Positions 1-64,000 of a stretch of DNA of 64,000 nt are shown piece by piece. A program made the translations under genes and the position numbers. How positions within the stretch are numbered: position 1 is the first letter of the stretch; the number at the start of each line of letters is the position of its first letter. Source of the stretch: Cognatundibacterium squillarum (lineage in GTDB: Bacteria; Pseudomonadota; Gammaproteobacteria; Burkholderiales; Burkholderiaceae_D); NCBI RefSeq assembly GCF_014652435.1, contig NZ_BMYU01000001.1:620001-684000 (forward strand), read 5' to 3'. The notes beneath the pieces are model-generated. The model searched no databases, was not told the DNA's origin, and saw only the letters and a list, made by a program, of their open reading frames with translations.

Positions 1-348
1 AAAATGTTCCGCGTCATTCTGCTGACACCGGTGATCTTACTGCTGAACCGCAGCACGCCTGTCAGCGATGCAGACGGTGCGCGGACACAAAGCCGTCCGG
101 CAGCCGTACCGTGGTTTATTCTGGCATTCATTGCTGTAATTACGATTCACCCGTTTTTGCAGCTGAGCGCCGGTACGCATACCGCGCTGATTAAAGCCGA
201 TCAGTTGATGCTGACCATGGCGATGTTTGCACTGGGCATGCAAATGCAGATTCCGGCGCTGATCAGAGGCAGCCGCCGTACACTGGGTCTGGGTGCGATT
301 TTATGGGTCTGGCTGACCATCTGCGCCGCGCTGATTGCGGGCATCTGA
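1..348 (+). CDS. YeiH-family putative sulfate exporter, C-terminal part (5' cut by window)
   Basis: Only the last 116 or so codons are present; the reading frame is open from base 1, so the start lies outside the window. The peptide begins KMFRVILLTPVILLL, continues through a polar loop rich in S, D and R, and then shows three hydrophobic segments (PWFILAFIAVITIHPF, ADQLMLTMAMFALGMQM, TLGLGAILWVWLTICAALI). This matches the end of YeiH/YadS-like membrane proteins with about ten helices, annotated as putative sulfate exporters. Substrate assignment rests on family naming only. The next gene is convergent, with a hairpin between them. Confidence 0.7.
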   Translation, partial: KMFRVILLTPVILLLNRSTPVSDADGARTQSRPAAVPWFILAFIAVITIHPFLQLSAGTHTALIKADQLMLTMAMFALGMQMQIPALIRGSRRTLGLGAILWVWLTICAALIAGI

Positions 349-360
349 TTTCAGCAAATG

Positions 361-387
361 CTGCGCTGAGCGTAGCGTTCAGCGCAG
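361..387. terminator. Hairpin between convergent genes, possible bidirectional terminator
   Basis: CTGCGCTGAGCG and CGTTCAGCGCAG pair over 12 bp (one G-T wobble) around a 3-base loop. It follows the permease stop and overlaps the last codons of the PilZ gene. There is no clear T-run, so rho-independent termination is uncertain. Confidence 0.4.
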
Positions 388-1164
388 ATGCGGCTTGTGG
401 GCGCTTTCTGCCATTACCAGTTTACGCAAGCGGTTTGCCTGCGCTTCCGGCAGATCGACAATTTCAAAGCCCAGCTCCAGATTCTGACCGCGATGCACCT
501 TGTTACGCAGGCGCGCACTGACCTGAAAACTCTGACCGTCTTTAATCATCAGGTCTGCCACACAGTGCTGGTCCATCATTTCAAAAAAATGCGACTCTTC
601 CCGGACGCCAGCAACTAACCGGAAACCGCGCTCGCTGAAATCGCGTAACTGACAACGGAATTCACGCAGCTGCTGATCCAGTATCCTGACTGTGGAACGA
701 CTGTCCGTGACGTAAATACGCAAATAACGCCGGAATTCAGACATCAGCAACTTGTCCGGCAGCTGAAAATGCCAGTGCAGTGCCGCATCGTTTTGCTCAC
801 TTTGCAGCAGCGTGGTTTGCGCCAGATAATTTTTGATGCCGTCCGAAAACGCCATGTTCAACGCCTGACCATCAGCTGCCGGCATACCGGGTGCCTGACT
901 GGCGGCAACCAGCACCGCGGATTCTGATGCATGCATTTGTATAAAATTACCGTGAAGTACGGTGATATTTTCATCCATCAGCAATCGCACGCCTGCACGT
1001 CTTTCACACAATGCACTGAAAATATCCCGCAGCGTTTCCTCCCCTGCAATGACAGGATCTGCGTCACGCGCAGTATTCGCCGTCAAATCTTGTCCCGTAC
1101 CTTTACCGGCATCCGGACTCTCCAAGGTCAGCACGGAATATATCCGTTTCCACCAGCCTGCCAT
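379..1164 (-). CDS. YcgR-like PilZ domain protein (putative c-di-GMP flagellar brake)
   Basis: About 261 residues from the ATG at 1164, preceded by AAGG and AGGG at plausible spacing; a longer frame to 1290 has no better start. The N-terminal half is a YcgR-N-like beta domain. The C-terminal half carries PilZ signatures: EFRRYLRIYV (an RxxxR-type c-di-GMP contact) and DFSERGFRL (D/NxSxxG). Such proteins bind c-di-GMP and slow the flagellar motor. The GGDEF and HDOD genes near 33-35 kb give a possible signalling context, but no flagellar genes are in the window. The role is inferred from domain layout. Confidence 0.7.
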   Translation of the reverse strand: MAGWWKRIYSVLTLESPDAGKGTGQDLTANTARDADPVIAGEETLRDIFSALCERRAGVRLLMDENITVLHGNFIQMHASESAVLVAASQAPGMPAADGQALNMAFSDGIKNYLAQTTLLQSEQNDAALHWHFQLPDKLLMSEFRRYLRIYVTDSRSTVRILDQQLREFRCQLRDFSERGFRLVAGVREESHFFEMMDQHCVADLMIKDGQSFQVSARLRNKVHRGQNLELGFEIVDLPEAQANRLRKLVMAESAHKPHLR

Positions 1165-1497
1165 TACCCTGCAACCTTTTTCTTCATTTTGTTTCCACTT
1201 CGCGTTTAGCGAAGCACCATGGTCCTGCTGTACTTTTATCAAAGCAGCGACACCATATCCTGTTCGCCTGTGCTCCGCAATCTTATGCACAGTTTTTCAA
1301 TCATCTGTCGCAATTTACGTAGTAATTTACGCATACTCCGGTGTCCCGCCGACGGCCGGGAATGCTTCATGCAGTCCTTTCGTATCAGGATGGCCGATAA
1401 TTTCAGTTGCGTTGTTAATTTCTGTTAATGTGATATTAAAGAGATAAAATGCAGTCAGCCTTGCAAAGCGTCGCGCAGACGCATTAGGAGAGAATAA
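1165..1497. other. Intergenic region without a supported gene
   Basis: This 333-bp divergent gap between the PilZ and Hpt genes should hold both promoters. Short open frames on the plus strand antisense to the longer PilZ frame have no ribosome-binding site or recognisable protein. I see no RNA gene, repeat or clear operator. Confidence 0.5.
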
Positions 1498-1824
1498 ATG
1501 ACTTCTGTCTTCGATTACACGCTCGCATTACAACACGCAGATCAGGAAATTGTACAAATTATGCGTGCGCCGTTTCTGGCGGCCTTACCCCAGTATATGC
1601 AGGAAATTGAATCAGCATTAGCAGAGCTGCGCCATGATGATTTACGCAGACATGCCCACACGCTGAAGGGTCTGGCAGGGAATTTTTCAGCTGAGCCTGT
1701 GGTTTTACTATGTCTTCAGCTTGAGGTGCTGGGGCAACAAAAACGCGCCGAACTGGGAATTGCGTCCATGCCTTTGCTGCGAAAAGAAGTAAGCGCGCTG
1801 GAGGCAGCCCTCAGCGCGACCTGA
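1498..1824 (+). CDS. Hpt (histidine phosphotransfer) domain protein
   Basis: A 108-residue all-helical protein with a ribosome-binding site (AGGAG, 7 bp before ATG). The motif RRHAHTLKGLAGNF is the Hpt phosphorylation site, with the phospho-acceptor His in HTLKG. Single-domain Hpt proteins pass phosphate between a hybrid histidine kinase and a response regulator. No hybrid kinase is nearby, so the partner is unknown. The orphan receiver protein at 24012 is one speculative candidate. Confidence 0.85.
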   Translation: MTSVFDYTLALQHADQEIVQIMRAPFLAALPQYMQEIESALAELRHDDLRRHAHTLKGLAGNFSAEPVVLLCLQLEVLGQQKRAELGIASMPLLRKEVSALEAALSAT

Positions 1825-1843
1825 CTACTGCCGTTGCGGCGCA

Positions 1844-3142
1844 TTATCCCTGCGTGTGCGCCGCAGACAGCGGGAATTGCACGCTGAACTGACTGCCCAC
1901 ATCTGGTGTGGAATCAATCATCAGTTGCGCATGGTGACGCAGCAAAACATGCTTCACAATCGCCAGACCCAGACCGGTTCCCTGCGTTTCACGCGAACGG
2001 CTCTTATCAACACGATAAAAACGTTCGGTTAAGCGGGAAATATGTTCCGGACTGATACCGATACCATCATCTTCCACCGAGAAGCGCGGGCCTTTATCTG
2101 TTTGCTCCCAGCGCAACTGTATGGTGCCACCCTCCGGTGTGTAACGAATCGCATTCGTCACCAGATTGGTCAGTGCACTGCGGATTTCATCGGTACTGCC
2201 TTTCAGATCCGGACCATCGGTATGCAGGGTAATCACGTGACGGCCATTAGACAAAGCATTCGCTTCCTGCAGAATCTGCTCCAGCAAAGCACGCATATTA
2301 ATCACTTCCATGCGAACCAGATGATCCATTGATTCCAGACGGGTCAGCGTCAGCATATCTTCCACCAGACGCTGCATACGGTTACCCTGCTCAGTCATTA
2401 AACGGATATGCGCAGCGCGGGTTTCTTTATCCATTTCCACGCCGGATGCGGCGATTTCCAGAAAGCCGTTAATCACGGTCAGCGGCGTGCGCAATTCGTG
2501 CGAAGCATTCGCAATAAAATCTCGGCGCAGCATGTCGATACGTTCAGATTCAGTCACATCATGCGTAACCAGAATCTGACGGCGGTTTTCAAACGGAATG
2601 ATATGCACGATCAGTTTGTGATCGCGGAAAGATAAGGTCAGTGGCGTGTCGTAACGTCCCAGAATAATGTAATCCATGAATTCCGGACTGCGCACCAGAT
2701 TGGTCACACGCATGCCTTTATCATGATGCAGGCTGAGGCCCAGATGCCGTTCTGCCGCCGGATTACACCATTCCAGAAACAGCACGTCATCCATAATCAC
2801 CACACCGTCCGGCAGCAGGGTCATAGCCTGACGGAAACGCGCCAGCCACTCCGCCAGTTCGGCCTGATTTTTTTCATCGCCGCGACGCAGTTTGTACAGA
2901 CGCGAAAACACTTCCATCCATGCACCGCTGCCGTCCGGCAAACGGGAACTGCTGGGATGATCCAGCCACACCGCCAGTCGCTGCAGATAATACAGCTGAT
3001 GCAAAAACAAGCCGAGCACGCCTGCAAAGCCGAGCAACAATCCCGTGGTAACGCCCCAGAAGTAGCATGCCAGCCAGGTACCGGCAATAATCAGCAGAAT
3101 ACGAACAGAATTAGAAATCCAGAAAATGGTGCTTGGAGACAT
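1844..3142 (-). CDS. phoR: Phosphate regulon sensor histidine kinase PhoR
   Basis: Membrane histidine kinase of the PhoR family, the sensor for phosphate limitation that phosphorylates PhoB. Two N-terminal membrane segments are followed by a PAS-like region, the HisKA box NASHELRTPLTVINGF with the phosphorylated His, and the ATP-binding N-box NLVTNAIRYTPEGG and G-boxes VEDDGIGI and GTGLGLAIV. I chose the Met at 3142 because it opens directly into the first membrane helix; the frame is also open to an ATG at 3187, and neither start has a strong ribosome-binding site. It follows phoB after a hairpin and is the last gene of the pst-pho run. Confidence 0.93.
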   Translation of the reverse strand: MSPSTIFWISNSVRILLIIAGTWLACYFWGVTTGLLLGFAGVLGLFLHQLYYLQRLAVWLDHPSSSRLPDGSGAWMEVFSRLYKLRRGDEKNQAELAEWLARFRQAMTLLPDGVVIMDDVLFLEWCNPAAERHLGLSLHHDKGMRVTNLVRSPEFMDYIILGRYDTPLTLSFRDHKLIVHIIPFENRRQILVTHDVTESERIDMLRRDFIANASHELRTPLTVINGFLEIAASGVEMDKETRAAHIRLMTEQGNRMQRLVEDMLTLTRLESMDHLVRMEVINMRALLEQILQEANALSNGRHVITLHTDGPDLKGSTDEIRSALTNLVTNAIRYTPEGGTIQLRWEQTDKGPRFSVEDDGIGISPEHISRLTERFYRVDKSRSRETQGTGLGLAIVKHVLLRHHAQLMIDSTPDVGSQFSVQFPLSAAHTQG

Positions 3143-3188
3143 GGGCACAGGGAGGAAGAGATTGCAAACCGGCGAGCCGGTAAACATT

Positions 3189-3211
3189 CAGGGCAGAAAA
3201 CTTCTGCCCTG
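3189..3211 (-). terminator. Intercistronic hairpin between phoB and phoR
   Basis: CAGGGCAGAA and TTCTGCCCTG form a perfect 10-bp inverted repeat around 3 bases. There is no T-run, so it is more likely an mRNA processing or stability element that lowers phoR relative to phoB than a full terminator. Confidence 0.5.
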
Positions 3212-3243
3212 ATATTCAGAAACAACCGGCAAGCAGCGCCGGT

Positions 3244-3930
3244 TTAAGGCTTTTCAGACAACATATAACCAACACTGCGTACAGTGCGGATTAGGTTCTC
3301 TGCATTTTTTAACACTTTGCGCAAACGCAGTACGTGTACGTCCACGGTACGCTCTTCGATCACCACATGGTCGCCCCAGACTTTATCCAGCAGTTGGCTG
3401 CGGGAAAACACACGTTCCGGATGCGCCATGAAAAACTTCAGCAGTTTGTATTCCGCATGACCAATTTCCACTTTCTGATCATGAATACGGACGGTACAAC
3501 TAACCGGATCCAGAATCACCGGTCCTGCTGTCAGTGCCGTCTGTGAATGCTCAGGCGCTTTACGGCGCAGCAAGGCTTTCACGCGGGCGGTCAGTTCACG
3601 CGGCGAAAACGGTTTGGTGACATAGTCATCCGCACCATGATCCAGACCGGCGATTTTGTCTTCTTCCATGCTTTTTGCTGTCAGCATGATGACCGGAATT
3701 TCATTGAACTGACGGTCCGAGCGGATTTTTGACAGCAAACGCAGTCCGCTCTGATCCGGCAGCATCCAGTCCAGCAGAATCAGCTGCGGTGTGCGGCGCT
3801 GGATAAATTCCCAGGCTTCACCTGTGCTGCCAACAGCCACCGTATTCCATCCGGCAGCCTTCAGGGTAAAACTGACCAGCTCAACAATCGCTGGTTCATC
3901 TTCAACTATTAAAATCGTGGTATCGGCCAT
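3244..3930 (-). CDS. phoB: Phosphate regulon response regulator PhoB
   Basis: At 228 residues it has the usual PhoB length. The receiver domain has the acidic pocket (VEDEP), phospho-acceptor Asp in LLDWMLPD and Lys in YVTKPFSPREL. The C-terminal winged-helix domain (RSQLLDKVWGDHVVIEERTVDVHVLRLRKVL) binds direct repeats (Pho boxes) upstream of phosphate-starvation genes. Such repeats are visible in this window before pstS, ppk1 and olsB. It lies between phoU and phoR in the same direction. Confidence 0.96.
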   Translation of the reverse strand: MADTTILIVEDEPAIVELVSFTLKAAGWNTVAVGSTGEAWEFIQRRTPQLILLDWMLPDQSGLRLLSKIRSDRQFNEIPVIMLTAKSMEEDKIAGLDHGADDYVTKPFSPRELTARVKALLRRKAPEHSQTALTAGPVILDPVSCTVRIHDQKVEIGHAEYKLLKFFMAHPERVFSRSQLLDKVWGDHVVIEERTVDVHVLRLRKVLKNAENLIRTVRSVGYMLSEKP

Positions 3931-3947
3931 ATCAGAGTCGTTCCATC

Positions 3948-4655
3948 TTATTGTTGTTCCTGGCGGGCAGCCACGTAATCCGAGTGGCGAATGTCCTTAC
4001 CTTCAACAATATAAATGGTGTGTTCCGCAATATTTTTCGCATGATCGCCGATGCGCTCTATCGCTTTTGCCACCCACAGGGTGTTCAGCGAAGAAGAGAT
4101 CGTCGACGGGTCTTCCATCATATACGTGATGAGATTCCGCATAATCGAGCGAAAATCGTTGTCAATAATAGCATCTTGTGCAATTAACTTAACAGCCTTT
4201 TCCTGATCCAGACGGGCAAATGCATCCAGCGAATCATGCAGCATGTCAGCCACACTGCTGGCCAGCACGCGCACAGTTTCATATTCACTGAAAATCGGCA
4301 GGCTGCGACGGCCTTGTGCGGATTCTTTTGCGATGCGTGCAATCTTGGTGGATTCATCACCGATGCGTTCCAGATCGGTAATCACCTTGCCGGTTGCCAT
4401 CACGGTACGCAGATCATTGGCAGCTGGCTGACGTTTAACGATCAGGTGGCTGCACATGTCATCCAGCGCTACTTCCAGACGGTTAACTTCCAGATCAGAC
4501 TGAATGACCGCCTCAGCCTGTTCCGCATTACCGCTGCGGAAACATGCCATTGCGTCATGGAAATGGCTTTCTACCAGGCCGCCCATCAGCAGAACCTTGG
4601 AGCGAATCGCCTCCAGATCCATGTCGTATTGTTTTGAAGAATGTTCTCCAGTCAC
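3948..4655 (-). CDS. phoU: Phosphate transport system regulator PhoU
   Basis: This 235-residue protein is all helical, with two PhoU three-helix bundles and the family metal-binding patterns (ERIGDESTKIARIA in the first, ERIGDHAKNIAEH in the second). PhoU links the Pst transporter to PhoR and keeps the regulon off when phosphate is plentiful. It sits just downstream of pstB (26-bp gap), as usual. The ribosome-binding site (GAGGAGA) is well placed. Confidence 0.96.
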   Translation of the reverse strand: MTGEHSSKQYDMDLEAIRSKVLLMGGLVESHFHDAMACFRSGNAEQAEAVIQSDLEVNRLEVALDDMCSHLIVKRQPAANDLRTVMATGKVITDLERIGDESTKIARIAKESAQGRRSLPIFSEYETVRVLASSVADMLHDSLDAFARLDQEKAVKLIAQDAIIDNDFRSIMRNLITYMMEDPSTISSSLNTLWVAKAIERIGDHAKNIAEHTIYIVEGKDIRHSDYVAARQEQQ

Positions 4656-4681
4656 AGCTTTCTCCTCTTTTTATCCGGGAA

Positions 4682-5470
4682 TCAGCCGAAACGGCCGGTA
4701 ATGTAATCCTGTGTTTCTTTTTTCACAGGGTTCATAAAGATCTGATCGGTTTCACCAAACTCAACCAGTTCGCCCAGATACATATACGCAGTGTAATCAG
4801 AGCAACGCGCCGCTTGCTGCATGTTATGCGTGACGATCGCGATCGTGTACTCTTCTTTTAATTCATTGATCAGCTCTTCGATTTTCACGGTGGAAATCGG
4901 ATCCAGCGCAGACGTTGGTTCATCCAGCAACAGTACATCCGGCTTCACGGCAACACCACGGGCGATACACAAACGCTGCTGCTGACCACCGGACAGGCTC
5001 AGACCACTCTTATTCAGTTTGTCTTTCACTTCGGTCCAGATCGCTGCTTTTTTCAGCGCCCATTCAACACGCTCATCCATTTCACCTTTGGACAGGTTTT
5101 CGTACAGACGCACGCCGAATGCGATGTTGTCGTATACCGACATCGGGAACGGTGTCGGCTTCTGGAACACCATACCGACTTTTGCGCGCAGCAAGTTAAT
5201 ATCCTGATCACCATCCAGAATATTTTTGCCGTTATAAATGATTTTGCCTTCAGCACGCTGACCCGGATACAGATCGTACATACGGTTTAAAGTACGCAGC
5301 AGCGTGGATTTACCGCAACCGGACGGGCCGATAAATGCAGTGACTTTTTTATCAAAAATATTCAGATTAATATCGCGCAGACTGCGGGTTGCACCGTAAA
5401 AAAAGTTCAGTCCGTTAATTTCAATCGCTTTTTTCAGATCGTTCGCTTGAGTAGTCATATCGGTGCTCAA
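4682..5470 (-). CDS. pstB: Phosphate ABC transporter ATP-binding protein PstB
   Basis: A 262-residue ABC ATPase with Walker [11 protein letters not shown]-loop [19 protein letters not shown] (the PMS/YDN pattern is typical of PstB), signature [14 protein letters not shown], Walker [12 protein letters not shown] and switch His in VTHNMQQA. It energises high-affinity phosphate import by PstA and PstC. Its start codon directly follows the pstA stop, which implies translational coupling. Confidence 0.97.
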
Positions 5471-6340
5471 TTAATGCTGTGTTTTTTGGTTAAACAGGGT
5501 GCGGGACAGGATATTTAATCCGAGTACGCTGAAGGTAATCAGCAATGCACCACCCCAGGCGAGTTCACGCCAGTTGTCATACGGGCTCATTGCGAACTGA
5601 TAAATCACAACCGGCAGATTGGCCATTGGTTTATTCATGTTGGCGCTGAAGAACTGGTTGTTCAGTGCGGTGAACAGCAGCGGTGCTGTTTCGCCGGAAA
5701 TACGCGCAACCGCCAGCAGAATACCTGTCACCACACCGGCTTTCACTGCACGCAGACGCACCATCAGGGCAACTTTCCAGCGCGGTGCACCGAGTGCAAA
5801 TGCTGCTTCACGTAAGCTGGCAGGTACCAGACCAAGCATATTATCGGTGGTACGCACAACAACCGGAATCGCAATCAGAGAGATCGCAATACTGCCTGCC
5901 CAGCCGGAAAAATGCTTCACGTTGGCAACATAGACCGCATATACAAACAGACCAATCACAATCGATGGTGCGGACAGCATGATGTCGGTCACAAAGCGTG
6001 TCAGACCGCCGAACCAGCTTTTATCACCGTATTCCGCCAGATAAATACCGGCCAGAATGCCGATTGGTGTCGAGATCAGCGTGGCGCTGCCGACCATCAT
6101 CAGCGAGCCGACAATCGCATTCGCCAGACCGCCGCCATCGCTGCCCGGTGCCGGTGTCGATTCGGTGAACATGGTCCAGTGAATCGCGCTGACGCCTTTG
6201 CCGATCAGGATAAACAAGATCCACAGCAAGGCACCGATACCGAAAGCCATTGCTAACGAAGAGAAAAAGATACCGATTTTGTGACGCAGCAAACGGCTGC
6301 GGTAAACCGGATTATTGGCAGTTAATGTGATGTTTTCCAT
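5471..6340 (-). CDS. pstA: Phosphate ABC transporter permease PstA
   Basis: This 289-residue inner-membrane permease has about six hydrophobic helices and the ABC-permease loop AFALGAPRWKVALMVRLRAVKAGV (EAA-type motif) that docks on PstB. It forms the membrane channel with PstC. Its start overlaps the pstC stop by one base and its stop abuts the pstB start. Confidence 0.96.
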   Translation of the reverse strand: MENITLTANNPVYRSRLLRHKIGIFFSSLAMAFGIGALLWILFILIGKGVSAIHWTMFTESTPAPGSDGGGLANAIVGSLMMVGSATLISTPIGILAGIYLAEYGDKSWFGGLTRFVTDIMLSAPSIVIGLFVYAVYVANVKHFSGWAGSIAISLIAIPVVVRTTDNMLGLVPASLREAAFALGAPRWKVALMVRLRAVKAGVVTGILLAVARISGETAPLLFTALNNQFFSANMNKPMANLPVVIYQFAMSPYDNWRELAWGGALLITFSVLGLNILSRTLFNQKTQH

Positions 6341-7386
6341 TATTTTGCTCCCTCACTCTTACTCAGACCCAGCAGCAACAATTTGGCTGCGGACAGGACG
6401 ATGAAGGTGATCACAAACAGAATCAGGCCCAGTTCAAACAGGGAGGCGACATGCAGTGGCGATTCCGCTTCAGCAAATTCATTCGCCAGTGTCGATGCAA
6501 TACTGTTACCGGCGGCAAACAAAGACCAGGACAGCTTGTGTGCGTTACCAATCACAAATGTCACCGCCATGGTTTCACCGAGTGCACGGCCCAGACCCAG
6601 CATCACGCCGCCAACCACACCAATTTTGGTGTACGGCAATACAATCTTGCGCACCACTTCCCATTTGGTGCAGCCCAGACCGTATGCAGATTCTTTCAGA
6701 ACCGGCGGCACCACTTCAAACACATCGCGCATCACAGAAGAAATGAACGGGATAATCATGACCGCGAGAATGATGCCCGCAGTCAGAATACCCAGACCAA
6801 TCATCGGACCGGAAAACAGTACGCCGATGACTGGCAGCTTACCGAGCGTCTTCGCGAGAAACGGTTGTGCGTATTCAGAAAACAGCGGTGCAAATACAAA
6901 CAAACCCCACATACCGTAAATGATACTTGGCACACCGGCCAGCAGCTCAATCGCGGTTCCCAGCGGGCGTTTCAGCCAGGCCGGGCAAATTTCAGTGAGG
7001 AATAATGCAATACCGAAGCTGACCGGAAATGCGATCAGCAGAGCGATCAGCGAGGTTGCCAGCGTGCCGACAATCGCGATCATGCCACCGAACTGATCAT
7101 TCACAGGATCCCATTCGATGGTCGTAATAAAAGCGAATCCGTATTCTTTCAGCGCAGGCATTGCGCGCAGGAACAGAGAAACAATAATACCGAGCAAAAC
7201 GACCAGCACCAGTGCTGCGAAGCTCAGGGTAATTTTATGAAACAGAAAGTCTTGCCAGCGCTGGCGACGCATAATCTGATGCATACGCTCATCGCTGATT
7301 GCCGCATTGACCGGCACTTGCACAGACTCGTTCGGGTGTATAACCGAAGGTGAACTCATGTTGACCTGAGAAGTTGATGTGGACAT
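6340..7386 (-). CDS. pstC: Phosphate ABC transporter permease PstC
   Basis: The 348-residue permease has a cytoplasmic N-terminal tail of about 45 residues followed by six or more membrane helices. The cytoplasmic loop [20 protein letters not shown] is the EAA-type contact with PstB. The longer-than-usual polar N-terminus (serine-rich, then [16 protein letters not shown] basic segment) is common in beta-proteobacterial PstC. It lies 83 bp after pstS, across a hairpin with a U-run that should reduce read-through from pstS. Confidence 0.95.
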
Positions 7387-7433
7387 AAGCTATTTAGCTG
7401 ACTGACAGCGCCGGCAGAACCGGCATCTGCCAG

Positions 7434-7461
7434 AAAAAACGGGGAAGACTGGCTTCCCCGT
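7434..7461 (-). terminator. Attenuating terminator between pstS and pstC
   Basis: Read on the minus strand, ACGGGGAAG-CCAGT-CTTCCCCGT is a perfect 9-bp stem followed at once by TTTTTTC. It lies just after the pstS stop and before pstC, so partial termination would give more binding protein than permease. Confidence 0.8.
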
Positions 7462-7469
7462 CACTGAAA

Positions 7470-8513
7470 TTACCAGAGCGCCTTACCGGAAGCGTCTTTG
7501 ATTTTTGCTTTCCAGCTGTCTTCAATCAGTTTGACAACCGGTGCTGGCATAGGAACGTATTCCAGTTCTGTTGCCATCTGACCACCGTTTTTGAGTGCCC
7601 AGTTAAAGAACTTCAGCACTTCTTTACCTTTTTCTGCTTCAGCCTGAGATTTGTGCATCAGGATGAAAGAAGCACCGGTAACTGGCCATGTTGCTTTGCC
7701 TGGCTGGTTAGTCAGCACCAGATACATGCCCGGTGCTTTTGCCCAGTCAGCATTCGCTGCAGCGGCTTTGAAGTTTTCGTCATCAGGAGAAACAAACTGA
7801 CCGTCCAGATTTTTCATCTGTGCGAAAGTCATCTTGTTGCGTTTTACGTAAGCGTATTCCACGTAACCGATGGAGTTTTTAATACGTTGAACGTTCGCTG
7901 CCACGCCTTCGTTACCTTTACCGCCCAGACCAACCGGCCATTTCACGGCAGTCGCTGCACCAACGGAGGATTTGAATTCTGCGCTGACTTTGCTCAGGTA
8001 ATCGGTCCACAGGAAAGTGGTACCGGAACCGTCAGAGCGGTGTACAACGGTGATGTCTTCCGCAGGCAGTTTAACGCCAGGGTTGATAGAAGCGATTTCA
8101 GCTGCATTCCATTTGGTGATTTTGCCGCCGAAAATACCTGCCAGCACTTCACCTGTCATTTTCAGCTGACCAGGTGCAATACCGTCAACATTCAGTACCG
8201 GAACAACACCGCCAATCACTGCCGGAAATTGTGTCAGACCTTCCGCTTCCAGCTCTTCCGCTTTCAGAGGCATGTCAGATGCACCAAAATCAACCGTTTT
8301 TGCTTTGATTTGTTTGATACCACCACCGGAACCGATGGACTGATAGTTCAGACCATTACCAGTCGTTTTTTTGTATGCTTCCGCCCATTTAGCGTAGATC
8401 GGGTACGGGAAAGTTGCGCCAGCACCGGTGATATCCGCCGCTTGTGCAACAGAGTAAGTAGCAGCTACACCAACTGCAGCGATCAGGGATTTGACGACAC
8501 GATTCATTTGCAT
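7470..8513 (-). CDS. pstS: Periplasmic phosphate-binding protein PstS
   Basis: The start is the ATG at 8513, set by GAGGTGA 3 to 9 bases upstream; an open frame to 8537 lacks this. About 347 residues with a signal peptide (RVVKSLIAAVGVAATYSVAQA, cut before ADITGAG). The mature start ADITGAGATFPYPIYAKW and the phosphate-contact motifs GSGGGIKQI and HRSDGSGTTF are diagnostic of PstS. It captures phosphate for PstCAB. First gene of the run; a tandem Pho box lies about 50-80 bp upstream. Confidence 0.97.
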   Translation of the reverse strand: MQMNRVVKSLIAAVGVAATYSVAQAADITGAGATFPYPIYAKWAEAYKKTTGNGLNYQSIGSGGGIKQIKAKTVDFGASDMPLKAEELEAEGLTQFPAVIGGVVPVLNVDGIAPGQLKMTGEVLAGIFGGKITKWNAAEIASINPGVKLPAEDITVVHRSDGSGTTFLWTDYLSKVSAEFKSSVGAATAVKWPVGLGGKGNEGVAANVQRIKNSIGYVEYAYVKRNKMTFAQMKNLDGQFVSPDDENFKAAAANADWAKAPGMYLVLTNQPGKATWPVTGASFILMHKSQAEAEKGKEVLKFFNWALKNGGQMATELEYVPMPAPVVKLIEDSWKAKIKDASGKALW

Positions 8514-8563
8514 GTTCACCTCAGGGTTAAATAACAAGTGTTGTTAATGCGAGGCGAACTTTA

Positions 8564-8591
8564 ATGACGAAATATGACCGGATTATGACAA
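8564..8591 (-). promoter_or_regulatory. Tandem Pho boxes upstream of pstS
   Basis: On the minus strand the 7-mers TTGTCAT (8585-8591), CGGTCAT (8574-8580) and TCGTCAT (8564-8570) repeat at 11- and 10-bp steps, the layout of the PhoB site CTGTCAT-N4-CTGTCAT. They lie 51 to 78 bp before the pstS start, where PhoB replaces the -35 contact. Confidence 0.8.
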
Positions 8592-8633
8592 GATGAAATC
8601 CGTATGAAATATTTCACCAGCGTGAAATATTTT

Positions 8634-8667
8634 CTGTCATAAAATTGTCATACAGGCCATTTAGAAT
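8634..8667 (+). promoter_or_regulatory. Pho box and -10 element of ppk1
   Basis: CTGTCAT-AAAA-TTGTCAT (8634-8651) is a near-perfect Pho box on the plus strand. TAGAAT (8662-8667) follows 10 bp later as a -10 element. Transcription should begin near 8674, which rules out an upstream TTG (8645) as start of ppk1. It lies in the same 167-bp divergent region as the pstS boxes. Confidence 0.85.
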
Positions 8668-8680
8668 ATGGCAAACAGCA

Positions 8681-10933
8681 ATGAAAAAGCCTATGACTCA
8701 AAGACTTACACCAGAATCAGCCTCCCCTGTAACAAATGCGGCGACTGATCAGCCAGCCGGAACATCTGCACCGGCTCCGGAGGCTTCTGTGACAGACGAT
8801 ACGGAAACCAGCATCCCCGCAGCGGGTAACATTCGCGTCCGCCGTGGCGCCGGCACCGAAGGAAGCCGCAATCTGATTTTTCTGGATCGTGAAATTTCAC
8901 AGATCGCATTTAACTGGCGGGTACTGGCGCAAGCAGAAGACAAACAGGTACCACTGCTGGAACGCTTAAAGTACTTATGTATCGTCGGCAGTAATCTGGA
9001 TGAGTTTTTTGAAGTCCGCATCGCCAGCCTGCTGGCCCAGAATACCGTTGATGGCGAATTGTCTCAGGATCCGGCATTCCGGCAGCAGTTACGGAAAATT
9101 TCTGAAAACTGCCATCAGCTGGCGCAACGCCAGTACGAATTACTGAACACAGAAATTCTTCCGCTGCTGGCAAAAAAAGGCGTCCGAATCCTGCGCCACA
9201 ATGACCGCAACGAAGCGCAGCGTGCATGGGTGAAAGCCTACTTCGAACGCGAAGTCAAACCGCTGCTGACCCCGATTGGTCTTGATCCTGCCCATCCGTT
9301 CCCGCAAGTCGTCAATAAAAGTCTTAACTTCATCGTTTCACTGGCTGGCAAAGATGCCTTTGGTCGCGGTACTGCGATTGCCATTGTGAAAGCACCCCGT
9401 GTATTACCGCGCATCATTAAGCTGCCGGAAGAAATTTCCGGTAACTGCATGGCATTCTGCCTGCTGTCTTCCGTAATTCATTCCCATATCGAAGATTTGT
9501 TTAATGGTCGCGAAGTCATTAATTACTCACAATTCCGCGTTACCCGCGACAGTGATTTATGGGTTGATGAAGAAGAAGTAAAAAATCTGCGTCAGGCCTT
9601 GCAGGGCGAATTGCAAACCCGCCAGTTCGGCGAAGCCGTGCGTCTGGAAGTCGCTAAAAACTGTCCGAAAGAATTGTCGGACTTCCTGCTGGCGCAATTC
9701 AATCTGCCGCAAGACCGTCTGTATGCCGTTGATGGCCCGGTGAATATGGTACGTCTGGGCGAATTGCTGGATTATGTGCGCCAGCCTAGCCTGCGCTTCC
9801 CGCCGTTTGCAGCGCGCTTTGTGACAAAAGCAAATGGTCTGGATATGTTCAGCAATCTGCGTAAGCATGACATTCTGCTGCACCACCCGTTCCAGGCCTT
9901 CCAGACCGTGATTGATTTCATCCGCTCGGCCTCGCTGGACCCGAATGTGGTCGCGATCAAACAAACGGTGTACCGCACCGGTATGAATTCCGACCTGATG
10001 GAATCGCTGATTACGGCAGCCCGCCTTGGTAAGGAAGTCACGGTCGTTGTCGAGTTAAAAGCCCGTTTCGATGAAGAAGCGAATATCAACTGGGCAGACC
10101 GCTTACAGCAAGCCGGTGCGCAAGTGGTGTACGGCGTTGTCGGTTTGAAAACCCATGCCAAGATGGCGCTGGTGATCCGCCGCGAAGAAGGCGGCGTACT
10201 GCGCCACTACGCCCACTTAGGTACGGGCAATTACCACCCCTCCACCACACGTTTCTATACCGACTTTGGTTTGCTGACCGCACATCACGGTATTGCCACC
10301 GAAGTCAATGAAGTATTTATCCACCTGACCGGCCTGAATAAACCGAAAAAGCTGGAGCATCTGTGGCTGGCACCATTTGGTCTGCAACCGCAAATCATTA
10401 AAGCGATCCGCAATGAAGCGCGCATCGCCCGCGAAGGCCGCCCTGCCCGCATCATTGCCAAAATGAATGCGCTGCTGGATGAATCCGTGATCCGCGCTTT
10501 GTACGCCGCGTCTGCCGATGGCGTAAAAATTGACCTGATCGTGCGTGGCGCCTGTGCTTTGCGTCCGGGCGTACCGGGCTTATCGGAAAATATCCGCGTG
10601 CGCTCCATCATCGGCCGCTTCCTGGAACACAGCCGGATTTATTACTTCCGCAATGATCTGGCACATGATGTCTATCTGGGCAGCGCCGACTGGATGAACC
10701 GTAATCTGTTCCGCCGTATCGAAGTCGCTTTCCCGGTACTGGACAAAGCGCTCAAAAAGCGTGTGATCAGCGAAGGTTTAGACCCTTACCTGAAAGACAA
10801 TACCAACGCCTGGGTGCTGGACAGCGAGGGCAATTACGAACGTCGCAAACCGCGTGGCAAGCAAGCTGCTTTCTGCGCCCAGAATTATCTGATGCAGCAA
10901 TTAGGTTCTCTCTCTCATACGGACGATGACTAA
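8681..10933 (+). CDS. ppk1: Polyphosphate kinase 1
   Basis: Reversibly makes inorganic polyphosphate from ATP. About 750 residues, longer than the 688 of E. coli Ppk because of a low-complexity acidic/alanine N-terminal tail (about residues 1-70). The N-terminal domain starts near FLDREISQIAFNWRVL. LRKHDILLHHPFQAFQTVIDFI and KQTVYRTGMNSDLMESLITAA mark the catalytic domains, and GLKTHAKMALVIRREEGG has the autophosphorylated His. The open frame reaches a TTG at 8645, but that lies inside the Pho box upstream of the predicted transcript start; the ATG at 8681 (or 8693) is the likely start. The stop overlaps the sixA start (TAATG). Confidence 0.95.
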   Translation: MKKPMTQRLTPESASPVTNAATDQPAGTSAPAPEASVTDDTETSIPAAGNIRVRRGAGTEGSRNLIFLDREISQIAFNWRVLAQAEDKQVPLLERLKYLCIVGSNLDEFFEVRIASLLAQNTVDGELSQDPAFRQQLRKISENCHQLAQRQYELLNTEILPLLAKKGVRILRHNDRNEAQRAWVKAYFEREVKPLLTPIGLDPAHPFPQVVNKSLNFIVSLAGKDAFGRGTAIAIVKAPRVLPRIIKLPEEISGNCMAFCLLSSVIHSHIEDLFNGREVINYSQFRVTRDSDLWVDEEEVKNLRQALQGELQTRQFGEAVRLEVAKNCPKELSDFLLAQFNLPQDRLYAVDGPVNMVRLGELLDYVRQPSLRFPPFAARFVTKANGLDMFSNLRKHDILLHHPFQAFQTVIDFIRSASLDPNVVAIKQTVYRTGMNSDLMESLITAARLGKEVTVVVELKARFDEEANINWADRLQQAGAQVVYGVVGLKTHAKMALVIRREEGGVLRHYAHLGTGNYHPSTTRFYTDFGLLTAHHGIATEVNEVFIHLTGLNKPKKLEHLWLAPFGLQPQIIKAIRNEARIAREGRPARIIAKMNALLDESVIRALYAASADGVKIDLIVRGACALRPGVPGLSENIRVRSIIGRFLEHSRIYYFRNDLAHDVYLGSADWMNRNLFRRIEVAFPVLDKALKKRVISEGLDPYLKDNTNAWVLDSEGNYERRKPRGKQAAFCAQNYLMQQLGSLSHTDDD

Positions 10934-11415
10934 TGGACTTAATCCTCTGGAGACATGCAGAAGCAGAGTTCGCCACGGGCGACATGCAGGACAGTGACCG
11001 CAAGCTGACTGCAAAAGGCTTAAAACAAGCCGCGAAAATGGCATTCTGGCTGGACAGCGTACTGCCGGACACTTGCCGGATTCTGGTCAGCCCCGCGGTG
11101 CGTACCCGCAGCACCGCGGATGCCCTGCTGGAATATGGCCGCAAGTACAAAGTGATGCCTGAACTGGGTGTGGATGCCACGGTGCGGGAAGCCCTGCTGG
11201 CCGCCAACTGGCCCTACAGCCGCGAACCGGTGATGATCGTCGGTCATCAGCCCTATCTGGGCGAAATCGTCGGCGAATTGCTCGGACATCCGCTGCATGA
11301 CTATTCAGTCCGTAAAGCGAATGTCTGGTGGATTTCGCAGAAACAGAAAGAAACCACGGACGCAGAAACGTATCTGAAAGCCATCATGGCGCCGGATCTG
11401 GTTCTGAAATCCTGA
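10933..11415 (+). CDS. sixA: SixA-type phosphohistidine phosphatase
   Basis: A 160-residue member of the histidine phosphatase superfamily. The catalytic motif is LILWRHAEAE near the N-terminus (RHG-type), and the second catalytic His is in IVGHQPYLGEIV. SixA enzymes remove phosphate from phosphohistidine proteins (the Hpt domain of ArcB, or the PTS protein NPr in E. coli). Coupled to ppk1 by a one-base TAATG overlap. The substrate here is unknown; the orphan Hpt protein at 1498 is one candidate. Confidence 0.85.
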   Translation: MDLILWRHAEAEFATGDMQDSDRKLTAKGLKQAAKMAFWLDSVLPDTCRILVSPAVRTRSTADALLEYGRKYKVMPELGVDATVREALLAANWPYSREPVMIVGHQPYLGEIVGELLGHPLHDYSVRKANVWWISQKQKETTDAETYLKAIMAPDLVLKS

Positions 11416-11425
11416 TCACGCTGAA

Positions 11426-11450
11426 GCACCGGTACGCAATGTGCCGGTGC
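11426..11450 (+). terminator. Hairpin downstream of sixA
   Basis: GCACCGGTAC and GTGCCGGTGC pair over 10 bp around GCAAT, 11 bp after the sixA stop. There is no T-run, so termination strength is unclear. Confidence 0.45.
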
Positions 11451-11670
11451 GCTGTTCCACCCATATTCCCCCAGAAAGCCAGTGCCGGTATCGTACAGTG
11501 AGACCGGCAGCTTCTGCTCATCAAGAAGTCAGAATTGCGCTTGGCAAATGATGCAGGCGCGGCTTACACCGCGATCATTGCTGGGGAAACCACCCGTAAC
11601 TGATCCGCAATTGCCGCAGAGTCCGTGGCAAAGTGCTGACAATGGCAAAAAATGGCTGAAAATGCCAAAA

Positions 11671-11752
11671 ATGCGGATTCTGGCATAGCGATCCGGCGGT
11701 CGTCGGCAGAAAGTCCGGGACTCACAAAAATGCAAATGACGATATTTGCACA
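11671..11752 (-). repeat. Dispersed type-A element, copy 1
   Basis: 82-bp element in a convergent gap of 432 bp that has no supported gene. The 17-bp end motifs (minus-strand TGTGCAAATATCGTCAT at 11736-11752, TATGCCAGAATCCGCAT at 11671-11687) start 65 bp apart around the core containing CTTTCTGCCGACGACCGCC. Short open frames across it are shared by the other copies and are not genes. Confidence 0.85.
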
Positions 11753-11764
11753 ATACTTACTGAG

Positions 11765-11773
11765 CCCCCCCCC
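11765..11773. repeat. Nine-base poly-C tract
   Basis: A run of nine C between element copy 1 and the end of the phosphatase gene. It is outside any coding region, so a phase-variable gene is not indicated; sequencing error is possible. Confidence 0.6.
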
Positions 11774-11815
11774 GTTAGCCGGAGCTTTACTAAAGTCGAA
11801 AAGATCAGCGCCGGA

Positions 11816-11842
11816 TGCAGTGCAGCAGACCGCTGCACTGCA
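11816..11842 (-). terminator. Strong hairpin after the LpxH-like gene
   Basis: TGCAGTGCAGC and GCTGCACTGCA form a perfect 11-bp stem around 5 bases, six bases past the stop of the minus-strand gene. A U-run is lacking. Confidence 0.5.
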
Positions 11843-11847
11843 CCACA

Positions 11848-12711
11848 TCAGGCAATAATGCCTTCACTGACAGGCGCTGCTGCACCGTTTTCCGGATCTT
11901 TCGATGCATGCTGATACACCACATCGTGCCAGGTCACGATACTCAGCTGCCCTGCCGCATCTTCCACCAGTGCCGACAAGCTTTCTACCCAGTCACCGTC
12001 GTTGCAATACAGAATGCCGTTGATATCGCGGATTTCAGGCTTATGAATATGACCACAAATTACACCATGCAAACCTTTACGGCGCGCTTCTTCGGCTAAA
12101 GCATCTTCAAAACGGGTAATGTAGCTGACCGCATTTTTGACTTTCAGCTTCAGATATTGTGACAGTGACCAGTAAGGCAGTCCGGCGCGGGCGCGCCAGA
12201 TGTTGTAGATCTGATTGAATTTCAGAATCATGGTGTACAGGCTGTCCCCCAGATAGGCCAGCCATTTGGCGCAGGCAATCACGCCGTCGAAACGGTCGCC
12301 GTGCAACACCAGCAATCGGCGGCCATCGGCGGTGGTGTGTACCAGTTCATCACGAATCTGGATACCGCCAAAGTTCAGATCAATAAACTGGCGCACCGAT
12401 TCATCATGGTTGCCGGGAACGAAAATCACATTCGTCCCCTTCTTCGCCTTTTTCAGCACCGTCTGAATGATGTTGTTGTGAGTCTGATCCCAGTACCAGC
12501 GGCGTTTCAGCTGCCAGCCATCGATGATGTCGCCGACCAGATACAGGGTTTCGGATTCAGTGGCCTTTAAAAATTCCAGCAAACGGGCCGCCTGACAACC
12601 GGTGGTACCGAGATGCAGGTCAGAAATCCAGATGGTGCGGAACTTCTGCACATCTTTCTTACTGACCTTATGCAGTTTTTTCCCGAGGAAGCGGTCGGCC
12701 TGCATCAGCAT
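11848..12711 (-). CDS. LpxH-like UDP-2,3-diacylglucosamine diphosphatase / metallophosphoesterase
   Basis: At 287 residues this calcineurin-type phosphoesterase has the five metal-binding motifs in order: SDLHLG, VGDIIDGW, PGNHDE, LHGDRFD and GHIHKPE. The WxxxxRWYWDQTHNN insert is typical of the LpxH-related group annotated as UDP-2,3-diacylglucosamine diphosphatase, which makes lipid X for lipid A. It is longer than E. coli LpxH (240 residues), so it may be a paralogue acting on another lipid precursor. The ATG directly follows the stop of the OlsB-like gene, with that gene's end (GGTGAG) as ribosome-binding site, implying a lipid-related operon. Confidence 0.75.
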   Translation of the reverse strand: MLMQADRFLGKKLHKVSKKDVQKFRTIWISDLHLGTTGCQAARLLEFLKATESETLYLVGDIIDGWQLKRRWYWDQTHNNIIQTVLKKAKKGTNVIFVPGNHDESVRQFIDLNFGGIQIRDELVHTTADGRRLLVLHGDRFDGVIACAKWLAYLGDSLYTMILKFNQIYNIWRARAGLPYWSLSQYLKLKVKNAVSYITRFEDALAEEARRKGLHGVICGHIHKPEIRDINGILYCNDGDWVESLSALVEDAAGQLSIVTWHDVVYQHASKDPENGAAAPVSEGIIA

Positions 12712-13473
12712 TTACTCACCGGTACCGTAATGACGGGCATAACGGGCATCCAGATTCGCCAGCGGCAGCATCACAAACAGATCAGCGCTGTGGAAATCAG
12801 GATCCCAGGCCGGTTCACCGCAAATCCACGCGCCGGCACGCAGATAGCCTTTCAGCAGCGGCGGAATACGGGCATCACTGGCCTGCGCTTCAATGCCATC
12901 CAGCGGGAAAGGCAGCAAAGGACTGACGCGGTATTCCAGCGGGCACATTTCTTTTTCTGTCAGACTGCGATAAATCGCTGCCGCATTCACACCGCCATCG
13001 GTCAGACTGATGCTGGCGCAACCAATCAGGTGCGAGCAGCGTTCACGGCGCATGTAAGCCGCAATACCGGCCCACAGCATCATAATCACCGCACCGCTGC
13101 GGTAGTCCGGATGGATACAGGCGCGGCCTGCTTCTGCAATGCCGGAACGCAGATTCGCCAGACGAGTTAAATCGAATTCTGTTTCGGAATAATAACGACC
13201 AATCGTGCGTGCCGCATTCGGGCCGAGGATACGGTAGGTGCCGACGACTTTCAGGGTTTTGCTGTCGCGCACCAGTAAGTGATCGCAATGTTCATCGAAC
13301 TCATCCTGATCCAGACCTTCCGCATTTGCCAGCGCAGACAAGCCCATACTTTCGATAAATACTTTGTAACGCAGGCGCTGCACTTCCCGGATTTCTTCCG
13401 GTGTGGTTGCCAGACTGAGACTCAGTTTGGAAAAACTCGGATTTGCATCGGCCGGGATCGTAAGTAATCGCAT
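12712..13473 (-). CDS. OlsB-like ornithine-acyl-ACP N-acyltransferase (GNAT fold)
   Basis: A 253-residue acyltransferase of the family once labelled hemolysin-like. The core LRYKVFIESMG, ARTIGRYYSETEFDLTRL and EAGRACIHPDYRSGAVIMMLW matches OlsB-type enzymes that attach 3-hydroxyacyl chains to ornithine, the first step of phosphorus-free ornithine lipid. No olsA-like second acyltransferase is adjacent. Three 7-mers at exact 11-bp steps, resembling Pho boxes, lie 70 to 98 bp upstream, which fits induction under phosphate starvation. Function is inferred from family and context; a siderophore or homoserine-lactone-like acyl transfer is less likely. Confidence 0.72.
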   Translation of the reverse strand: MRLLTIPADANPSFSKLSLSLATTPEEIREVQRLRYKVFIESMGLSALANAEGLDQDEFDEHCDHLLVRDSKTLKVVGTYRILGPNAARTIGRYYSETEFDLTRLANLRSGIAEAGRACIHPDYRSGAVIMMLWAGIAAYMRRERCSHLIGCASISLTDGGVNAAAIYRSLTEKEMCPLEYRVSPLLPFPLDGIEAQASDARIPPLLKGYLRAGAWICGEPAWDPDFHSADLFVMLPLANLDARYARHYGTGE

Positions 13474-13542
13474 GAATTGTCCTTTTGCTCATAAATGTGC
13501 TTGACTGACAGGCACAGATTAATGAGGGATTACTTCAGGACG

Positions 13543-13571
13543 ATGACGTTTTGATTGCAGTTTAATGACAG
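13543..13571 (-). promoter_or_regulatory. Putative Pho box upstream of the olsB-like gene
   Basis: On the minus strand CTGTCAT (13565-13571), CTGCAAT (13554-13560) and ACGTCAT (13543-13549) are spaced exactly 11 bp apart with A/T-rich 4-base spacers (TAAA, CAAA). The first is an exact PhoB half-site; the other two match 5 of 7. Confidence 0.65.
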
Positions 13572-13734
13572 GCAAAAAATACAACAAATGCTCAGGAAAT
13601 AAGCAATCAGCAAGGAAGAAACGTGATGAAAACGACAGCAGAAAATGCGGACGGGACTAACAGGAATGCAGCAGCGCAGGCACACAGGGTGTCTGCGCTG
13701 ATCAACAGAAAATGTAAAGACAGTAACGCGCTGT

Positions 13735-14118
13735 TTAATCGCGGTCTTTTTTCGGGCGGCCAGCCTTCAGGACAGGCAGTTCCGCGATCAGTTTTTTCAG
13801 TGCCGGCGTTTCTGTCTGACTCAGCAGCAGCAAACCAATGCGCAGCAGCTGACTTTTCTTCACTTCAATACCGGCTTTCAGGCAGGCTTTTTTGGTTGCG
13901 CCCAGAATCGCGTACTCATCTTCGGGCATAGTGAAACTGTCACGCACCAGCCTGGTTTTTGCCGGTTTAGCCGGTGCTTTGGCGACTTTCAGTCTGACCG
14001 GCGCTTTTGCCGCAACTTTGGCGACTTCCGCTTTCTTCACTTCGTCTTTCACCGTTGCAGTCTTCTGTCTGCTGACAGCGCGTACTGTCGTCGTATCCCG
14101 TTTTGTCGTAACCGCCAT
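13735..14118 (-). CDS. Basic alanine/lysine-rich protein, possible DNA-binding
   Basis: 127 residues from the ATG at 14118, chosen for GAGGA 6 bp upstream; the frame is open to 14172. The N-terminal half is rich in A, K and V (KVAAKAPVRLKVAKAPAKPAKTR), like histone H1-type tails. The C-terminal half (DSFTMPEDEYAILGATKKACLKAGIEVKKSQLLRIGLLLL) is a compact segment like those of conserved beta-proteobacterial small proteins and ends in the basic GRPKKDRD. A nucleoid-associated or ribbon-helix-helix-like role is plausible but unproven. Confidence 0.6.
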   Translation of the reverse strand: MAVTTKRDTTTVRAVSRQKTATVKDEVKKAEVAKVAAKAPVRLKVAKAPAKPAKTRLVRDSFTMPEDEYAILGATKKACLKAGIEVKKSQLLRIGLLLLSQTETPALKKLIAELPVLKAGRPKKDRD

Positions 14119-14324
14119 AAGGTCCTCAGTCAAAATAAGCAATTCGTTAATCGATATAAACCATTCCAGCATCCGGTATCAGCATACCTGCATGGCATGA
14201 CAACTTTGTTACCGGAGAGTAGCAAATTCATCAGAAAAAAGCTTCAGAGTCACACTCTAACCGGCGGATATATCAAGGTGAGATGCGCAATGGACGAATT
14301 TCCGAATTTGCTTCAGCGCAGGCA

Positions 14325-14342
14325 CTGTCATAATCACGCCTT
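14325..14342 (+). promoter_or_regulatory. Possible Pho half-site before the second pstS
   Basis: CTGTCAT (14325-14331) is an exact PhoB half-site, but the unit 11 bp later (ACGCCTT) is a poor match. It lies 52 bp before the start at 14383. Weak evidence on its own. Confidence 0.3.
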
Positions 14343-14382
14343 TTTCCGCAGCGTTTGTCAGCGGGCCGTCGAAAGCCGTTAT

Positions 14383-15429
14383 ATGTTAACAAAGTTGTTC
14401 AGTTCTCTCTGTGTCAGCGCAATCTGTGTATTCAGTAACGCAGCAATGGCACAGGATATTCAGGGCGCAGGTTCTTCCGCCGCCGCTCCGCTGTATCAGT
14501 TGTGGGCCGATGCATTCGGTAAAGCCAAAGGCAGCAAAATTGCGTATCAGGCCAGCGGTTCTTCGTCCGGCATTCGCCAGATTAAAGAAGCTAAAACTGA
14601 TTTCGGTGCGAGCGATGTTGCTTTACCCGCTTCCGAACTCAAACGCCATGCCTTGCTGCAGTTTCCGTCTGCCATTTCCGGTGTGGCCGTTGTCTATCAT
14701 CTGCCCGGCATCAAATCTCAGGAATTGCGTCTGACCGGTGATTTATTAGCGCAGATTTTTTCCGGAAAAATCACGCAATGGAATGATGCACGCCTGCAAT
14801 CAGCCAATCCGCAATTACGTTTGCCAGCGAAAGCCATTGAAGTACTGGTGCGTGAAGATGGCTCGGGCACGACCTGGAATTTCAGCGATTATCTGAGCAA
14901 AGTCAGCACTGGCTGGAAAGCCGAAACCGGCCGCGATTTCGTATTGCGCTGGCAACCGCATTTCCGCGCCACCAAAGGCAGCAGCGGTGTTGCCGCAGCG
15001 CTCAGAAAAACGCCGTTCAGTATCAGCTATATCGATTACAACTATGTGCTGCAGGAAAAACTGGACGCTGCACAGTTACAGAATCAGGATGGCAAATTCG
15101 TCAGCCCCGGTGGAGAAAGTTTTGCCGCCGCGCTGAACAACAGTCGCTGGAAAGCCGAAGGCGGATTTGATGAAACACTGACCAATCAGCCGGGTGCGAA
15201 AAGCTGGCCGATTACCATGGGTACCTTTGTGATTCTGCCGCAGGTGACTGCCAGTCCGGCGCAAACCCGCACTGCATTGCAGTTTTTTACGTGGGCGTTT
15301 ATGAATGGCGACCGTCTGGTCGGTGCTGCAGACTTTGTGCGCTTACCGGATGCGATACAGGCACGTATTTTCCGCGAACTGAACAGTGTGACAACCCGTG
15401 ACGGCAAACCACTGAGCTTTTATCAGTAA
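14383..15429 (+). CDS. Second, orphan PstS-like phosphate-binding protein
   Basis: The ATG at 14383 opens a signal peptide (LFSSLCVSAICVFSNAAMAQ), so I start there rather than at 14197. About 348 residues. The mature start DIQGAGSSAAAPLYQLWADAF, GSSSGIRQIKEAKTDFGASD and VREDGSGTTWNFSDYLSKV follow the PstS fold with its phosphate-contact loops. No permease genes are adjacent, so it probably feeds PstCAB or acts as a sensor or scavenger. It diverges clearly from the pstS at 7470 and is not a recent copy. Confidence 0.85.
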   Translation: MLTKLFSSLCVSAICVFSNAAMAQDIQGAGSSAAAPLYQLWADAFGKAKGSKIAYQASGSSSGIRQIKEAKTDFGASDVALPASELKRHALLQFPSAISGVAVVYHLPGIKSQELRLTGDLLAQIFSGKITQWNDARLQSANPQLRLPAKAIEVLVREDGSGTTWNFSDYLSKVSTGWKAETGRDFVLRWQPHFRATKGSSGVAAALRKTPFSISYIDYNYVLQEKLDAAQLQNQDGKFVSPGGESFAAALNNSRWKAEGGFDETLTNQPGAKSWPITMGTFVILPQVTASPAQTRTALQFFTWAFMNGDRLVGAADFVRLPDAIQARIFRELNSVTTRDGKPLSFYQ

Positions 15430-15470
15430 CAGGTTTACGATTATTGTCAGCGACATCTCGCAGCAAATAA

Positions 15471-15502
15471 AAAAAGCGCAGAACCACCATTCTGCGCTTT
15501 TT
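15471..15502. terminator. Bidirectional terminator
   Basis: AAAAAGCGCAGAA and TTCTGCGCTTTTT form a 13-bp stem around CCACCA between convergent genes. It gives a U-run in both directions. Confidence 0.9.
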
Positions 15503-15534
15503 GTTTTTCGGTCATTCACATATTCAGATCAGCA

Positions 15535-16380
15535 TCACTCCGCCGGTGCCTGCATCCATTGCTGCGGCGTGCAGCGATCCCAGTTCATGCCCGCAGCGTA
15601 AAACAGTGCTGCGCGGTTTTTCGATAAGAAGTTAAAAGATGGCTGCTGAATCACCTTCACCTGCCCTGCGCTGACAAAAAATTCGACGGTATATTTCGGA
15701 TACGCCATCACCAGACCACCCGGTACAAACGATACGTCTTCAGGACGGATAATCGCCGCCAGCTGGATCTCGGTCGCACCGGTAACCACCGCCTTCAGGC
15801 GCTGAGAATTTTTCTTATACGCTTCACGCTCTGCCATATTGTCACGGGCAGAACTGAGCTTACGGATAATATTCAGCGGATTGGTGCCGACACTGACCAG
15901 CGACTCCAGATCAGACAAGGAAGGATCGCGTGCCACTTCGACAATGCTGCGCCAGGTTGGTTTTTCCGGCAGCGTGATACTCAGCTCCGTCACTGCCTCA
16001 GTACGTGCCGCCAGTGATTTCATCCATGCATCTGCATCATCGCCCCAGTGGCGGCGGGTAGCGGTTGCGTAGCCGCGGCAACTGTAAAAAGCAGCCGCAT
16101 CGCGGCGGCTGAGTTTCCCACTGAGCTTGCCATCCTCAAAAATCAGCGCGCCTGGCTCACCTTCGGTCAGCGCGAGGTAATGCCAGACCTTGCCCTGGCT
16201 GTCTTTGACTTCAAAACGCTCCATAACGGCTTCAGGCGGGAAATCAGCGACGACCTTACGGGCTTCCTGCGTCGCACTCACCTGTACCGTCTGGGCCTTT
16301 GCCAGAACGTTCTGCGCGCACAGCAAAGGCAGCACCAGAGCGCAACAGCGCAGCGCCGGTCTGATCTGATGGTGTTTCAT
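15535..16380 (-). CDS. Exported protein of unknown function
   Basis: 281 residues with a signal peptide (LRCCALVLPLLCAQNVLAKA). The mature part is mixed alpha/beta, with VWHYLALTEGEPGALIFEDGKLSG in the first third, a YSCRGYATATRRHWG segment, and a hydrophobic strand region near the end (GGLVMAYPKYTVEFFVSAGQVKVI). There are two Cys in the mature part (in YSCRGY and DRCTPQQ). I do not recognise the family. It shares a bidirectional terminator with the convergent second pstS. Confidence 0.65.
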   Translation of the reverse strand: MKHHQIRPALRCCALVLPLLCAQNVLAKAQTVQVSATQEARKVVADFPPEAVMERFEVKDSQGKVWHYLALTEGEPGALIFEDGKLSGKLSRRDAAAFYSCRGYATATRRHWGDDADAWMKSLAARTEAVTELSITLPEKPTWRSIVEVARDPSLSDLESLVSVGTNPLNIIRKLSSARDNMAEREAYKKNSQRLKAVVTGATEIQLAAIIRPEDVSFVPGGLVMAYPKYTVEFFVSAGQVKVIQQPSFNFLSKNRAALFYAAGMNWDRCTPQQWMQAPAE

Positions 16381-16608
16381 ACTTCAGCTCCGTAACAAAA
16401 AGGCATACAAAATAACAAACTGTTGCCATGCCCGCCAGAAAATTCTGATCAGACACGAATAAAACCGTGAAAACGTTTTACATGATTTAACATAATTTTC
16501 CGTCAACACCGCCTGTGCCAGCCCTTACTGCATAAGGGTTTCCCACGAAGTCGCAAAAATTTTATACAATTGCGCCCTTTCGGATTTCTGCAATTTACCA
16601 GACAAAGC

Positions 16609-16637
16609 TTGTCAGGCAAGGCGAAGACTAGGATAAT
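16609..16637 (+). promoter_or_regulatory. Sigma-70 promoter of a small RNA or rpoD leader
   Basis: TTGTCA (16609-16614) and GATAAT (16632-16637) are each 5 of 6 to consensus with exactly 17 bp between them. Transcription should start near 16645. No open reading frame follows before the terminator at 16703-16729. Confidence 0.65.
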
Positions 16638-16644
16638 CTCGCCC

Positions 16645-16729
16645 TCGCGCAAAAATCCTGTGCGTATAACCGAGTAAGATGATTTCGCTTTTTTGTCAGC
16701 GTAGCCCGCTAATTTTCAGCGGGCTTTTT
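16645..16729 (+). ncRNA. Candidate small RNA of about 85 nt upstream of rpoD
   Basis: The span runs from the predicted start of the promoter at 16609-16637 to an intrinsic terminator: AGCCCGCT-AATTTTC-AGCGGGCT followed by TTTTC (16703-16729). It has no coding potential, and inner hairpin potential (GCGCA with TGTGC). I do not recognise a named family. It could also be a prematurely terminated rpoD leader. The rest of the 450-bp gap before rpoD shows no other feature. Confidence 0.45.
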
Positions 16730-16830
16730 CGTCCGTGTCTGCCGTTGATCTGTCACTTTGATCGTCTGCAGCATCTCGCTATTGCCAAGCTCACTTGACT
16801 AGCCCTTTGTTGCCGTACTGAACTTGTTAC

Positions 16831-19785
16831 ATGAAAAACAGCTTAACTGACTCATCGACTGCCAACGTAAAAACAGGCTCCACGCTCACGCTGGGTAAAA
16901 AGACCCTGCAGCTGAACCGTGGCGCAGCCCCTGCAGCTGCTGCGACACCTGCCCAAGCTGAAGTCACTGCACCTGAAACGGTTGCCGGTGCTGATGCATC
17001 CGGCGCCGTACCTGTCATTACCCGCCGCAAAGTCCGCATTCAGAATGTGGCAACTGCAGCGGTCGCTGCACCAAAAGCCTGGACAGCAGAAGAAATCGAA
17101 GCAATGGCGCAGATGCCGGAAAGTGAACTTGCTTCCGCCGGTCTGCAAATTCCTGCTGAGCCTGTAACACCTGAAATCATTGCGGAAACTGCGACACCGG
17201 AAACGGATGCCGCTGCTGCAGTGATGGCTGCCATCGCCGCACCTGCTGCACCGGCCGAAGCAGAACCGGTCAAACCGGAAGTGAAAGCGGAAATCCGTGC
17301 CGACCTGCGTGCGGAACTGCATACCCTGAACGGCAATGACCTGCAAAAACCGCGTGCCGCCGTGATTCGTAAGACACTGGCGAAACCGGCTAAAAAATTA
17401 TTGCTGGCTGATCAGAAGCAGGACATCAGCAATGTTGCCGGCAGCACCATTAAGAAAGAAGCGCGCATCAGTAATTCGCGCTTTGCGGAACCCTCTCCGG
17501 TCAAAACACTGAAACCTGTCAGCGCAGCACCGGCAAGAACCGTCGTGCGCGCAGCGGCGCCTGCAGTGCCTGCAACACCGGTCACACCTGCGCCGGTTGC
17601 ACGCTTTGAACAGCCTGCGATCATTGCACCTGTCAGTGCACCGGCACCGGTTGCTGTTGCACCTGTGATGCCAGCCGCACCTGTGCGTCCTGCAGCTGTT
17701 GCAGCAGCGCCGGCAACACCGGCAGCACCGGCGAAACCTGTCGTCGCCGCATTCAGCGATGCCGATGCGGCAGCAATTCTGACACCGGTAAAAGATGTAA
17801 AACGTGGCCGTAAAGCCGTGGATGCGGATGCCGAAGGCGATGAAATCGCCATGCTGAATGCCGCCGAATCTGCAGAGATCAAACTCGCAGCGCGTGCACG
17901 CACCCGCAAGAAAGATACACCGGAAGCAGAAGCAGCGCGTCTGGAACACTATCGCAAGCAATTAGCCAAACTGATACGTCTGGGCAAAGACCGTACTTAC
18001 CTGACTCACGCTGAAATCAATGATCATCTGCCGGAAGAAGTGGCAGATGCTGAAATGATTCAGGAAGTCATCAGCACCCTGAACGATATGGGTATTGCTG
18101 TGTACGATCAGGCACCGGACGCAGCCATGATGCTGCTGACCGATACCGTGGTCAGCAATGTCAGTGATGATGAAGCGGAAACCGTGGCAGCGTCTGCGCT
18201 GGCCACAGTCGATTCCGACTTCGGCCGCACGACCGACCCGGTTCGTATGTATATGCGTGAAATGGGCGGCGTGGAATTGCTGACACGCAGCGGCGAAATC
18301 GAAATCGCCAAGCGTATCGAAGAAGGCCTGAAAGACATGGTGCAGGCAATTTCTGCCTGCCCGGTCACGATTTCTGAAATTCTGGCAATCGCCGACCGTA
18401 TCGAAAAAGATGAAGTCCTCGCCGATGATGTGGTCGATGGCTTTATTGCTGCGGAAGACAATGAAAACGCCAGCCTGATGCTGAACGACGGCGATGATCT
18501 GGATGAAGAAGTCGGCGGAGACGATGACAATGTATCCGACAGCGTCGGGGGCATCAGCGATGAGCAACTGGCACAGCTGAAAGCAACGGCACTGCAAAAA
18601 CTGCGTTTTGTCGCCAGCAACTTTGAAAAACTCAAAGAAGCGCGTGCAATGGACGGTTATCAGTCTGCAGCCTATCAGCAGGCGCAGCGTGCGATTACCG
18701 CAGAACTGCAAACCATTCGCTTTACCACCAAGACAGCAGAAAAACTGTGCGACACCCTGCGCAAGCAGATGAAGGAATTGCGCACGGCAGAAAAGCAATT
18801 GATGGATCTGGTGGTGAACCGCTGCGCGATGCCGCGTGAGTATTTCATCAGTATGATTAAAGTACACGCAACCAATCCTGACTGGTTTGAACAGGAAATG
18901 GCATCCGGCAAACCATATGCCGCTGCCCTGTCCCGTCATATCCACGCGGTACGCGAACAGCAGCGCCGTCTGATTGAGCTGGAAAACCGCGTTGAACTGC
19001 CGCTCAGTGATCTGCGTGACATTAACCGTCAGATGATTGCCGGTGAAAAACGTTCTGCAGAAGCCAAACAGGCGATGACTGAGGCCAATCTGCGTCTGGT
19101 CATTTCGATTGCGAAAAAATACGTGAACCGTGGTCTGCAATTCCTGGATCTGATTCAGGAAGGCAATATCGGCCTGCTGAAAGCGGTTGATAAATTTGAA
19201 TACCGCCGCGGCTACAAATTCTCTACCTATGCAACATGGTGGATTCGTCAGGCAATCGCCCGTGCGATTGCAGATCAGGCACGCACGATCCGCGTTCCGG
19301 TGCATATGATTGAAACCATCAATAAGATGAACCGCGTTCGCCGTCAGTTGCTGCAATCCACCGGTCTGGAACCTGAACCGGTTGCGATCGCAGAGAAAAT
19401 GGGCTTACCGGAATCCAAAGTCCGCGAAATCCTGAAGATTTCCAAAGAACCGGTATCGCTGGACGTCCCAATCGGTGATGATGGCGATTCCGCGCTGAGC
19501 GACTTTATCGAAGACGGCAACACCATGTCGCCTATGCACGCAGCAATGCAGGCATCGGTTAACGCCAAGCTGAAAGAAGCACTGGATGGCCTGAGCCCGC
19601 GTGAAGCGAAAGTTTTGCGCATGCGTTTCGGTCTGGAAACATCCACCGAGTTCACGCTGGAAGAAGTTGGCAAACAGTTTGAAGTAACGCGCGAACGTAT
19701 TCGTCAGATCGAAGCGAAAGCGATGAAGAAACTGCGTACACCGGGCAAAGCAGAACAATTGCGCAGCCTGATGGAAAACGAATAA
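16831..19785 (+). CDS. rpoD: Primary sigma factor RpoD with a long N-terminal extension
   Basis: The housekeeping sigma-70, 984 residues against 613 in E. coli. Residues from about 365 are the normal protein: region 1.1 ([19 protein letters not shown]), 1.2 ([18 protein letters not shown]), an acidic non-conserved insert, region 2 ([39 protein letters not shown]), region 3, and region 4 ([19 protein letters not shown]). The first 365 or so residues are extra: short basic/beta motifs ([42 protein letters not shown]) and a proline/alanine-rich stretch at about 230-310. No in-frame start lies upstream, since a stop sits 10 bp before the ATG, and no ribosome-binding site is clear. An in-frame start near the core would need an internal Met. 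Confidence 0.95.
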
Positions 19786-19816
19786 GTCTGAGCTGATCGC
19801 TTAGTACTGTTGAAAA

Positions 19817-19849
19817 AACGCCCGCGAATGTTGCGGGCGTTTTGTTTTG
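19817..19849 (+). terminator. rpoD terminator
   Basis: AACGCCCGC and GCGGGCGTT pair over 9 bp, followed by TTGTTTT. It starts 32 bp after the rpoD stop. Confidence 0.85.
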
Positions 19850-19965
19850 GATGTCAGCGACGGCAAGAAATGTCCGCATTGTCCGTGCCGCAGAAATTCA
19901 TCGTCCCGCTCATGCGCCGTCAAACGGCACAACAAGTCAATAAAGCACGCTCCGAACGCGGTGAC

Positions 19966-20047
19966 TATGCAAAAATCCGCATGTGTGATTTCCGGAGCGC
20001 CAGAGTTTCTGCCGACGACAAGCCGGATGCTATGCAGAACCCCGCAT
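19966..20047 (+). repeat. Dispersed type-A element, copy 2 (diverged)
   Basis: The 17-bp ends TATGCAAAAATCCGCAT (19966) and TATGCAGAACCCCGCAT (20031) start 65 bp apart. The core keeps GTTTCTGCCGACGACAAGCCGG but is more diverged than the others. It lies between convergent rpoD and the kinase gene; I see no gene in the 413-bp gap. Confidence 0.75.
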
Positions 20048-20150
20048 TTAGGCTGAAAAATGGCCTTTGACAGCACTTTTGACCGTCACAACGGACTTTA
20101 CTCATCAGACCCAGTTTAAAACGATCTTCAGCACAGAGACTGAAAAAACA

Positions 20151-20175
20151 AAAAAGCCGCTCAGCGAGCGGCTTT
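20151..20175 (-). terminator. Terminator of the pnuC-nadR run
   Basis: On the minus strand AAAGCCGCT-CGCTG-AGCGGCTTT is a 9-bp stem followed by TTTGTTTTTTC. Confidence 0.85.
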
Positions 20176-20198
20176 AACAGCAACGACCGGCAATCAAC

Positions 20199-20759
20199 TC
20201 AGGCGCCGATCAGAAAATCCATGGCAAACGCGACCTGATCCAGACGCTCCTGCATACCGCCAGCGAGCAGCAAATGCGGGATTTCGCGCTCTTCCAGCTC
20301 CTGCTGCAACTTATCGTGAATACGCTGGCGTACCGCAGGTGACTCGCGCTGCAAACCGTCATCCACCCACGCAAAGTCAGGCGAGGTCAGCAAAGTGAAA
20401 TCGTAGTCATGGGTTGCAGCCAGCTCAAACAACGCCAGATCAGCTTTACCGAAATAATGTTCGCTGTATAAACGAATCATCAGCGGCGAGGTATCGCAGA
20501 ACAGAAAGCGATTCGCCTGCGGCAGCATTTCTGCCTCGCGCTGCACCTGCATACGCGCGATGTCAATTTGCTCATGTTCTTTTGGTGTGCGCTGATGCTG
20601 CGCGACAAAATCACGCAGATATTCCGGCACCCATACCGTGTTGTAATGCGTTGCCAGCGCTTGTGCCAGCGACGTTTTACCGCTGCACTCCGCACCGACA
20701 ATCACAATTTTCTGAACCGGTTTATTTAATTCTGCAGATCCTGCTTCCAACGTTCCCAC
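20199..20759 (-). CDS. NadR-like nicotinamide riboside kinase
   Basis: About 186 residues: a P-loop kinase with Walker A VGAECSGKTSLAQALA and the NadR-type motifs VPEYLRDFV and FCDTSPLMIRLYSEHYFG. It corresponds to the C-terminal ribosylnicotinamide kinase domain of NadR; the HTH and NMN adenylyltransferase domains are absent. It would trap imported nicotinamide riboside as NMN. The frame begins at a GTG (20759) overlapping the end of pnuC by 34 bp; the TTG at 20750, 8 bp after AGGGG, is an alternative start. Overlap with the PnuC gene strongly supports a joint role in NAD salvage. Confidence 0.82.
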   Translation of the reverse strand: MGTLEAGSAELNKPVQKIVIVGAECSGKTSLAQALATHYNTVWVPEYLRDFVAQHQRTPKEHEQIDIARMQVQREAEMLPQANRFLFCDTSPLMIRLYSEHYFGKADLALFELAATHDYDFTLLTSPDFAWVDDGLQRESPAVRQRIHDKLQQELEEREIPHLLLAGGMQERLDQVAFAMDFLIGA

Positions 20760-21313
20760 CCCTGTACTGCCATCAACACAAAAATACCGTATAACACCGC
20801 GGTCAGCTGCAAACCTTTATACAGATACAAACCAACGTACAGCACGTCCACTGCAATCCAGATCAGCCAGTTTTCGACGCGCTTTTTGGCGAGCAGATAC
20901 TGCCCGACCAGACTGCCTGCCGTCAGAAATGCATCGATGTAAGGTACATCGCTGTCTGTATAAATACGCAATGCTGCAGCAATCGCCACAAACGATACGC
21001 CCCAGCTGGCAAACACAGCAAGCTGCCCGCGCTGTGTCAGCTCCGTCACAGGTAATGCGCGTTGCTCAATACCGCGCAACCACCAGATCCAGCCCTGTAC
21101 CGATACCGCGACGAACACCGCTTGCAGTGCCATATCGCCATACAGTGCAGACTGAAAAAACACCACGCCGTACATCAGCGACGAGACAATCGAAAACAGC
21201 CATGCCCAGTGCAACTGACGGATATTCAGCCAGACCGTCGCCACCGACAGCATAAAAGAAATCAGTTCCAGCCAGCTGGTGCTGAACGGACCGATGACCA
21301 GTGCATCGTTCAT
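20726..21313 (-). CDS. pnuC: PnuC-family nicotinamide riboside transporter
   Basis: A 195-residue membrane protein with about seven helices. The conserved aromatic pattern is visible: WLNIRQLHWAW near helix 2, QGWIWWLRG, and VENWLIWIAVDVLYVGLYLYKGL. PnuC transporters carry nicotinamide riboside by facilitated diffusion, trapped inside by kinase action. Overlap with the NadR-like kinase gene favours nicotinamide riboside over thiamine, the substrate of PnuT relatives. No TPP-riboswitch-like sequence was seen upstream. Confidence 0.87.
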   Translation of the reverse strand: MNDALVIGPFSTSWLELISFMLSVATVWLNIRQLHWAWLFSIVSSLMYGVVFFQSALYGDMALQAVFVAVSVQGWIWWLRGIEQRALPVTELTQRGQLAVFASWGVSFVAIAAALRIYTDSDVPYIDAFLTAGSLVGQYLLAKKRVENWLIWIAVDVLYVGLYLYKGLQLTAVLYGIFVLMAVQGWERWKQDLQN

Positions 21314-21381
21314 TCTGTACCCTGTAAAAAGTCAGTCCGGCATTATCGGCGATGATCGCGGTACTGTCATGAAAAACTTTG

Positions 21382-21418
21382 AAAAATTGCCCCCGGACAG
21401 ACAAGCTGTACGGGGGCA
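21382..21418 (-). terminator. Terminator after the TonB-dependent receptor
   Basis: On the minus strand TGCCCCCG and CGGGGGCA pair, with an inner ACAG/CTGT stem, followed by ATTTTTC. It separates the receptor from pnuC, so any joint transcription is at most partial. Confidence 0.8.
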
Positions 21419-21486
21419 GGTTTATTGCTGCGTTACGGCGTGCACCATCATCGTGCGCACAATCACTTACATCATGTTTTCAGTGC

Positions 21487-23745
21487 TCAGAACTTGTGTT
21501 CAAACATCGCACGGAAAGTCACGGTGGTTGGTGTGTAATTCGTTTGCACGATAGAACCGGCCGCGTTGTAGTAAGTGGATTGCGACAGATTATCCTGATG
21601 CAGCCAGTTCGAGACCGAAGCACGCAGGCTGGTTTTCGGATCGAATTTCCACAGTGCATATACATCCACCACACGCTTCGGTGTTGAATATGCGGTGCGG
21701 TCTGCAGCAATACGTACTTCGCCTGCACCCTGATAACCGTAGTTACCACCGACAGTCAGCGGCGTACCGTCGATCTTGTAATCGACACCAATGTTTGCGC
21801 TGACCGGCGTTTGTGAGGCCAGACGGTTGTTCGGGCCAGGTACAGAACTCAGATCCGAGAAGTTAAACGATGCATTTGCGCGCAGATCAATCGAAGGCGC
21901 ATTGTCCATCAGCGCGCGCAGCGGCATTTTTGCATCCAGCTCTATGCCTTTGGTGGTTGCATTACCGGCATTCGCAGGCATCGATACCCAGCGGCCATCA
22001 ATCTGGTTTAACTGTGTAATCACCACATCCGTGATTTTACGCATGTACACGCTGGCACTCAGCACACCGCCCTGTGGCATGTAATGTTCGTATGCCAGAT
22101 CCAGACCCCAAGCCAGTTCAGGCTTCAGATTCGGATTACCGGTGGAATCCGGATTGGTTTGCTTATTGTCTGTCGACAGGAAGCGACGCGGAATCAGCGA
22201 ATTGGTGTCAGGTGCTTTGTAAGTGCGGGTCAGTCCGAATCGCAGCTGATCATTTTTACTGTCCGGCAGTTTGTACAGGGTTTGCAGAATTGGGCTGAAT
22301 ACGCTGGAACGGTTTTTCACGTCAGCATAGGTATTACCGGAACTCTTGGTTTCCAGACCTTCCCAGCGCAGACCGGCGTACACCGACCATTGCTTGGTCA
22401 CGTTCCATTCATCCTGCGCAAACAAAGCCAGACGCGACACGGTTGCATCAAAATCTTCATTCAGATTAATCGGTGTCAGCTTGGTGCCGGTGACCGGATC
22501 AGCCGTCACCACATCTGCCTGCGTACGGGTTTCATTCCGTTTGGAATACTCAGCATCCCAGCCGAATACAACGGAATGGTCTTCGATGAACGGTGCGCTG
22601 TACTTACCGCTGGTAGTCCAGCCTTTCGCCGTGCCGGACGATGAGGTACTGCGATTCAGAATCGATGCGCCATTGTTGCCAAAGCCGGCCAGATCAACAT
22701 CCGATTCACGTTTATTCAGGTTAACACCAAACTTCACATCGAGTTTGGCACTGTCCGCCATGCGGTGTATCCAGTTCAGATTACTGCGCAGCATCGCAAA
22801 TTCAGACGTCACACGCTGCAAATCCGACAGGTATTGCGGCTGCGGCCCGCTTGGTGCTGCAGTCACTTCCGAGTTGTAGCCACGGAAGCGGTTCGCGTTA
22901 ATAAAACTCTGGCTGGTGATGATGTCACCGTTCGGCAAATTCCAGTTAACACGCGGCGACATACCAAGGCCATCAAACGTGCCCCAGTTATTTGAATCTG
23001 TGCGCTGATTACCGGTTTGCTTACCGGTGGTATCGAAATACTGCGTCGTGGAATACGACGGACGCTCAAACTTACCGTGATTCAGATTACCGGAAACCGA
23101 GTACGACATCGCGCCCGCTTTATCCGAAATCTGAAAATTCACGTTCGCGCCGTACTTACCGCCGTCGGACTGGCCGCCGGCTTTGATTTCGCGCTGCGCA
23201 GTCTGAATTGCACGTTTCAGAACGATATTAATCGCACCGGCAACTGCCTGCGTGCTCAGTTCTGCAGTTGCAGCACGGATGACTTCAATACGCTCAATCA
23301 GATCAGGAGAAATCGAATCCAGCGAAAAACCCGGCGGACTTGGCTCGCCATTCAGCAGAATCTGGGTATAGCCTGCACCCAGGCCACGCATACGGATTTC
23401 ACCACCACGACCCTGCACGCCGCCAATGGTCACACCCGGCAAACGCTTCAGAACGTCACCAACGGTGGTATCACCAAAACGCACGATTTCTTCTTGTGTG
23501 ACAACGATTTTTGTAGCCGTGTCCTGACGACGCTCGTCATAGCCTTTTGCGCCCTGCACTTCCACTTTTTGCACTGCGCCAGTATCCGGCACCGCTTTTT
23601 TGACGTCCACCGCTTTTTTCGGCGCTTCTTTTACAGGTGTTTCAGGTGATTGCTGTGCATGCGCAAATACCGGCAGTGTCATCATCACTGCCAGTGTGAG
23701 CATACGTTTCGGCGTGTTCGGCATCTTGGCTTTCTGGGTTTTCAT
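21487..23745 (-). CDS. TonB-dependent outer-membrane receptor
   Basis: 752 residues with a signal peptide (RMLTLAVMMTLPVFAHAQ). A plug domain follows at about residues 65-190 (VQKVEVQGAKGYDERRQDTA as TonB-box-like/plug start, VGDVLKRLPGVTIGG, IRMRGLGAGYTQILLNGEP, LIERIEVIRAATAEL), then a 22-strand-type barrel ending in TFRAMFEHKF with a terminal Phe. It takes up a substrate at the expense of proton motive force through TonB. The substrate is not evident. Position before pnuC-nadR suggests a nicotinamide-type precursor, though a terminator separates them and siderophore use cannot be excluded. Confidence 0.88.
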   Translation of the reverse strand: MKTQKAKMPNTPKRMLTLAVMMTLPVFAHAQQSPETPVKEAPKKAVDVKKAVPDTGAVQKVEVQGAKGYDERRQDTATKIVVTQEEIVRFGDTTVGDVLKRLPGVTIGGVQGRGGEIRMRGLGAGYTQILLNGEPSPPGFSLDSISPDLIERIEVIRAATAELSTQAVAGAINIVLKRAIQTAQREIKAGGQSDGGKYGANVNFQISDKAGAMSYSVSGNLNHGKFERPSYSTTQYFDTTGKQTGNQRTDSNNWGTFDGLGMSPRVNWNLPNGDIITSQSFINANRFRGYNSEVTAAPSGPQPQYLSDLQRVTSEFAMLRSNLNWIHRMADSAKLDVKFGVNLNKRESDVDLAGFGNNGASILNRSTSSSGTAKGWTTSGKYSAPFIEDHSVVFGWDAEYSKRNETRTQADVVTADPVTGTKLTPINLNEDFDATVSRLALFAQDEWNVTKQWSVYAGLRWEGLETKSSGNTYADVKNRSSVFSPILQTLYKLPDSKNDQLRFGLTRTYKAPDTNSLIPRRFLSTDNKQTNPDSTGNPNLKPELAWGLDLAYEHYMPQGGVLSASVYMRKITDVVITQLNQIDGRWVSMPANAGNATTKGIELDAKMPLRALMDNAPSIDLRANASFNFSDLSSVPGPNNRLASQTPVSANIGVDYKIDGTPLTVGGNYGYQGAGEVRIAADRTAYSTPKRVVDVYALWKFDPKTSLRASVSNWLHQDNLSQSTYYNAAGSIVQTNYTPTTVTFRAMFEHKF

Positions 23746-24011
23746 CGTAGTCAGATTGAGTCATTACTGCGCATATGATGCTGCATTGCACGAGAAAGTT
23801 CCCCGCATACAAACATCGTTAATCTTTGATACTTTTCAGCGTCCGCAGCAACACTGCGATACACTGACAACACATAATTACTACGCGTAATAACCAACCG
23901 GAATGCAGTCTTTCAGCCACAAACTGCCTGATTCACCGCTTGATTAAGGGATGCAGTTCACATATCATGAATTGGTAAAAAGACTTTTTCCAAGCACCAG
24001 GGAGCACACTG

Positions 24012-24644
24012 ATGATGTCACAACACAGTAAAATGCCCGGCTTGATAAGTAAGCGCTGCACGCAGTCTACGGGCAATCTGACATTTGGCAGCGACTATTT
24101 TCTGACAGCAATTCCGTCACTCATCTTGCAGGATGGCATTTCATCTGCCTGCGAAGCGGATGACGATATGATCAGCTTCGCAGACGAAGAGGCTGATGGT
24201 TCTGCCGCCAAAAATGAGCTTACTCCGTGGAAAATCCTGATCACGGATGACGATAAAAACGTGCATGAAACCACATTGCTGGCACTCAGCGGTGTACGCA
24301 TTCACGGACGACCTCTGCAATTTCTGCATGCATACTCTGCCGGCGAAGCCCGTCAGTTACTGCAGAGCATCCCGGATATTTCTCTGATACTGCTGGATGT
24401 GGTAATGGAAACCGTGGACGCAGGTTTGCGACTGGTCGAAACCATACGCGGCGAAATGAATCAGAAAGCCATTAAAATTGTGTTGCGCACCGGTCAGCCC
24501 GGCTATGCACCGGAGGATACCGTCAGCCATCAGTTCTCTATCGACGGTTACACCACCAAATCCAAACTGACCCGCTCGCTGCTGATTTCTGTCCTTAGCG
24601 ACATTCTTGGTGACGCACATAAAGCCAATAGTTTCGCCAGCTAA
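24012..24644 (+). CDS. Orphan receiver-domain protein (receiver of the DUF3369 group)
   Basis: 210 residues, GGGAG 7 bp before the start. The first 75 residues are polar and acidic. From about 76 there is a receiver-like domain: WKILITDDDKNVHETT (acidic pocket), AYSAGEARQLL, SLILLDVVMETVDAGLRLVETIR (phospho-acceptor Asp) and LRTGQPGYAPED, the pattern seen in receivers that accompany DUF3369 and HD-GYP proteins. No output domain follows; the protein ends soon after. It may act by protein contact or as a phosphate sink. The partner kinase is not in the window. Confidence 0.78.
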   Translation: MMSQHSKMPGLISKRCTQSTGNLTFGSDYFLTAIPSLILQDGISSACEADDDMISFADEEADGSAAKNELTPWKILITDDDKNVHETTLLALSGVRIHGRPLQFLHAYSAGEARQLLQSIPDISLILLDVVMETVDAGLRLVETIRGEMNQKAIKIVLRTGQPGYAPEDTVSHQFSIDGYTTKSKLTRSLLISVLSDILGDAHKANSFAS

Positions 24645-24670
24645 GCAAACCGAAAATTTTTAAAGCAATA

Positions 24671-24700
24671 AAAAAGCCCCGTTGTGACCGGGGCTTTTTT
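24671..24700. terminator. Bidirectional terminator
   Basis: AAAAAGCCCCG and CGGGGCTTTTTT pair over 11 bp around TTGTGAC between convergent genes. Confidence 0.92.
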
Positions 24701-24734
24701 ATTACGAAGCAAAACAGTCAGCACAGTTATCCGC

Positions 24735-25391
24735 TTATTCTGCATCCGGTTGCGCCGAAGGCTGCGCCTGCTGGAATGCCGGCAATGCCATACAGCGTTC
24801 ATACACCGCCATCAGCAAAGGCATAGACGACAAATCACACTGAAAACGCTGTGCATTAAAGATTTGCGGAATCAGTACGCATTCTGCCAGACCCGGTTGC
24901 TCACCAAAGCAAAACGGCGTTTGTACCGCGCGCTGCTGCAAGCGCTGCTCCAGTACTTGCAAACCACTTTCGCACCAGTGTTTATACCAGGCATTTTTCT
25001 GTTCATCGCTGACACCCAGTGTTTGCGACAGATATTTCAGGATACGCAGGTTATTCACCGGATGAATTTCACAGGCTATCGCCAGCGCAAATGCACGCAC
25101 TGACGCACGACTGGCTGCATCTTGCGGCAACAGCGGATGTTCCGGATGGGTTTCTTCCAGATATTCAATGATCGCCAGTGACTGGCTCAGCACCACTTCA
25201 CTGTCCGCGCCGTCATCCACCAGCGCAGGCACCAGCCCTTCCGGATTGATCTGACGATAGGCATCAGACAATTGTTCTCCGCCGTTACGCAGCAAATGCA
25301 CGCCGGCATGCTCATAGGAAATGCCTTTCAGATTGAGTGCAATACGTACGCGATATGAAGCGGAACTGCGGAAATAACTGTACAGACGCAT
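24735..25391 (-). CDS. maiA: Maleylacetoacetate isomerase (zeta-class glutathione S-transferase)
   Basis: 218 residues from the ATG at 25391, set by GGAGA 6 bp upstream; the longer frame to 25499 lacks one. The N-terminal thioredoxin-like domain has the zeta-class signature SSASYRVRIALNLKG, and INPEGLVPALVDDG and LSQSLAIIEYLEE form the glutathione site. It isomerises maleylacetoacetate (tyrosine) or maleylpyruvate (gentisate) with glutathione. No other ring-cleavage genes are nearby, so the pathway is not decided here. Confidence 0.85.
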   Translation of the reverse strand: MRLYSYFRSSASYRVRIALNLKGISYEHAGVHLLRNGGEQLSDAYRQINPEGLVPALVDDGADSEVVLSQSLAIIEYLEETHPEHPLLPQDAASRASVRAFALAIACEIHPVNNLRILKYLSQTLGVSDEQKNAWYKHWCESGLQVLEQRLQQRAVQTPFCFGEQPGLAECVLIPQIFNAQRFQCDLSSMPLLMAVYERCMALPAFQQAQPSAQPDAE

Positions 25392-25619
25392 GAGAAGTCT
25401 CCGGTAAAAAGGACGTTTTATGCCTGGATTGTAGCAATCAGACTGCTTAACTGCACATACCGCAAGAATACGGTAGCGGAAGCGGCCATTGACACCCATT
25501 CACCGCTGGCGGGTATTTTTGAAGTGAGTTCTATATAATGAGGCACGATTTTGCCCCGCTGCTCAGCATCTGCACCTGCGCTGCAAGCCGCTGCACGGGG
25601 CCACAAAAAAGGATACACA

Positions 25620-26930
25620 ATGACAATAACATGCCTGCACCCTGCTTATCTTATTCCCGTGGAGCCCGCCAATCAGGTACTGACCGGTCACGCACTGGTG
25701 ATGAATGACAGCCTGATCGAAGCCATCCTTCCTTCTGATGAAGCGCGTCTGCGCTATCCGGATGCAATCCATCAGGAATTACCGGATCACGCCCTGACAC
25801 CGGGCTTCATCAATCTACACGGCCACTCAGCGATGAGCCTGCTGCGCGGGCTGGCGGACGATCTGGCCCTGATGGACTGGCTGAATCACCACATCTGGCC
25901 CGCTGAAAAAGCCCATGTTTCTGACGAGTTTGTGTTCGACGGCACCAGTTTTGCGATGGCGGAAATGCTGCGCGGCGGTACGACCACCATCAATGACATG
26001 TATTTCCACCACACTGCGGTAGCACGTGCCGGCATCGCATCCGGCATGAATACCGTGGTTGGCTGCAGCATTCTGGAATTTCCTACCGGCTACGCGCAGG
26101 ATGCCACCGGTTATCTGCAGTTAGCAGAAGATGCGATCAATGAATACCGTGGACAACCCGGCATCGGCTTCACCCTCGCACCGCATGCGCCTTACACTGT
26201 TGCCGACGATACCTTCCGCAAAGTCGCTGCTATGGCGGCAGACAAAGGCGTGCGTATCCATTGCCATATCCACGAAACCAATGACGAAGTTCAGGGCAGC
26301 ATCAGCCAGTACGGCAAGCGTCCGCTGGCACGTCTGGCAGAACTTGGATTGCTGAGCGAGCAACTGATCGCCGCGCACATGGTGCACACCACCGATGAAG
26401 ACATCGCATTACTGGCAAAACACGGCGTGCACATCGCTCACAATCCGGCCTCTAATCTGAAACTGGCTTCCGGTTTTGCACGAATTCACGCAATGCAGCA
26501 AGCCGGTATCAACATCGGTATCGGTACCGATGGCGCTGCCAGCAATAACAAGCTGGATATGATGGCTGACACCCGCTTGGCAGCGATTCTGGCCAAAGCG
26601 CAGTCCAGCGATCCGACCGCAGTGAATGCACACACTGCGCTGCGCATGGCGACACTGGATGGTGCAAAGGCGCTGGGCATGGCAGACCGCACCGGCAGCC
26701 TGACGGCTGGCAAACAGGCGGATGTGATCGCGATTGATTTGTCGGCAATCGAAACCCAGCCTGTGTTTGATCCGGTATCCCATGTGATTTACGCAGCCGG
26801 TCGCGAGCAGGTCAGCCACGTCTGGGTACGCGGCAAAGCGCTGCTGGTGAACCGTGAATTGCAGACACTGGATCAGCAAGCCTTACTGGCAAAAGCACGC
26901 TGGTGGCAGCAACGCATACGCCCGCAATGA
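25620..26930 (+). CDS. TRZ/ATZ-family amidohydrolase, probable MTA/SAH deaminase
   Basis: About 436 residues from the ATG at 25620, preceded by AAGGA; the frame is open to 25551 but without a site. Metal ligands of the amidohydrolase superfamily are present in order: FINLHGHSAMSLLRG (HxH), CHIHETNDEV, AAHMVHTTDED and GIGTDGAASNNKLDM (catalytic Asp). The layout matches 5-methylthioadenosine/S-adenosylhomocysteine deaminases. A TATAAT at 25534-25539 could be its -10, though no good -35 is paired. In many relatives ubiG follows; here an M14 peptidase does. Confidence 0.83.
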   Translation: MTITCLHPAYLIPVEPANQVLTGHALVMNDSLIEAILPSDEARLRYPDAIHQELPDHALTPGFINLHGHSAMSLLRGLADDLALMDWLNHHIWPAEKAHVSDEFVFDGTSFAMAEMLRGGTTTINDMYFHHTAVARAGIASGMNTVVGCSILEFPTGYAQDATGYLQLAEDAINEYRGQPGIGFTLAPHAPYTVADDTFRKVAAMAADKGVRIHCHIHETNDEVQGSISQYGKRPLARLAELGLLSEQLIAAHMVHTTDEDIALLAKHGVHIAHNPASNLKLASGFARIHAMQQAGINIGIGTDGAASNNKLDMMADTRLAAILAKAQSSDPTAVNAHTALRMATLDGAKALGMADRTGSLTAGKQADVIAIDLSAIETQPVFDPVSHVIYAAGREQVSHVWVRGKALLVNRELQTLDQQALLAKARWWQQRIRPQ

Positions 26931-26947
26931 ACTTTTAGCAAACAGAG

Positions 26948-26975
26948 CCGTCTGACTTCGCGTCAGGCGGTTTTT
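26948..26975 (+). terminator. Terminator of the amidohydrolase gene
   Basis: CCGTCTGAC and GTCAGGCGG pair (one T-G) around TTCGC, followed by TTTTT. Confidence 0.85.
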
Positions 26976-27066
26976 GCAGGACGGGCCGCAACGGCCACCG
27001 CTCCCTTTTCCACGGCGCCAGTGCGCGTCTGACCGGTTTCCGGTTCATATTCTCAGTTGGTTGACG

Positions 27067-28842
27067 ATGATGATGCATAAGTTATTGCCAGCGGCGCTGG
27101 CTTGTCTGTTTGCAGTACCGGCGGCGCAGGCTGCTGAAAACATGGTGACATTGGCGGAAAAATCTCAGTTCACCAAAACCGGGCGCTACACCGAAGTCGA
27201 TACCCTGTGTAAAAATTTCCAGAAAAATTATCCGAAATGGGTACGCTGTCAGGAAATCGGCCGCTCACCGGAAGGCCGCCCGATCCTGGTGCTGATCGCC
27301 ACCAAAACCGGCGCACTGACGCCACTGACCGCTAAAGAAAAACAGATTCCGGTGACGCTGCTGCAGGGTGGCATTCATGCCGGAGAAATCGACGGCAAAG
27401 ACGCCGGATTTCTGGTGCTGCGCGAATTACTCGAAAACCCGTCCAGCGACGTGCTGGACAAGCAAGTCGTGATGTTTGTGCCGGTATTTAACGTAGACGG
27501 ACACGAACGTTTCGGCAAATGGAACCGCCCGAATCAGCGCGGCCCGGAAGAAATGGGCTGGCGCACCAGCGCACAGAATGCCAATCTGAACCGCGATTAC
27601 GCCAAAGCAGACACGCCGGAAATGCAGGCGATGCTGCGAATGGTGAATCAGTGGGACCCGCTGGTCACGGTGGATCTGCATGTGACCGATGGGGCTAAAT
27701 TTGAGCATGATGTGTCTGTGCAGGTAGAACCAAAACATGCGGGCGATGAAAAACTGCGCACAGCCGGTCAGTTACTGCAGCAGGCCGTTTTGCAGGATCT
27801 GAGCAAAGCCGGTTCGCTGCCGCAACCGTTTTATATGTCGTTTAATCAGGAAGACGATCCGATGTCCGGCTTCACGGATGAAGTACCGGGCGCACGTTTT
27901 TCCAACGGTTATTTCATGCTGCGCAACCGCTTCGGCATTCTGGTCGAAACCCATTCGTGGAAAGACTACGCCACCCGCGTCCGCACTACACGCAACACAC
28001 TGCATTCAGTGCTGAATCAGGTCGCACAGCAAGGCGCACAATGGAAAAAACTGGCCGAAGAAGCCGATCAGCAAGCGATGCGGATGGCGGGCAAAGATAT
28101 TCCGGTCAGCTACCGCAGCACTGATGCCTACAAAACCATCGAATTCCGGGGCTACGCCTACACCCGCACCCAGTCGGACATTTCCGGCGCGCTGATGACA
28201 CGTTACGACGAAAGCAAGCCGCAAATCTGGCGTGTGAAACTGCGCGATCAGAACGTACCCGACAAGCTGGCACGCCTGCCGGAAGGCGGCTATGTGGTAC
28301 CGGCTGCCTGGGCGAAAATGGTGGTCGAAAAACTGCGCGTACACGGCATCCAGTTTCAGGCACTGACCAGCGGCTGGAAGGATGTCAGCGTTGAGCGCTT
28401 CCAGACCGAAAAAGCCAGCTTCCGTCCAGCGTCGTATGAAGGCCGTCAACCGCTGGAAGTTAAAGGCCAGTGGGTCGCTGATCAGAAACTGCAGTTTGCA
28501 CGCGGCAGTATCTTCATCCCTTCTGCCCAGCCAAAATCGGCACTGGTGGCAACGCTGTTTGATCCGGCTTCCGCCGATTCCCTGCTGAGCTGGGGCTTGT
28601 TCAATCAGGCATTCGAACGCAAAGAATACATGGAAGCCTATGTCGCTGAAGAGGTAGCCCGTGAGCAACTGGCAGCCGATCCGGAACTACGTAAGCAATT
28701 CGAACAAAAACTGCGCAGCGACCCGGCATTCGCCAAAGACCCTGCAGCACGTCTGGAATTCTTCGCGCGTCGTCACAGTTCCTGGGATACGGCTTATCAG
28801 CAATATCCAGTCTACAAAACGGCGCAGATCCCGAAAAGCTGA
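27067..28842 (+). CDS. Exported M14-family zinc carboxypeptidase-like protein
   Basis: About 591 residues from the Met codons at 27067-27075, where a signal peptide begins (KLLPAALACLFAVPAAQAAE). The M14 zinc site appears as LQGGIHAGEIDGKDAG (HxxE), then LVTVDLHVTDGAKFEHD for the third ligand, and VETHSWKDYATR as a likely catalytic Glu region. FNVDGHERFGKWNR is typical of the group. Such enzymes cut C-terminal residues or peptidoglycan peptides. The C-terminal 200 residues are beta-rich and of unknown role. A strong terminator follows. Confidence 0.82.
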   Translation: MMMHKLLPAALACLFAVPAAQAAENMVTLAEKSQFTKTGRYTEVDTLCKNFQKNYPKWVRCQEIGRSPEGRPILVLIATKTGALTPLTAKEKQIPVTLLQGGIHAGEIDGKDAGFLVLRELLENPSSDVLDKQVVMFVPVFNVDGHERFGKWNRPNQRGPEEMGWRTSAQNANLNRDYAKADTPEMQAMLRMVNQWDPLVTVDLHVTDGAKFEHDVSVQVEPKHAGDEKLRTAGQLLQQAVLQDLSKAGSLPQPFYMSFNQEDDPMSGFTDEVPGARFSNGYFMLRNRFGILVETHSWKDYATRVRTTRNTLHSVLNQVAQQGAQWKKLAEEADQQAMRMAGKDIPVSYRSTDAYKTIEFRGYAYTRTQSDISGALMTRYDESKPQIWRVKLRDQNVPDKLARLPEGGYVVPAAWAKMVVEKLRVHGIQFQALTSGWKDVSVERFQTEKASFRPASYEGRQPLEVKGQWVADQKLQFARGSIFIPSAQPKSALVATLFDPASADSLLSWGLFNQAFERKEYMEAYVAEEVAREQLAADPELRKQFEQKLRSDPAFAKDPAARLEFFARRHSSWDTAYQQYPVYKTAQIPKS

Positions 28843-28897
28843 GATGTGAACACGGGCGACGGATCACCTGCCCGTGCGCTTGCCCTTACCCGCAAAA

Positions 28898-28929
28898 ACA
28901 AAACCGGCCTTCGTCAGGGCCGGTTTTGT
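28898..28929 (+). terminator. Terminator of the M14 peptidase gene
   Basis: ACAAAACCGGCC and GGCCGGTTTTGT pair over 12 bp, followed by TTTTA. A degenerate second copy sits at 30670-30710 as part of a duplication of about 200 bp. Confidence 0.88.
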
Positions 28930-28982
28930 TTTATACCTACTGGAACTTTGCCCGCTATCCGGCACAACAAACAGCCATGCAT

Positions 28983-29064
28983 TGTGCAGAACTCCGCATC
29001 ACCCGGTTTCGGAGAGCCAGACTTTCTGCCGACGACCGTCGGATCGCTGTGCTGAACACCGCAT
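28983..29064 (+). repeat. Dispersed type-A element, copy 3 (left half of a duplication)
   Basis: Ends TGTGCAGAACTCCGCAT (28983) and TGTGCTGAACACCGCAT (29048) are 65 bp apart. With the terminator before it and the GGGGCATTTTCAGGGC tail after it, about 28890-29100 is closely matched by 30667-30880. No gene is supported in the 439-bp gap. Confidence 0.9.
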
Positions 29065-29281
29065 TTGGGGCATTTTCAGGGCTTTACGGCGCTGTTTCAG
29101 GGAAGTACGCGAGCAGCTAATGAAGCAGGCTGCCCGATGGATACCGAGTTTGTTCCGGATTGCAATAAATCGTTCGTTCGGATGCTGCCGGTGAAAGCAT
29201 CATTAAACTGTTACCAAAACTTTCAAGCCAAGGCGTACCAGCCCGCCTTGCGCATGAGAGCATCCAAATATCAGGCACAGT

Positions 29282-30568
29282 TCAGAACTGATTCTTTTTC
29301 CCCAATCTGGCATTCACAATCGTATTGGCAATTACGCGGCGAATCTCACCCTGTATCAGCGTCGCGCACAATCCGGGCTGAACGGGAAGTTCATGCGGGC
29401 AAGTGTCGAGAAACACTTCGCGGCAATCTTTTGCGCCACTCAGACAGTATGGATCTTCGTTAAGGACTAATACATCTCTGCCGGATTTAAAATAGCGAAT
29501 TGAACCCTGGTAAGCGTCCATACTCTTATATGCAGCGTCCTGCTTCAGCATGTCGCGCCAGTAACGAGGCCTTGACCAGGATTGTGTCATTAAGAAATAC
29601 CGCACGAACTGGCTGGCACCCAAAAAGTGCTTTACCTCCTCAGCCCCGACACGATACTTCGCAAAAAGCTCTCCCAGCTTTACGTATTCTTCGGAACTAA
29701 GCTCAGTGCCGTAGCTTTGGCTGAGCATACTTAGCGCTTCGATCATCTGGATGAAAATTCCTTCACCAATGCGCTGTTCATTGCAGTCGGACTCCGGAAT
29801 GCCTATCTTGCTGCAATAACTGGCACTGTCTTCAATCAGACCCAAAGGTATATACTTCCGCCACTCAACCGAGTGCGAATGTAAGTTACGCAACTCATGC
29901 AACGATCGTCCCAAGCCCTGCCTTCGTAACATAGACCAGTGCGTCCAGTGTACAGTCTGTAAAAGAGTATTAAGTTGCATTGATACGCCAGGGCAGCTAA
30001 TCATGAGCAGTGGTTCTTCACGCAATCTTCCGTCACTGACCAATTTCGCTACATGATTACATCCATGCGAGACGCCGATAATCACCAATGGCTGCTTCAA
30101 ATCTGATGCCAACTGACGAGCCTGATCGAGTGCGCGCTCCGCTTGGCTCTGTGCATCTGCCAGACTAAAATTTGCCTGAGCGTTTCGAGACTGACAGTAT
30201 TTTCTGTAATCATCTGAATTATTGATGTTTTTGTGAAGTCGTTCGGTGCAATACCTGACACGTGGCAACGCTGAGGTCGCGGCAGACACACCACTGTGCT
30301 CAGTACCAAGCAAGCTGGACAAAAACCATGTTGCATTATCGGTAGGGGACAAAATCCGCATCGTGGCAAAATCAGCCACTCCCTCGGTGCCCGGAAGGTA
30401 CAAGATCACTGCACCGTCACGATCATGCTTATTTTCTAATTTTTCACATTTACCAGCGATACCTCCAATAGCAGGATCTATGCTGCACGAGCCTGATCGT
30501 CCATGCGCATTAAGAATAACAAGGGCTAAAATGAAAAAAACGATAGTATTAACTTTAATTGAGGACAT
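29282..30568 (-). CDS. Exported putative serine hydrolase of unknown family, in a repeat-bounded islet
   Basis: 428 residues with an N-terminal signal or anchor (VNTIVFFILALVILNAHG). VILYLPGTEGVAD resembles an oxyanion strand, and LVIIGVSHGCNHVAKL contains GxSxG (GVSHG), the nucleophile elbow of alpha/beta hydrolases. Several Cys (about ten) suggest disulfides and a periplasmic place. I do not recognise a named family. The DNA looks more A/T-rich and its codon use less GC-biased than the neighbours, and the gene lies between two same-orientation copies of a 200-bp repeat, both signs of acquisition. Confidence 0.7.
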   Translation of the reverse strand: MSSIKVNTIVFFILALVILNAHGRSGSCSIDPAIGGIAGKCEKLENKHDRDGAVILYLPGTEGVADFATMRILSPTDNATWFLSSLLGTEHSGVSAATSALPRVRYCTERLHKNINNSDDYRKYCQSRNAQANFSLADAQSQAERALDQARQLASDLKQPLVIIGVSHGCNHVAKLVSDGRLREEPLLMISCPGVSMQLNTLLQTVHWTHWSMLRRQGLGRSLHELRNLHSHSVEWRKYIPLGLIEDSASYCSKIGIPESDCNEQRIGEGIFIQMIEALSMLSQSYGTELSSEEYVKLGELFAKYRVGAEEVKHFLGASQFVRYFLMTQSWSRPRYWRDMLKQDAAYKSMDAYQGSIRYFKSGRDVLVLNEDPYCLSGAKDCREVFLDTCPHELPVQPGLCATLIQGEIRRVIANTIVNARLGKKNQF

Positions 30569-30759
30569 TCACCGACCTTTCCTCGGCAATTAATTCACCA
30601 TCCGGTGAATATTGTGAATTTCAGATAGAGAAGTCCGGCTGACTGATCAGTCGCCGCTCCACCAGCCAGCAAACAAAAAACCGGCCTTCGTCAAAGCCGG
30701 CTTTGTTTTTTATTCGCCGGAACTTTGCCCGCTATCCCGTACAATCATCAGGCGCACAT

Positions 30760-30841
30760 TGTGCAGAACTCCGCATCACCCTGTTTCGGAGAGCCAGACT
30801 TTCTGCCGACGACCGCCGGATCGCTGTGCTGAACACCGCAT
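30760..30841 (+). repeat. Dispersed type-A element, copy 4 (right half of a duplication)
   Basis: Ends TGTGCAGAACTCCGCAT (30760) and TGTGCTGAACACCGCAT (30825), 65 bp apart and near-identical to copy 3. The copy of the M14 terminator at 30670-30710 has lost part of its stem (only CCGGC/GCCGG remains). The 380-bp gap holds no supported gene; a 61-codon open frame over the element is an artefact. Confidence 0.9.
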
Positions 30842-30948
30842 TTGGGGCATTTTCAGGGCTTTACTGGGCTGTCTGAGGCTTGCGCCGCGACAGCACGGAC
30901 AGCCGGATACCGTCCGTGGTTGCGCTGCCCTGCCCGCTTCGTAAAGAT

Positions 30949-32187
30949 TCAGTGAAAGAACAAATAAGCCACGCCAATTGCGGCGATCACGCCTGCCAGA
31001 TCTGCCAGCAAACCCATAGGAATTGCGTAGCGGGTTTTGCGGATGCCAACTGAGCCAAAATACAGGGCGACGATGTAGAAGGTAGTGTCAGCCGAGCCCT
31101 GGAAAATACAGGCCAGACGGCCGGCAAACGAATCCACGCCGAAGGTTTTCATGGTATCGACCATCATGGCGCGTGCGCCGCTGCCAGAAAGGGGTTTCAT
31201 CAGCGCGGTGGGCAAGGCATTGACAAAATCGGTGTTCCAGCCGAATGCGGCGAACAAGGCTTCAAAGCCTTTGACAATCAGCCCCAGCACGCCGGAATTG
31301 CGCAGCAAGCCAATCGCCACCAGCATGCCGACCAGATACGGAATGATGGTCAGCGAAGTTTGTATGCCGCCTTTCGCACCTTCGATGAAGGTGTCGTAGA
31401 CATTCACGCCTTTGCGCATGGCGGCGACGATGAAGCCGGTAATGATCAGCAACAGCAGGAAGTTCGCACTGACTTTGGAAAAGGTTTCCAGCTCGGCGCG
31501 CGTCATCCATTCGCTCATACCCCAGACCATTGCGGCGATTGCGGCGCTGATACCGCCGAGCCAGCCGAGCAACACACGGTCCCACAGATTGATGCGCTGG
31601 CGTATCGCCACTGCCAGCATGCCGGTGACCGTGGCCACATAGGTTGCAATCAGACAGGGAATGAAGATATCCGACGGATTCTGCGCGCCCAGCACCGCGC
31701 GCTGCGCCATAATCGCCAGCGGAATCAGTGTCAGGCCGGAGGTATGCAGCACCAGAAACATAATCTGCGCATCGCTGGCGGTTTCTTTGTCCGTATTCAG
31801 GCTTTGCAGGCTTTCCATGGCTTTCAGGCCAAATGGCGTGGCAGCGTTATCCAGCCCGAGTAAATTGGCGGAAAAGTTCATCACCATGTGGCCATTGGCC
31901 GGATGATCTGCCGGTACTCCGGGGAAGATGCGCGAAAAAAATGGTGCAATCTTACGCGCCAGCCATGCCACTACACCGGCTTTCTCACCGACCTGCATCA
32001 GGCCCAGCCACAGCGTCATCACCCCTGCCAGCGGCAAAGCGATATCCATCACTGCAATGCGGGCGGATTCAAAAGTGCCGTCCATCATGCGCTTGAAGAC
32101 CTCGGTATCGCCGAGGAACAGAAACTGCAATACGGCAGCCGCAAAACTGACCAGAAAGAAGCCTATCCAGATGTAATTCAGAATCAT
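30949..32187 (-). CDS. Nucleoside-recognition (Gate) domain membrane protein, SpmA-SpmB-like fusion
   Basis: About 412 residues, starting at the Met that opens the first membrane helix (ILNYIWIGFFLVSFAAAVL). Two Gate domains are seen: the first with PLAGVMTLWLGLMQVGEKAG and MNFSANLLGLDNAATPFG, the second with IPYLVGMLVAIGLLRNSG and PLSGSGARAMMVDTMKTFG. This corresponds to a fused spore maturation A/B pair, found in many non-spore-formers as a transporter of unknown substrate. The frame continues to 32274 but no better start is visible. Confidence 0.82.
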   Translation of the reverse strand: MILNYIWIGFFLVSFAAAVLQFLFLGDTEVFKRMMDGTFESARIAVMDIALPLAGVMTLWLGLMQVGEKAGVVAWLARKIAPFFSRIFPGVPADHPANGHMVMNFSANLLGLDNAATPFGLKAMESLQSLNTDKETASDAQIMFLVLHTSGLTLIPLAIMAQRAVLGAQNPSDIFIPCLIATYVATVTGMLAVAIRQRINLWDRVLLGWLGGISAAIAAMVWGMSEWMTRAELETFSKVSANFLLLLIITGFIVAAMRKGVNVYDTFIEGAKGGIQTSLTIIPYLVGMLVAIGLLRNSGVLGLIVKGFEALFAAFGWNTDFVNALPTALMKPLSGSGARAMMVDTMKTFGVDSFAGRLACIFQGSADTTFYIVALYFGSVGIRKTRYAIPMGLLADLAGVIAAIGVAYLFFH

Positions 32188-32339
32188 TGCGTTTACGGAA
32201 ATCAAAACCGCCAATGTATAACGAAACTGTGCTGCGGGAACAGCCTTTTTGACTGCAGTGATCCGGCCATTCATGCTGTCAGCCGAATGCAGACCTGCGC
32301 CGTTAAAGGCATATCCCGATTTTATTTACGGAGTTCATC

Positions 32340-32786
32340 ATGCGCTTCGCACTTCTGACTGCCGCGCTGCTGGCCGGCGCACTGCATACCGGCACCGCTT
32401 CCGCCCAGCAATGGGATAACTGGAGTTATTCCGGTTACAGCCCTGCACCGCAAATCACGTATGACTATGTCTATTATCCGGCGCAACAGGTGTATTACTC
32501 ACCGCGCTTCCGTACTTGGTACTGGCCGGAACAATCGCGCTGGATCGAAAGCGCCTACTTACCATCGTATATCCGGGTCGATTACCGCAGTGGTGGTTAC
32601 AACATTCGCTTATCCAGCCGCGTTCCGTACACCCAGCATATTTACGTGGAACAGCAATACGGCCACATGTGGCGCAGAGTGCCTGAATGGCGCCGCGAAT
32701 ACCGCGAAGAGCGCTGGGAGGAACGATACGAGCGCCCGCGACATCACCACCATCATCATCACGGACACCACGGTCACCGTGACTGA
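32340..32786 (+). CDS. Exported aromatic- and histidine-rich small protein
   Basis: 148 residues, GGAG 7 bp before the ATG, and a signal peptide (LLTAALLAGALHTGTASAQ). The mature part is rich in Tyr and Trp (NWSYSGYSPAPQITYDYVYY; TWYWPEQSRW) and in Arg/Glu (EWRREYREERWEERYERPR), and it ends in a cluster of nine His among twelve residues (HHHHHHHGHHGHRD). A metal-chelating tail is likely. No family recognised. Confidence 0.75.
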   Translation: MRFALLTAALLAGALHTGTASAQQWDNWSYSGYSPAPQITYDYVYYPAQQVYYSPRFRTWYWPEQSRWIESAYLPSYIRVDYRSGGYNIRLSSRVPYTQHIYVEQQYGHMWRRVPEWRREYREERWEERYERPRHHHHHHHGHHGHRD

Positions 32787-32887
32787 TCCGCAAATGCTGC
32801 CATCTGACGCGAAATGCTCCTACGCAAGCCAGCGTACTCAGAGTATGATGAATAGAACATCAACTCAGCACAAACGAAAGGCAAGCG

Positions 32888-33190
32888 ATGAATGCACGCT
32901 CGTATATCGTTCTGTCAAAGGCCGAACCCGGTCAGCAACTGGCTGAAGCGGTACAGGATCAGCACGGGATGGTGTTATTACCGGCCGGCGCAACCCTGAC
33001 GATTCATCACCTGCAGCATTTGCAGGACCATGGTGTCAGTATTCTGAGTATTCAGACCGGCGAAACAGCCATTCCTTCTGATCCGCAGCAACTGACGCAA
33101 CGACTGAATCATTTGTTCAGCACTGCCGGCAATTCGGATGCAGCCTTGCAGTTGCGTCTGGCCATTCAGCATTACCGGAGCCAGTCATGA
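32888..33190 (+). CDS. Small protein of unknown function coupled to an HDOD gene
   Basis: 100 residues with AAGG 6 bp before the ATG. VLSKAEPGQQLAEAVQDQHGMVLLPAGATLTIHHLQHL resembles the short beta domain that precedes HD-GYP or HDOD modules in larger proteins. The stop overlaps the next start by 4 bp (ATGA), so it is made together with the HDOD protein. Likely a partner module split off from a larger protein. Confidence 0.6.
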   Translation: MNARSYIVLSKAEPGQQLAEAVQDQHGMVLLPAGATLTIHHLQHLQDHGVSILSIQTGETAIPSDPQQLTQRLNHLFSTAGNSDAALQLRLAIQHYRSQS

Positions 33191-33987
33191 ACAGAACAGC
33201 GATACACGAGCCTGTTCCATCGCTGGCTAAATTGCAGACCCTGCCGGTAATGCCCGGTGTATTACGCTTGCTGTTCGAGGCAGGAAAACAGGAAAACCCT
33301 GAACCGGTTGAACTGAGCCATCTGATCGCGCTGGACCCGGGACTGACCGCAAAACTACTGCGCCTGACCAATGCGTCACATTTCGGCACAAACTCGAAAG
33401 TGGTTACCGCTGATCAGGCTGCCGCACTGCTCGGCAGCAATCAGTTACTGCAAATGGCAGCAGTCACCAGTCATCACAATCCGGCATCGCTTTTACCGGC
33501 AGATGCACTGGAGCAGTTCTGGCGACGCAGCATTGCGACTGCTTTTTGCGCTAAAGCAATCGCACGCACGCATCACATGAAACATGATTACGCCTACACC
33601 GCCGGGTTGCTGCATCGTTGCGGAGATCTCGTACGCATGTTGTATCCCGATTTGCATACAACAACGTCTGAGGGCAACATACCGCTGACGGCGATCCAGG
33701 CTGGCACAGCACTGGCACGCCAGTGGCAGTTTGCAGATACGCTGACTGACGCACTTACCCATTTCACAGCGCCACCCGACGATCCGCATCAGTTGCTTGC
33801 ATCAGTCGTGCATCTGGCGGAAGCCTTTGTCACAGCACTGGATATTTGCGGCGACAAGGCAGCCACACTGCCCTTGCTGAGCACTCACGCTTGGGATACC
33901 CTAGCGCTGACAGAAGCCGAATGCCTGCAGGTATTCCGCGAGACAGAAATGCACGCGCTGGCTACCTTCGATTTACTTCAGATCTGA
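33187..33987 (+). CDS. HDOD domain protein
   Basis: 266 residues. LAKLQTLPVMPGVLRLLFEAG and LIALDPGLTAKLLRLTNASHF are typical of the HDOD fold; TADQAAALLGSNQLLQMAAV follows. HDOD proteins are non-catalytic HD relatives that act in signalling. Translational overlap with the gene before, and a 5-bp gap to the cNMP-binding/GGDEF gene after, define one signalling operon. Confidence 0.85.
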   Translation: MNRTAIHEPVPSLAKLQTLPVMPGVLRLLFEAGKQENPEPVELSHLIALDPGLTAKLLRLTNASHFGTNSKVVTADQAAALLGSNQLLQMAAVTSHHNPASLLPADALEQFWRRSIATAFCAKAIARTHHMKHDYAYTAGLLHRCGDLVRMLYPDLHTTTSEGNIPLTAIQAGTALARQWQFADTLTDALTHFTAPPDDPHQLLASVVHLAEAFVTALDICGDKAATLPLLSTHAWDTLALTEAECLQVFRETEMHALATFDLLQI

Positions 33988-33992
33988 ATTTT

Positions 33993-35021
33993 ATGCTGCT
34001 GGACAAAACGGTTTTAGAACGCGTCAACACCTTTCAACACATCGAATATCCGCTGGAAGCCATACAACTGTTCAGAAATATTTCTGATAACAATCTCGGC
34101 GTCATCCGTCATCTGATACAGGATTGCGACATCGTCCGCGCCCGTGCCGGACAAACTGTGCTGGATGCCAGCAGTGCGGGTTCCCGTCTGTATATCGTGC
34201 TCAGTGGTGCACTCGGCGTCACTATGCTGAATGAAGACGGTAATCATCTGGAAAACACGATCACACAGTACTTACCCGGCGAATGTGTCGGCGAAATATC
34301 TGTGCTGGATGAAGAAATCCATTCTGCAACTGTGTCTGCGATTCATGACAGTTTGCTGTTGGTAATTGAATCGTCCATCGTCTGGCAATTGATTGAAGAG
34401 TCCAACGGCGTTGCGCGCAACTTGCTGCAACTCTTGTCATTCCGCATCCGCGCTGCCAATGCACAAATCCGCAGCCGCAAAAAAGTCGGCGAGTTTTATC
34501 GCCAGTTATCGATGGTCGATGGCTTAACCGGCCTTCACAACCGCGCCTGGCTGAATCAGCAATTGCCATCACTGATTCAGGCTGCGCATGGCGGCAATCA
34601 GCCGCTCAGCATTGTAATGGTCGATCTGGATCACTTTAAGCGCTTTAACGATACCTACGGTCATCTGCGTGGCGATGACGCATTGCAGGCGGCAGCCAAA
34701 GTATTGAATTCAGGGCTGCGCCCGACGGATTTTGCGGCACGCTATGGCGGCGAAGAAATGCTGGTGATTTTGCCGGAGACAGATTTACAGGCAGCCAGCA
34801 TCGTTGCAGAACGCCTTTGCCAGCGATTGCGCAGCGCACCTGTCTTCACGGAATCAGACAAACCTTTACCTCACATTACCGGTTCATTTGGTGTTGCCAC
34901 GCTGCAGGAAGGCGAGGATTTTCAGAAATTGCTGGATCGCGCCGACAGCGCACTGTATTTCGCAAAGCAATCCGGCCGCAATCAGGTAGCTTGCGCTCCG
35001 GCACTCAACAACATGAACTGA
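33993..35021 (+). CDS. Diguanylate cyclase with N-terminal cyclic-nucleotide-binding domain
   Basis: About 342 residues from the ATG at 33993, 5 bp after the HDOD stop; the frame is open further up inside the HDOD gene, which I discount. Residues about 25-145 form a cNMP-binding (CRP-like) fold: AGQTVLDASSAGSRLYIVLSG and LPGECVGEISVLDEEIHSATV. A short helix leads to a GGDEF domain: MVDGLTGLHNRAWLNQQL, VMVDLDHFKRFNDTYGH and RYGGEEMLVILPE. The active loop reads GGEEM, a departure from GGD/EEF at the last place. It probably makes c-di-GMP in response to a ligand, but activity is uncertain. Confidence 0.87.
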   Translation: MLLDKTVLERVNTFQHIEYPLEAIQLFRNISDNNLGVIRHLIQDCDIVRARAGQTVLDASSAGSRLYIVLSGALGVTMLNEDGNHLENTITQYLPGECVGEISVLDEEIHSATVSAIHDSLLLVIESSIVWQLIEESNGVARNLLQLLSFRIRAANAQIRSRKKVGEFYRQLSMVDGLTGLHNRAWLNQQLPSLIQAAHGGNQPLSIVMVDLDHFKRFNDTYGHLRGDDALQAAAKVLNSGLRPTDFAARYGGEEMLVILPETDLQAASIVAERLCQRLRSAPVFTESDKPLPHITGSFGVATLQEGEDFQKLLDRADSALYFAKQSGRNQVACAPALNNMN

Positions 35022-35098
35022 TTCTGCCTGCAATTTCTGCTGAAAAAAGAGGCTGGAATAAGGAGTTAAACAGGCAGAGTTATGTGTGTTTGCCAAAC

Positions 35099-35126
35099 AA
35101 AAAAGGGAGCTCACGCTCCCTTTTTT
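35099..35126. terminator. Bidirectional terminator
   Basis: AAAAAGGGAGC and GCTCCCTTTTT pair around TCAC between convergent genes. Confidence 0.92.
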
Positions 35127-35143
35127 ACATCTGAACAATACGA

Positions 35144-35821
35144 TCAGAATGCGTAACCAACGCCAACTGTCACAACGATTGGTTTGAAATCAATGGTTGT
35201 TGTACGGTCGATACTGCCGGTAGTAGCACGCAGGTCAGTTTTCACTTTCGCTGCCGCAACCGATGCACACAAACGCCATTTTTCAGTCAGTTTGTAGTTC
35301 ACACCGATCTGTGCTGCCAAACCCCAGGAGCTGGTCAGATTGATCTTGGTCGGACCACCTGTTGCCAGATCATTTGCTGGTGTCGAGTTCGCATCAAAGA
35401 ACTGCGTGTAGTTCACACCGGCACCAACGAAAGGACGCAGGTTGTCAGACGGCGAACCGAAGTTATAGTTCGCAAACACGGTTGGCGCACGTTGTTTCAC
35501 TTTCGCCAGTACACCGTACGGAGCCAGTTTGCCGCGACCAAACACTTCATGTTCTGGCGGAAGACCTGCCACAAAGTCGATATCCCAGTGGTCTGTCAGA
35601 CGTTTTGTCACGCCGAACAGCAGAGTCTTCGCGTTACCAACCGTAATACCGGCTGGTTGTGGCGTCAGGAATTCAGGACCATTGCTTTTGAAGTCCGGAG
35701 ATTCAGGATGCAGTGCAATACCAATCACACCTGCACGTACGGTAATGCCCAGATCTTCCGCGAAGCTGCTGCCTGCTGCTAATGTCAGGGCGACTGCGGC
35801 TGCAATTTTCAATACTTTCAT
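35144..35821 (-). CDS. ompW: OmpW-family outer-membrane protein
   Basis: 225 residues with a signal peptide (LKIAAAVALTLAAGSSFAE). Eight-strand barrel features: ITVRAGVIGIALHPESPDF at the start, LTDHWDIDFVAGLPPEHEVFG and PTVFANYNF as in OmpW, and the terminal Phe in VTVGVGYAF. OmpW channels pass small hydrophobic molecules across the outer membrane. It follows the lipase gene by 14 bp, so the two are probably co-transcribed, which fits uptake of lipase products. Confidence 0.88.
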   Translation of the reverse strand: MKVLKIAAAVALTLAAGSSFAEDLGITVRAGVIGIALHPESPDFKSNGPEFLTPQPAGITVGNAKTLLFGVTKRLTDHWDIDFVAGLPPEHEVFGRGKLAPYGVLAKVKQRAPTVFANYNFGSPSDNLRPFVGAGVNYTQFFDANSTPANDLATGGPTKINLTSSWGLAAQIGVNYKLTEKWRLCASVAAAKVKTDLRATTGSIDRTTTIDFKPIVVTVGVGYAF

Positions 35822-35835
35822 TGTCGGCCTCCTGA

Positions 35836-37368
35836 TTAGTTAGATTGCGCCAGCACTTGCTGGAAGAAACCACGTGCTGCAGCATTGCAGAACGGTGGAA
35901 CCAGAGTACCGTGGTATGCACTGGCAACGGCTGTTGCCGGGTTCTGACCCGCAGCTTGTGCTGCAGCAATCACTTTTGCTTTGGAAGTCGCAAAACCAAC
36001 TTTTGCTGCCGCAAACGGATCAGTTGCACCGGTTACTGCAGAATCAACGTCCAGAACAGGCAATGCTGCTGCTGGGAAACCTTTACCCTGGAAGAATGCC
36101 TGCGTCAGCTGAGTATTCACCCAGAATACTGTCGGGTCAGCGTTACCGCCGCACAGCATGACAGGATTAGAAGGCACGAAATTACGCAGATCGTTTTTCA
36201 GTGCTGCTTTACGGAACGGATGTGCGGGTGTGCAGTTCAGTGGATCCAGAGGATTCGCGCCACACTTATTCGCTTGCAGATCCGCCAGATAGGCATTACG
36301 GAACGATGTTTTGATCAGGTTGCCATCACCGAAGAATGCTGCAAATTGCGCAGATGTCGGACCAGGCAGCGAGTCTTTTGCGAATGTCGCTGTTTGCGGC
36401 AGTTTGCCGGATGTGTACAGATCGCTCAGTGTGTACTGACCAGGAATCAGAGATTCGATACCGGTTGCGTATTTATCTTCATAAATATCGCCCGGGGTGT
36501 TGTACAAGCCACCGTAAGATTTTTGCCAGCCGGTTGTGATCATTGGCAGGAAAGCGGTACCACCCAGGTTCGGGCTGCCTGCGAAAATCGCGTCACCCAT
36601 TGTGCTGATCGCGTAAGGACCAGACATACCAGCGGTTGCAGTCACTTTAAATTCAGAAGAATAAGTAGATTGCATTGCTTTTTGCGTTGCAACCGCAACG
36701 TGGCCACCCTGAGAGTAACCTGCGATCAGCAGTTTGCCGGAATCCTGCGCACCAATCACAGGGAATGCTTTACGTGCAGCACGCATTGCATCAACCATGT
36801 CGTTGGCTTGCTGTTCAGCATTCAGATATGGATGGTAGGACAGAGAAGAAACATCGTAGCCAGCATAGTTAGGCGCAACGACGATGAAACCCTGAGCGGC
36901 GTACATCGCTGCAACCAGCGTTGCTTCGGCGTAGCCGGAAACGTTCGCCATGTTGAATGCTTTTTCGACAGTAGTGCCGTGCGCATACAGCAAAACCGGA
37001 CGTGGACCAGCACATGCCGGATCAGAGCCGGAAGGTACGTACATCGCTGCCGTTGCCGTCGCTGGCTCATTTGCGCCACCGACGGTTGCATATTTCATGT
37101 AATAGACCGACAGCGCGCATTTCGGCGTACCTGTGACCTGTGTAATACCAGGAGAACCTGCTTCCAGCTTCGCAGCGAATGCGGCTGGCTCCAGTTTAGG
37201 CAGTGCTTCGCCGTTAGCCTGTGGAATCGGCACCTGAATTGGCGGACTCGCGAGCAAAGTACCGCGAGCCATGGAATCAGTTACTGTCGGACCAGGTGTC
37301 CCGCTGCCACCACAAGCTGCCAGAACAGCAGTTGCGAGCAGGGATAACGCGACGTGGTGTTGACGCAT
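35836..37368 (-). CDS. Secreted lipase-like alpha/beta-hydrolase lipoprotein
   Basis: 510 residues, with GAGGAG 7 bp before the ATG. The signal ends in a lipobox (LATAVLAAC-GGSG), so the protein is probably lipid-anchored. RPVLLYAHGTTVEK is the oxyanion region, LLIAGYSQGGHVAVATQKA the nucleophile elbow (GYSQG), and MLCGGNADPTVFWVNTQ and VASAYHGTLVPPFC hold plausible Asp and His of the triad. It resembles fungal/bacterial secretory lipases. A TetR-type operator 59 bp upstream suggests induction by a fatty-acid-like ligand. Confidence 0.82.
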   Translation of the reverse strand: MRQHHVALSLLATAVLAACGGSGTPGPTVTDSMARGTLLASPPIQVPIPQANGEALPKLEPAAFAAKLEAGSPGITQVTGTPKCALSVYYMKYATVGGANEPATATAAMYVPSGSDPACAGPRPVLLYAHGTTVEKAFNMANVSGYAEATLVAAMYAAQGFIVVAPNYAGYDVSSLSYHPYLNAEQQANDMVDAMRAARKAFPVIGAQDSGKLLIAGYSQGGHVAVATQKAMQSTYSSEFKVTATAGMSGPYAISTMGDAIFAGSPNLGGTAFLPMITTGWQKSYGGLYNTPGDIYEDKYATGIESLIPGQYTLSDLYTSGKLPQTATFAKDSLPGPTSAQFAAFFGDGNLIKTSFRNAYLADLQANKCGANPLDPLNCTPAHPFRKAALKNDLRNFVPSNPVMLCGGNADPTVFWVNTQLTQAFFQGKGFPAAALPVLDVDSAVTGATDPFAAAKVGFATSKAKVIAAAQAAGQNPATAVASAYHGTLVPPFCNAAARGFFQQVLAQSN

Positions 37369-37426
37369 TGTTGTCTCCTCTAAGAATTATGTAGTCAAGT
37401 TTGCAAGAAGCAATCGTCTTCAAATG

Positions 37427-37438
37427 GAACGAGCGTTC
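37427..37438 (-). promoter_or_regulatory. TetR-type operator upstream of the lipase-ompW operon
   Basis: GAACGAGCGTTC is a perfect palindrome apart from its two central bases; in context the minus strand reads TTGAACGCTCGTTCCA, the usual form of TetR/AcrR-family operators. It lies 59-70 bp before the lipase start. The repressor gene is not in the window. The rest of the 398-bp gap is A/T-rich with no gene. Confidence 0.6.
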
Positions 37439-37766
37439 AAAAAACTCAGGTTTAGTATCTCACCAGCACATTTACTATGGTAGTAAAAAGCACAAATCTA
37501 GAGGAAATCCTCTTAATTAAAAAACCTTAAGTCCAAAGCGGAAATAAGCCGCATAAGGGCGCGAATTATAGGCGCTGCCGGTTAATTTTAAAAGACGATT
37601 TCAGCATAACTTTGATTATGCTGATTTTGCAATCTGACACAATTAAATTCGCGTTTGTGGGATTTTTGCGACGCATGAAAGCGAGGCTCAGCATTGCTCC
37701 GACAGGCGCGCCGGAAACATACTGTCAGCAGTAATCAGACTGATCTGCAAGACAGGCTTTCAAGGC

Positions 37767-38549
37767 TTATTCGGCAGCAAATACACCCAACGCAAGCCAG
37801 CGCTGCACACATTGCAAAACCTGCTCTGGCGAAACCGATTCCGCAACCAGCAGATGGGTCAATGCATAACCCAGCGCATTACCTGCAGCAATGGATGACA
37901 AGGCCTGAAATTCCGGCGCACTGATCACGCTCACTTCAGCCCGCCAGACAGGCCGGCTGACAACCGCATACTGCCCATACTCCTGCCATGCAAGCCCGTC
38001 CACATCACCGTTCTGATGTGCCAGCCAGATCTCGGTCACATTTCCCTTGAATTGCATTATCTGCACGCAATCAGAAATCTTCAGCTTCACCTGCATCATG
38101 CGGTCAATTTCAGCACCACACTGACTGATTAACTGATGCAGCGTCAGCAATTTCTGATCCGCAGCGTAATAGATCCGATGCACTTGCCATTCGAGGCGGG
38201 CCACCTCTGCCAAGTAAGGATATCCGGCACATAGCGGACTTTGACAAACAAAATCTGAAAATGAGGCACCGTACAAATGCAGGTCACCGCTTAACGAGGG
38301 CGTTTCTTCTGCGTACGTGTCCGCCAGTGCGTGAAAGCATTGCACGCCAACCAACTGACACAAAACAGGATAAGCCTGCTTCAGAACTTGTCTGCGCTGC
38401 GCACGCTGGCTGTCGCGGTACAGATGCAGTCCGTTTTCAAACGGCGACACCAGCAAGCCGGATAACTTCTGAACATCGGTATCCCGCTGACGAATTGCAT
38501 CAAGCAATGTAGCCTGCCATGTTAAATCCGGCGATTCATGATTCTGCAT
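37767..38549 (-). CDS. bufC: BufC/HvfC-family (DUF2063) putative DNA-binding domain protein
   Basis: 260 residues from the ATG at 38549, with GGAGG upstream; its start overlaps the bufB end by 14 bp. LSGLLVSPFENGLHLYRDSQRAQRR and LKQAYPVLCQLVGVQCFHALA are the DUF2063 signature. In bufferin and methanobactin systems this type of protein acts as a partner of the DUF692 enzyme that modifies cysteines of the precursor. It is the last gene of the bufA-bufB-bufC run. Confidence 0.85.
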   Translation of the reverse strand: MQNHESPDLTWQATLLDAIRQRDTDVQKLSGLLVSPFENGLHLYRDSQRAQRRQVLKQAYPVLCQLVGVQCFHALADTYAEETPSLSGDLHLYGASFSDFVCQSPLCAGYPYLAEVARLEWQVHRIYYAADQKLLTLHQLISQCGAEIDRMMQVKLKISDCVQIMQFKGNVTEIWLAHQNGDVDGLAWQEYGQYAVVSRPVWRAEVSVISAPEFQALSSIAAGNALGYALTHLLVAESVSPEQVLQCVQRWLALGVFAAE

Positions 38550-39414
38550 TTCCGCCTCCCGCAGCGCTCCGGATTTCCCTGACTTCCTGCAATTCAGACA
38601 ACAAATCTGACAATGGGGGAATGTCCGCATCGCGCTCTATCATCACCGGAACTGAAGCAGCACCGTGCTGACAAGCGAACCGGTACAAGTCAATCACCTG
38701 ATCTGTCAGCGGCGCGTCATGGGTATCAAACAACAATTCGCCACGAACCTGATGTCCGGCAAGATGAATCTCCGTGATCTGATCGAGCGGCAGAGCAAGG
38801 TAGCGCATCAGCTCAGCGCGGGCATCCACTTTGTGATTCCACTGGCTGACATATAAATTATTGATATCCAGCAGAACACCGCAACCACTGCGACGTGCAA
38901 GCGTTGTCAGGAATTCTGCCTCTGTCATATCGGCATCCTGAAAGCGGACGTAGGACGAAACATTTTCCAGCGCAATCCGGCACCCGAGAAAGTTTTGTAC
39001 CTGGTCTACCCTGTCCGTCAGCCAGCCGAGTAAATTACGACGCATCGGCAGCGGCAATAATTCGTTAGCAAATACGCCGCCAGCGGCATTCCAGCAAAGA
39101 TGCTCAGAAACCGCCGCTGGCTGCACCTGACGTATCAGCGATTTGAGTTTTTCGAGGTGGCTCAGAGACAAAGGATCCGCAGAGCCGATGCCAAGCCCCA
39201 CGCCATGCAAACTGACTGGATAATCCTCGCGCAAGCGCATCAGCACATGACGGTCGTAGCCGCCCTCACTGAAATAATTCTCTGAGTGGACTTCCAGCCA
39301 GTCGACCGGCTGTTTTTTTTCGAGAAAATCCGGATAGTGTGCGTGACGCAAGCCCAGTCCGACACCGGACAAAGGATGCGGGGCTTGCGCAGCTGGTGTA
39401 ACGATCTGACTCAC
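38536..39414 (-). CDS. bufB: BufB/MbnB-family (DUF692) iron enzyme modifying a metallophore peptide
   Basis: 292 residues. A TIM-barrel DUF692 protein with GLGLRHAHYPDFL, DWLEVHSENYF, VSLHGVGLGIG, EHLCWN, LLDINNLYVSQWNH, EIHLAGHQ and MIERDADIPPL, which contain the His, Glu and Asp ligands of the multi-iron site. Known members convert cysteines to oxazolone/thioamide (MbnB) or thiooxazole (BufB) groups. It follows bufA by 6 bp, so its substrate is almost certainly that peptide. Confidence 0.9.
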   Translation of the reverse strand: MSQIVTPAAQAPHPLSGVGLGLRHAHYPDFLEKKQPVDWLEVHSENYFSEGGYDRHVLMRLREDYPVSLHGVGLGIGSADPLSLSHLEKLKSLIRQVQPAAVSEHLCWNAAGGVFANELLPLPMRRNLLGWLTDRVDQVQNFLGCRIALENVSSYVRFQDADMTEAEFLTTLARRSGCGVLLDINNLYVSQWNHKVDARAELMRYLALPLDQITEIHLAGHQVRGELLFDTHDAPLTDQVIDLYRFACQHGAASVPVMIERDADIPPLSDLLSELQEVREIRSAAGGGNAES

Positions 39415-39420
39415 GCCAGA

Positions 39421-39711
39421 TTACTTACTCATTTCCATCACTTTGGCACCCTTGTCTTTCGGGTCGGTTTTGCCACCAAGCTTCTCGCAAGTACCTGCAG
39501 GGACTTTTTTCCATTCATTCGGATCATTATCCTTGCTCGCCTGCCCTGCACAACCGTGTGAACCGTCTTTGCTTGCACAATCATTCTGACCGGCTTTCGC
39601 AATGCCGTAGCAACGTTCGGATTTTGCTTTAGCCGGTGCGTCTGCAGCGTCTGCCGCACCTGCACTGATCAGTCCCGCCAGAACGGCGGCAATCATTGCC
39701 TGCTGATTCAT
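39421..39711 (-). CDS. bufA: Bufferin-type (DUF2282) copper-binding peptide precursor
   Basis: 96 residues from the ATG at 39711, set by AGGAG 8 bp upstream. A signal peptide ([18 protein letters not shown]) leads to a mature part with exactly four Cys: [28 protein letters not shown] and AGTCEKLGG. This is the layout of DUF2282/BufA1 precursors whose cysteines become thiooxazoles and bind copper. The next two genes encode the modifying enzyme and partner. A short inverted repeat (GTTTCC/GGAAAC at 39740-39761) lies upstream, and TACAGGTGTA (39850-39859) resembles a CopY/BlaI-type operator; both are weak hints of control. Confidence 0.87.
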
Positions 39712-39972
39712 AGATATCTCCTCTGAGTAATCAAAAGCAGTTTCCTTAACAGTGAGGAAACCTTGCTGCGCATCATACATTTCCTGATAAAACCATGCAG
39801 CATTTGCCGGCGGATAATTTCATCACTGATGATTATTGACCTTCACAATTACAGGTGTACAGTAGGAAAACCTTTTACCGCCTTTCCATTAGTCTGCGAT
39901 ACCAAACCTCAGCAATGCCGGCACCTCTGGTTCTGGTGTATGCTTCACCCTTTTTTGCTCAGAAAGTCCATT

Positions 39973-40188
39973 ATGGAAAAGATTACCGTCCCGCTGCGCG
40001 GTGAGTTCATCGAACTGAACCAGCTTTTGAAGATCGCAGGTGTCTGCGATAGTGGTGGCGCCGGAAAAATGATCGTCGCCAGTGGTGATGTGACTGTGGA
40101 TGGCCAGCAGGAATTGCGCAAAACTGCAAAAATCCGTGCCGGCCAGGTCGTACAGATCGGTGATATCCGGATTTCGGTCACCGAATAA
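39973..40188 (+). CDS. S4-domain RNA-binding protein (YbcJ-like)
   Basis: 71 residues. ITVPLRGEFIELNQLLKIAGV, GAGKMIVASGDVTVDGQ and KTAKIRAGQVVQIGD form a stand-alone S4 fold as in YbcJ, thought to bind RNA in ribosome assembly or quality control. The start ATG at 39973 begins the domain; longer frames upstream have no support. Divergent from the bufferin operon. Confidence 0.85.
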   Translation: MEKITVPLRGEFIELNQLLKIAGVCDSGGAGKMIVASGDVTVDGQQELRKTAKIRAGQVVQIGDIRISVTE

Positions 40189-40199
40189 ACATAGCTTGC

Positions 40200-40634
40200 T
40201 TAAGCAGGCGTTTGCCCGGCAGCAGACGCCGGTGCGGGCTCTTTATTCCATGCAATCATAAAACGCGCCAGCATGTTATCCATGGTATCGACATGGTGTT
40301 CAAACCAGTGCGGCAATTCTTCTGCCAGTTTCTGTCCGAGATCCGTTTCACCAGCGAGATAGCGGCTGCGTACCTCGCGCATGATTTCCAGTACAGAATC
40401 ATGCTCTTGTTTATGACAGCCGACCGGCGGAAAATTTGTTTCTTCCATCCAGCGGTTTTCCTGCTCGAAGTGCTCAACCGAATGCGCAATCAGCGCGTCC
40501 AGACGTTCGATAAATGTGTCCGGCGAACCCTTACCCAATGCGGCACATAGGGTCACGAACTCGACATGTGTTTCATCCATCGGGCCATAACTGAGTTTCA
40601 GGCGGTCTGACCAGCCCCATTCTGTGTTTTCCAT
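40200..40634 (-). CDS. Bacteriohemerythrin
   Basis: 144 residues, a four-helix bundle with the di-iron ligands in order: MDETHVEFVTL, HSVEHFEQENRWMEE, CHKQEHDSVL and HWFEHHVDTMDNML. Stand-alone bacteriohemerythrins bind oxygen reversibly for storage or sensing. The N-terminal WGWSDRLKLSYGPMDETH is typical. Convergent with the S4 gene (11-bp gap). Confidence 0.92.
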   Translation of the reverse strand: MENTEWGWSDRLKLSYGPMDETHVEFVTLCAALGKGSPDTFIERLDALIAHSVEHFEQENRWMEETNFPPVGCHKQEHDSVLEIMREVRSRYLAGETDLGQKLAEELPHWFEHHVDTMDNMLARFMIAWNKEPAPASAAGQTPA

Positions 40635-40723
40635 GCTCTATCCTGAAAATGCAATGCCCCGCATTATCCGGCATCAGCGTGCTTTTCGCTTGCGTCAGAT
40701 CAGTGGATTCCGGCCGCAGGCAT

Positions 40724-40747
40724 AAAAAATGCGGCTGACGCCGCATT
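40724..40747 (-). terminator. Terminator of the YjfB-like gene
   Basis: On the minus strand AATGCGGC-GTCA-GCCGCATT is an 8-bp stem followed by TTTTTATG. Confidence 0.85.
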
Positions 40748-40769
40748 GTGTGTATGAAAACGGAGAAAC

Positions 40770-40970
40770 TCAGGCCGTCGTATTAATGTTGCGTCCCAGA
40801 TGCGGCGGCAGATTGCTGGTTGCCTGATTATTCGGGATCGCTTCTATCAGTGCAGTTGCACTTTCAGCCTGTATTTCATTGGCTTTCTTCAGAACAGCAA
40901 TGCTGACCGCCTGTGCATTGCCGACATCTGCCAGTGTTGTAGACAATTTCGCAATTCCAGTGACGTCCAT
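40770..40970 (-). CDS. YjfB-family small protein (putative motility protein)
   Basis: 66 residues from the ATG at 40970, set by AAGGAG 7 bp upstream; the open frame to 41039 has no such site. MDVTGIAKLSTTLADVGNAQ and AVLKKANEIQAESATALIEAI match the YjfB family, found near or regulated with flagellar genes, function unknown. Ends NLPPHLGRNINTTA, the usual tail. Confidence 0.8.
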   Translation of the reverse strand: MDVTGIAKLSTTLADVGNAQAVSIAVLKKANEIQAESATALIEAIPNNQATSNLPPHLGRNINTTA

Positions 40971-41163
40971 GACATTACTCCTTATCTGTACGTTTCTGTT
41001 AACGTCACGATGCAAGACCTTCTGAAGGGCAATGCACAAAATAAAAGCAGATTTTTGTGCTGCAAAGCATCATTTTTTCCGTAGCGAAACAGCACAGTCA
41101 CTGGTAGGTCATATTTGAGCGGCAAACTTCGGGACTTGTTTCAATTTCCGGTTTGCAAGCATC

Positions 41164-42294
41164 ATGTTGAAGACTTTTATCACGCCGCTATTACGCTGTT
41201 TCATTCTGTTTTTTATCACAACCTTGTCGCTGCCACTCAGTGCGCAGGACAATCTGATCATTGTCGGACAAGCTATTGATTTATCCGGCCCGAACGCGGC
41301 GGTCGGTCGCGACTATGTGGCCGGCATCACCACATTTTTTGACAGTATCAACAGCCACGGTGGCATCCACGGCAAACGCGTCCGCTATCTGGTGCGTGAC
41401 GATCAGGGTAATCCGGCCAACTCTGCAAAGCTGGCAGCGGAGCTGATCGAACGCGACAAAGCAGATTTTCTGATCGGTGGCATCGGCGCATCCACAGTCG
41501 ATGCCGTTGTCGCAACATCAGCCTTTCAGCAAAGCAAAATCAGCCTGTTTGCACCTTTGTCCGGCGTGCAGAAACAGCATGGCGGCCGCGTGGTGTACTG
41601 GCGTCCGAGCGCAGAACAGGAGATGCAATACATCTTCTCCTACTTCGATAAACTCGGCATTCGTCAGGTTGGCATCGCGCTGCAGGAAAACAGTGTCAAT
41701 CACGACATGTACCAGTATGTTGTGAATGAAATCCAGCGTCGCAAAATGACTCTCAGCGGCGTCGTCAAAATTACCGGCAATCCGACGGAACTGAGTCGCG
41801 AATCCGCTAAGCTGGCTGCCGGCAATCCGAACATTGTGATCACCGTTGCAGACACTGTGGCGACCGGCTTGTTTCTGAAATCTTTCCGCCGCTCTGCGCC
41901 GAAAGTATTTGTTGCCGGACTGTCGCTGACCAATCTGGATACGGTCGCAGAACTGGCGGGGCGTAGCGCGCTGGAATGGACGGTGTTTTCACAAGTAGTA
42001 CCGAATCCGCTCGGCAAAAAATCGGTTGTACAGATTGACCATAGCAATATGATGAAGAAATTCCGTGACGAAGAACTGTCTTCACTGACCTTCGAAGGTT
42101 TTCTGGTCGCAAAAACCCTGAGCCGCGCCATGCAGAATGGCCGTGGCGGACGCGATGCATTTGCCGGCATGACAGGTCAAAAAAATCAGATTGATCTCGG
42201 CGGATTTCTGATGACCCCGGATGAACAGCAAAACCGGATATCCGGATTTGTTGATATTGCATTATTCCGTAAAGGCGGCGGCCTTTTGTTCTGA
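41164..42294 (+). CDS. Periplasmic substrate-binding protein of the branched-chain amino-acid type (orphan)
   Basis: 376 residues with a signal peptide (CFILFFITTLSLPLSAQ). The mature start IIVGQAIDLSGPNAAVGRDYVAGITTFFDSIN and ADFLIGGIGASTVDAVV follow the LivK/Peripla_BP_6 fold. No permease or ATPase is adjacent, so it may serve a distant transporter or act as a sensor part. The ligand cannot be told from the sequence. Confidence 0.83.
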   Translation: MLKTFITPLLRCFILFFITTLSLPLSAQDNLIIVGQAIDLSGPNAAVGRDYVAGITTFFDSINSHGGIHGKRVRYLVRDDQGNPANSAKLAAELIERDKADFLIGGIGASTVDAVVATSAFQQSKISLFAPLSGVQKQHGGRVVYWRPSAEQEMQYIFSYFDKLGIRQVGIALQENSVNHDMYQYVVNEIQRRKMTLSGVVKITGNPTELSRESAKLAAGNPNIVITVADTVATGLFLKSFRRSAPKVFVAGLSLTNLDTVAELAGRSALEWTVFSQVVPNPLGKKSVVQIDHSNMMKKFRDEELSSLTFEGFLVAKTLSRAMQNGRGGRDAFAGMTGQKNQIDLGGFLMTPDEQQNRISGFVDIALFRKGGGLLF

Positions 42295-42385
42295 TTTACC
42301 ACGACCTGAAGTCGCAAAATTATTGCTTTGCATCACTATTCCGATTAGGCTTACGCGCGTTGAAACAAGCATAGGCAATCGTGTT

Positions 42386-42925
42386 ATGAATAAAGTCGTT
42401 ATTTCCGTTTTGCTGGCCTGCGCCAGTCTGTTGCTGACCAATACCGCTGCTGCACAAGTGTATGGCGGTATCGGCGCCGGCAAAACCTCATGGTCCTTAA
42501 ACTGCACAAGTACCTGCAGTGCCAGCAAACCGGATGTACACCTGACACTGGGCTACGATCTGGGTCAGGACTGGAGCGTGGAAGGTCGTTTCAGTAAATT
42601 ATCGGACGTTACTGAAACCACAAAACAATGGCGTTTCCGCAGCTACCAGACCGAAGTCGCCGGTCTGCGCCGGTTCATGGTGCAAAACAATCTGGTGACG
42701 TTTGGTAAATTCGGCGTGACGTACACCCGTTTCAGCCCGCAGGAAACCAATGGTGCCACCGTAGAGAAAAGCAACCGCTTCAGCCCGATGGTTGGCGTTG
42801 GCCTGGCCTATAAGATCACCAATCTGGTCGCAGTACGCGGCGAAATCGAAACCCGCCAGATTCGCTTTATGGAGCAAAACAGCAAGATCACCAGCGTCTC
42901 GCTCGGTATCCAGAAAGCATTCTGA
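42386..42925 (+). CDS. Small outer-membrane beta-barrel protein
   Basis: 179 residues from the ATG at 42386, which begins a signal peptide (VVISVLLACASLLLTNTAAAQ). Alternating strands (VYGGIGAGKTSWSLNC, HLTLGYDLGQDWSVEGRFSKL, LVTFGKFGVTYTRFS, MVGVGLAYKITNLVAVRGE) end in SVSLGIQKAF with a terminal Phe, as in eight-strand OmpA-like/opacity barrels. Two Cys (NCTSTC) near the N-terminus may form a disulfide. Confidence 0.75.
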   Translation: MNKVVISVLLACASLLLTNTAAAQVYGGIGAGKTSWSLNCTSTCSASKPDVHLTLGYDLGQDWSVEGRFSKLSDVTETTKQWRFRSYQTEVAGLRRFMVQNNLVTFGKFGVTYTRFSPQETNGATVEKSNRFSPMVGVGLAYKITNLVAVRGEIETRQIRFMEQNSKITSVSLGIQKAF

Positions 42926-42973
42926 TCGCAGAAGTTGCGACCTGAACACGGATGCGGCAAATCCGTTTGCTGC

Positions 42974-43018
42974 AAATTAAAACACCGCTCCTCCATCCGG
43001 ACAGCGGTGTTTTAATTT
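42974..43018. terminator. Bidirectional terminator
   Basis: AAATTAAAACACCGCT and AGCGGTGTTTTAATTT pair over 16 bp. Located after the barrel gene in a 327-bp convergent gap that also holds element copy 5. Confidence 0.88.
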
Positions 43019-43094
43019 ATGGATCACACAGACTTTCGCTGGTCAGAACCAAGTCAGCTGCGGAACTGCCAGTTTTTGCTCAAAAATACCCCAA

Positions 43095-43176
43095 ATGCGG
43101 AGTACAGCACAGCAATCCGGCGGTCGTCGGCAGAAAGTCCGGCTCTCTGGAAATGCAAGATGACGATCTTTGCACA
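43095..43176 (-). repeat. Dispersed type-A element, copy 5
   Basis: Minus-strand ends TGTGCAAAGATCGTCAT (43160-43176) and TGTGCTGTACTCCGCAT (43095-43111), 65 bp between starts, with core GCCGGACTTTCTGCCGACG. Same orientation as copy 6; together they bracket 43253-43980. Confidence 0.9.
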
Positions 43177-43252
43177 ACAAGACTACCGGTTTGCACTTCT
43201 GACTTATATTTCTCCCTCAATTTAAGCCCGACAAGGTACTCCATTCAGAGCA

Positions 43253-43768
43253 TCAGTCAGATGCAGAACCGATGATGACAAAGGAAGCATCAGTACGACT
43301 GAATAAAAGGGCAAAATCCCAAAAAACCGGATATGCAGGATGTCCTGTTTTAAGCCAGAAACGCTCAATTTTGTTTGCCGCCTTCGCTTGCTTCCGCACT
43401 TCCGCAAGCAATTCGTCCAAACAATTTGAGAATTCTACTGAAGCGACCACTTCCGCATCCGGTCCTGCGCCGGTATCCCCGGAGAACATTAAACTGTCTT
43501 GTATTTCGGCGACGATCTCATCCTCAGTGACTTCCTGAAATTCAACCGCGAGCACTTCGGCTCCCAGAACAGAGGAAACTCTGTTGTCTGATGATTCGCC
43601 AGCCATAGCTGTGACTTGATAACTTTGCAAAAAGACCGTGTAGTTTGTGGCATTACTATTCAAGCGCTCGCACATCTCGGAAAGTATCGCTGACTTCATC
43701 AACATAAGTTCTGATTTGAAATTTATAAGTATCAATAACAAGTTTCTGCGATTAGTTGCAGTCATCAC
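43253..43768 (-). CDS. Protein of unknown function, second gene of an islet
   Basis: 171 residues from a GTG at 43768 (or the ATG at 43765) that overlaps the stop of the gene before, so it is translationally coupled. Acidic central part (EVLAVEFQEVTEDEIVAEIQ; GDTGAGPDAEVVASVEF) and a C-terminal hydrophobic stretch (AYPVFWDFALLFSRTDASFVIIG). No family recognised and no signal peptide. More A/T-rich than its neighbours and bracketed by element copies 5 and 6. Confidence 0.55.
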   Translation of the reverse strand: MMTATNRRNLLLILINFKSELMLMKSAILSEMCERLNSNATNYTVFLQSYQVTAMAGESSDNRVSSVLGAEVLAVEFQEVTEDEIVAEIQDSLMFSGDTGAGPDAEVVASVEFSNCLDELLAEVRKQAKAANKIERFWLKTGHPAYPVFWDFALLFSRTDASFVIIGSASD

Positions 43769-43980
43769 GGTGCAGGAACAATTGTCTCACCGTTGCACTC
43801 GGCGCATTCAGTCAAGACCGCAGTCCAGCGACCGTTATTTTCCTGCTCACTACAGACAACGCCACGGCCGCCACATTTCGGACAAATCTGAAATCCATAC
43901 TGCTGCTCACGCCTGCTACGGCGTATGGCCTCCAGAAACATTCTGCGTCGTATGGCCGTTTTTAAATCAGTTGAACTCAA
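43765..43980 (-). CDS. Small zinc-ribbon-like protein, first gene of an islet
   Basis: 71 residues if started at the TTG at 43980, which lies 8 bp after AAGGAG; the frame is open to another TTG at 44007 with no site. ICPKCGGRGVVCSEQ and LTECAECNGETIV give two CxxCxG pairs as in DnaJ-type zinc fingers. The basic N-terminus (AIRRRMFLEAIRRSRREQQ) suggests nucleic-acid or protein contact. Its stop overlaps the next start, so the pair acts together. Function unknown. Confidence 0.6.
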   Translation of the reverse strand: MSSTDLKTAIRRRMFLEAIRRSRREQQYGFQICPKCGGRGVVCSEQENNGRWTAVLTECAECNGETIVPAP

Positions 43981-44032
43981 AAAATAGACTCCTTTCCTTA
44001 CACTCAACTGCCACCGCTGACTTTACTAGCAA

Positions 44033-44114
44033 ATGCGGTGTTCAGCACAGCAATCCGGTGATTGTCGGCAGAAAGTCCGGCTCTCCGAAAATGCAAGATG
44101 ACGAACTTTGCACA
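44033..44114 (-). repeat. Dispersed type-A element, copy 6
   Basis: Minus-strand ends TGTGCAAAGTTCGTCAT (44098-44114) and TGTGCTGAACACCGCAT (44033-44049), 65 bp between starts. Very similar to copy 5 across the whole 82 bp. Confidence 0.9.
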
Positions 44115-44147
44115 AATACAATCGTTTTCAAACTGAGAAAACCATAA

Positions 44148-44185
44148 AAAAACGCTGCTCATCGTATCCCATGAGCAGCGTTTTT
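44148..44185. terminator. Terminator of ppc
   Basis: AAAAACGCTGCTCAT and ATGAGCAGCGTTTTT pair over 15 bp. On the minus strand it follows the ppc stop and has a U-run. Confidence 0.92.
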
Positions 44186-44201
44186 CAGAAGCGGAACGAA
44201 C

Positions 44202-46988
44202 TTAACCGCTGTTGCGCAAGCCGGCGGCGATGCCGTTGATGGTCAGGTGGATGCCACGGCGGACGCGTTCGTCTGCGTCACCTTCGCGGAAGCGTTGCAG
44301 CAGTTCGATCTGTACGTGGTTCAGCGGTGACATATACGGGAAGCGGTTGCGGATTGAGCGTGCCAGCAGCGGATTCGCTTCCAGCAATTCATTCTGTCCC
44401 GAAATTTGCTTCAGCACGGCAATGGTCAGGCTGTGCTCATCCTGCATACGCGGGAAAATGCGGTCACGCAGTGCCGGATCGCGCACCAGTTGCGCATAAC
44501 GGCTGGCGATACCGATATCGCTTTTTGCCAGCACCATTTCCATATTCGACAGTACCGTCGCAAAGAAAGACCAGTTTTTGAACATGGCTTGCAGGGTTGC
44601 GAGGCCGGAGTCCGAATGTTTTGCCAGATAACGCTGTACCGCAGTACCAAAGCCGAACCAGCCCGGCAGCATCAGACGGCATTGTGACCAGCTGAATACC
44701 CACGGAATAGCGCGCAAATCTTCAATCGCCGTGGTCTTTTTACGCGAAGCCGGACGGCTGCCGATATTCAGACCGGCGATTTCAGAAATCACTGTCGATT
44801 CCCAGAAATACTGTTCAAAGCCATCGGTTTCGTACACCAGATCACGGTAAGCGCGGAATGCATCAGCGGACAATTCTTCCATCGCCGCCAGATACGCGGC
44901 TTCCGGCGCCGGTTCCTGATGCGCAAGCAGACTGGCTTCCACTGTGGCAGCAGCCAGCACTTCCAGATTACGGCGGCCGACTTCCGGATTACCGTATTTG
45001 GCGGTAATCACTTCACCCTGCTCGGTCAGACGGATTTGTCCCTGCACTGCACCGGCTGGCTGCGCCAGAATCGCCTGATAGCTAGGGCCGCCGCCACGAC
45101 CAACGGAGCCGCCGCGACCGTGGAACAGGCGCAGACGCACGCCGTGTTTTTCAAATACTTTGATCAGTTCCAGCTCGGCTTTATACAACTCCCAGCCGGA
45201 AGTCAGGAAACCGCCGTCTTTATTGCTGTCGGAGTAACCGAGCATGACTTCCTGCGCCTGCGCACGGCTTGGCAGGAATCGCGCGTATTCCGGCAGGCTG
45301 AATAAACGGTCCATCGCGGTGGCGCTGTGCTGCAAGTCGCCGATGGTTTCAAACAGCGGGATGATGTTCACATCCAGACGCCCTTCCTGCGGATGCAGCA
45401 AGCCGGATTCTTTCAGTAACAGCGCCAGCTCCAGCATGTCGGACACACCGTCCGTTTTGGAAATGATGCAGTTCGGCACCGCCTGACGACCGTAACGCTG
45501 ATGCGCGAGCGCCGCACCACGGTAAATTGCCAGCTCGGAGCGGGTTTCGTCAGAGTACGTCAGATAAGGCGATACCAGCGGACGTGCCGATGCGATTTCG
45601 CGGCACAGCAAGGCAATCCGGCCCTCTTCATCCAGACTCAGATAATCCACCGATGCATCAGCAGCGCGCAGCAATTCTGCCACCACGCGCTCATGCACAT
45701 CCGAGTTCTGACGCAGATCCAGCGGTGCCAGATAGAAACCGAATACGCGCACCGCACGGCGCAAATGACGCAGACGGCCACGGGTAATTTTGGCGGAACC
45801 GTTTTCCACCAGCGACTGATGAATGATATCCAGATCTGCCGCCAGTGCTTCAGCGCTGTCATACGGTGCTGCGGGGCCACTTGGTGGTATGACTGCATGT
45901 GCGCCGAGCAAACGGGTATACGTTGCCGCCAGACGTGCATAGATGCCGCTGATCGCCAGACGATAAGGTTCATCGGAACGGTGTGGCGAATGATCCGGCG
46001 AGCTTTCTGCCAGTGCGCGTAAATCATCCGACACATTCACCAGCAACGTCGCCATCGACAATTGCGAACCCAGCGTATGCAATTCTTCCAGATAAAAACG
46101 GAAAACGCGGTTCGCCTGCATGGCCAGTGTTTTTTCCAGCACTTCTGCCGTCACAAACGGATTGCCGTCGCGGTCGCCGCCGATCCAGCTGCCCATTTTC
46201 ATGAAGCTTGGTAATTCTTTTTGCGCGAAAGCCGGATCACGGGCGCGCAGCACATCTTCCAGTCCCGCGTACAGCGAGGGTAATTCGCGCAGGAAGGTGT
46301 AGTCGTAAAAACTCAGGCCATTTTCGACTTCATCCAGCACCGATAATTTGGAAGTACGCAGCATGCGGGTTTGCCACAGCGTCAGTACTGCGCGTCCCAG
46401 TGCTTCATCGTTCGCTTCCTGCTCTTCCGGTGTTAACTGCATACGGTCGCGCTCGTCGAGCAAGCGCGCAATCACCATCTGGCAATTCAGAATACTTTTA
46501 CGCTGCACTTCAGTCGGATGCGCGGTCAGTACCGGCACCACGCTGGCAGTATCGAAGAATTGTCCGATTTCATCGCTGCTGCGACCGGATGCATACAGCG
46601 CATCAATCGTGTAAGCCAGTGTACCCGGACGCGGTGCAGAGCCAGCGATCTGATGCGCGCGGGTGCGGCGAATGTGGTGCTGATCTTCCGCAATATTCAC
46701 CAGATGCGAAAAATAACTGAACGCACGGATTAGCTGCGTCATTGCATCATTGCTGAGGCCATCCAGTGTCGCTTCCAGTGTGGTACGCGCTGCCACATCC
46801 GCATCGCGGCTGAAACGCACCGATAACTGACGCACGGTTTCGATGCTGTCGAAAATCTCATCACCATGCTGATTGCGGACTGTATCACCCAGAATACGAC
46901 CGAGGCGGCGGATATCATCACGCAGGCTCTGATCTTTATCGTCTTGAAGTTCTTTCATTTTGAGGGCCGGAGTTAAGTGAGCATTCAT
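44202..46988 (-). CDS. ppc: Phosphoenolpyruvate carboxylase
   Basis: Makes oxaloacetate from phosphoenolpyruvate and bicarbonate to refill the TCA cycle. About 928 residues from the Met at 46988 (MNAHLTPAL); the frame is open to 47048, and no start has a clear ribosome-binding site. Key motifs: [13 protein letters not shown] (catalytic His), [48 protein letters not shown] (mobile loop) and the C-terminal NG in [13 protein letters not shown]. It is a single gene with its own terminator. Confidence 0.96.
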
Positions 46989-47138
46989 GGCAAAGTGTAA
47001 AGGAGGACAAACAACGCACAGATGAAAATTATCGACGCGTGTGTGCACTGCAACAAACCGATTCGGGAGTCATTGACACCGTAAATCCGTTTGCTGCAGA
47101 AATCAGCTTAAAAAAGGAATTTGACGTGAGACTTACAT

Positions 47139-48773
47139 TCAGGCGACGCGACGCAGTTTCTGACTGCGTGCCACCGCTTGCAATAAGCCACGGGTGGAAC
47201 TGTCTTCCGGTTCGCGTACCGCAGCAGGATCGAGGTTGATTAATTGCTGCGCCAGCGATTTACCCAGCTCCACGCCCCACTGATCGAAGGCATTGATATC
47301 CCAGATCACCGATTGCACAAACACTTTGTGTTCGTACAAGGCGATCAGCGCCCCCAGCGAACGCGGTGTCAGGGCATCCAGCATCAGCGTGGAAGTCGGA
47401 CGATTGCCTTCAAACACGCGGTGCGCCAGTACGTGATCCGGCTGATCACCGAGTTCCTGACGCACTTCTTCCAGCGTTTTACCCCAGGCCATGGCTTTGG
47501 ACTGCGCAAAGCAGTTCGCCAGCAAGGCCTGATTGTGACTGGCAAGGCCGGCATCATCATCCGCCACCACGATGAAATCAGTAGGAATAATCGTTGCGCC
47601 CTGATGCAGCAACTGGAAGTAAGCATGCTGACCATTGGTACCGGCTTCGCCGAACAGAATTGCGGACGTTGAATAATCCACACGCTGACCTTCACGGGTC
47701 ACGGATTTACCGTTACTTTCCATTTCCAGCTGTTGCAGATACGCCGGTAAGCGCGTCATACGCTGGTGATACGGCGCAATCGACAAAGCCTGCAGACCGA
47801 GGAAGTTGATATTCCAGACACCGATCAGCGCCATCAGCACAGGCAGATTCTGTTCCAGCGGTGCATGCGCAAAATGCAAATCCATTTCATGCGCACCGGC
47901 CAGCATTTCTTCAAAACGATCCGGGCCAATGTACAGCGCAATCGACAAACCAATCGCGCTCCACATCGAATAACGGCCACCCGCCCAGTTCCAGAACGGG
48001 AAAACATTTTCTGCCGCAATACCGAAGGCTTCTGCGGCTTTGACATTGGTACTGAGCGCTACAAAATGCTGACGAATCTGATCGGTAGGGCAACCATGCG
48101 CCAGCATCCATTCGCGGGCTGTTTTCGCATTGGTCAGCGTTTCCATGGTGGTGAAGGTTTTCGATGCCACCACGAATAAAGTCGTTTCAGGATCGGCATT
48201 TGCCAGCGCATCTGCCACATGGCGGCCATCCACATTCGAGACAAAATGCAGCGATAAATTCTTTTGCGACCACGGGGCCAGCGCGATACACGCCATTTGC
48301 GGACCCAGATCAGAACCGCCGATACCGATATTCACAATTGTACGTATCGGTTTGCCGGTGTAACCGAGCCAGCGCCCTTCCCTGACCGCATTCGCAAACT
48401 CACGCATTTGCGTCAGTACCGCATGCACATCTGCCGCGATATTCTGACCATTCAGCATGAAGGATTCTTCTTTTGGCAAACGCAATACCGTATGCAGCAC
48501 GGCACGGTTTTCGGTGTGATTAACCGCTTCACCGCGCAGCATCGCATCACGACGCTGCTCCACTTGCTGTTGTCTTGCCAGCGCCAGCAAATTCAGTTTC
48601 GCCGTCGTGTCCATGCGCTGTTTGGAATAGTCGAGCAGAATGCCACAGGCCGATGCAGAAAAATGGTTAAAGCGTTGCGGGTCCGCTTTAAACAAGTCTT
48701 TCAGACTGGGCATATGGGTAGCACGTTGTTGCAACAGGCACCAGAGCGGCGTACGGGAAACAGAATGAGCCAT
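47139..48773 (-). CDS. pgi: Glucose-6-phosphate isomerase
   Basis: Interconverts glucose-6-phosphate and fructose-6-phosphate. About 544 residues from the Met at 48773; the frame to 48827 has no better site. Motifs: VNIGIGGSDLGPQM, VASKTFTTMETLTNA, WAGGRYSMWSAIGL, FGEAGTNGQHAYFQLLHQG (catalytic Glu and His) and QWGVELGKSLA with the catalytic Lys. Downstream of eda in the sugar block, beyond a terminator. Confidence 0.96.
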   Translation of the reverse strand: MAHSVSRTPLWCLLQQRATHMPSLKDLFKADPQRFNHFSASACGILLDYSKQRMDTTAKLNLLALARQQQVEQRRDAMLRGEAVNHTENRAVLHTVLRLPKEESFMLNGQNIAADVHAVLTQMREFANAVREGRWLGYTGKPIRTIVNIGIGGSDLGPQMACIALAPWSQKNLSLHFVSNVDGRHVADALANADPETTLFVVASKTFTTMETLTNAKTAREWMLAHGCPTDQIRQHFVALSTNVKAAEAFGIAAENVFPFWNWAGGRYSMWSAIGLSIALYIGPDRFEEMLAGAHEMDLHFAHAPLEQNLPVLMALIGVWNINFLGLQALSIAPYHQRMTRLPAYLQQLEMESNGKSVTREGQRVDYSTSAILFGEAGTNGQHAYFQLLHQGATIIPTDFIVVADDDAGLASHNQALLANCFAQSKAMAWGKTLEEVRQELGDQPDHVLAHRVFEGNRPTSTLMLDALTPRSLGALIALYEHKVFVQSVIWDINAFDQWGVELGKSLAQQLINLDPAAVREPEDSSTRGLLQAVARSQKLRRVA

Positions 48774-48814
48774 GATAGTCAGTACAATCCGGGAAGAAAA
48801 AACAGGTTCAACAC

Positions 48815-48847
48815 AAAAAAAAGGCAACGCCCTGACGGGAGTTGCCT
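48815..48847 (-). terminator. Terminator of edd-eda
   Basis: On the minus strand AGGCAAC and GTTGCCT pair, with an inner CCC/GGG stem, followed by TTTTTTTT. It separates eda from pgi. Confidence 0.88.
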
Positions 48848-48858
48848 GAATTCAGAGA

Positions 48859-49503
48859 TCAGCTTTGCCGGCCTGCAGCCGCCGCAGCGGCAGCGAGCTG
48901 GCCGATTTGCGCCCAGTCAGCAGCATTGATCAGCGGTGCAGGACACATCCATGAACCACCGACGCACAATACGTTAGGCTGGGCCAGCATTTGCGGTGTG
49001 CTTTCCACAGTCACACCACCGGTCAGGCAGAATTTCACATCCGGGAACGGGCCGCCGAGTGCTTTCGCCATTTTGACGCCACCCACCAGATCGGCCGGAA
49101 ACAGTTTCACAACTTTGAAGCCATGCTCCACCGCCAGCATCAGATCGCTGGCACTGCCGACACCCGGAAAATAAGGCAAAGCACTGTCACGCGCTGCTGC
49201 CGCCAGTACCGGTGTAATGCCGGGGCTGATACCGAACGCCGCACCGGTGGCGAGCACCGCATCCAGTTGTGCCGGTGTCAGAATGGTGCCTGCACCGACA
49301 GTAACTTGCGGGCAGGCTTTCACGACTTCTTTCAGCACCGTCATTGCATTCGGTGTACGCAGTGTGATTTCCACTGCTGGCAAGCCGTTTGCCGCCAGCG
49401 CATTCACGCAATGAATCGCCTGATCGACATCATCGGTTACCAGAATCGGCAATACTTTGACTTCTGCGAGTTGCGCGGTAATTTCATTCAGTTGCTTGCT
49501 CAT
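48859..49503 (-). CDS. eda: KDPG aldolase (bifunctional with 4-hydroxy-2-oxoglutarate aldolase)
   Basis: Splits 2-keto-3-deoxy-6-phosphogluconate to pyruvate and glyceraldehyde-3-phosphate, the last Entner-Doudoroff step. 214 residues from the ATG at 49503, with AGGAG 6 bp upstream. AVEITLRTPNAMTVL has the catalytic Glu, VGAGTILTPAQLD a phosphate loop, and FKVVKLFPADLVGG the Schiff-base Lys. The edd gene lies 75 bp upstream in the same direction. Confidence 0.95.
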   Translation of the reverse strand: MSKQLNEITAQLAEVKVLPILVTDDVDQAIHCVNALAANGLPAVEITLRTPNAMTVLKEVVKACPQVTVGAGTILTPAQLDAVLATGAAFGISPGITPVLAAAARDSALPYFPGVGSASDLMLAVEHGFKVVKLFPADLVGGVKMAKALGGPFPDVKFCLTGGVTVESTPQMLAQPNVLCVGGSWMCPAPLINAADWAQIGQLAAAAAAAGRQS

Positions 49504-49578
49504 CTTGTCTCCTGTTCTGTCTTCCCCGCACGGTGATCCGCTGCACACAGGGGGAGCTGTGCGCAGCGGCTACCGGCA

Positions 49579-51429
49579 TCAGACAGCGGTATCGATAAAT
49601 AAAGTACTTGCACCCTGCTCCGGACTGGTCACGACCAGACGCTGCGCAGCAAATAAATCACGGCCAAAGCCTGTTGTTGTATCCGGTTTAGCAGAACGCA
49701 CGGCACGGCTGTTCCATTCAGCTTCATCCACTAAAGCACGCAATTCACCGGTATGCACATTCAGTTCGATCAGATCGCCGTCGCGCACTTTGCCAAGCGG
49801 GCCGCCTTGTGCCACTTCCGGACTGACGTGCAGTGCCGCCGGGACTTTGCCGGAAGCGCCGGACATACGGCCATCGGTGACCAGCGCCACTTTGTGGCCT
49901 GCAGACATCAGGCTGCCGAGTACCGGTGTGAACTGATGCAGCTCCGGCATACCGTTGGCACGCGGGCCCTGATAAATCACCACCGCAACAAAATCACGGT
50001 TCAGCTCACCGGCTTTATACGCGTTAACAAGTGCATCCTGTGATTCAAACACCACCGCCGGTGCGCGGATAATCCAAGCATCTTTCGGCACCGCTGATGC
50101 TTTCACAATCGCACGACCGAGGTTACCCTGCAGCAAACGCAAGCCACCGGTTGGCGCAAATGGTTCAGCGACTGGTCGCAGTACGCTGGTGTCGCCGGAC
50201 ACTTCCGGCAGTGCATCCCATTGCACACGACCATCTTCACCCAGCGATGGTGTCACTGCGTGACCATGCAAGCCTTGTTTGCCGAATACGGTCATCACGT
50301 CGCCGTGCATCAGGCCAGCATTTACCAGTTCACGAATTACAAACGACGGGCCACCGGCATCCTGGAAAGCATTCACATCGGCGGTACCATTCGGATACAC
50401 ACGCGCCAACAGCGGTACCACGGACGACAATTCATCGAAATCCTGCCAGTCGATCAGAATGCCGGCTGCACGGGCAACCGCAATCCAGTGAATCGTGTGA
50501 TTGGTAGAACCTCCGGTTGCCAGCAGAGAAATCAGTGCATTGACGATGGTTTTTTCATTCACCAGCTCGCCAATCGGCGTGTAATCACCGGCGATTTCTG
50601 TCAGTTGCACGATGCGCTCTGTCGCAGCTTCGGTCAGAGCATTACGCAGCGGGCTGGAAGGATGTACGAAAGCAGAACCCGGTAAATGCAGGCCCATCGC
50701 TTCCAGCAGCATCTGATTACTGTTAGCCGTACCGTAAAAAGTACAAGTACCGGCGCTGTGATAAGCCGCGCTTTCTGCTGCCAGCAATTCTTCTTTGGTC
50801 GCTTTGCCCTGCGCATAACGTTCGCGTACAGCCGCTTTTTCTTTGTTCGACAAACCGGAACCCATGGGCCCTGCCGGTACAAAAATCACCGGCAAATGAC
50901 CGAACGCCAGTGCACCGATCAGCAAGCCCGGCACGATTTTGTCGCAGATACCAAGACACAAAGCTGCATCAAAAGCATCGTGCGATAAGGCGACTGCCGT
51001 TGCCTGCGCAATCACATCGCGCGAGAACAGCGACAATTCCATGCCCGGACGACCTTGCGTCACACCGTCACACATCGCTGGTACTGCGCCGGCAACCTGC
51101 GCAGTGGCACCGGCTTTCAGTGCAGCCTGACGTATCAGTTCCGGATAGCCTTCATACGGCTGATGCGCGGACAACATATCGTTGTAGGCCGTCACGATGC
51201 CGATATTCGGTTTTTGCGCCTGCGCCAGCCAGATTTTCGATTTACTGTCCATCGCCGCATTGGCATGCGCCTGATTGGCACATGACAAACTGCTGCGACG
51301 CGGGCCACGGCCTTTGAACTGACGGAGTTGTTCGAGATAGGCAGTGCGCAGCGATCGGCTGCGTTCTGTAATACGTTGCGTGACCTGTTGGATCACTGGG
51401 TGGAGACCGGAAGTTGTGGTAGTTGTCAT
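49579..51429 (-). CDS. edd: 6-phosphogluconate dehydratase
   Basis: 616 residues, an IlvD/Edd-family iron-sulfur dehydratase that makes KDPG from 6-phosphogluconate. Cluster-binding Cys are in [18 protein letters not shown] and GLCIGDKIVP-like [11 protein letters not shown], with [19 protein letters not shown] for the third. It is divergent from zwf; a HexR-type operator lies between them. Confidence 0.96.
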
Positions 51430-51636
51430 TTAACTCACCTATGCTGTTGGCAGCGGTTACTGCCCGGAAGATCAAAATGTTCACGCAAACCGTTGTCAGG
51501 TACTGCACCGCCCCGGTTTGCGTAAAAATTCTGATGACCAGCTGACAGAACGATAGCACAAATTCAGAAATTTACGTAACAAACTTTCAGAATTGACGAT
51601 TTATACGAAAAATTTACAGAAACAAAACCACAAAAA

Positions 51637-51651
51637 CGTAAAGAAACTACA
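51637..51651 (+). promoter_or_regulatory. HexR-type operator between edd and zwf
   Basis: Read on the minus strand TGTAGTTTCTTTACG is close to the HexR consensus TGTARTTnnnYTACA. It overlaps the likely -35 of zwf, whose -10 is CATAAT (51670-51675). HexR itself is encoded at 54012. The rest of the 323-bp gap is A/T-rich without a gene. Confidence 0.6.
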
Positions 51652-51752
51652 TTTTTGATTTTTTTCTGGCATAATTCAAACACTGAAAAAGTACCGGAAC
51701 GCCATGCCGGCAAGCCGGTTGAACAGCACAGCCAACTCTCTGTGGAGACACT

Positions 51753-53213
51753 ATGACCACCTTTGTTCTTTTCGGCGGCACCGGCGATCTGGCCCGGCGC
51801 AAGATTATTCCGGCGCTGTACAGTGCCTTTGTGAACGACAGGCTGGATGCCTCGTTCCGCTTTATCGGCGCTGCCCGCGAAGGCTTGCAAAGCGAAGATT
51901 ACCGTCAGCGTGTTGCTGACGCGATTGCCCAGTTCGGCGGCAAAGTGTCCGGCGGCACACCTGAAAAACTGGCGGCATTTCTGGCTGTCACCTACTACCA
52001 GAAAGTCGATGCGCGCATTCCGGAAGATTTCGAAGGTTTGCGGGCACAGATTCCGGTCAGCGAAGCCAACCCGACGCTGTTCTATCTGGCGACGGCACCG
52101 AACATTTTTATTCCAGTAGTTGAACAATTACATGCGCACGGCCTGACTGCAGGCAATGCACGCGTTGTGGTTGAAAAACCGCTGGGGCGTGACGGGCAGT
52201 CAGCGCAAGCGATTAATCAGGCGCTGCGTCAGTATCTGCATGAAAAACAAATCTATCGTATCGACCATTATCTCGGTAAAGAAATGGTGCAAAACCTGCT
52301 GGCGCTTCGTTTTGCCAATTCTTTCCTGGAGCCGCTGTGGAATCGCAAATGGATACAGGACGTCCACATTTCGATTTCTGAGCAGGTTGGTGTCGAATCC
52401 CGTGGTGATTTCTATGATCAGACCGGCGCGATGCGCGACATGATCCAGAACCACTTGCTGCAACTGGTGTCGATTGTGGCAATGGAACCACCGGTAAATG
52501 CTGATCCGGATTCGATCCGTGATGAAAAAGTCAAAGCCCTGCGTGCTTTACACAAATTCACACCGGAAGAAGTTTCCAAAAAAACAGTGCGCGGCCAGTA
52601 CCGTGCAGGTGCAGTCGATGGCAAAGCCGTACCGGGCTACCAGACTGAACCCGGCGTGCCGACCGCTTCGCGTACTGAAACCTTTGTCGCCATCCGTGCA
52701 GAAATTGATAACTGGCGCTGGGCTGGCGTACCGTTCTATCTGCGTACCGGCAAACGTATGGCAACCCGCAGCGCGGAAATCACGATCAATTTCAAACCGA
52801 TTCCGTATGCGATTTTCGGTAACGGACAAGGCCCGATGCGCTCTAACCGTCTGGTGATTTCTTTGCAGCCGGAAGAAAGCGTCAAACTGTTTATGAAAGC
52901 CAAAGAACCGGGCGAAGGCATACGCTTATCCGAAGTGGCGCTGGATCTGGACTTCGCTGAGGTATCCACTTCACGCCGCGTGGAATCGTATGAACGCCTG
53001 TTACTGGATGCGATGCACGGCGATCTGACCTTGTTTGTACGTGATGATGAACTGATGGCAGCATGGAACTGGGTTGACCCTATTCTGCAGGCATGGCAAA
53101 ACGATAGCGAAGGCCTGAAATCGTATATCGCCGGCAGCTGGGGGCCAGCCGCTGCCAGCTATCTGCTGGCACAGCATGGTGCAGCCTGGGGAGAAGAATA
53201 TGTTGAAGGCTGA
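51753..53213 (+). CDS. zwf: Glucose-6-phosphate 1-dehydrogenase
   Basis: 486 residues, GGAGA 7 bp before the ATG. The NADP site is FGGTGDLARRKIIPALY, the active-site signature RIDHYLGKEMVQNLLALRF contains the catalytic His, and VVVEKPLGRD binds substrate. First step of the Entner-Doudoroff and pentose phosphate routes. The pgl start lies inside its last codons. Confidence 0.97.
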   Translation: MTTFVLFGGTGDLARRKIIPALYSAFVNDRLDASFRFIGAAREGLQSEDYRQRVADAIAQFGGKVSGGTPEKLAAFLAVTYYQKVDARIPEDFEGLRAQIPVSEANPTLFYLATAPNIFIPVVEQLHAHGLTAGNARVVVEKPLGRDGQSAQAINQALRQYLHEKQIYRIDHYLGKEMVQNLLALRFANSFLEPLWNRKWIQDVHISISEQVGVESRGDFYDQTGAMRDMIQNHLLQLVSIVAMEPPVNADPDSIRDEKVKALRALHKFTPEEVSKKTVRGQYRAGAVDGKAVPGYQTEPGVPTASRTETFVAIRAEIDNWRWAGVPFYLRTGKRMATRSAEITINFKPIPYAIFGNGQGPMRSNRLVISLQPEESVKLFMKAKEPGEGIRLSEVALDLDFAEVSTSRRVESYERLLLDAMHGDLTLFVRDDELMAAWNWVDPILQAWQNDSEGLKSYIAGSWGPAAASYLLAQHGAAWGEEYVEG

Positions 53214-53895
53214 TCCGGGTATGCAGGCAAATTTACAGTGGCACACATTTGAAAATTTTGATGCGCTGAGCACTGCGCTCAGCGAGCAATGGCTGACGCT
53301 GATACAGCAAGCGGAGACCGGCAGCAGTTTTGCACTGGCTGGAGGTTCCACACCTTCACCGGTGTACCGCAAACTGGATACCTTGCTGGCGCAAAACAAA
53401 ACGCCTGCACTGTGCAAACTGGTCGCGACGGATGAACGCTGGGTCACGGATGCCGATGCCCAAAGCAATGAAGGTTTATTCCGCCGTTGTTTTGAGCAAA
53501 GCATGAATGCTGGTCAAACCGCACTGGTTTCACTGAAAGATGCTGCCAGTACGCCGGAAGTGGCCACGTCCGCGATTCATCAGCGTCTGCAACAGCAATT
53601 GCCGAAAGCCTTTGACGCTGTGCTGATCGGTATGGGCGCGGACGGTCATGTGGCTTCACTGTTCCCGGGTGCACCGGTGCAGCATGATGATCTGGATTGT
53701 CTGGCTGCGCTGCATCCGCAAACCCGCCAGTGCCGTATGTCCTTATCGCTGCCGCGTCTGGTGAATACCCGCCGTATCTGGCTGGTGATCAGCGGCGCAG
53801 AGAAGCGTCAGGTACTCGAAAATGCAGCGGGTTTACCGGTAGAAGCGCTGGTACGTGCCGCTGGCTGCACGGTTGATGTGTTCTGGTGTCCATGA
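53200..53895 (+). CDS. pgl: 6-phosphogluconolactonase
   Basis: 231 residues from the ATG at 53200, set by GGGGAG 6 bp upstream and overlapping zwf by 14 bp. FALAGGSTPSPVYRKL, VATDERWVTDADAQSNEGL and VLIGMGADGHVASLFPG are the family motifs (the last with the catalytic His). It hydrolyses 6-phosphogluconolactone. Confidence 0.95.
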   Translation: MLKADPGMQANLQWHTFENFDALSTALSEQWLTLIQQAETGSSFALAGGSTPSPVYRKLDTLLAQNKTPALCKLVATDERWVTDADAQSNEGLFRRCFEQSMNAGQTALVSLKDAASTPEVATSAIHQRLQQQLPKAFDAVLIGMGADGHVASLFPGAPVQHDDLDCLAALHPQTRQCRMSLSLPRLVNTRRIWLVISGAEKRQVLENAAGLPVEALVRAAGCTVDVFWCP

Positions 53896-54011
53896 CGACG
53901 CCACCTGCTGTCAGCCATCCCTGACAGCAGGTATCTTTCCCTGTCCGGGGCGGTTACAATTCCGCTTCCATCCACCGGTTTCACGACAAATCTGCGCATA
54001 AGAAAAAGACG

Positions 54012-54902
54012 ATGGCAACCTCGCTGACCGATACCCGCTCTTCCCCGCCGAACGAAAAAGGCTTACTGGCCCGCATCCGCATTGCCAGTACGGCACTCAG
54101 CCGCGCTGAACGGCAGGTGGCAGAATTTCTGCTGCAAAAACCGCATGATGCACTGGAAATGTCGATCCGCGTTCTCGCGCAAGCCTGCGATGTCAGCGAA
54201 CCGACCGTGGCCCGCTTTTCGCAAAGTCTGGGGTTTGACGGATTTAAGTCCTTCAAACTTGCCTTTGCCAAAAGTCTGGCAACCGGCATTCCGTATCTGC
54301 ATCTGGATGTGAATCAGGCCGATCAGGTGCGCGATGTATTACCGAAAGTGTTTGACCGCACCATCGCAGCACTGATGGAAGCGCGCAATAACGCGAATAT
54401 TCCGAATTTCGAAGCAGCCGTGAACCTGCTGGCGCGCGCACGCCGGATTGAATGTTACGGCCTCGGCTATTCCGGCGCACTGGCGACCGATGCGCAACTG
54501 AAATTTTTCCGTTTCGGCATTCCGACCACCGTATTTTGTGATGCCCACTTGCAGGCGCAGTCTGCCTCGTTACTGAACAGTGACTGTGTCGTGGTGGCAT
54601 TTTCCCGCACCGGCCGCACCCGCGATCTGATCCACAGTGTGCAGATCGCCAAAAATGCCGGTGCGCGTGTACTGGTGCTGTGCGCCAGCGGCGGCCCGCT
54701 GGCGGATCTGGCCGATGTGCATCTGAGTGTGGACGTGGAGGAAGATCCGGATGTGTACACGCCGATGACTTCCCGCCTCGCCCATCTGACCTATATCGAT
54801 GCTCTGGCGGTTGCCGTGACATTGCTGCGCGGACCGGCGGCAATTGATATGCTGGAAAAAGTGAAATCCAGCATCAGCGCCAAACGCGTACAGCAAGAAT
54901 AA
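54012..54902 (+). CDS. hexR: HexR-like RpiR-family regulator of sugar catabolism
   Basis: 296 residues. The N-terminal RpiR helix-turn-helix (LSRAERQVAEFLL; RVLAQACDVSEPTVARFSQSLG) is followed by a SIS domain (IECYGLGYSGALATDAQLKF; CVVVAFSRTGRTRDLI) that senses KDPG. In proteobacteria HexR represses zwf, pgl, edd and eda; all four are here, with a HexR-type site between edd and zwf. No glucokinase gene is present in this cluster, unlike many relatives. Confidence 0.9.
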   Translation: MATSLTDTRSSPPNEKGLLARIRIASTALSRAERQVAEFLLQKPHDALEMSIRVLAQACDVSEPTVARFSQSLGFDGFKSFKLAFAKSLATGIPYLHLDVNQADQVRDVLPKVFDRTIAALMEARNNANIPNFEAAVNLLARARRIECYGLGYSGALATDAQLKFFRFGIPTTVFCDAHLQAQSASLLNSDCVVVAFSRTGRTRDLIHSVQIAKNAGARVLVLCASGGPLADLADVHLSVDVEEDPDVYTPMTSRLAHLTYIDALAVAVTLLRGPAAIDMLEKVKSSISAKRVQQE

Positions 54903-54952
54903 ACCGCAAGACGGAATCACCAGCCCGACATTCAGCCCGCATCACATCTGAA

Positions 54953-54994
54953 ACGCCGAAAACATTGCTGTACAGCATGTTTTCGGCGTTTTTC
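54953..54994 (+). terminator. hexR terminator
   Basis: AACGCCGAAAACAT and ATGTTTTCGGCGTT pair over 14 bp, followed by TTT. Confidence 0.9.
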
Positions 54995-55104
54995 GTTTTC
55001 TGACCTCGCTTATTCGTCGTACAAAACCGACAAACAAACACCCTTTGCCGCCGCGCAATCGCATCGCACGTGGTTTTCAGTAATACTGTTTTACGGAGGT
55101 GTTT

Positions 55105-55947
55105 ATGGTTCAACTGACAAGCGAACAAATTGCGCAAGACATTCAGGACTTACCCAGTCTGCCGGGTCTGGTGATGGATATTCTGAACAACATCGATCAG
55201 GACGACGTGGATGTGCGCGAACTGGCAGAAAAAGTGTCACGCGATCTGGCGCTGACCGCAAAGACCCTGCGTTTTGCCAATTCTGCGTATTACACCACCA
55301 TGGTGAAAGTCACCACCATTGATCAGGCGATCAGCCTGCTGGGTTTAAATCAGGTCAGACAAATCATTATCAGTGCCGCGCTGACCGGCTGCTTTCCGGA
55401 AAATAATTGCCCCGGCTTCAGCCATCTGCAATTCTGGCGACATTCCAATCTGGTAGCGATTGTTGCCCGCTTGCTGGCAAAGCACCTGAAATTCAATCCC
55501 GTCGTCGCTGGCACTGCAGGCATATTGCACGACATCGGCACGTTGGTGCTGGTCAGCAGTCACAGTGATGCCTACGCCGAAGTATTGCGGCATCAGGAAG
55601 AAAAACAATTACAGCAATTGTTTGCAGAGCGTCACATACTCGGCACCGATCATGCGGCAGTCGGCGAAGCGCTGGCGCGCGCGTGGATGTTCTCTGAAGA
55701 AATGACCCATGCAATTGCCTACCACCATCAGCCGGAACGGCCCGGTGCCGGCTTTCTTGCCACCATCATTCACGTGGCGAACGGTATCACCCACGCGATT
55801 ACCGAAAGTGCCAGCACGGAAATTCGCGATGCCGACATTTCCGCACTATCATGGCAAAGTCTGGGCATCAGCGAAGCGGATTTGCAGGCACTGACCAATG
55901 AAGCCGCTGATCTGTTTGTCCGCATGGAAAGTGAAATTGACCTGTAA
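55105..55947 (+). CDS. HDOD domain protein, second copy
   Basis: 280 residues from the ATG at 55105, set by GGAGG 6 bp upstream. LPSLPGLVMDILNNI and RDLALTAKTLRFANSAYYTT are the HDOD signatures; GILHDIGTLVLVSSH keeps an HD-like pair and HHQPERPGAG follows. A signalling protein of unknown output, paralogous to the one at 33187 but stand-alone. It precedes the YciI-like gene by 16 bp. Confidence 0.88.
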   Translation: MVQLTSEQIAQDIQDLPSLPGLVMDILNNIDQDDVDVRELAEKVSRDLALTAKTLRFANSAYYTTMVKVTTIDQAISLLGLNQVRQIIISAALTGCFPENNCPGFSHLQFWRHSNLVAIVARLLAKHLKFNPVVAGTAGILHDIGTLVLVSSHSDAYAEVLRHQEEKQLQQLFAERHILGTDHAAVGEALARAWMFSEEMTHAIAYHHQPERPGAGFLATIIHVANGITHAITESASTEIRDADISALSWQSLGISEADLQALTNEAADLFVRMESEIDL

Positions 55948-55963
55948 ACCGGAAGGAATGAAC

Positions 55964-56431
55964 ATGCGCCGCGCCCTGCTCATCAGTTTATTTTGCAGCA
56001 CACTGTCCGCTGCTTCTGCGAATGCGCAGGAAGCCCAGCTTGCCAATCCTGATTTCAAACCGGAACTGGCAAAACAGCTCGGGGCCGACAAAATCGGCAT
56101 GCGCCATTATGTGATGGTGATTCTGAAAACCGGCCCGAACAAAATCCCTGCTGGTAAAGAGCGCGACGCGATGTTCGCCGGTCACTTTGCGAATATGAAG
56201 CGGCTGGCTGCCGAAGGAAAATTAATGGTGGCGGGTCCGGCAGATGGCGTGGATGGCTGGCGCGGTCTGTTCTTTTTCGCAGTCGATAATATCGACGCCG
56301 CCCGCGAACTGACCGCTACCGATCCGGTGATTCAGCAAGGCGAAATGATCGCCGAGTATCACAAAGTGTATTTATCTGCGGCACTGATGCAGGTACCGCA
56401 GATACACAAACAAATCTCCGCAAAAAACTGA
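55964..56431 (+). CDS. Exported YciI-like (YCII domain) protein
   Basis: 155 residues from the ATG at 55964, set by GGAAGG 7 bp before it; the ATG at 55958 is too close to that site. A signal peptide (ALLISLFCSTLSAASANAQ) leads to an alpha-beta barrel: RHYVMVILKTGPNKIPAG, AGHFANMKRLAAEGKLMVAGP and FFFAVDNIDAARELTATDP, as in YciI/DGPF proteins. Periplasmic YciI relatives are of unknown function. Confidence 0.78.
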   Translation: MRRALLISLFCSTLSAASANAQEAQLANPDFKPELAKQLGADKIGMRHYVMVILKTGPNKIPAGKERDAMFAGHFANMKRLAAEGKLMVAGPADGVDGWRGLFFFAVDNIDAARELTATDPVIQQGEMIAEYHKVYLSAALMQVPQIHKQISAKN

Positions 56432-56482
56432 AACGCCTTGCAGGCATCTGCGCATGCTTCAGGATGCCTGAAAATGCCCGAA

Positions 56483-56564
56483 ATGCGGACTTCTGCATAG
56501 CAATCCGGCGGTCGTCGGCAGAAAGTCCGGGGCTCAGCAAATGCCTGATGCGGATAGCTGCACA
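56483..56564 (-). repeat. Dispersed type-A element, copy 7
   Basis: Minus-strand ends TGTGCAGCTATCCGCAT (56548-56564) and TATGCAGAAGTCCGCAT (56483-56499), 65 bp between starts, core with CCCGGACTTTCTGCCGACG and the tail TTCGGGCATTTTCAGGCA. In a convergent gap. Confidence 0.9.
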
Positions 56565-56588
56565 GACAAGCATCCCGTCAGCTGATAT

Positions 56589-57071
56589 TCAGGGCTTGCC
56601 AGCATCTGCCTCAGACCAGTAATCCTGCATGAGCTCTGTTGACCATTGCGGCTGAATTATCGCTTGCCGTGGTAGAAATTCCTGCATGACCGGTTTAATG
56701 TCGAGCACCGGCGTACCATCGATTGCATCCAGCTCAGCCACCCGCAACGCATTGCCATCCACCGACAACAAGCGGCAAATTGTACTGCCGATCCGATTCG
56801 GTCTTGCCTTCGCCCGTTGTGCGAAAATGCCCAGCTTTGGCCACGCCGGATTATTTCTCGGGTGACGTGCACCATAGGTCAAATGCTGCTCATCAACCTG
56901 ATGAAACAAAAACAGAATCTCCACATGTGAAAACCCGGACAAACCTTGCAGCGCTTCCGGCTGCACAGTATCCACCAGCCTGATCACAGAAACTTCATTC
57001 CCCCAAAAATCATCCTGCGCTTGCAAACGCTTTGCCTCCACATAGGCAACCGGTTTCATGGTAATTTCCAT
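56589..57071 (-). CDS. TrmO-like (TsaA family) tRNA methyltransferase
   Basis: 160 residues, AGGGA 8 bp before the ATG. GARHPRNNPAWPKLGIFAQR, RPNRIGSTICRLLSVDGN and AELDAIDGTPVLDIKPV are the TsaA/TrmO motifs; TrmO methylates N6 of t6A37 in tRNA with S-adenosylmethionine. Shorter than E. coli TrmO (235 residues), lacking its C-terminal part. Several TsaA-only proteins have other or unknown targets. Confidence 0.78.
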   Translation of the reverse strand: MEITMKPVAYVEAKRLQAQDDFWGNEVSVIRLVDTVQPEALQGLSGFSHVEILFLFHQVDEQHLTYGARHPRNNPAWPKLGIFAQRAKARPNRIGSTICRLLSVDGNALRVAELDAIDGTPVLDIKPVMQEFLPRQAIIQPQWSTELMQDYWSEADAGKP

Positions 57072-57221
57072 AGCATTCCCTGTGAATGCGGGATCATGTT
57101 CAGCGATACCCGCAGATTGAACGAAGGGGATCTGATTTGATTAAAGCTTCCCAGTCAACAAGCTGCACCGCATGCAGTCAAAATCAGATGCCAGATCGAC
57201 CAAAGCGCTTATTCGCCGGCT

Positions 57222-57746
57222 TCACAATGCGCTGGCGGGCAGCGTATCGCTGAAATAAAACCGGATATCAAACTCGCGGCACTCATCTTCATCCGGTGCC
57301 TGCCACATCTGACTCGCAATTTCAAAAACCGTCTCTGTCACTTGCATCGCATAAGTCGGTCCTCGCTCACGATTGCGCTGCTGCACGCGCTGCCAGCGTA
57401 CTTCCTGCGATGCATCCAGTACATGCATTGTCAAAGGAAAACCCGCTGCGATGATCTGACGGCAAAACGCTTGTCGCTGTTCCGCCTGAATTAAACCCAT
57501 TTCCAGAATCACGTCTTGACCGCTGGCGAGGATCTGCTGCGCATGCCACCACAAGGTTTGCAATAAACGCTCTTTACGTGCGAGATACCAGTTCACCACA
57601 TCCGTTTGCGGACGATCCGGGCTGAACAAGGCCACAAACCATTGATCCAGCGCCAGATGGACTGCCTGCTTTTCGTTTGCCAGTTGTGCCGAAAACCTTG
57701 ACTTACCGGCTCCGACAGGACCTTCGATCAGATATACCATTGGCAT
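57222..57746 (-). CDS. AAA-family P-loop kinase-like ATPase
   Basis: 174 residues from the ATG at 57746, with GAGGA 7 bp upstream. MVYLIEGPVGAGKSRFSAQLA is Walker A; LALDQWFVALFSPDRP and VILEMGLIQAEQRQAF are as in zeta-toxin/chloramphenicol-phosphotransferase-like kinases. Substrate unknown. No antitoxin-like partner lies beside it; the gene before in this direction is a GNAT 49 bp away. Confidence 0.75.
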   Translation of the reverse strand: MPMVYLIEGPVGAGKSRFSAQLANEKQAVHLALDQWFVALFSPDRPQTDVVNWYLARKERLLQTLWWHAQQILASGQDVILEMGLIQAEQRQAFCRQIIAAGFPLTMHVLDASQEVRWQRVQQRNRERGPTYAMQVTETVFEIASQMWQAPDEDECREFDIRFYFSDTLPASAL

Positions 57747-57795
57747 GATGTATTCCTCTGAAGAATTTTTATCATGCCATGATATCAACAAACAT

Positions 57796-58233
57796 TCAGT
57801 TTGTCGGTGATTGCATCAGCCAGTAAGCACCATCGTCGCAATCGCCGCTTTCTATCGCAGAGAAACCTTGTGCCATATAAAAATTCACTGCAGGCTGATT
57901 GAGTTGCAGGCATTTTAACTGCCAGGCTTCTTGCTGCCATTGCGGCAATTGCTGCAGTAAAGCTGCACCGATACCGAGTCGCTGATGCGTGGCAGCGACG
58001 TAAAGGTGGTGGATGAATCGTGATTCTGATTGCACAGAAATGAATCCGGCCAGCTGTCCCTGTGCATCTTCGGCCAGCAGGATATTTTCACCGCTGGTTT
58101 GTGCGTCCAGATCTTGCAACTGAAAACGACGGATGTCGGTCCAGTGAAATGCAGCAATCCGGGATTGCAGAAATAAACGGCGCATGGCTGGCCAGTCACT
58201 TTCCTGCGGCGGCCGGATAACAAGTTGCGTCAA
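57796..58233 (-). CDS. GNAT-family N-acetyltransferase
   Basis: 145 residues from a TTG start at 58233, supported by GAGG 7 bp upstream. RFIHHLYVAATHQRLGIGAALLQQL contains the acetyl-CoA pyrophosphate loop (QRLGIGA), and LNQPAVNFYMAQGFSAIE is motif B. Substrate not predictable. Same direction as the kinase-like gene, possible small operon. Confidence 0.8.
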   Translation of the reverse strand: MTQLVIRPPQESDWPAMRRLFLQSRIAAFHWTDIRRFQLQDLDAQTSGENILLAEDAQGQLAGFISVQSESRFIHHLYVAATHQRLGIGAALLQQLPQWQQEAWQLKCLQLNQPAVNFYMAQGFSAIESGDCDDGAYWLMQSPTN

Positions 58234-58282
58234 GTATTTGCCTCACTCATGAAGAAATTAATATTTTCGCAAATTTACGCGC

Positions 58283-58315
58283 AAAAAAAATGCGGAGACT
58301 GGCTCCGCATTTTTT
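58283..58315. terminator. Terminator between ribA and GNAT genes
   Basis: AAAAAATGCGGAG and CTCCGCATTTTTT pair around ACTGG. On the minus strand it directly follows the ribA stop. Confidence 0.92.
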
Positions 58316-58322
58316 ACTGGAT

Positions 58323-58973
58323 TTATTCGTCCGCTTCAGCGCTGAACAAGTGGCCGAGTTTTTCGGCTTTGGTGCTCAGGTAGCGTTCATTGTGCGGGTT
58401 GCGGCCGGCGATGATCGGCACCTGTTCGCTGACGGGCACATTCATGCCCTGCATGGCGGCCAGTTTGCGCGGGTTGTTCGTCATCAGGCGTAAGGACGAG
58501 ATGCCGAGATGGCGTACCATCGGTTCAACCAGCCCGTAATGGCGCAGATCTGCGGCGAAACCCAGCTTCTGATTCGCTTCCACTGTATCAGCGCCCTGAT
58601 CCTGCAAATGATAGGCGCGGACTTTGTTCAGCAAGCCGATACCGCGTCCTTCCTGACGCAGATAAAACAATACGCCGCGGCCTTCATCCGCGATACGCTG
58701 CAGCGCGGTTTCCAGTTGCGGGCCACAGTCGCAGCGCGCGCTGAACAGCGCGTCACCGGTCAGGCATTCGGAATGGATGCGCGACAGCACAGGTTCACCG
58801 TCGGCCACGTTCCCCAGCGTCAGCACCACGTGCTCTTTGCCGGTGGATGTTTCAAAAAACGCATGCATTTGAAATTCTGCCCAGCGGGTGGGCAAGCGGC
58901 AGGATTCAACAAACACCAGATCCTGCGCGCTGTTTGCGGCAGGCGCCACGGTTTCAGACATAGACAAACTCAT
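58323..58973 (-). CDS. ribA: GTP cyclohydrolase II
   Basis: 216 residues. Opens the imidazole ring of GTP, the first step of riboflavin synthesis. Zinc ligands are in [18 protein letters not shown], the catalytic region is [19 protein letters not shown], and ADLRHYG...[14 protein letters not shown] follows. A short polar N-terminal extension precedes the domain. Single gene; no FMN riboswitch is visible upstream. Confidence 0.95.
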
Positions 58974-59199
58974 AATATTTTTCGGATAGCGGCTGCGGGT
59001 TTCCGGAGGCGACAGTCAATGTGGCGGGCAAAGCCGGAAAGCGGCAAAACAGCAAGTATAAACGAGTGCGGATTTTTCAACCGGAAACCACTGCGTTTTC
59101 GAGGAATCTGACCAGTCAGCCAGCATGAAATCCGATTTTATCTGACAGCTTCGCCGCTGACTTTGCGGCGCAACACCGCCTGCGGCAAACAAAGCGCAC

Positions 59200-59302
59200 T
59201 ATGCAGAACGCCGCATTCAGGCAAAAACAGCCCTGCCCGCTGCGCCACTGTTTGCGCCGGTGTCCGCAAAACACCATGAAAATGCTGTGCTGAACCCCGC
59301 AT
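59200..59302 (+). repeat. Dispersed type-B element, copy 8
   Basis: Ends TATGCAGAACGCCGCAT (59200) and TGTGCTGAACCCCGCAT (59286), 86 bp between starts, around a different core (CCCTGCCCGCTGCGCCACTG). The most diverged type-B copy. The 413-bp gap around it has no supported gene. Confidence 0.82.
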
Positions 59303-59386
59303 TCCGGGGTTTTCAGCGCATTTTCAGCGGCCCGCAACTTCCGGGCAAGCTGCGGCAGTCAGGCATTCGCCATAGCCATGGACATG

Positions 59387-61078
59387 CTAGGGTTGCAGGA
59401 CTTTCAGCGCGGCATCGGTCTGCAATTGAAAGAACGCCGAAAACATCGTCAGCGGCTGCCTGCATTGCAGTGTCAGCGTTTGCCCCTGCGCCAGCCCCAG
59501 CCGCACTTCCTGACGATCGCGGCAAGCGCTCACCATGGCTGGCAAGGTGCGGCGGTCACCGCTGTATGGCAAACCTTCAATCTGTGTGACGCTGACTTCG
59601 GCGCGCAAGCGCTGACATTGCGGCAAACCGCTGAGCACGATGCGGTCTTTCTGCGGATACAGATTGCGCATTCCGCTGCAGTCTTCGCGCATCAGTTGCC
59701 CGATCGCGCTGACCAGCATTTCATGCTGCTGCTCAGCGGTCGGTGCTGCGCTGACGGCAAATGGGGATGCGCTCAGCCACTCCTGCCACACCTGCTGCAT
59801 GCGGAAGTCAGAGCGCAGCAATCGCGGCAAATGACGCGGCAGGCAATCCGCCTGATCACCGCATTCCATCATGCCGGCAAAATCGACCGGCATCTTCTGG
59901 GCGGAAGACGTCTGCTGAGCTTGCAGCAAGCGGCGATAGTAAGCATCCAGTCTGGCGTAAGCCTGTCCCGGCGGCGCACTGCCAGTCAGCGCATACACAT
60001 AAGCCGGCAAGCCGCAGACATAACCGATGCGCCCGCCATCGACTTCAGCCCGGCTCAGGCTGCGTAAAGAACGCTGTCCGGCTGTAATCAGGCAACTGGC
60101 CAGCGCATTATCCACATCCGCCGCTGCTTGCTGCGGAGTCAGCCAGCCCTGATGCAGACTGGTCATCCAGCGTAAAAATTCTGCGCCGCCTTCATGGATC
60201 AGGCGCTCTTCCGCGTAGCTGGCAACACCGGTCGGATACATCTGAAACCGGTGACTGAATTCATGCGCCACAAACTGTGATACCGTGCGCTGTCCGCCCT
60301 CGTCCATGGTCAGCGGCCAGTTAAAAAATGCCAGTTGCAGAATATCCTGCGCATTGCCGTTGAAATAAGTCGGCCCGCCGTCCCGGATGGATGCTGCAGC
60401 AACCATCGGCATCTGAAACGGCACCGATGGCAGGCGTTCACGCAAATGCTGCACGGTATGATCAGCCACATCCCGTATCAGCGTCACCGTGGCTGGCGGC
60501 ACATCCGGATCAGCATAAAACGGCGCACCTTCGAAGCGGATTGTCGCGTCCGGCAACAGTAAGGCTGGCTGGCTGTCGCGCTCTTTAACGCCGGTATCCA
60601 GCACCAGTTGCGCAGGCACAGCCTGACCGCCGGTTGCCACCGCAGGCGCATTCAGCACGTAACGGCTGTCACCGCAGGTATTGTCGACCGCATAATTCGA
60701 GGTGTGCAGTAACACCGCCTGCCCCAGCGGTAAAGCGGGCTGGTAGTGGTGATAAATCTTTTTTGTGACCGGCACCGCAAAACGCGCCACACAATTTGCC
60801 GCATTTGCTGCCTGCTTCCACACAATCTGATCGCCTTCCAGCCGTGCGCAATCGTTCAGCGCCTGCCAGCCATCGCGCAAGCCTTCGTCGTCGCGGTTCT
60901 CTTTGCGCAGTCGTAAACGCTGGCAGGCTTTCTGCGGCGCGTAACTGACTTCCAGTTGCTGCGCATCGCGGTAAGTGATCTGTATCGTCAGAGGCGCACC
61001 GGACTGCGCGTACGCAACCGCCTGCCCTGCCAGCAGCACCAGCCCCGCCACCCGGCATTTGCTCCATCCCCAACCCAT
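59387..61078 (-). CDS. Exported putative gluzincin-like metallopeptidase
   Basis: 563 residues with a signal peptide (CRVAGLVLLAGQAVAYAQ). SQFVAHEFSHRFQMYP contains HExxH-type HEFSH, and LIHEGGAEFLRWMTSLH gives a Glu about 25 residues on, the gluzincin pattern. The N-terminal 200 residues are beta-rich with several Cys, possibly a non-catalytic domain. No family recognised beyond this. It lies between element copies 8 and 9. Confidence 0.68.
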   Translation of the reverse strand: MGWGWSKCRVAGLVLLAGQAVAYAQSGAPLTIQITYRDAQQLEVSYAPQKACQRLRLRKENRDDEGLRDGWQALNDCARLEGDQIVWKQAANAANCVARFAVPVTKKIYHHYQPALPLGQAVLLHTSNYAVDNTCGDSRYVLNAPAVATGGQAVPAQLVLDTGVKERDSQPALLLPDATIRFEGAPFYADPDVPPATVTLIRDVADHTVQHLRERLPSVPFQMPMVAAASIRDGGPTYFNGNAQDILQLAFFNWPLTMDEGGQRTVSQFVAHEFSHRFQMYPTGVASYAEERLIHEGGAEFLRWMTSLHQGWLTPQQAAADVDNALASCLITAGQRSLRSLSRAEVDGGRIGYVCGLPAYVYALTGSAPPGQAYARLDAYYRRLLQAQQTSSAQKMPVDFAGMMECGDQADCLPRHLPRLLRSDFRMQQVWQEWLSASPFAVSAAPTAEQQHEMLVSAIGQLMREDCSGMRNLYPQKDRIVLSGLPQCQRLRAEVSVTQIEGLPYSGDRRTLPAMVSACRDRQEVRLGLAQGQTLTLQCRQPLTMFSAFFQLQTDAALKVLQP

Positions 61079-61228
61079 CTCAGCCTCCTGTCACCTGCAG
61101 CGCACGACACGCCGCACATTGGTCAGGAAAGCAGTTTCCGGCAAAACAAGATTGCCTTACAAGCAAATTCCGGTAGTAAGTCCGCTTCCGCTCCGTAGCT
61201 GTGGGACGCACGCGACAAGCACATTCAT

Positions 61229-61332
61229 TATGCAGAACACCGCATTTGTGTAATAACACCCCCTGCCCGCTCAGCCACTGTTTTCGCGGATGTCCTGAAA
61301 AAATGGCGAAAAGGCTGTGCTGAATGCCGCAT
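61229..61332 (+). repeat. Dispersed type-B element, copy 9
   Basis: Ends TATGCAGAACACCGCAT (61229) and TGTGCTGAATGCCGCAT (61316), 87 bp between starts, core with CCCTGCCCGCTCAGCCACTG. It lies in a divergent gap of 631 bp without a supported gene; TTGCAT/ATGCAA (61410-61434) is a loose inverted repeat of unknown role. Confidence 0.88.
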
Positions 61333-61709
61333 TTTGTTCATCTAAGCTGCCTTAAACCATACTGACCACAGCAATGCGCTGGATATGCGCAAATACGAAT
61401 GATAGTTATTTGCATTATGCATAGCAATATGCAAAGTATTTCGTTATCCTTTATTTAACTTCTGCAGCTTTACGGTAAATGGATTTACTCTCGGTCACGA
61501 ATCTTTTCTGCCGATGCTGTTTTTGCGTATGGGAATGTCCGCAGGAACACTGTTTGTCAGATAGATGAACGAATGACAAAGAGATATCTCCGCATGCAAA
61601 CGGGCATTAGATATGCCTTGTCGGAAACATATTTCAGTACTCTGTTCAACCGGAATAATGACCAATTCAGGCAAATGCGATTGGTGCAACCAAGCAAAGT
61701 GAAGATCAT

Positions 61710-62534
61710 ATGAATAAGAAGTTGCCCACCATTTTCCTGGGCTGTGCCATGCTCGGTGGTTTAGCGCTTTTAATACAAACACCGGAAGTGAGAGAGCACA
61801 GAGTTCTGGCACCAGTGCCATATACCAGCCCTGAAATCATTCGCGATAAGCCGGTTCAGCCTGTCGAGAGCTTCCAGCCCAAAAAGAAAGAGGTGTTATT
61901 CACCCCGGCAGAAATCCTGATCATTAACGCCTGGTTGAAGAAACACGGCTATATGTTGTCAGTCTCAGCGAATGGAAAAGTCAGTTTATCCGGCAATCAC
62001 GGTTATCTGCATTACGACCATCACACGCTGCTCAGCCTCGCAAAAAGCGGGGATACGATTGCGGCCAGCACCCTAGGCGCACGCGCCATTTCCTCGGAGC
62101 ATTTGCTGGATAACAGATCTGCTCAGGAAAACAGCGACCTTCAGCATGCATTACTCGATGCAACCGCACGTGGCTTAACAAGCAGCATTGATCAGTTAAT
62201 TATTCTGAAAACGCAGGACTATATCCAGTCTTACGACAGAAAACTAAAAACATTCGACAGCAACCATATTATTGATGCGTATGCCTACCTGAATATACTC
62301 AAATTACGCAGAAGTATCGATACGGAACTTCGCGAATATTCACTGCAAATGGCCAGAAAATTAAGTGCCTCCGAATATGCACTGGCACGACAACGAACGG
62401 CGGAAATTTACGCTTTTTTGTTGCAACGACGGGCTGAGCTTGGCATGGGGCCATTTGAAAATACTGATTCAGCTGAAACTCAGGCATTGCTGCAACGCTT
62501 TTTCCGGGCACTTGAGCAAGGTGAAATTGCGTGA
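61710..62534 (+). CDS. Membrane-anchored protein of unknown function, in a repeat-bounded islet
   Basis: 274 residues. One N-terminal hydrophobic segment (LPTIFLGCAMLGGLALLIQ) anchors or exports it; its Cys is not in a good lipobox. The rest is mostly helical (TPAEILIINAWLKKHGY; QHALLDATARGLTSSIDQLI; LRRSIDTELREYSLQMARKL), like proteins with Sel1-type or other helical repeats. Visibly A/T-richer than its neighbours. Bracketed by element copies 9 and 10. No family recognised. Confidence 0.65.
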   Translation: MNKKLPTIFLGCAMLGGLALLIQTPEVREHRVLAPVPYTSPEIIRDKPVQPVESFQPKKKEVLFTPAEILIINAWLKKHGYMLSVSANGKVSLSGNHGYLHYDHHTLLSLAKSGDTIAASTLGARAISSEHLLDNRSAQENSDLQHALLDATARGLTSSIDQLIILKTQDYIQSYDRKLKTFDSNHIIDAYAYLNILKLRRSIDTELREYSLQMARKLSASEYALARQRTAEIYAFLLQRRAELGMGPFENTDSAETQALLQRFFRALEQGEIA

Positions 62535-62639
62535 GTCAACTTTTCGCAAATACTCGCCTGTCGCAGCGAACAACTGAGTTTTTTTACCCTTGCGTAATCT
62601 GTTCACGTCGCTGAGCACTGAATAAATATCTACCCGATA

Positions 62640-62742
62640 TGTGCAAGATTCCGCATTTGCGCAAAAACACCCCTGCCCGCTCAGCCACTGTTTTCGCGGA
62701 CGTCCTGAAAAAATGGTGAAAAAGCTGTGCTGAATGCCGCAT
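62640..62742 (+). repeat. Dispersed type-B element, copy 10
   Basis: Ends TGTGCAAGATTCCGCAT (62640) and TGTGCTGAATGCCGCAT (62726), 86 bp between starts. Core nearly identical to copy 9 over about 55 bp. In a convergent gap of 353 bp with no supported gene. Confidence 0.9.
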
Positions 62743-62831
62743 TTCGGGCATTTTCAGGCGTTTTCGGTGTGCATACGGATTCGGAGCAGATCAGGAAGCA
62801 CGGCGTCTCTGCTCGGCGATTTTCGGTGCAT

Positions 62832-62856
62832 AAAAAAAGGGGAGCCTAGGCTCCCC
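62832..62856 (-). terminator. ilvD terminator
   Basis: On the minus strand GGGGAGCC-TA-GGCTCCCC is a perfect stem followed by TTTTTTT. Confidence 0.92.
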
Positions 62857-62887
62857 GGACACTGGAACAACAGAGCAAAACAAAATC

Positions 62888-64000
62888 TTATCGGCGGCGG
62901 ATCTGGCTGATGTCGCGTACTGCGCCACGGTCGGCAGAGGTAGCCAGCGCGGCGTAGGCTTGCAGTGCTTGCGAGACATAGCGTTCGCGGTTTTCCGGCT
63001 GCCATGCGGCATCGCCACGGGCTTCCATCGCGGCACGACGCGCTGCCAGTTCTTCATCGCTGATACGCAGCTGAATGGTACGAGCAGGAATGTCGATGTC
63101 GATCATGTCACCTTCCTGCACCAGACCAATCGCACCGCCTTCGGCCGCTTCCGGTGAGGCATGACCGATTACCAGACCGGAAGAACCGCCGGAAAAACGA
63201 CCATCAGTGAACAAGGCGCAGGCTTTGCCCAGACCCTTTGATTTGATGTACGAGGTCGGATACAGCATTTCCTGCATACCCGGGCCGCCTTTCGGGCCTT
63301 CGTAGCGAATAATGACCACATCGCCTTCATGCACGGTATCACCGAGAATGCCCGCGACTGCATCGTCCTGACTTTCGAAGACACGCGCTTTGCCGCTGAA
63401 TTTCAGAATACTTTCATCCACACCGGCAGTTTTTACGATACAGCCTTTTTCAGCCAGATTGCCGTACAGCACAGCAAGTCCGCCATCCTGCGAATACGCA
63501 TGGGCGCGGTCGCGGATGCAACCGTTTTCGCGGTCGGTATCGGCGCTGTCGAAACGCTTATCCTGCGAGAAAGCTTCCTGCGTCGGCACGCCGCCCGGTG
63601 CAGCGCGGTAAAAGTGTTTTACTGCTTCGTCGCCGGTCACCGTGATATCGTATTTCGCAATCGCCTCCGCCATGCTGGCGCTGTGCACAGTAGGACGGCT
63701 GGTGTCGATCAGACCTGCACGCGCGAGTTCGCCGAGAATCGACATAATGCCACCGGCGCGGTGTACATCTTCGATGTGGAATTTATCGGTCATCGGCGCA
63801 ACTTTGCACAGGCAAGGTACTTTGCGCGAGATGCGGTCGATGTCGGCCATGGTGAAATCCACACCGGCTTCATGCGCCGCTGCCAGCAAGTGAAGCACGG
63901 TATTGGTGGAACCACCCATCGCCACATCCAGCGCCATCGCGTTTTCAAAGGTTGCTTTGGTCGCAATCGAGCGTGGCAGAACGCTGGCATCGTCTTGTTC
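62888..64000 (-). CDS. ilvD: Dihydroxy-acid dehydratase, C-terminal part (5' cut by window)
   Basis: The frame is open to the last base, so the start lies outside; 370 of about 615 codons are present. [35 protein letters not shown] (a cluster Cys), [23 protein letters not shown] (the catalytic serine region) and [14 protein letters not shown] are typical of IlvD. Makes the 2-keto acids of valine and isoleucine. A paralogue of edd at 49579. The Met at 63935-63937 is internal, not the start. Confidence 0.95.

What the first reader, a model, noticed from the sequence alone, without database searches (positions are those of the whole stretch)
11671..62742. Ten dispersed intergenic elements built from paired 17-bp direct repeats at fixed spacing
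Seen in the sequence: seven type-A elements (11671, 19966, 28983, 30760, 43095, 44033, 56483) are each exactly 82 bp. Their two 17-bp ends (about TRTGCAGAANNCCGCAT) start exactly 65 bp apart even in diverged copies. Three type-B elements (59200, 61229, 62640) have the same ends around another core. No feature type explains them, and no transposase or RAYT gene is in the window. They are not plain inverted-repeat MITEs because the ends are direct.
Basis: seen in the sequence. Interest (0 to 1): 0.8.

Follow-up and report, generated by a model that had tools for sequence, protein, structure and literature searches.

The report
Paired-box sites at convergent gene ends
One probably Undibacterium bacterium carries 178 copies (in the 39% of its genome examined) of an 82- or about 103-base DNA element, most often between genes that end facing each other, and each copy is likely a site where DNA is wrapped around a protein, predicted to be gyrase or another DNA-shaping protein.

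Summary
In 1.64 Mb of this genome (39%) there are 178 elements. All 80 same-strand box pairs found lie 65 or 85-87 bp apart; lone strong boxes are rare. The two classes differ by 21 bp, two helical turns. There are no RNA stems, no clear target duplication and no Rfam match. Elements are intergenic and sit in 40% of convergent gaps against 8% of others. Boxes and core are kept while the spacer is weakly conserved. Of 300 genomes drawn from the order only this one matched; three congeners hold a few diverged copies. Best reading (0.4): a host-maintained DNA-wrapping site, functionally like gyrase-binding BIME-2, spread as a repeat. Rivals: a REPIN/MITE-like selfish doublet, or recombination borders of accessory genes (close pairs are co-oriented, 28 of 30; 10 of 11 gene-bearing pairs in the syntenic stretch enclose only genes without a counterpart there). 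No binding protein or transposase was identified. It fails defining tests for REP/REPIN, MITE and integron attC.

The parts
11671..11752 (-). type-A element, 82 bp (left box - core - right box)
11621..11670 (-). phased A/T tail of the 11671 element
   Evidence: family profile
19966..20047 (+). type-A element, 82 bp, between rpoD and an AAA_28 gene (convergent)
20048..20097 (+). tail of the 19966 element
   Evidence: family profile
28983..29064 (+). type-A element, 82 bp; 98% identical to 30760, inside a 213-bp direct repeat
29065..29114 (+). phased tail of the 28983 element
   Evidence: family profile
30760..30841 (+). type-A element, 82 bp
30842..30891 (+). phased tail of the 30760 element
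   Evidence: family profile
43095..43176 (-). type-A element, 82 bp; pairs with 44033 around DNA absent from the orthologous gap of congener G001
43045..43094 (-). tail of the 43095 element
   Evidence: family profile
44033..44114 (-). type-A element, 82 bp
43983..44032 (-). tail of the 44033 element (phasing weak in this copy, by eye)
56483..56564 (-). type-A element, 82 bp
56433..56482 (-). phased tail of the 56483 element
   Evidence: family profile
59200..59302 (+). type-B element, 103 bp; decayed orthologue in U. rugosum (right part gone)
59303..59352 (+). phased tail of the 59200 element
   Evidence: type B, 16 copies
61229..61332 (+). type-B element, 104 bp (box spacing 87); decayed orthologue in U. 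rugosum
61333..61382 (+). tail of the 61229 element (phasing weak in this copy, by eye)
62640..62742 (+). type-B element, 103 bp; together with the gene 61710-62534 absent from the U. rugosum locus
62743..62792 (+). phased tail of the 62640 element
61710..62534 (+). gene (274 aa) enclosed by two same-oriented type-B elements; no match at E<=1e-8 in the 41 other genus genomes searched

Best explanation
These elements are likely sites where about 130-180 bp of DNA is wrapped around a protein, predicted to be DNA gyrase or a gyrase-like DNA-shaping complex, apparently kept by selection at gene ends, where transcription would pile up supercoils. Shown: two imperfectly palindromic 17-bp boxes at helically matched spacings (65 or 86 bp, 21 bp = two turns apart), a conserved core, a tail of A/T blocks every ~10 bp in which TTT and AAA interchange, intergenic placement with a strong preference for convergent gaps, and boxes and core conserved while the spacer between them is weak. 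Inferred: a protein binds the boxes on one helical face, the tail and part of the left flank wrap on it, and the complex takes up or relaxes supercoils between converging transcription units. The element would work like BIME-2, the gyrase-binding repeat of E. coli, but is not a member of that family. It also has a history of copying (near-identical neighbours), by an unknown route.
For: Spacing classes and lengths. Phasing: A/T profile of the 60 bp after type A has power 0.853 (best period 10.25) against a null maximum of 0.061; the 60 bp before it 0.130 (best period 11.25) against 0.015; over -39..142 the best of six tested periods is 10.5; type-B tail 0.804 (9.75) against 0.385. TT/AA interchange at 92-93: 99 TT, 47 AA of 152. 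No long-range covariation among the top column pairs; no Rfam match in the window. Placement: 174 of 178 intergenic by my own gene finder; 81 of 205 convergent gaps hold one against 87 of 1071 other gaps; gaps of 200-500 bp: convergent 55 of 63, divergent 2 of 99 (the element itself lengthens its gap). Constraint: random-pair identity 0.35 in spacer 18-23 (flanks 0.25-0.30) against 0.66-0.88 in 24-65 and 0.73/0.81 in the boxes; 131 of 162 type-A copies score >=55 bits; similarity is nearly uncorrelated between blocks. Two type-B sites intact here are decayed in U. rugosum, and one type-A site is slightly altered at its right end in G001. Spacing after merging pairs <4 kb: CV 0.515 against 0.629, sd 0.055. 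PMC6379681, abstract and passages: the E. coli gyrase motif is 130 bp with 10.75-bp GC phasing in two 47-bp arms, gyrase sites are enriched downstream of highly transcribed operons, and BIME-2 hold gyrase cleavage sites.
Against: No protein was shown to bind; gyrase is inferred from shape and place. The E. coli gyrase motif is symmetrical and degenerate, without fixed boxes; here the phasing is far stronger on one side and its best period varies (9.75, 10.25, 10.5, 11.25 by part). Only this genome has hundreds of copies, odd for a general topology function. Co-orientation of close pairs (28 of 30 below 2 kb; 74 of 115 even beyond 5 kb) and their enclosing genes without a counterpart in G001's stretch (10 of 11 gene-bearing pairs) are not predicted. 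In low-scoring copies the otherwise invariant positions are also hit (35 positions, mean 0.88 kept, minimum 0.56), so some decay exists. Evenness of spacing is only about 2 sd. The comparison of intact and decayed orthologues starts from intact copies here and is biased.
Confidence: 0.4

Rival explanations
1. The elements are REPIN/MITE-like selfish doublets: two palindromic boxes at fixed spacing copied in trans by an unidentified transposase, tolerated mainly at 3' gene ends.
For: Fixed-spacing doublets with conserved ends and a less conserved spacer, extragenic, like REPINs with 71- and 110-bp spacing (passages of PMC3116915). 26 of 158 type-A copies have their closest relative within 5 kb (0.7 expected). 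A 99% identical pair 2.4 kb apart shares only about -5..86; other similar neighbours share -1 to 83-141. Of 202 gaps syntenic with G001, the 11 with an element are longer by a median of 292 bp, the 191 without by -3. One Y1 transposase gene exists (C11:113908).
Against: No clear target duplication signal; no paired-strand covariation or strong hairpin. The Y1 gene has no element within 1.5 kb, and Y1 matches occur in 41 of the 42 genus genomes searched, this one included, while elements are in four. Boxes and core stay conserved while spacers have drifted. The 10 strong box hits outside model matches give no sign of a longer autonomous version in C1+C2 (not each inspected).
Confidence: 0.27
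2. The elements are recombination borders: a recombinase joins circles bearing one element to a chromosomal element, leaving accessory genes between direct copies, like an integron scattered over the genome.
For: Close neighbours (<2 kb) are co-oriented in 28 of 30 cases (p 9e-7). In the stretch syntenic with G001, 12 pairs lie closer than 4 kb; 11 contain predicted genes and 10 of these contain only genes without a counterpart in the 400-kb G001 stretch (16 of 17 genes; background 23% of 304). Arrays such as 879967-gene-gene-881459-gene-882869 occur. In U. rugosum the gene 61710-62534 with element 62640 is missing while a relic of 61229 remains, and the gene has no match in 41 other genus genomes.
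Against: Integron integrase: no hit over the cut-off. attC end triplets in 0 of 152. The DUF3701 integrase beside one element has its best other match (57%) in G014, which had no element hit, and no match at E<=1e-20 in G001, G011 or G062, which have elements. The link to genes lacking a counterpart weakens once gap type is matched: convergent gaps 7 of 18 conserved against 18 of 34 others. 76 of 178 elements have no neighbour within 4 kb. Counterparts elsewhere in G001 were not searched.
Confidence: 0.2
3. The elements are genes or leaders for a structured small RNA, or transcription terminators.
For: 3'-end placement and strict length.
Against: No Rfam match in the window; the top mutual-information pairs are nearly all neighbouring columns, fold z -0.3 and -1.3; terminator-like hairpins are seen by eye on both sides of the element in some convergent gaps.
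Confidence: 0.05

Closest known systems
BIME-2 / REP repeats of E. coli (gyrase-binding)
   Same: many intergenic copies; BIME-2 proposed as strong, transcription-independent gyrase sites (passages of PMC6379681)
   Different: BIMEs are REPs in alternating orientation (abstract of PMC2817692); here two short boxes in direct order around a long core plus a one-sided phased tail
REPINs with RAYT transposases (PMC3116915, PMC2817692; passages)
   Same: doublet of conserved ~16-17-mers at fixed spacing with more than one spacing class, extragenic, less conserved spacer
   Different: REPIN ends are inverted and the spacer pairs with compensatory changes; RAYT genes are reported always flanked by REPs; neither holds here
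E. coli gyrase cleavage motif
   Same: about 130 bp, 10-bp phased A/T-G/C alternation over 47-bp arms
   Different: symmetrical, degenerate, no fixed boxes; period 10.75 against 9.75-11.25 by part here
Integron attC sites and cassette arrays (recalled)
   Same: direct repeats around accessory genes, co-oriented
   Different: no IntI over cut-off, no RYYYAAC/GTTRRRY ends, dispersed rather than one array
pdif modules / Xer sites (recalled)
   Same: box half resembles the XerC arm of the genome's dif-like site (best copy 10 of 11; mean 7.9 against 7.1 shuffled)
   Different: no XerD arm; the 28-bp dif match is barely above shuffled (14.20 against 13.45)

Membership tests
REP/BIME | single palindromic stem-loop unit with complementary changes kept in pairs | tested here: not met
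   boxes only imperfectly palindromic; no compensatory covariation among top pairs
REP/BIME | many intergenic copies | tested here: met
   174 of 178 intergenic; divergent gaps 17 of 205, convergent 81 of 205
REP/BIME | gyrase binds | not testable with these tools
   only the phasing pattern is compatible
REPIN | two REP ends in inverted orientation | tested here: not met
   ends in direct order, though each is palindromic
REPIN | fixed inter-end spacing | tested here: met
   80 of 80 same-strand pairs at 65 or 85-87
REPIN | RAYT gene flanked by the repeats | tested here: not met
   single Y1_Tnp match at C11:113908 with no element within 1.5 kb
MITE | terminal inverted repeats and target-site duplication | tested here: not met
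   no clear duplication signal over 158 copies; ends direct, though each is palindromic
MITE | insertion at sites empty in relatives | tested here: inconclusive
   gaps longer by a median of 292 bp (11 of 202 gaps), more than the element; closest genomes only 77-78% identical in the stretch compared
Integron attC | IntI in the genome | tested here: not met
   TIGR02249: 0 matches over the cut-off (genome 98.66% complete)
Integron attC | RYYYAAC / GTTRRRY ends (recalled) | tested here: not met
   0 of 152
Gyrase strong site | ~130 bp with ~10-11 bp GC phasing | tested here: met
   conserved profile about -1 to 125, phasing far above null in the tail
Gyrase strong site | two periodic arms symmetrical about the centre | tested here: not met
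   power 0.853 after the element against 0.130 before it
Gyrase strong site | cleavage or footprint by gyrase | not testable with these tools
   needs the enzyme
Xer (dif/pdif) site | XerC arm, 6-bp spacer, XerD arm (recalled) | tested here: not met
   XerD arm match 7.36 against 6.93 shuffled
Rfam RNA | match to a curated family | tested here: not met
   0 matches in the window at gathering score

The most novel reading that the evidence does not exclude
A lineage-specific, chromosome-wide system of oriented DNA-wrapping sites: a dedicated box-binding protein phases about 180 bp of DNA into a wrapped complex at gene ends, and co-oriented pairs bracket newly acquired genes as closed topological units, an insulator-like function in a bacterium.
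Probability: 0.2. Interest if true: 0.88.

Novelty: new variant of a known kind. Interest (0 to 1): 0.62.

Why it matters
If the wrapping reading is right, one bacterial species has evolved a second, unrelated answer to the job proposed for BIMEs: fixed, shape-coded sites for supercoil handling at convergent gene ends. The strict helical spacing and the exchangeable TTT/AAA blocks make the idea directly testable with purified gyrase and Topo-Seq. If the recombination reading is right instead, it is a scattered cassette system without an integron integrase. Either way this genome is a good place to ask whether dispersed bacterial repeats are host sites or parasites, because most copies differ in their spacers yet keep boxes and core.

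Tried and rejected
Rfam scan of the window: nothing. Plasmid and phage collections with one element plus flanks: no match. First named-genome scan with a core+box pattern: 0 hits; the second was used with a window protein to name the genus. RNA structure by folding and mutual information: rejected. Target duplication: no clear signal. Replichore polarity and local gene direction as the source of orientation: no relation seen. Synteny with G012:C1: the stretch was not orthologous (1 shared adjacent gap), dropped in favour of G001:C33. Integron integrase, DUF3701 integrase, Y1 transposase: none fits. dif/XerC similarity and attC ends: too weak or absent. Block-recombination signature: similarity is lost between all blocks, so no single crossover point could be named. 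Papers on this family: none found (one search was a REP/gyrase search and a gyrase-motif search); only open-licence PMC papers were searched, and listings were seen, not whole texts.
Full report
OBSERVATION. All ten elements are present as described. The box pattern is far above chance in the window (19 matches, 6.05 expected, 0 of 100 shuffles as many) and in the genome (341 matches at <=1 mismatch, 0 for the reversed pattern). I took contigs C1 and C2 (1.639 of 4.185 Mb) and searched them with models of the window copies. After merging there are 178 elements: 161 matched only by the type-A model, 10 only by type B, 7 by both. That is one per 9.2 kb; about 455 genome-wide is an extrapolation. 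Lengths: 159 of 82 bp, 13 of 103, 4 of 102, one 104, one 81. All 80 same-strand pairs of box hits within 400 bp are spaced 65, 85, 86 or 87 bp. Of 216 box hits with <=1 mismatch, 10 lie outside the model matches; one of them (C1:72608) is the right box of the type-B element at 72522 that the model matched only in part.

ANATOMY (152 full-length type-A copies with flanks). Left box 1-17 (TRTGCA....TC then GT or CG, then CAT); weakly conserved spacer 18-23; core 24-62 with a strongly conserved centre CTTTCTGCCGACGAC; right box 66-82; tail to about 125. In the tail, positions 92-94, 102-104, 112-114 and about 122 are A/T-rich with G/C-rich blocks between. At 92-93, 99 copies have TT and 47 AA, so shape rather than sequence is kept. 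The A/T profile of the 60 bp after the element has power 0.853 at its best period 10.25 (null maximum 0.061); the 60 bp before it 0.130 at 11.25 (null maximum 0.015); over -39..142 the best of six periods tried is 10.5; type B (16 copies) has the tail too, 0.804 at 9.75 against 0.385, while its upstream side is barely above null (0.189 against 0.180). Types A and B differ by 21 bp between boxes, two helical turns. The strongest mutual-information pairs are nearly all neighbouring columns; mean folding z-scores are -0.3 and -1.3 on the two strands. I conclude that this is a DNA-level, not an RNA-level, feature.

PLACE. A gene finder of my own (hexamer scores, not benchmarked) puts 174 of 178 elements between genes, 3 inside predicted genes and 1 at an edge. 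81 of 205 convergent gaps hold one, against 38 of 484, 32 of 382 and 17 of 205 for --, ++ and divergent gaps. Among gaps of 200-500 bp the counts are 55 of 63 convergent, 41 of 149 co-directional and 2 of 99 divergent; the element itself lengthens its gap, so the 40% figure is the fairer one. Orientation follows neither replichore nor, clearly, local gene direction. After merging pairs <4 kb, spacing is a little more even than random (CV 0.515 against 0.629, sd 0.055).

AGE AND CONSTRAINT. Random pairs of copies agree at 0.35 of spacer positions 18-23 (flanks 0.25-0.30), against 0.66-0.88 in blocks of 24-65 and 0.73/0.81 in the boxes. Similarity in one block hardly predicts similarity in another (Mantel z 12-22 within blocks, at most 7.5 between). 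I infer that most copies are old and that boxes and core have been kept. This is not perfect: in the 36 copies scoring below 58 bits, the 35 positions invariant in good copies are kept at 0.88 on average (minimum 0.56), the 22 variable ones at 0.46. Some copies are younger: 26 of 158 have their nearest relative within 5 kb (0.7 expected), and a 99% identical pair shares only about -5..86; other similar neighbours share -1 to between 83 and 141, and 28983/30760 share -94..118. No clear target duplication signal was found.

RELATIVES. The genus is inferred to be Undibacterium: the closest named locus is U. rugosum CY7W at 75% protein identity, with shared flanking blocks. Among 43 genus genomes, this one included, G000 has the family (87 candidates scored, all matched), and G001, G011 and G062 have 5, 3 and 4 matches at E<=0.1, of which 3, 2 and 3 are below 1e-8; the others have none or only E above 0.001. 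Among 300 genomes drawn from the order only G000 matches at E<=1e-4; few congeners were in that draw, and strict filters with 12 candidates per genome were used. No match in plasmid or phage collections. At two type-B sites U. rugosum keeps the left part but has lost the right. At one type-A site G001 has a copy slightly altered at its right end, with a poor tail by eye, while the copy here is intact. In three congeners a pair of diverged copies flanks one or two predicted genes at one locus. I started from intact copies here, so this comparison is biased.

GENES BETWEEN ELEMENTS. In 202 gaps with the same neighbours in G001 (400 kb of contig C33), the 191 without an element differ by a median of -3 bp and the 11 with one by +292 bp, so more DNA than the 82 bp is involved; one of the 11 has a copy at the same place in G001 and differs by only 10 bp. 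Close neighbours are co-oriented: 28 of 30 below 2 kb, 24 of 31 at 2-5 kb, 74 of 115 beyond. In the syntenic region 12 pairs lie closer than 4 kb: one holds no predicted gene, one holds a gene with a counterpart, and 10 hold only genes without a counterpart in the G001 stretch (16 of 17 genes; background 23.4% of 304). Counterparts elsewhere in G001 were not searched, so 'accessory' means this stretch only; ORF 59387-61078, for instance, does have a relative in U. rugosum. Against over-reading: once convergent gaps are compared with convergent gaps, the link is modest (7 of 18 conserved, 18 of 34 others); for non-convergent gaps with >=150 bp net it is 2 of 46 against 10 of 49; 76 of 178 elements have no neighbour within 4 kb. 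In this window, gene 61710-62534 with element 62640 is absent from the U. rugosum locus, and the gene has no match in the 41 other genus genomes searched.

TRANS-ACTING FACTOR. None identified. The integron integrase family has no hit over its cut-off. A 728-aa DUF3701 integrase lies 31 bp from an element beside Rep3, ParA-like and weakly ParB-like genes, but its best other match (57%) is in G014, where no element was found, and there is none at E<=1e-20 in the three congeners that have some. One Y1 transposase match exists; such matches are in 41 of the 42 genus genomes searched, this one included, and no element lies within 1.5 kb of this one. The other 61% of the genome was searched only by patterns and models, not read.

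MECHANISM. I weigh host-maintained wrapping site 0.40, selfish doublet 0.27, recombination border 0.20, RNA or terminator 0.05, other 0.08. The first explains phasing, helical spacing, convergent placement and constraint. It does not explain restriction to one species, co-orientation or the gene-bearing pairs. The gyrase link rests on likeness to the E. coli motif (130 bp, 10.75-bp phasing, 47-bp arms, sites downstream of highly transcribed operons, BIME-2; abstract and passages of PMC6379681; passages of PMC12393610 on deformability). REPIN features are from passages of PMC3116915, RAYT features from passages of PMC2817692. attC, pdif and dif consensus features are recalled.

Noticed in passing
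window 16831-19785: An RpoD-like protein of 984 aa in which region 1.1 starts only at residue 373, so a very long N-terminal extension.
   Followed up: no
G000:C2:17543-24574 (L078, L079): Rep3-type initiator, ParA-like and weakly ParB-like genes and a 728-aa DUF3701 tyrosine recombinase lie together, and C2 has its own GC-skew switch, suggesting a second replicon.
   Followed up: partly
G000:C1:191950: A dif-like 28-mer (3 mismatches to a recalled consensus) close to the GC-skew switch of C1.
   Followed up: partly
window 59387-61078: A 563-aa protein without Pfam or NCBIfam match; only four loci with relatives were found in the named-genome scan, one in U. rugosum.
   Followed up: partly
L149, L150, L151: In three congeners a pair of diverged elements about 1.7-2.0 kb apart flanks predicted genes, in some of which the letters resemble a Hint domain (my reading, not tested); seen at the same locus in all three.
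   Followed up: no
window 28889-29101 and 30666-30878: A 213-bp direct repeat (87%) that includes two elements and extends 94 bp upstream, unlike the other neighbour pairs compared.
   Followed up: partly
G000:C11:113908-114231: A single Y1_Tnp (RAYT-like) match; such matches are in 41 of the 42 genus genomes searched, this one included.
   Followed up: partly
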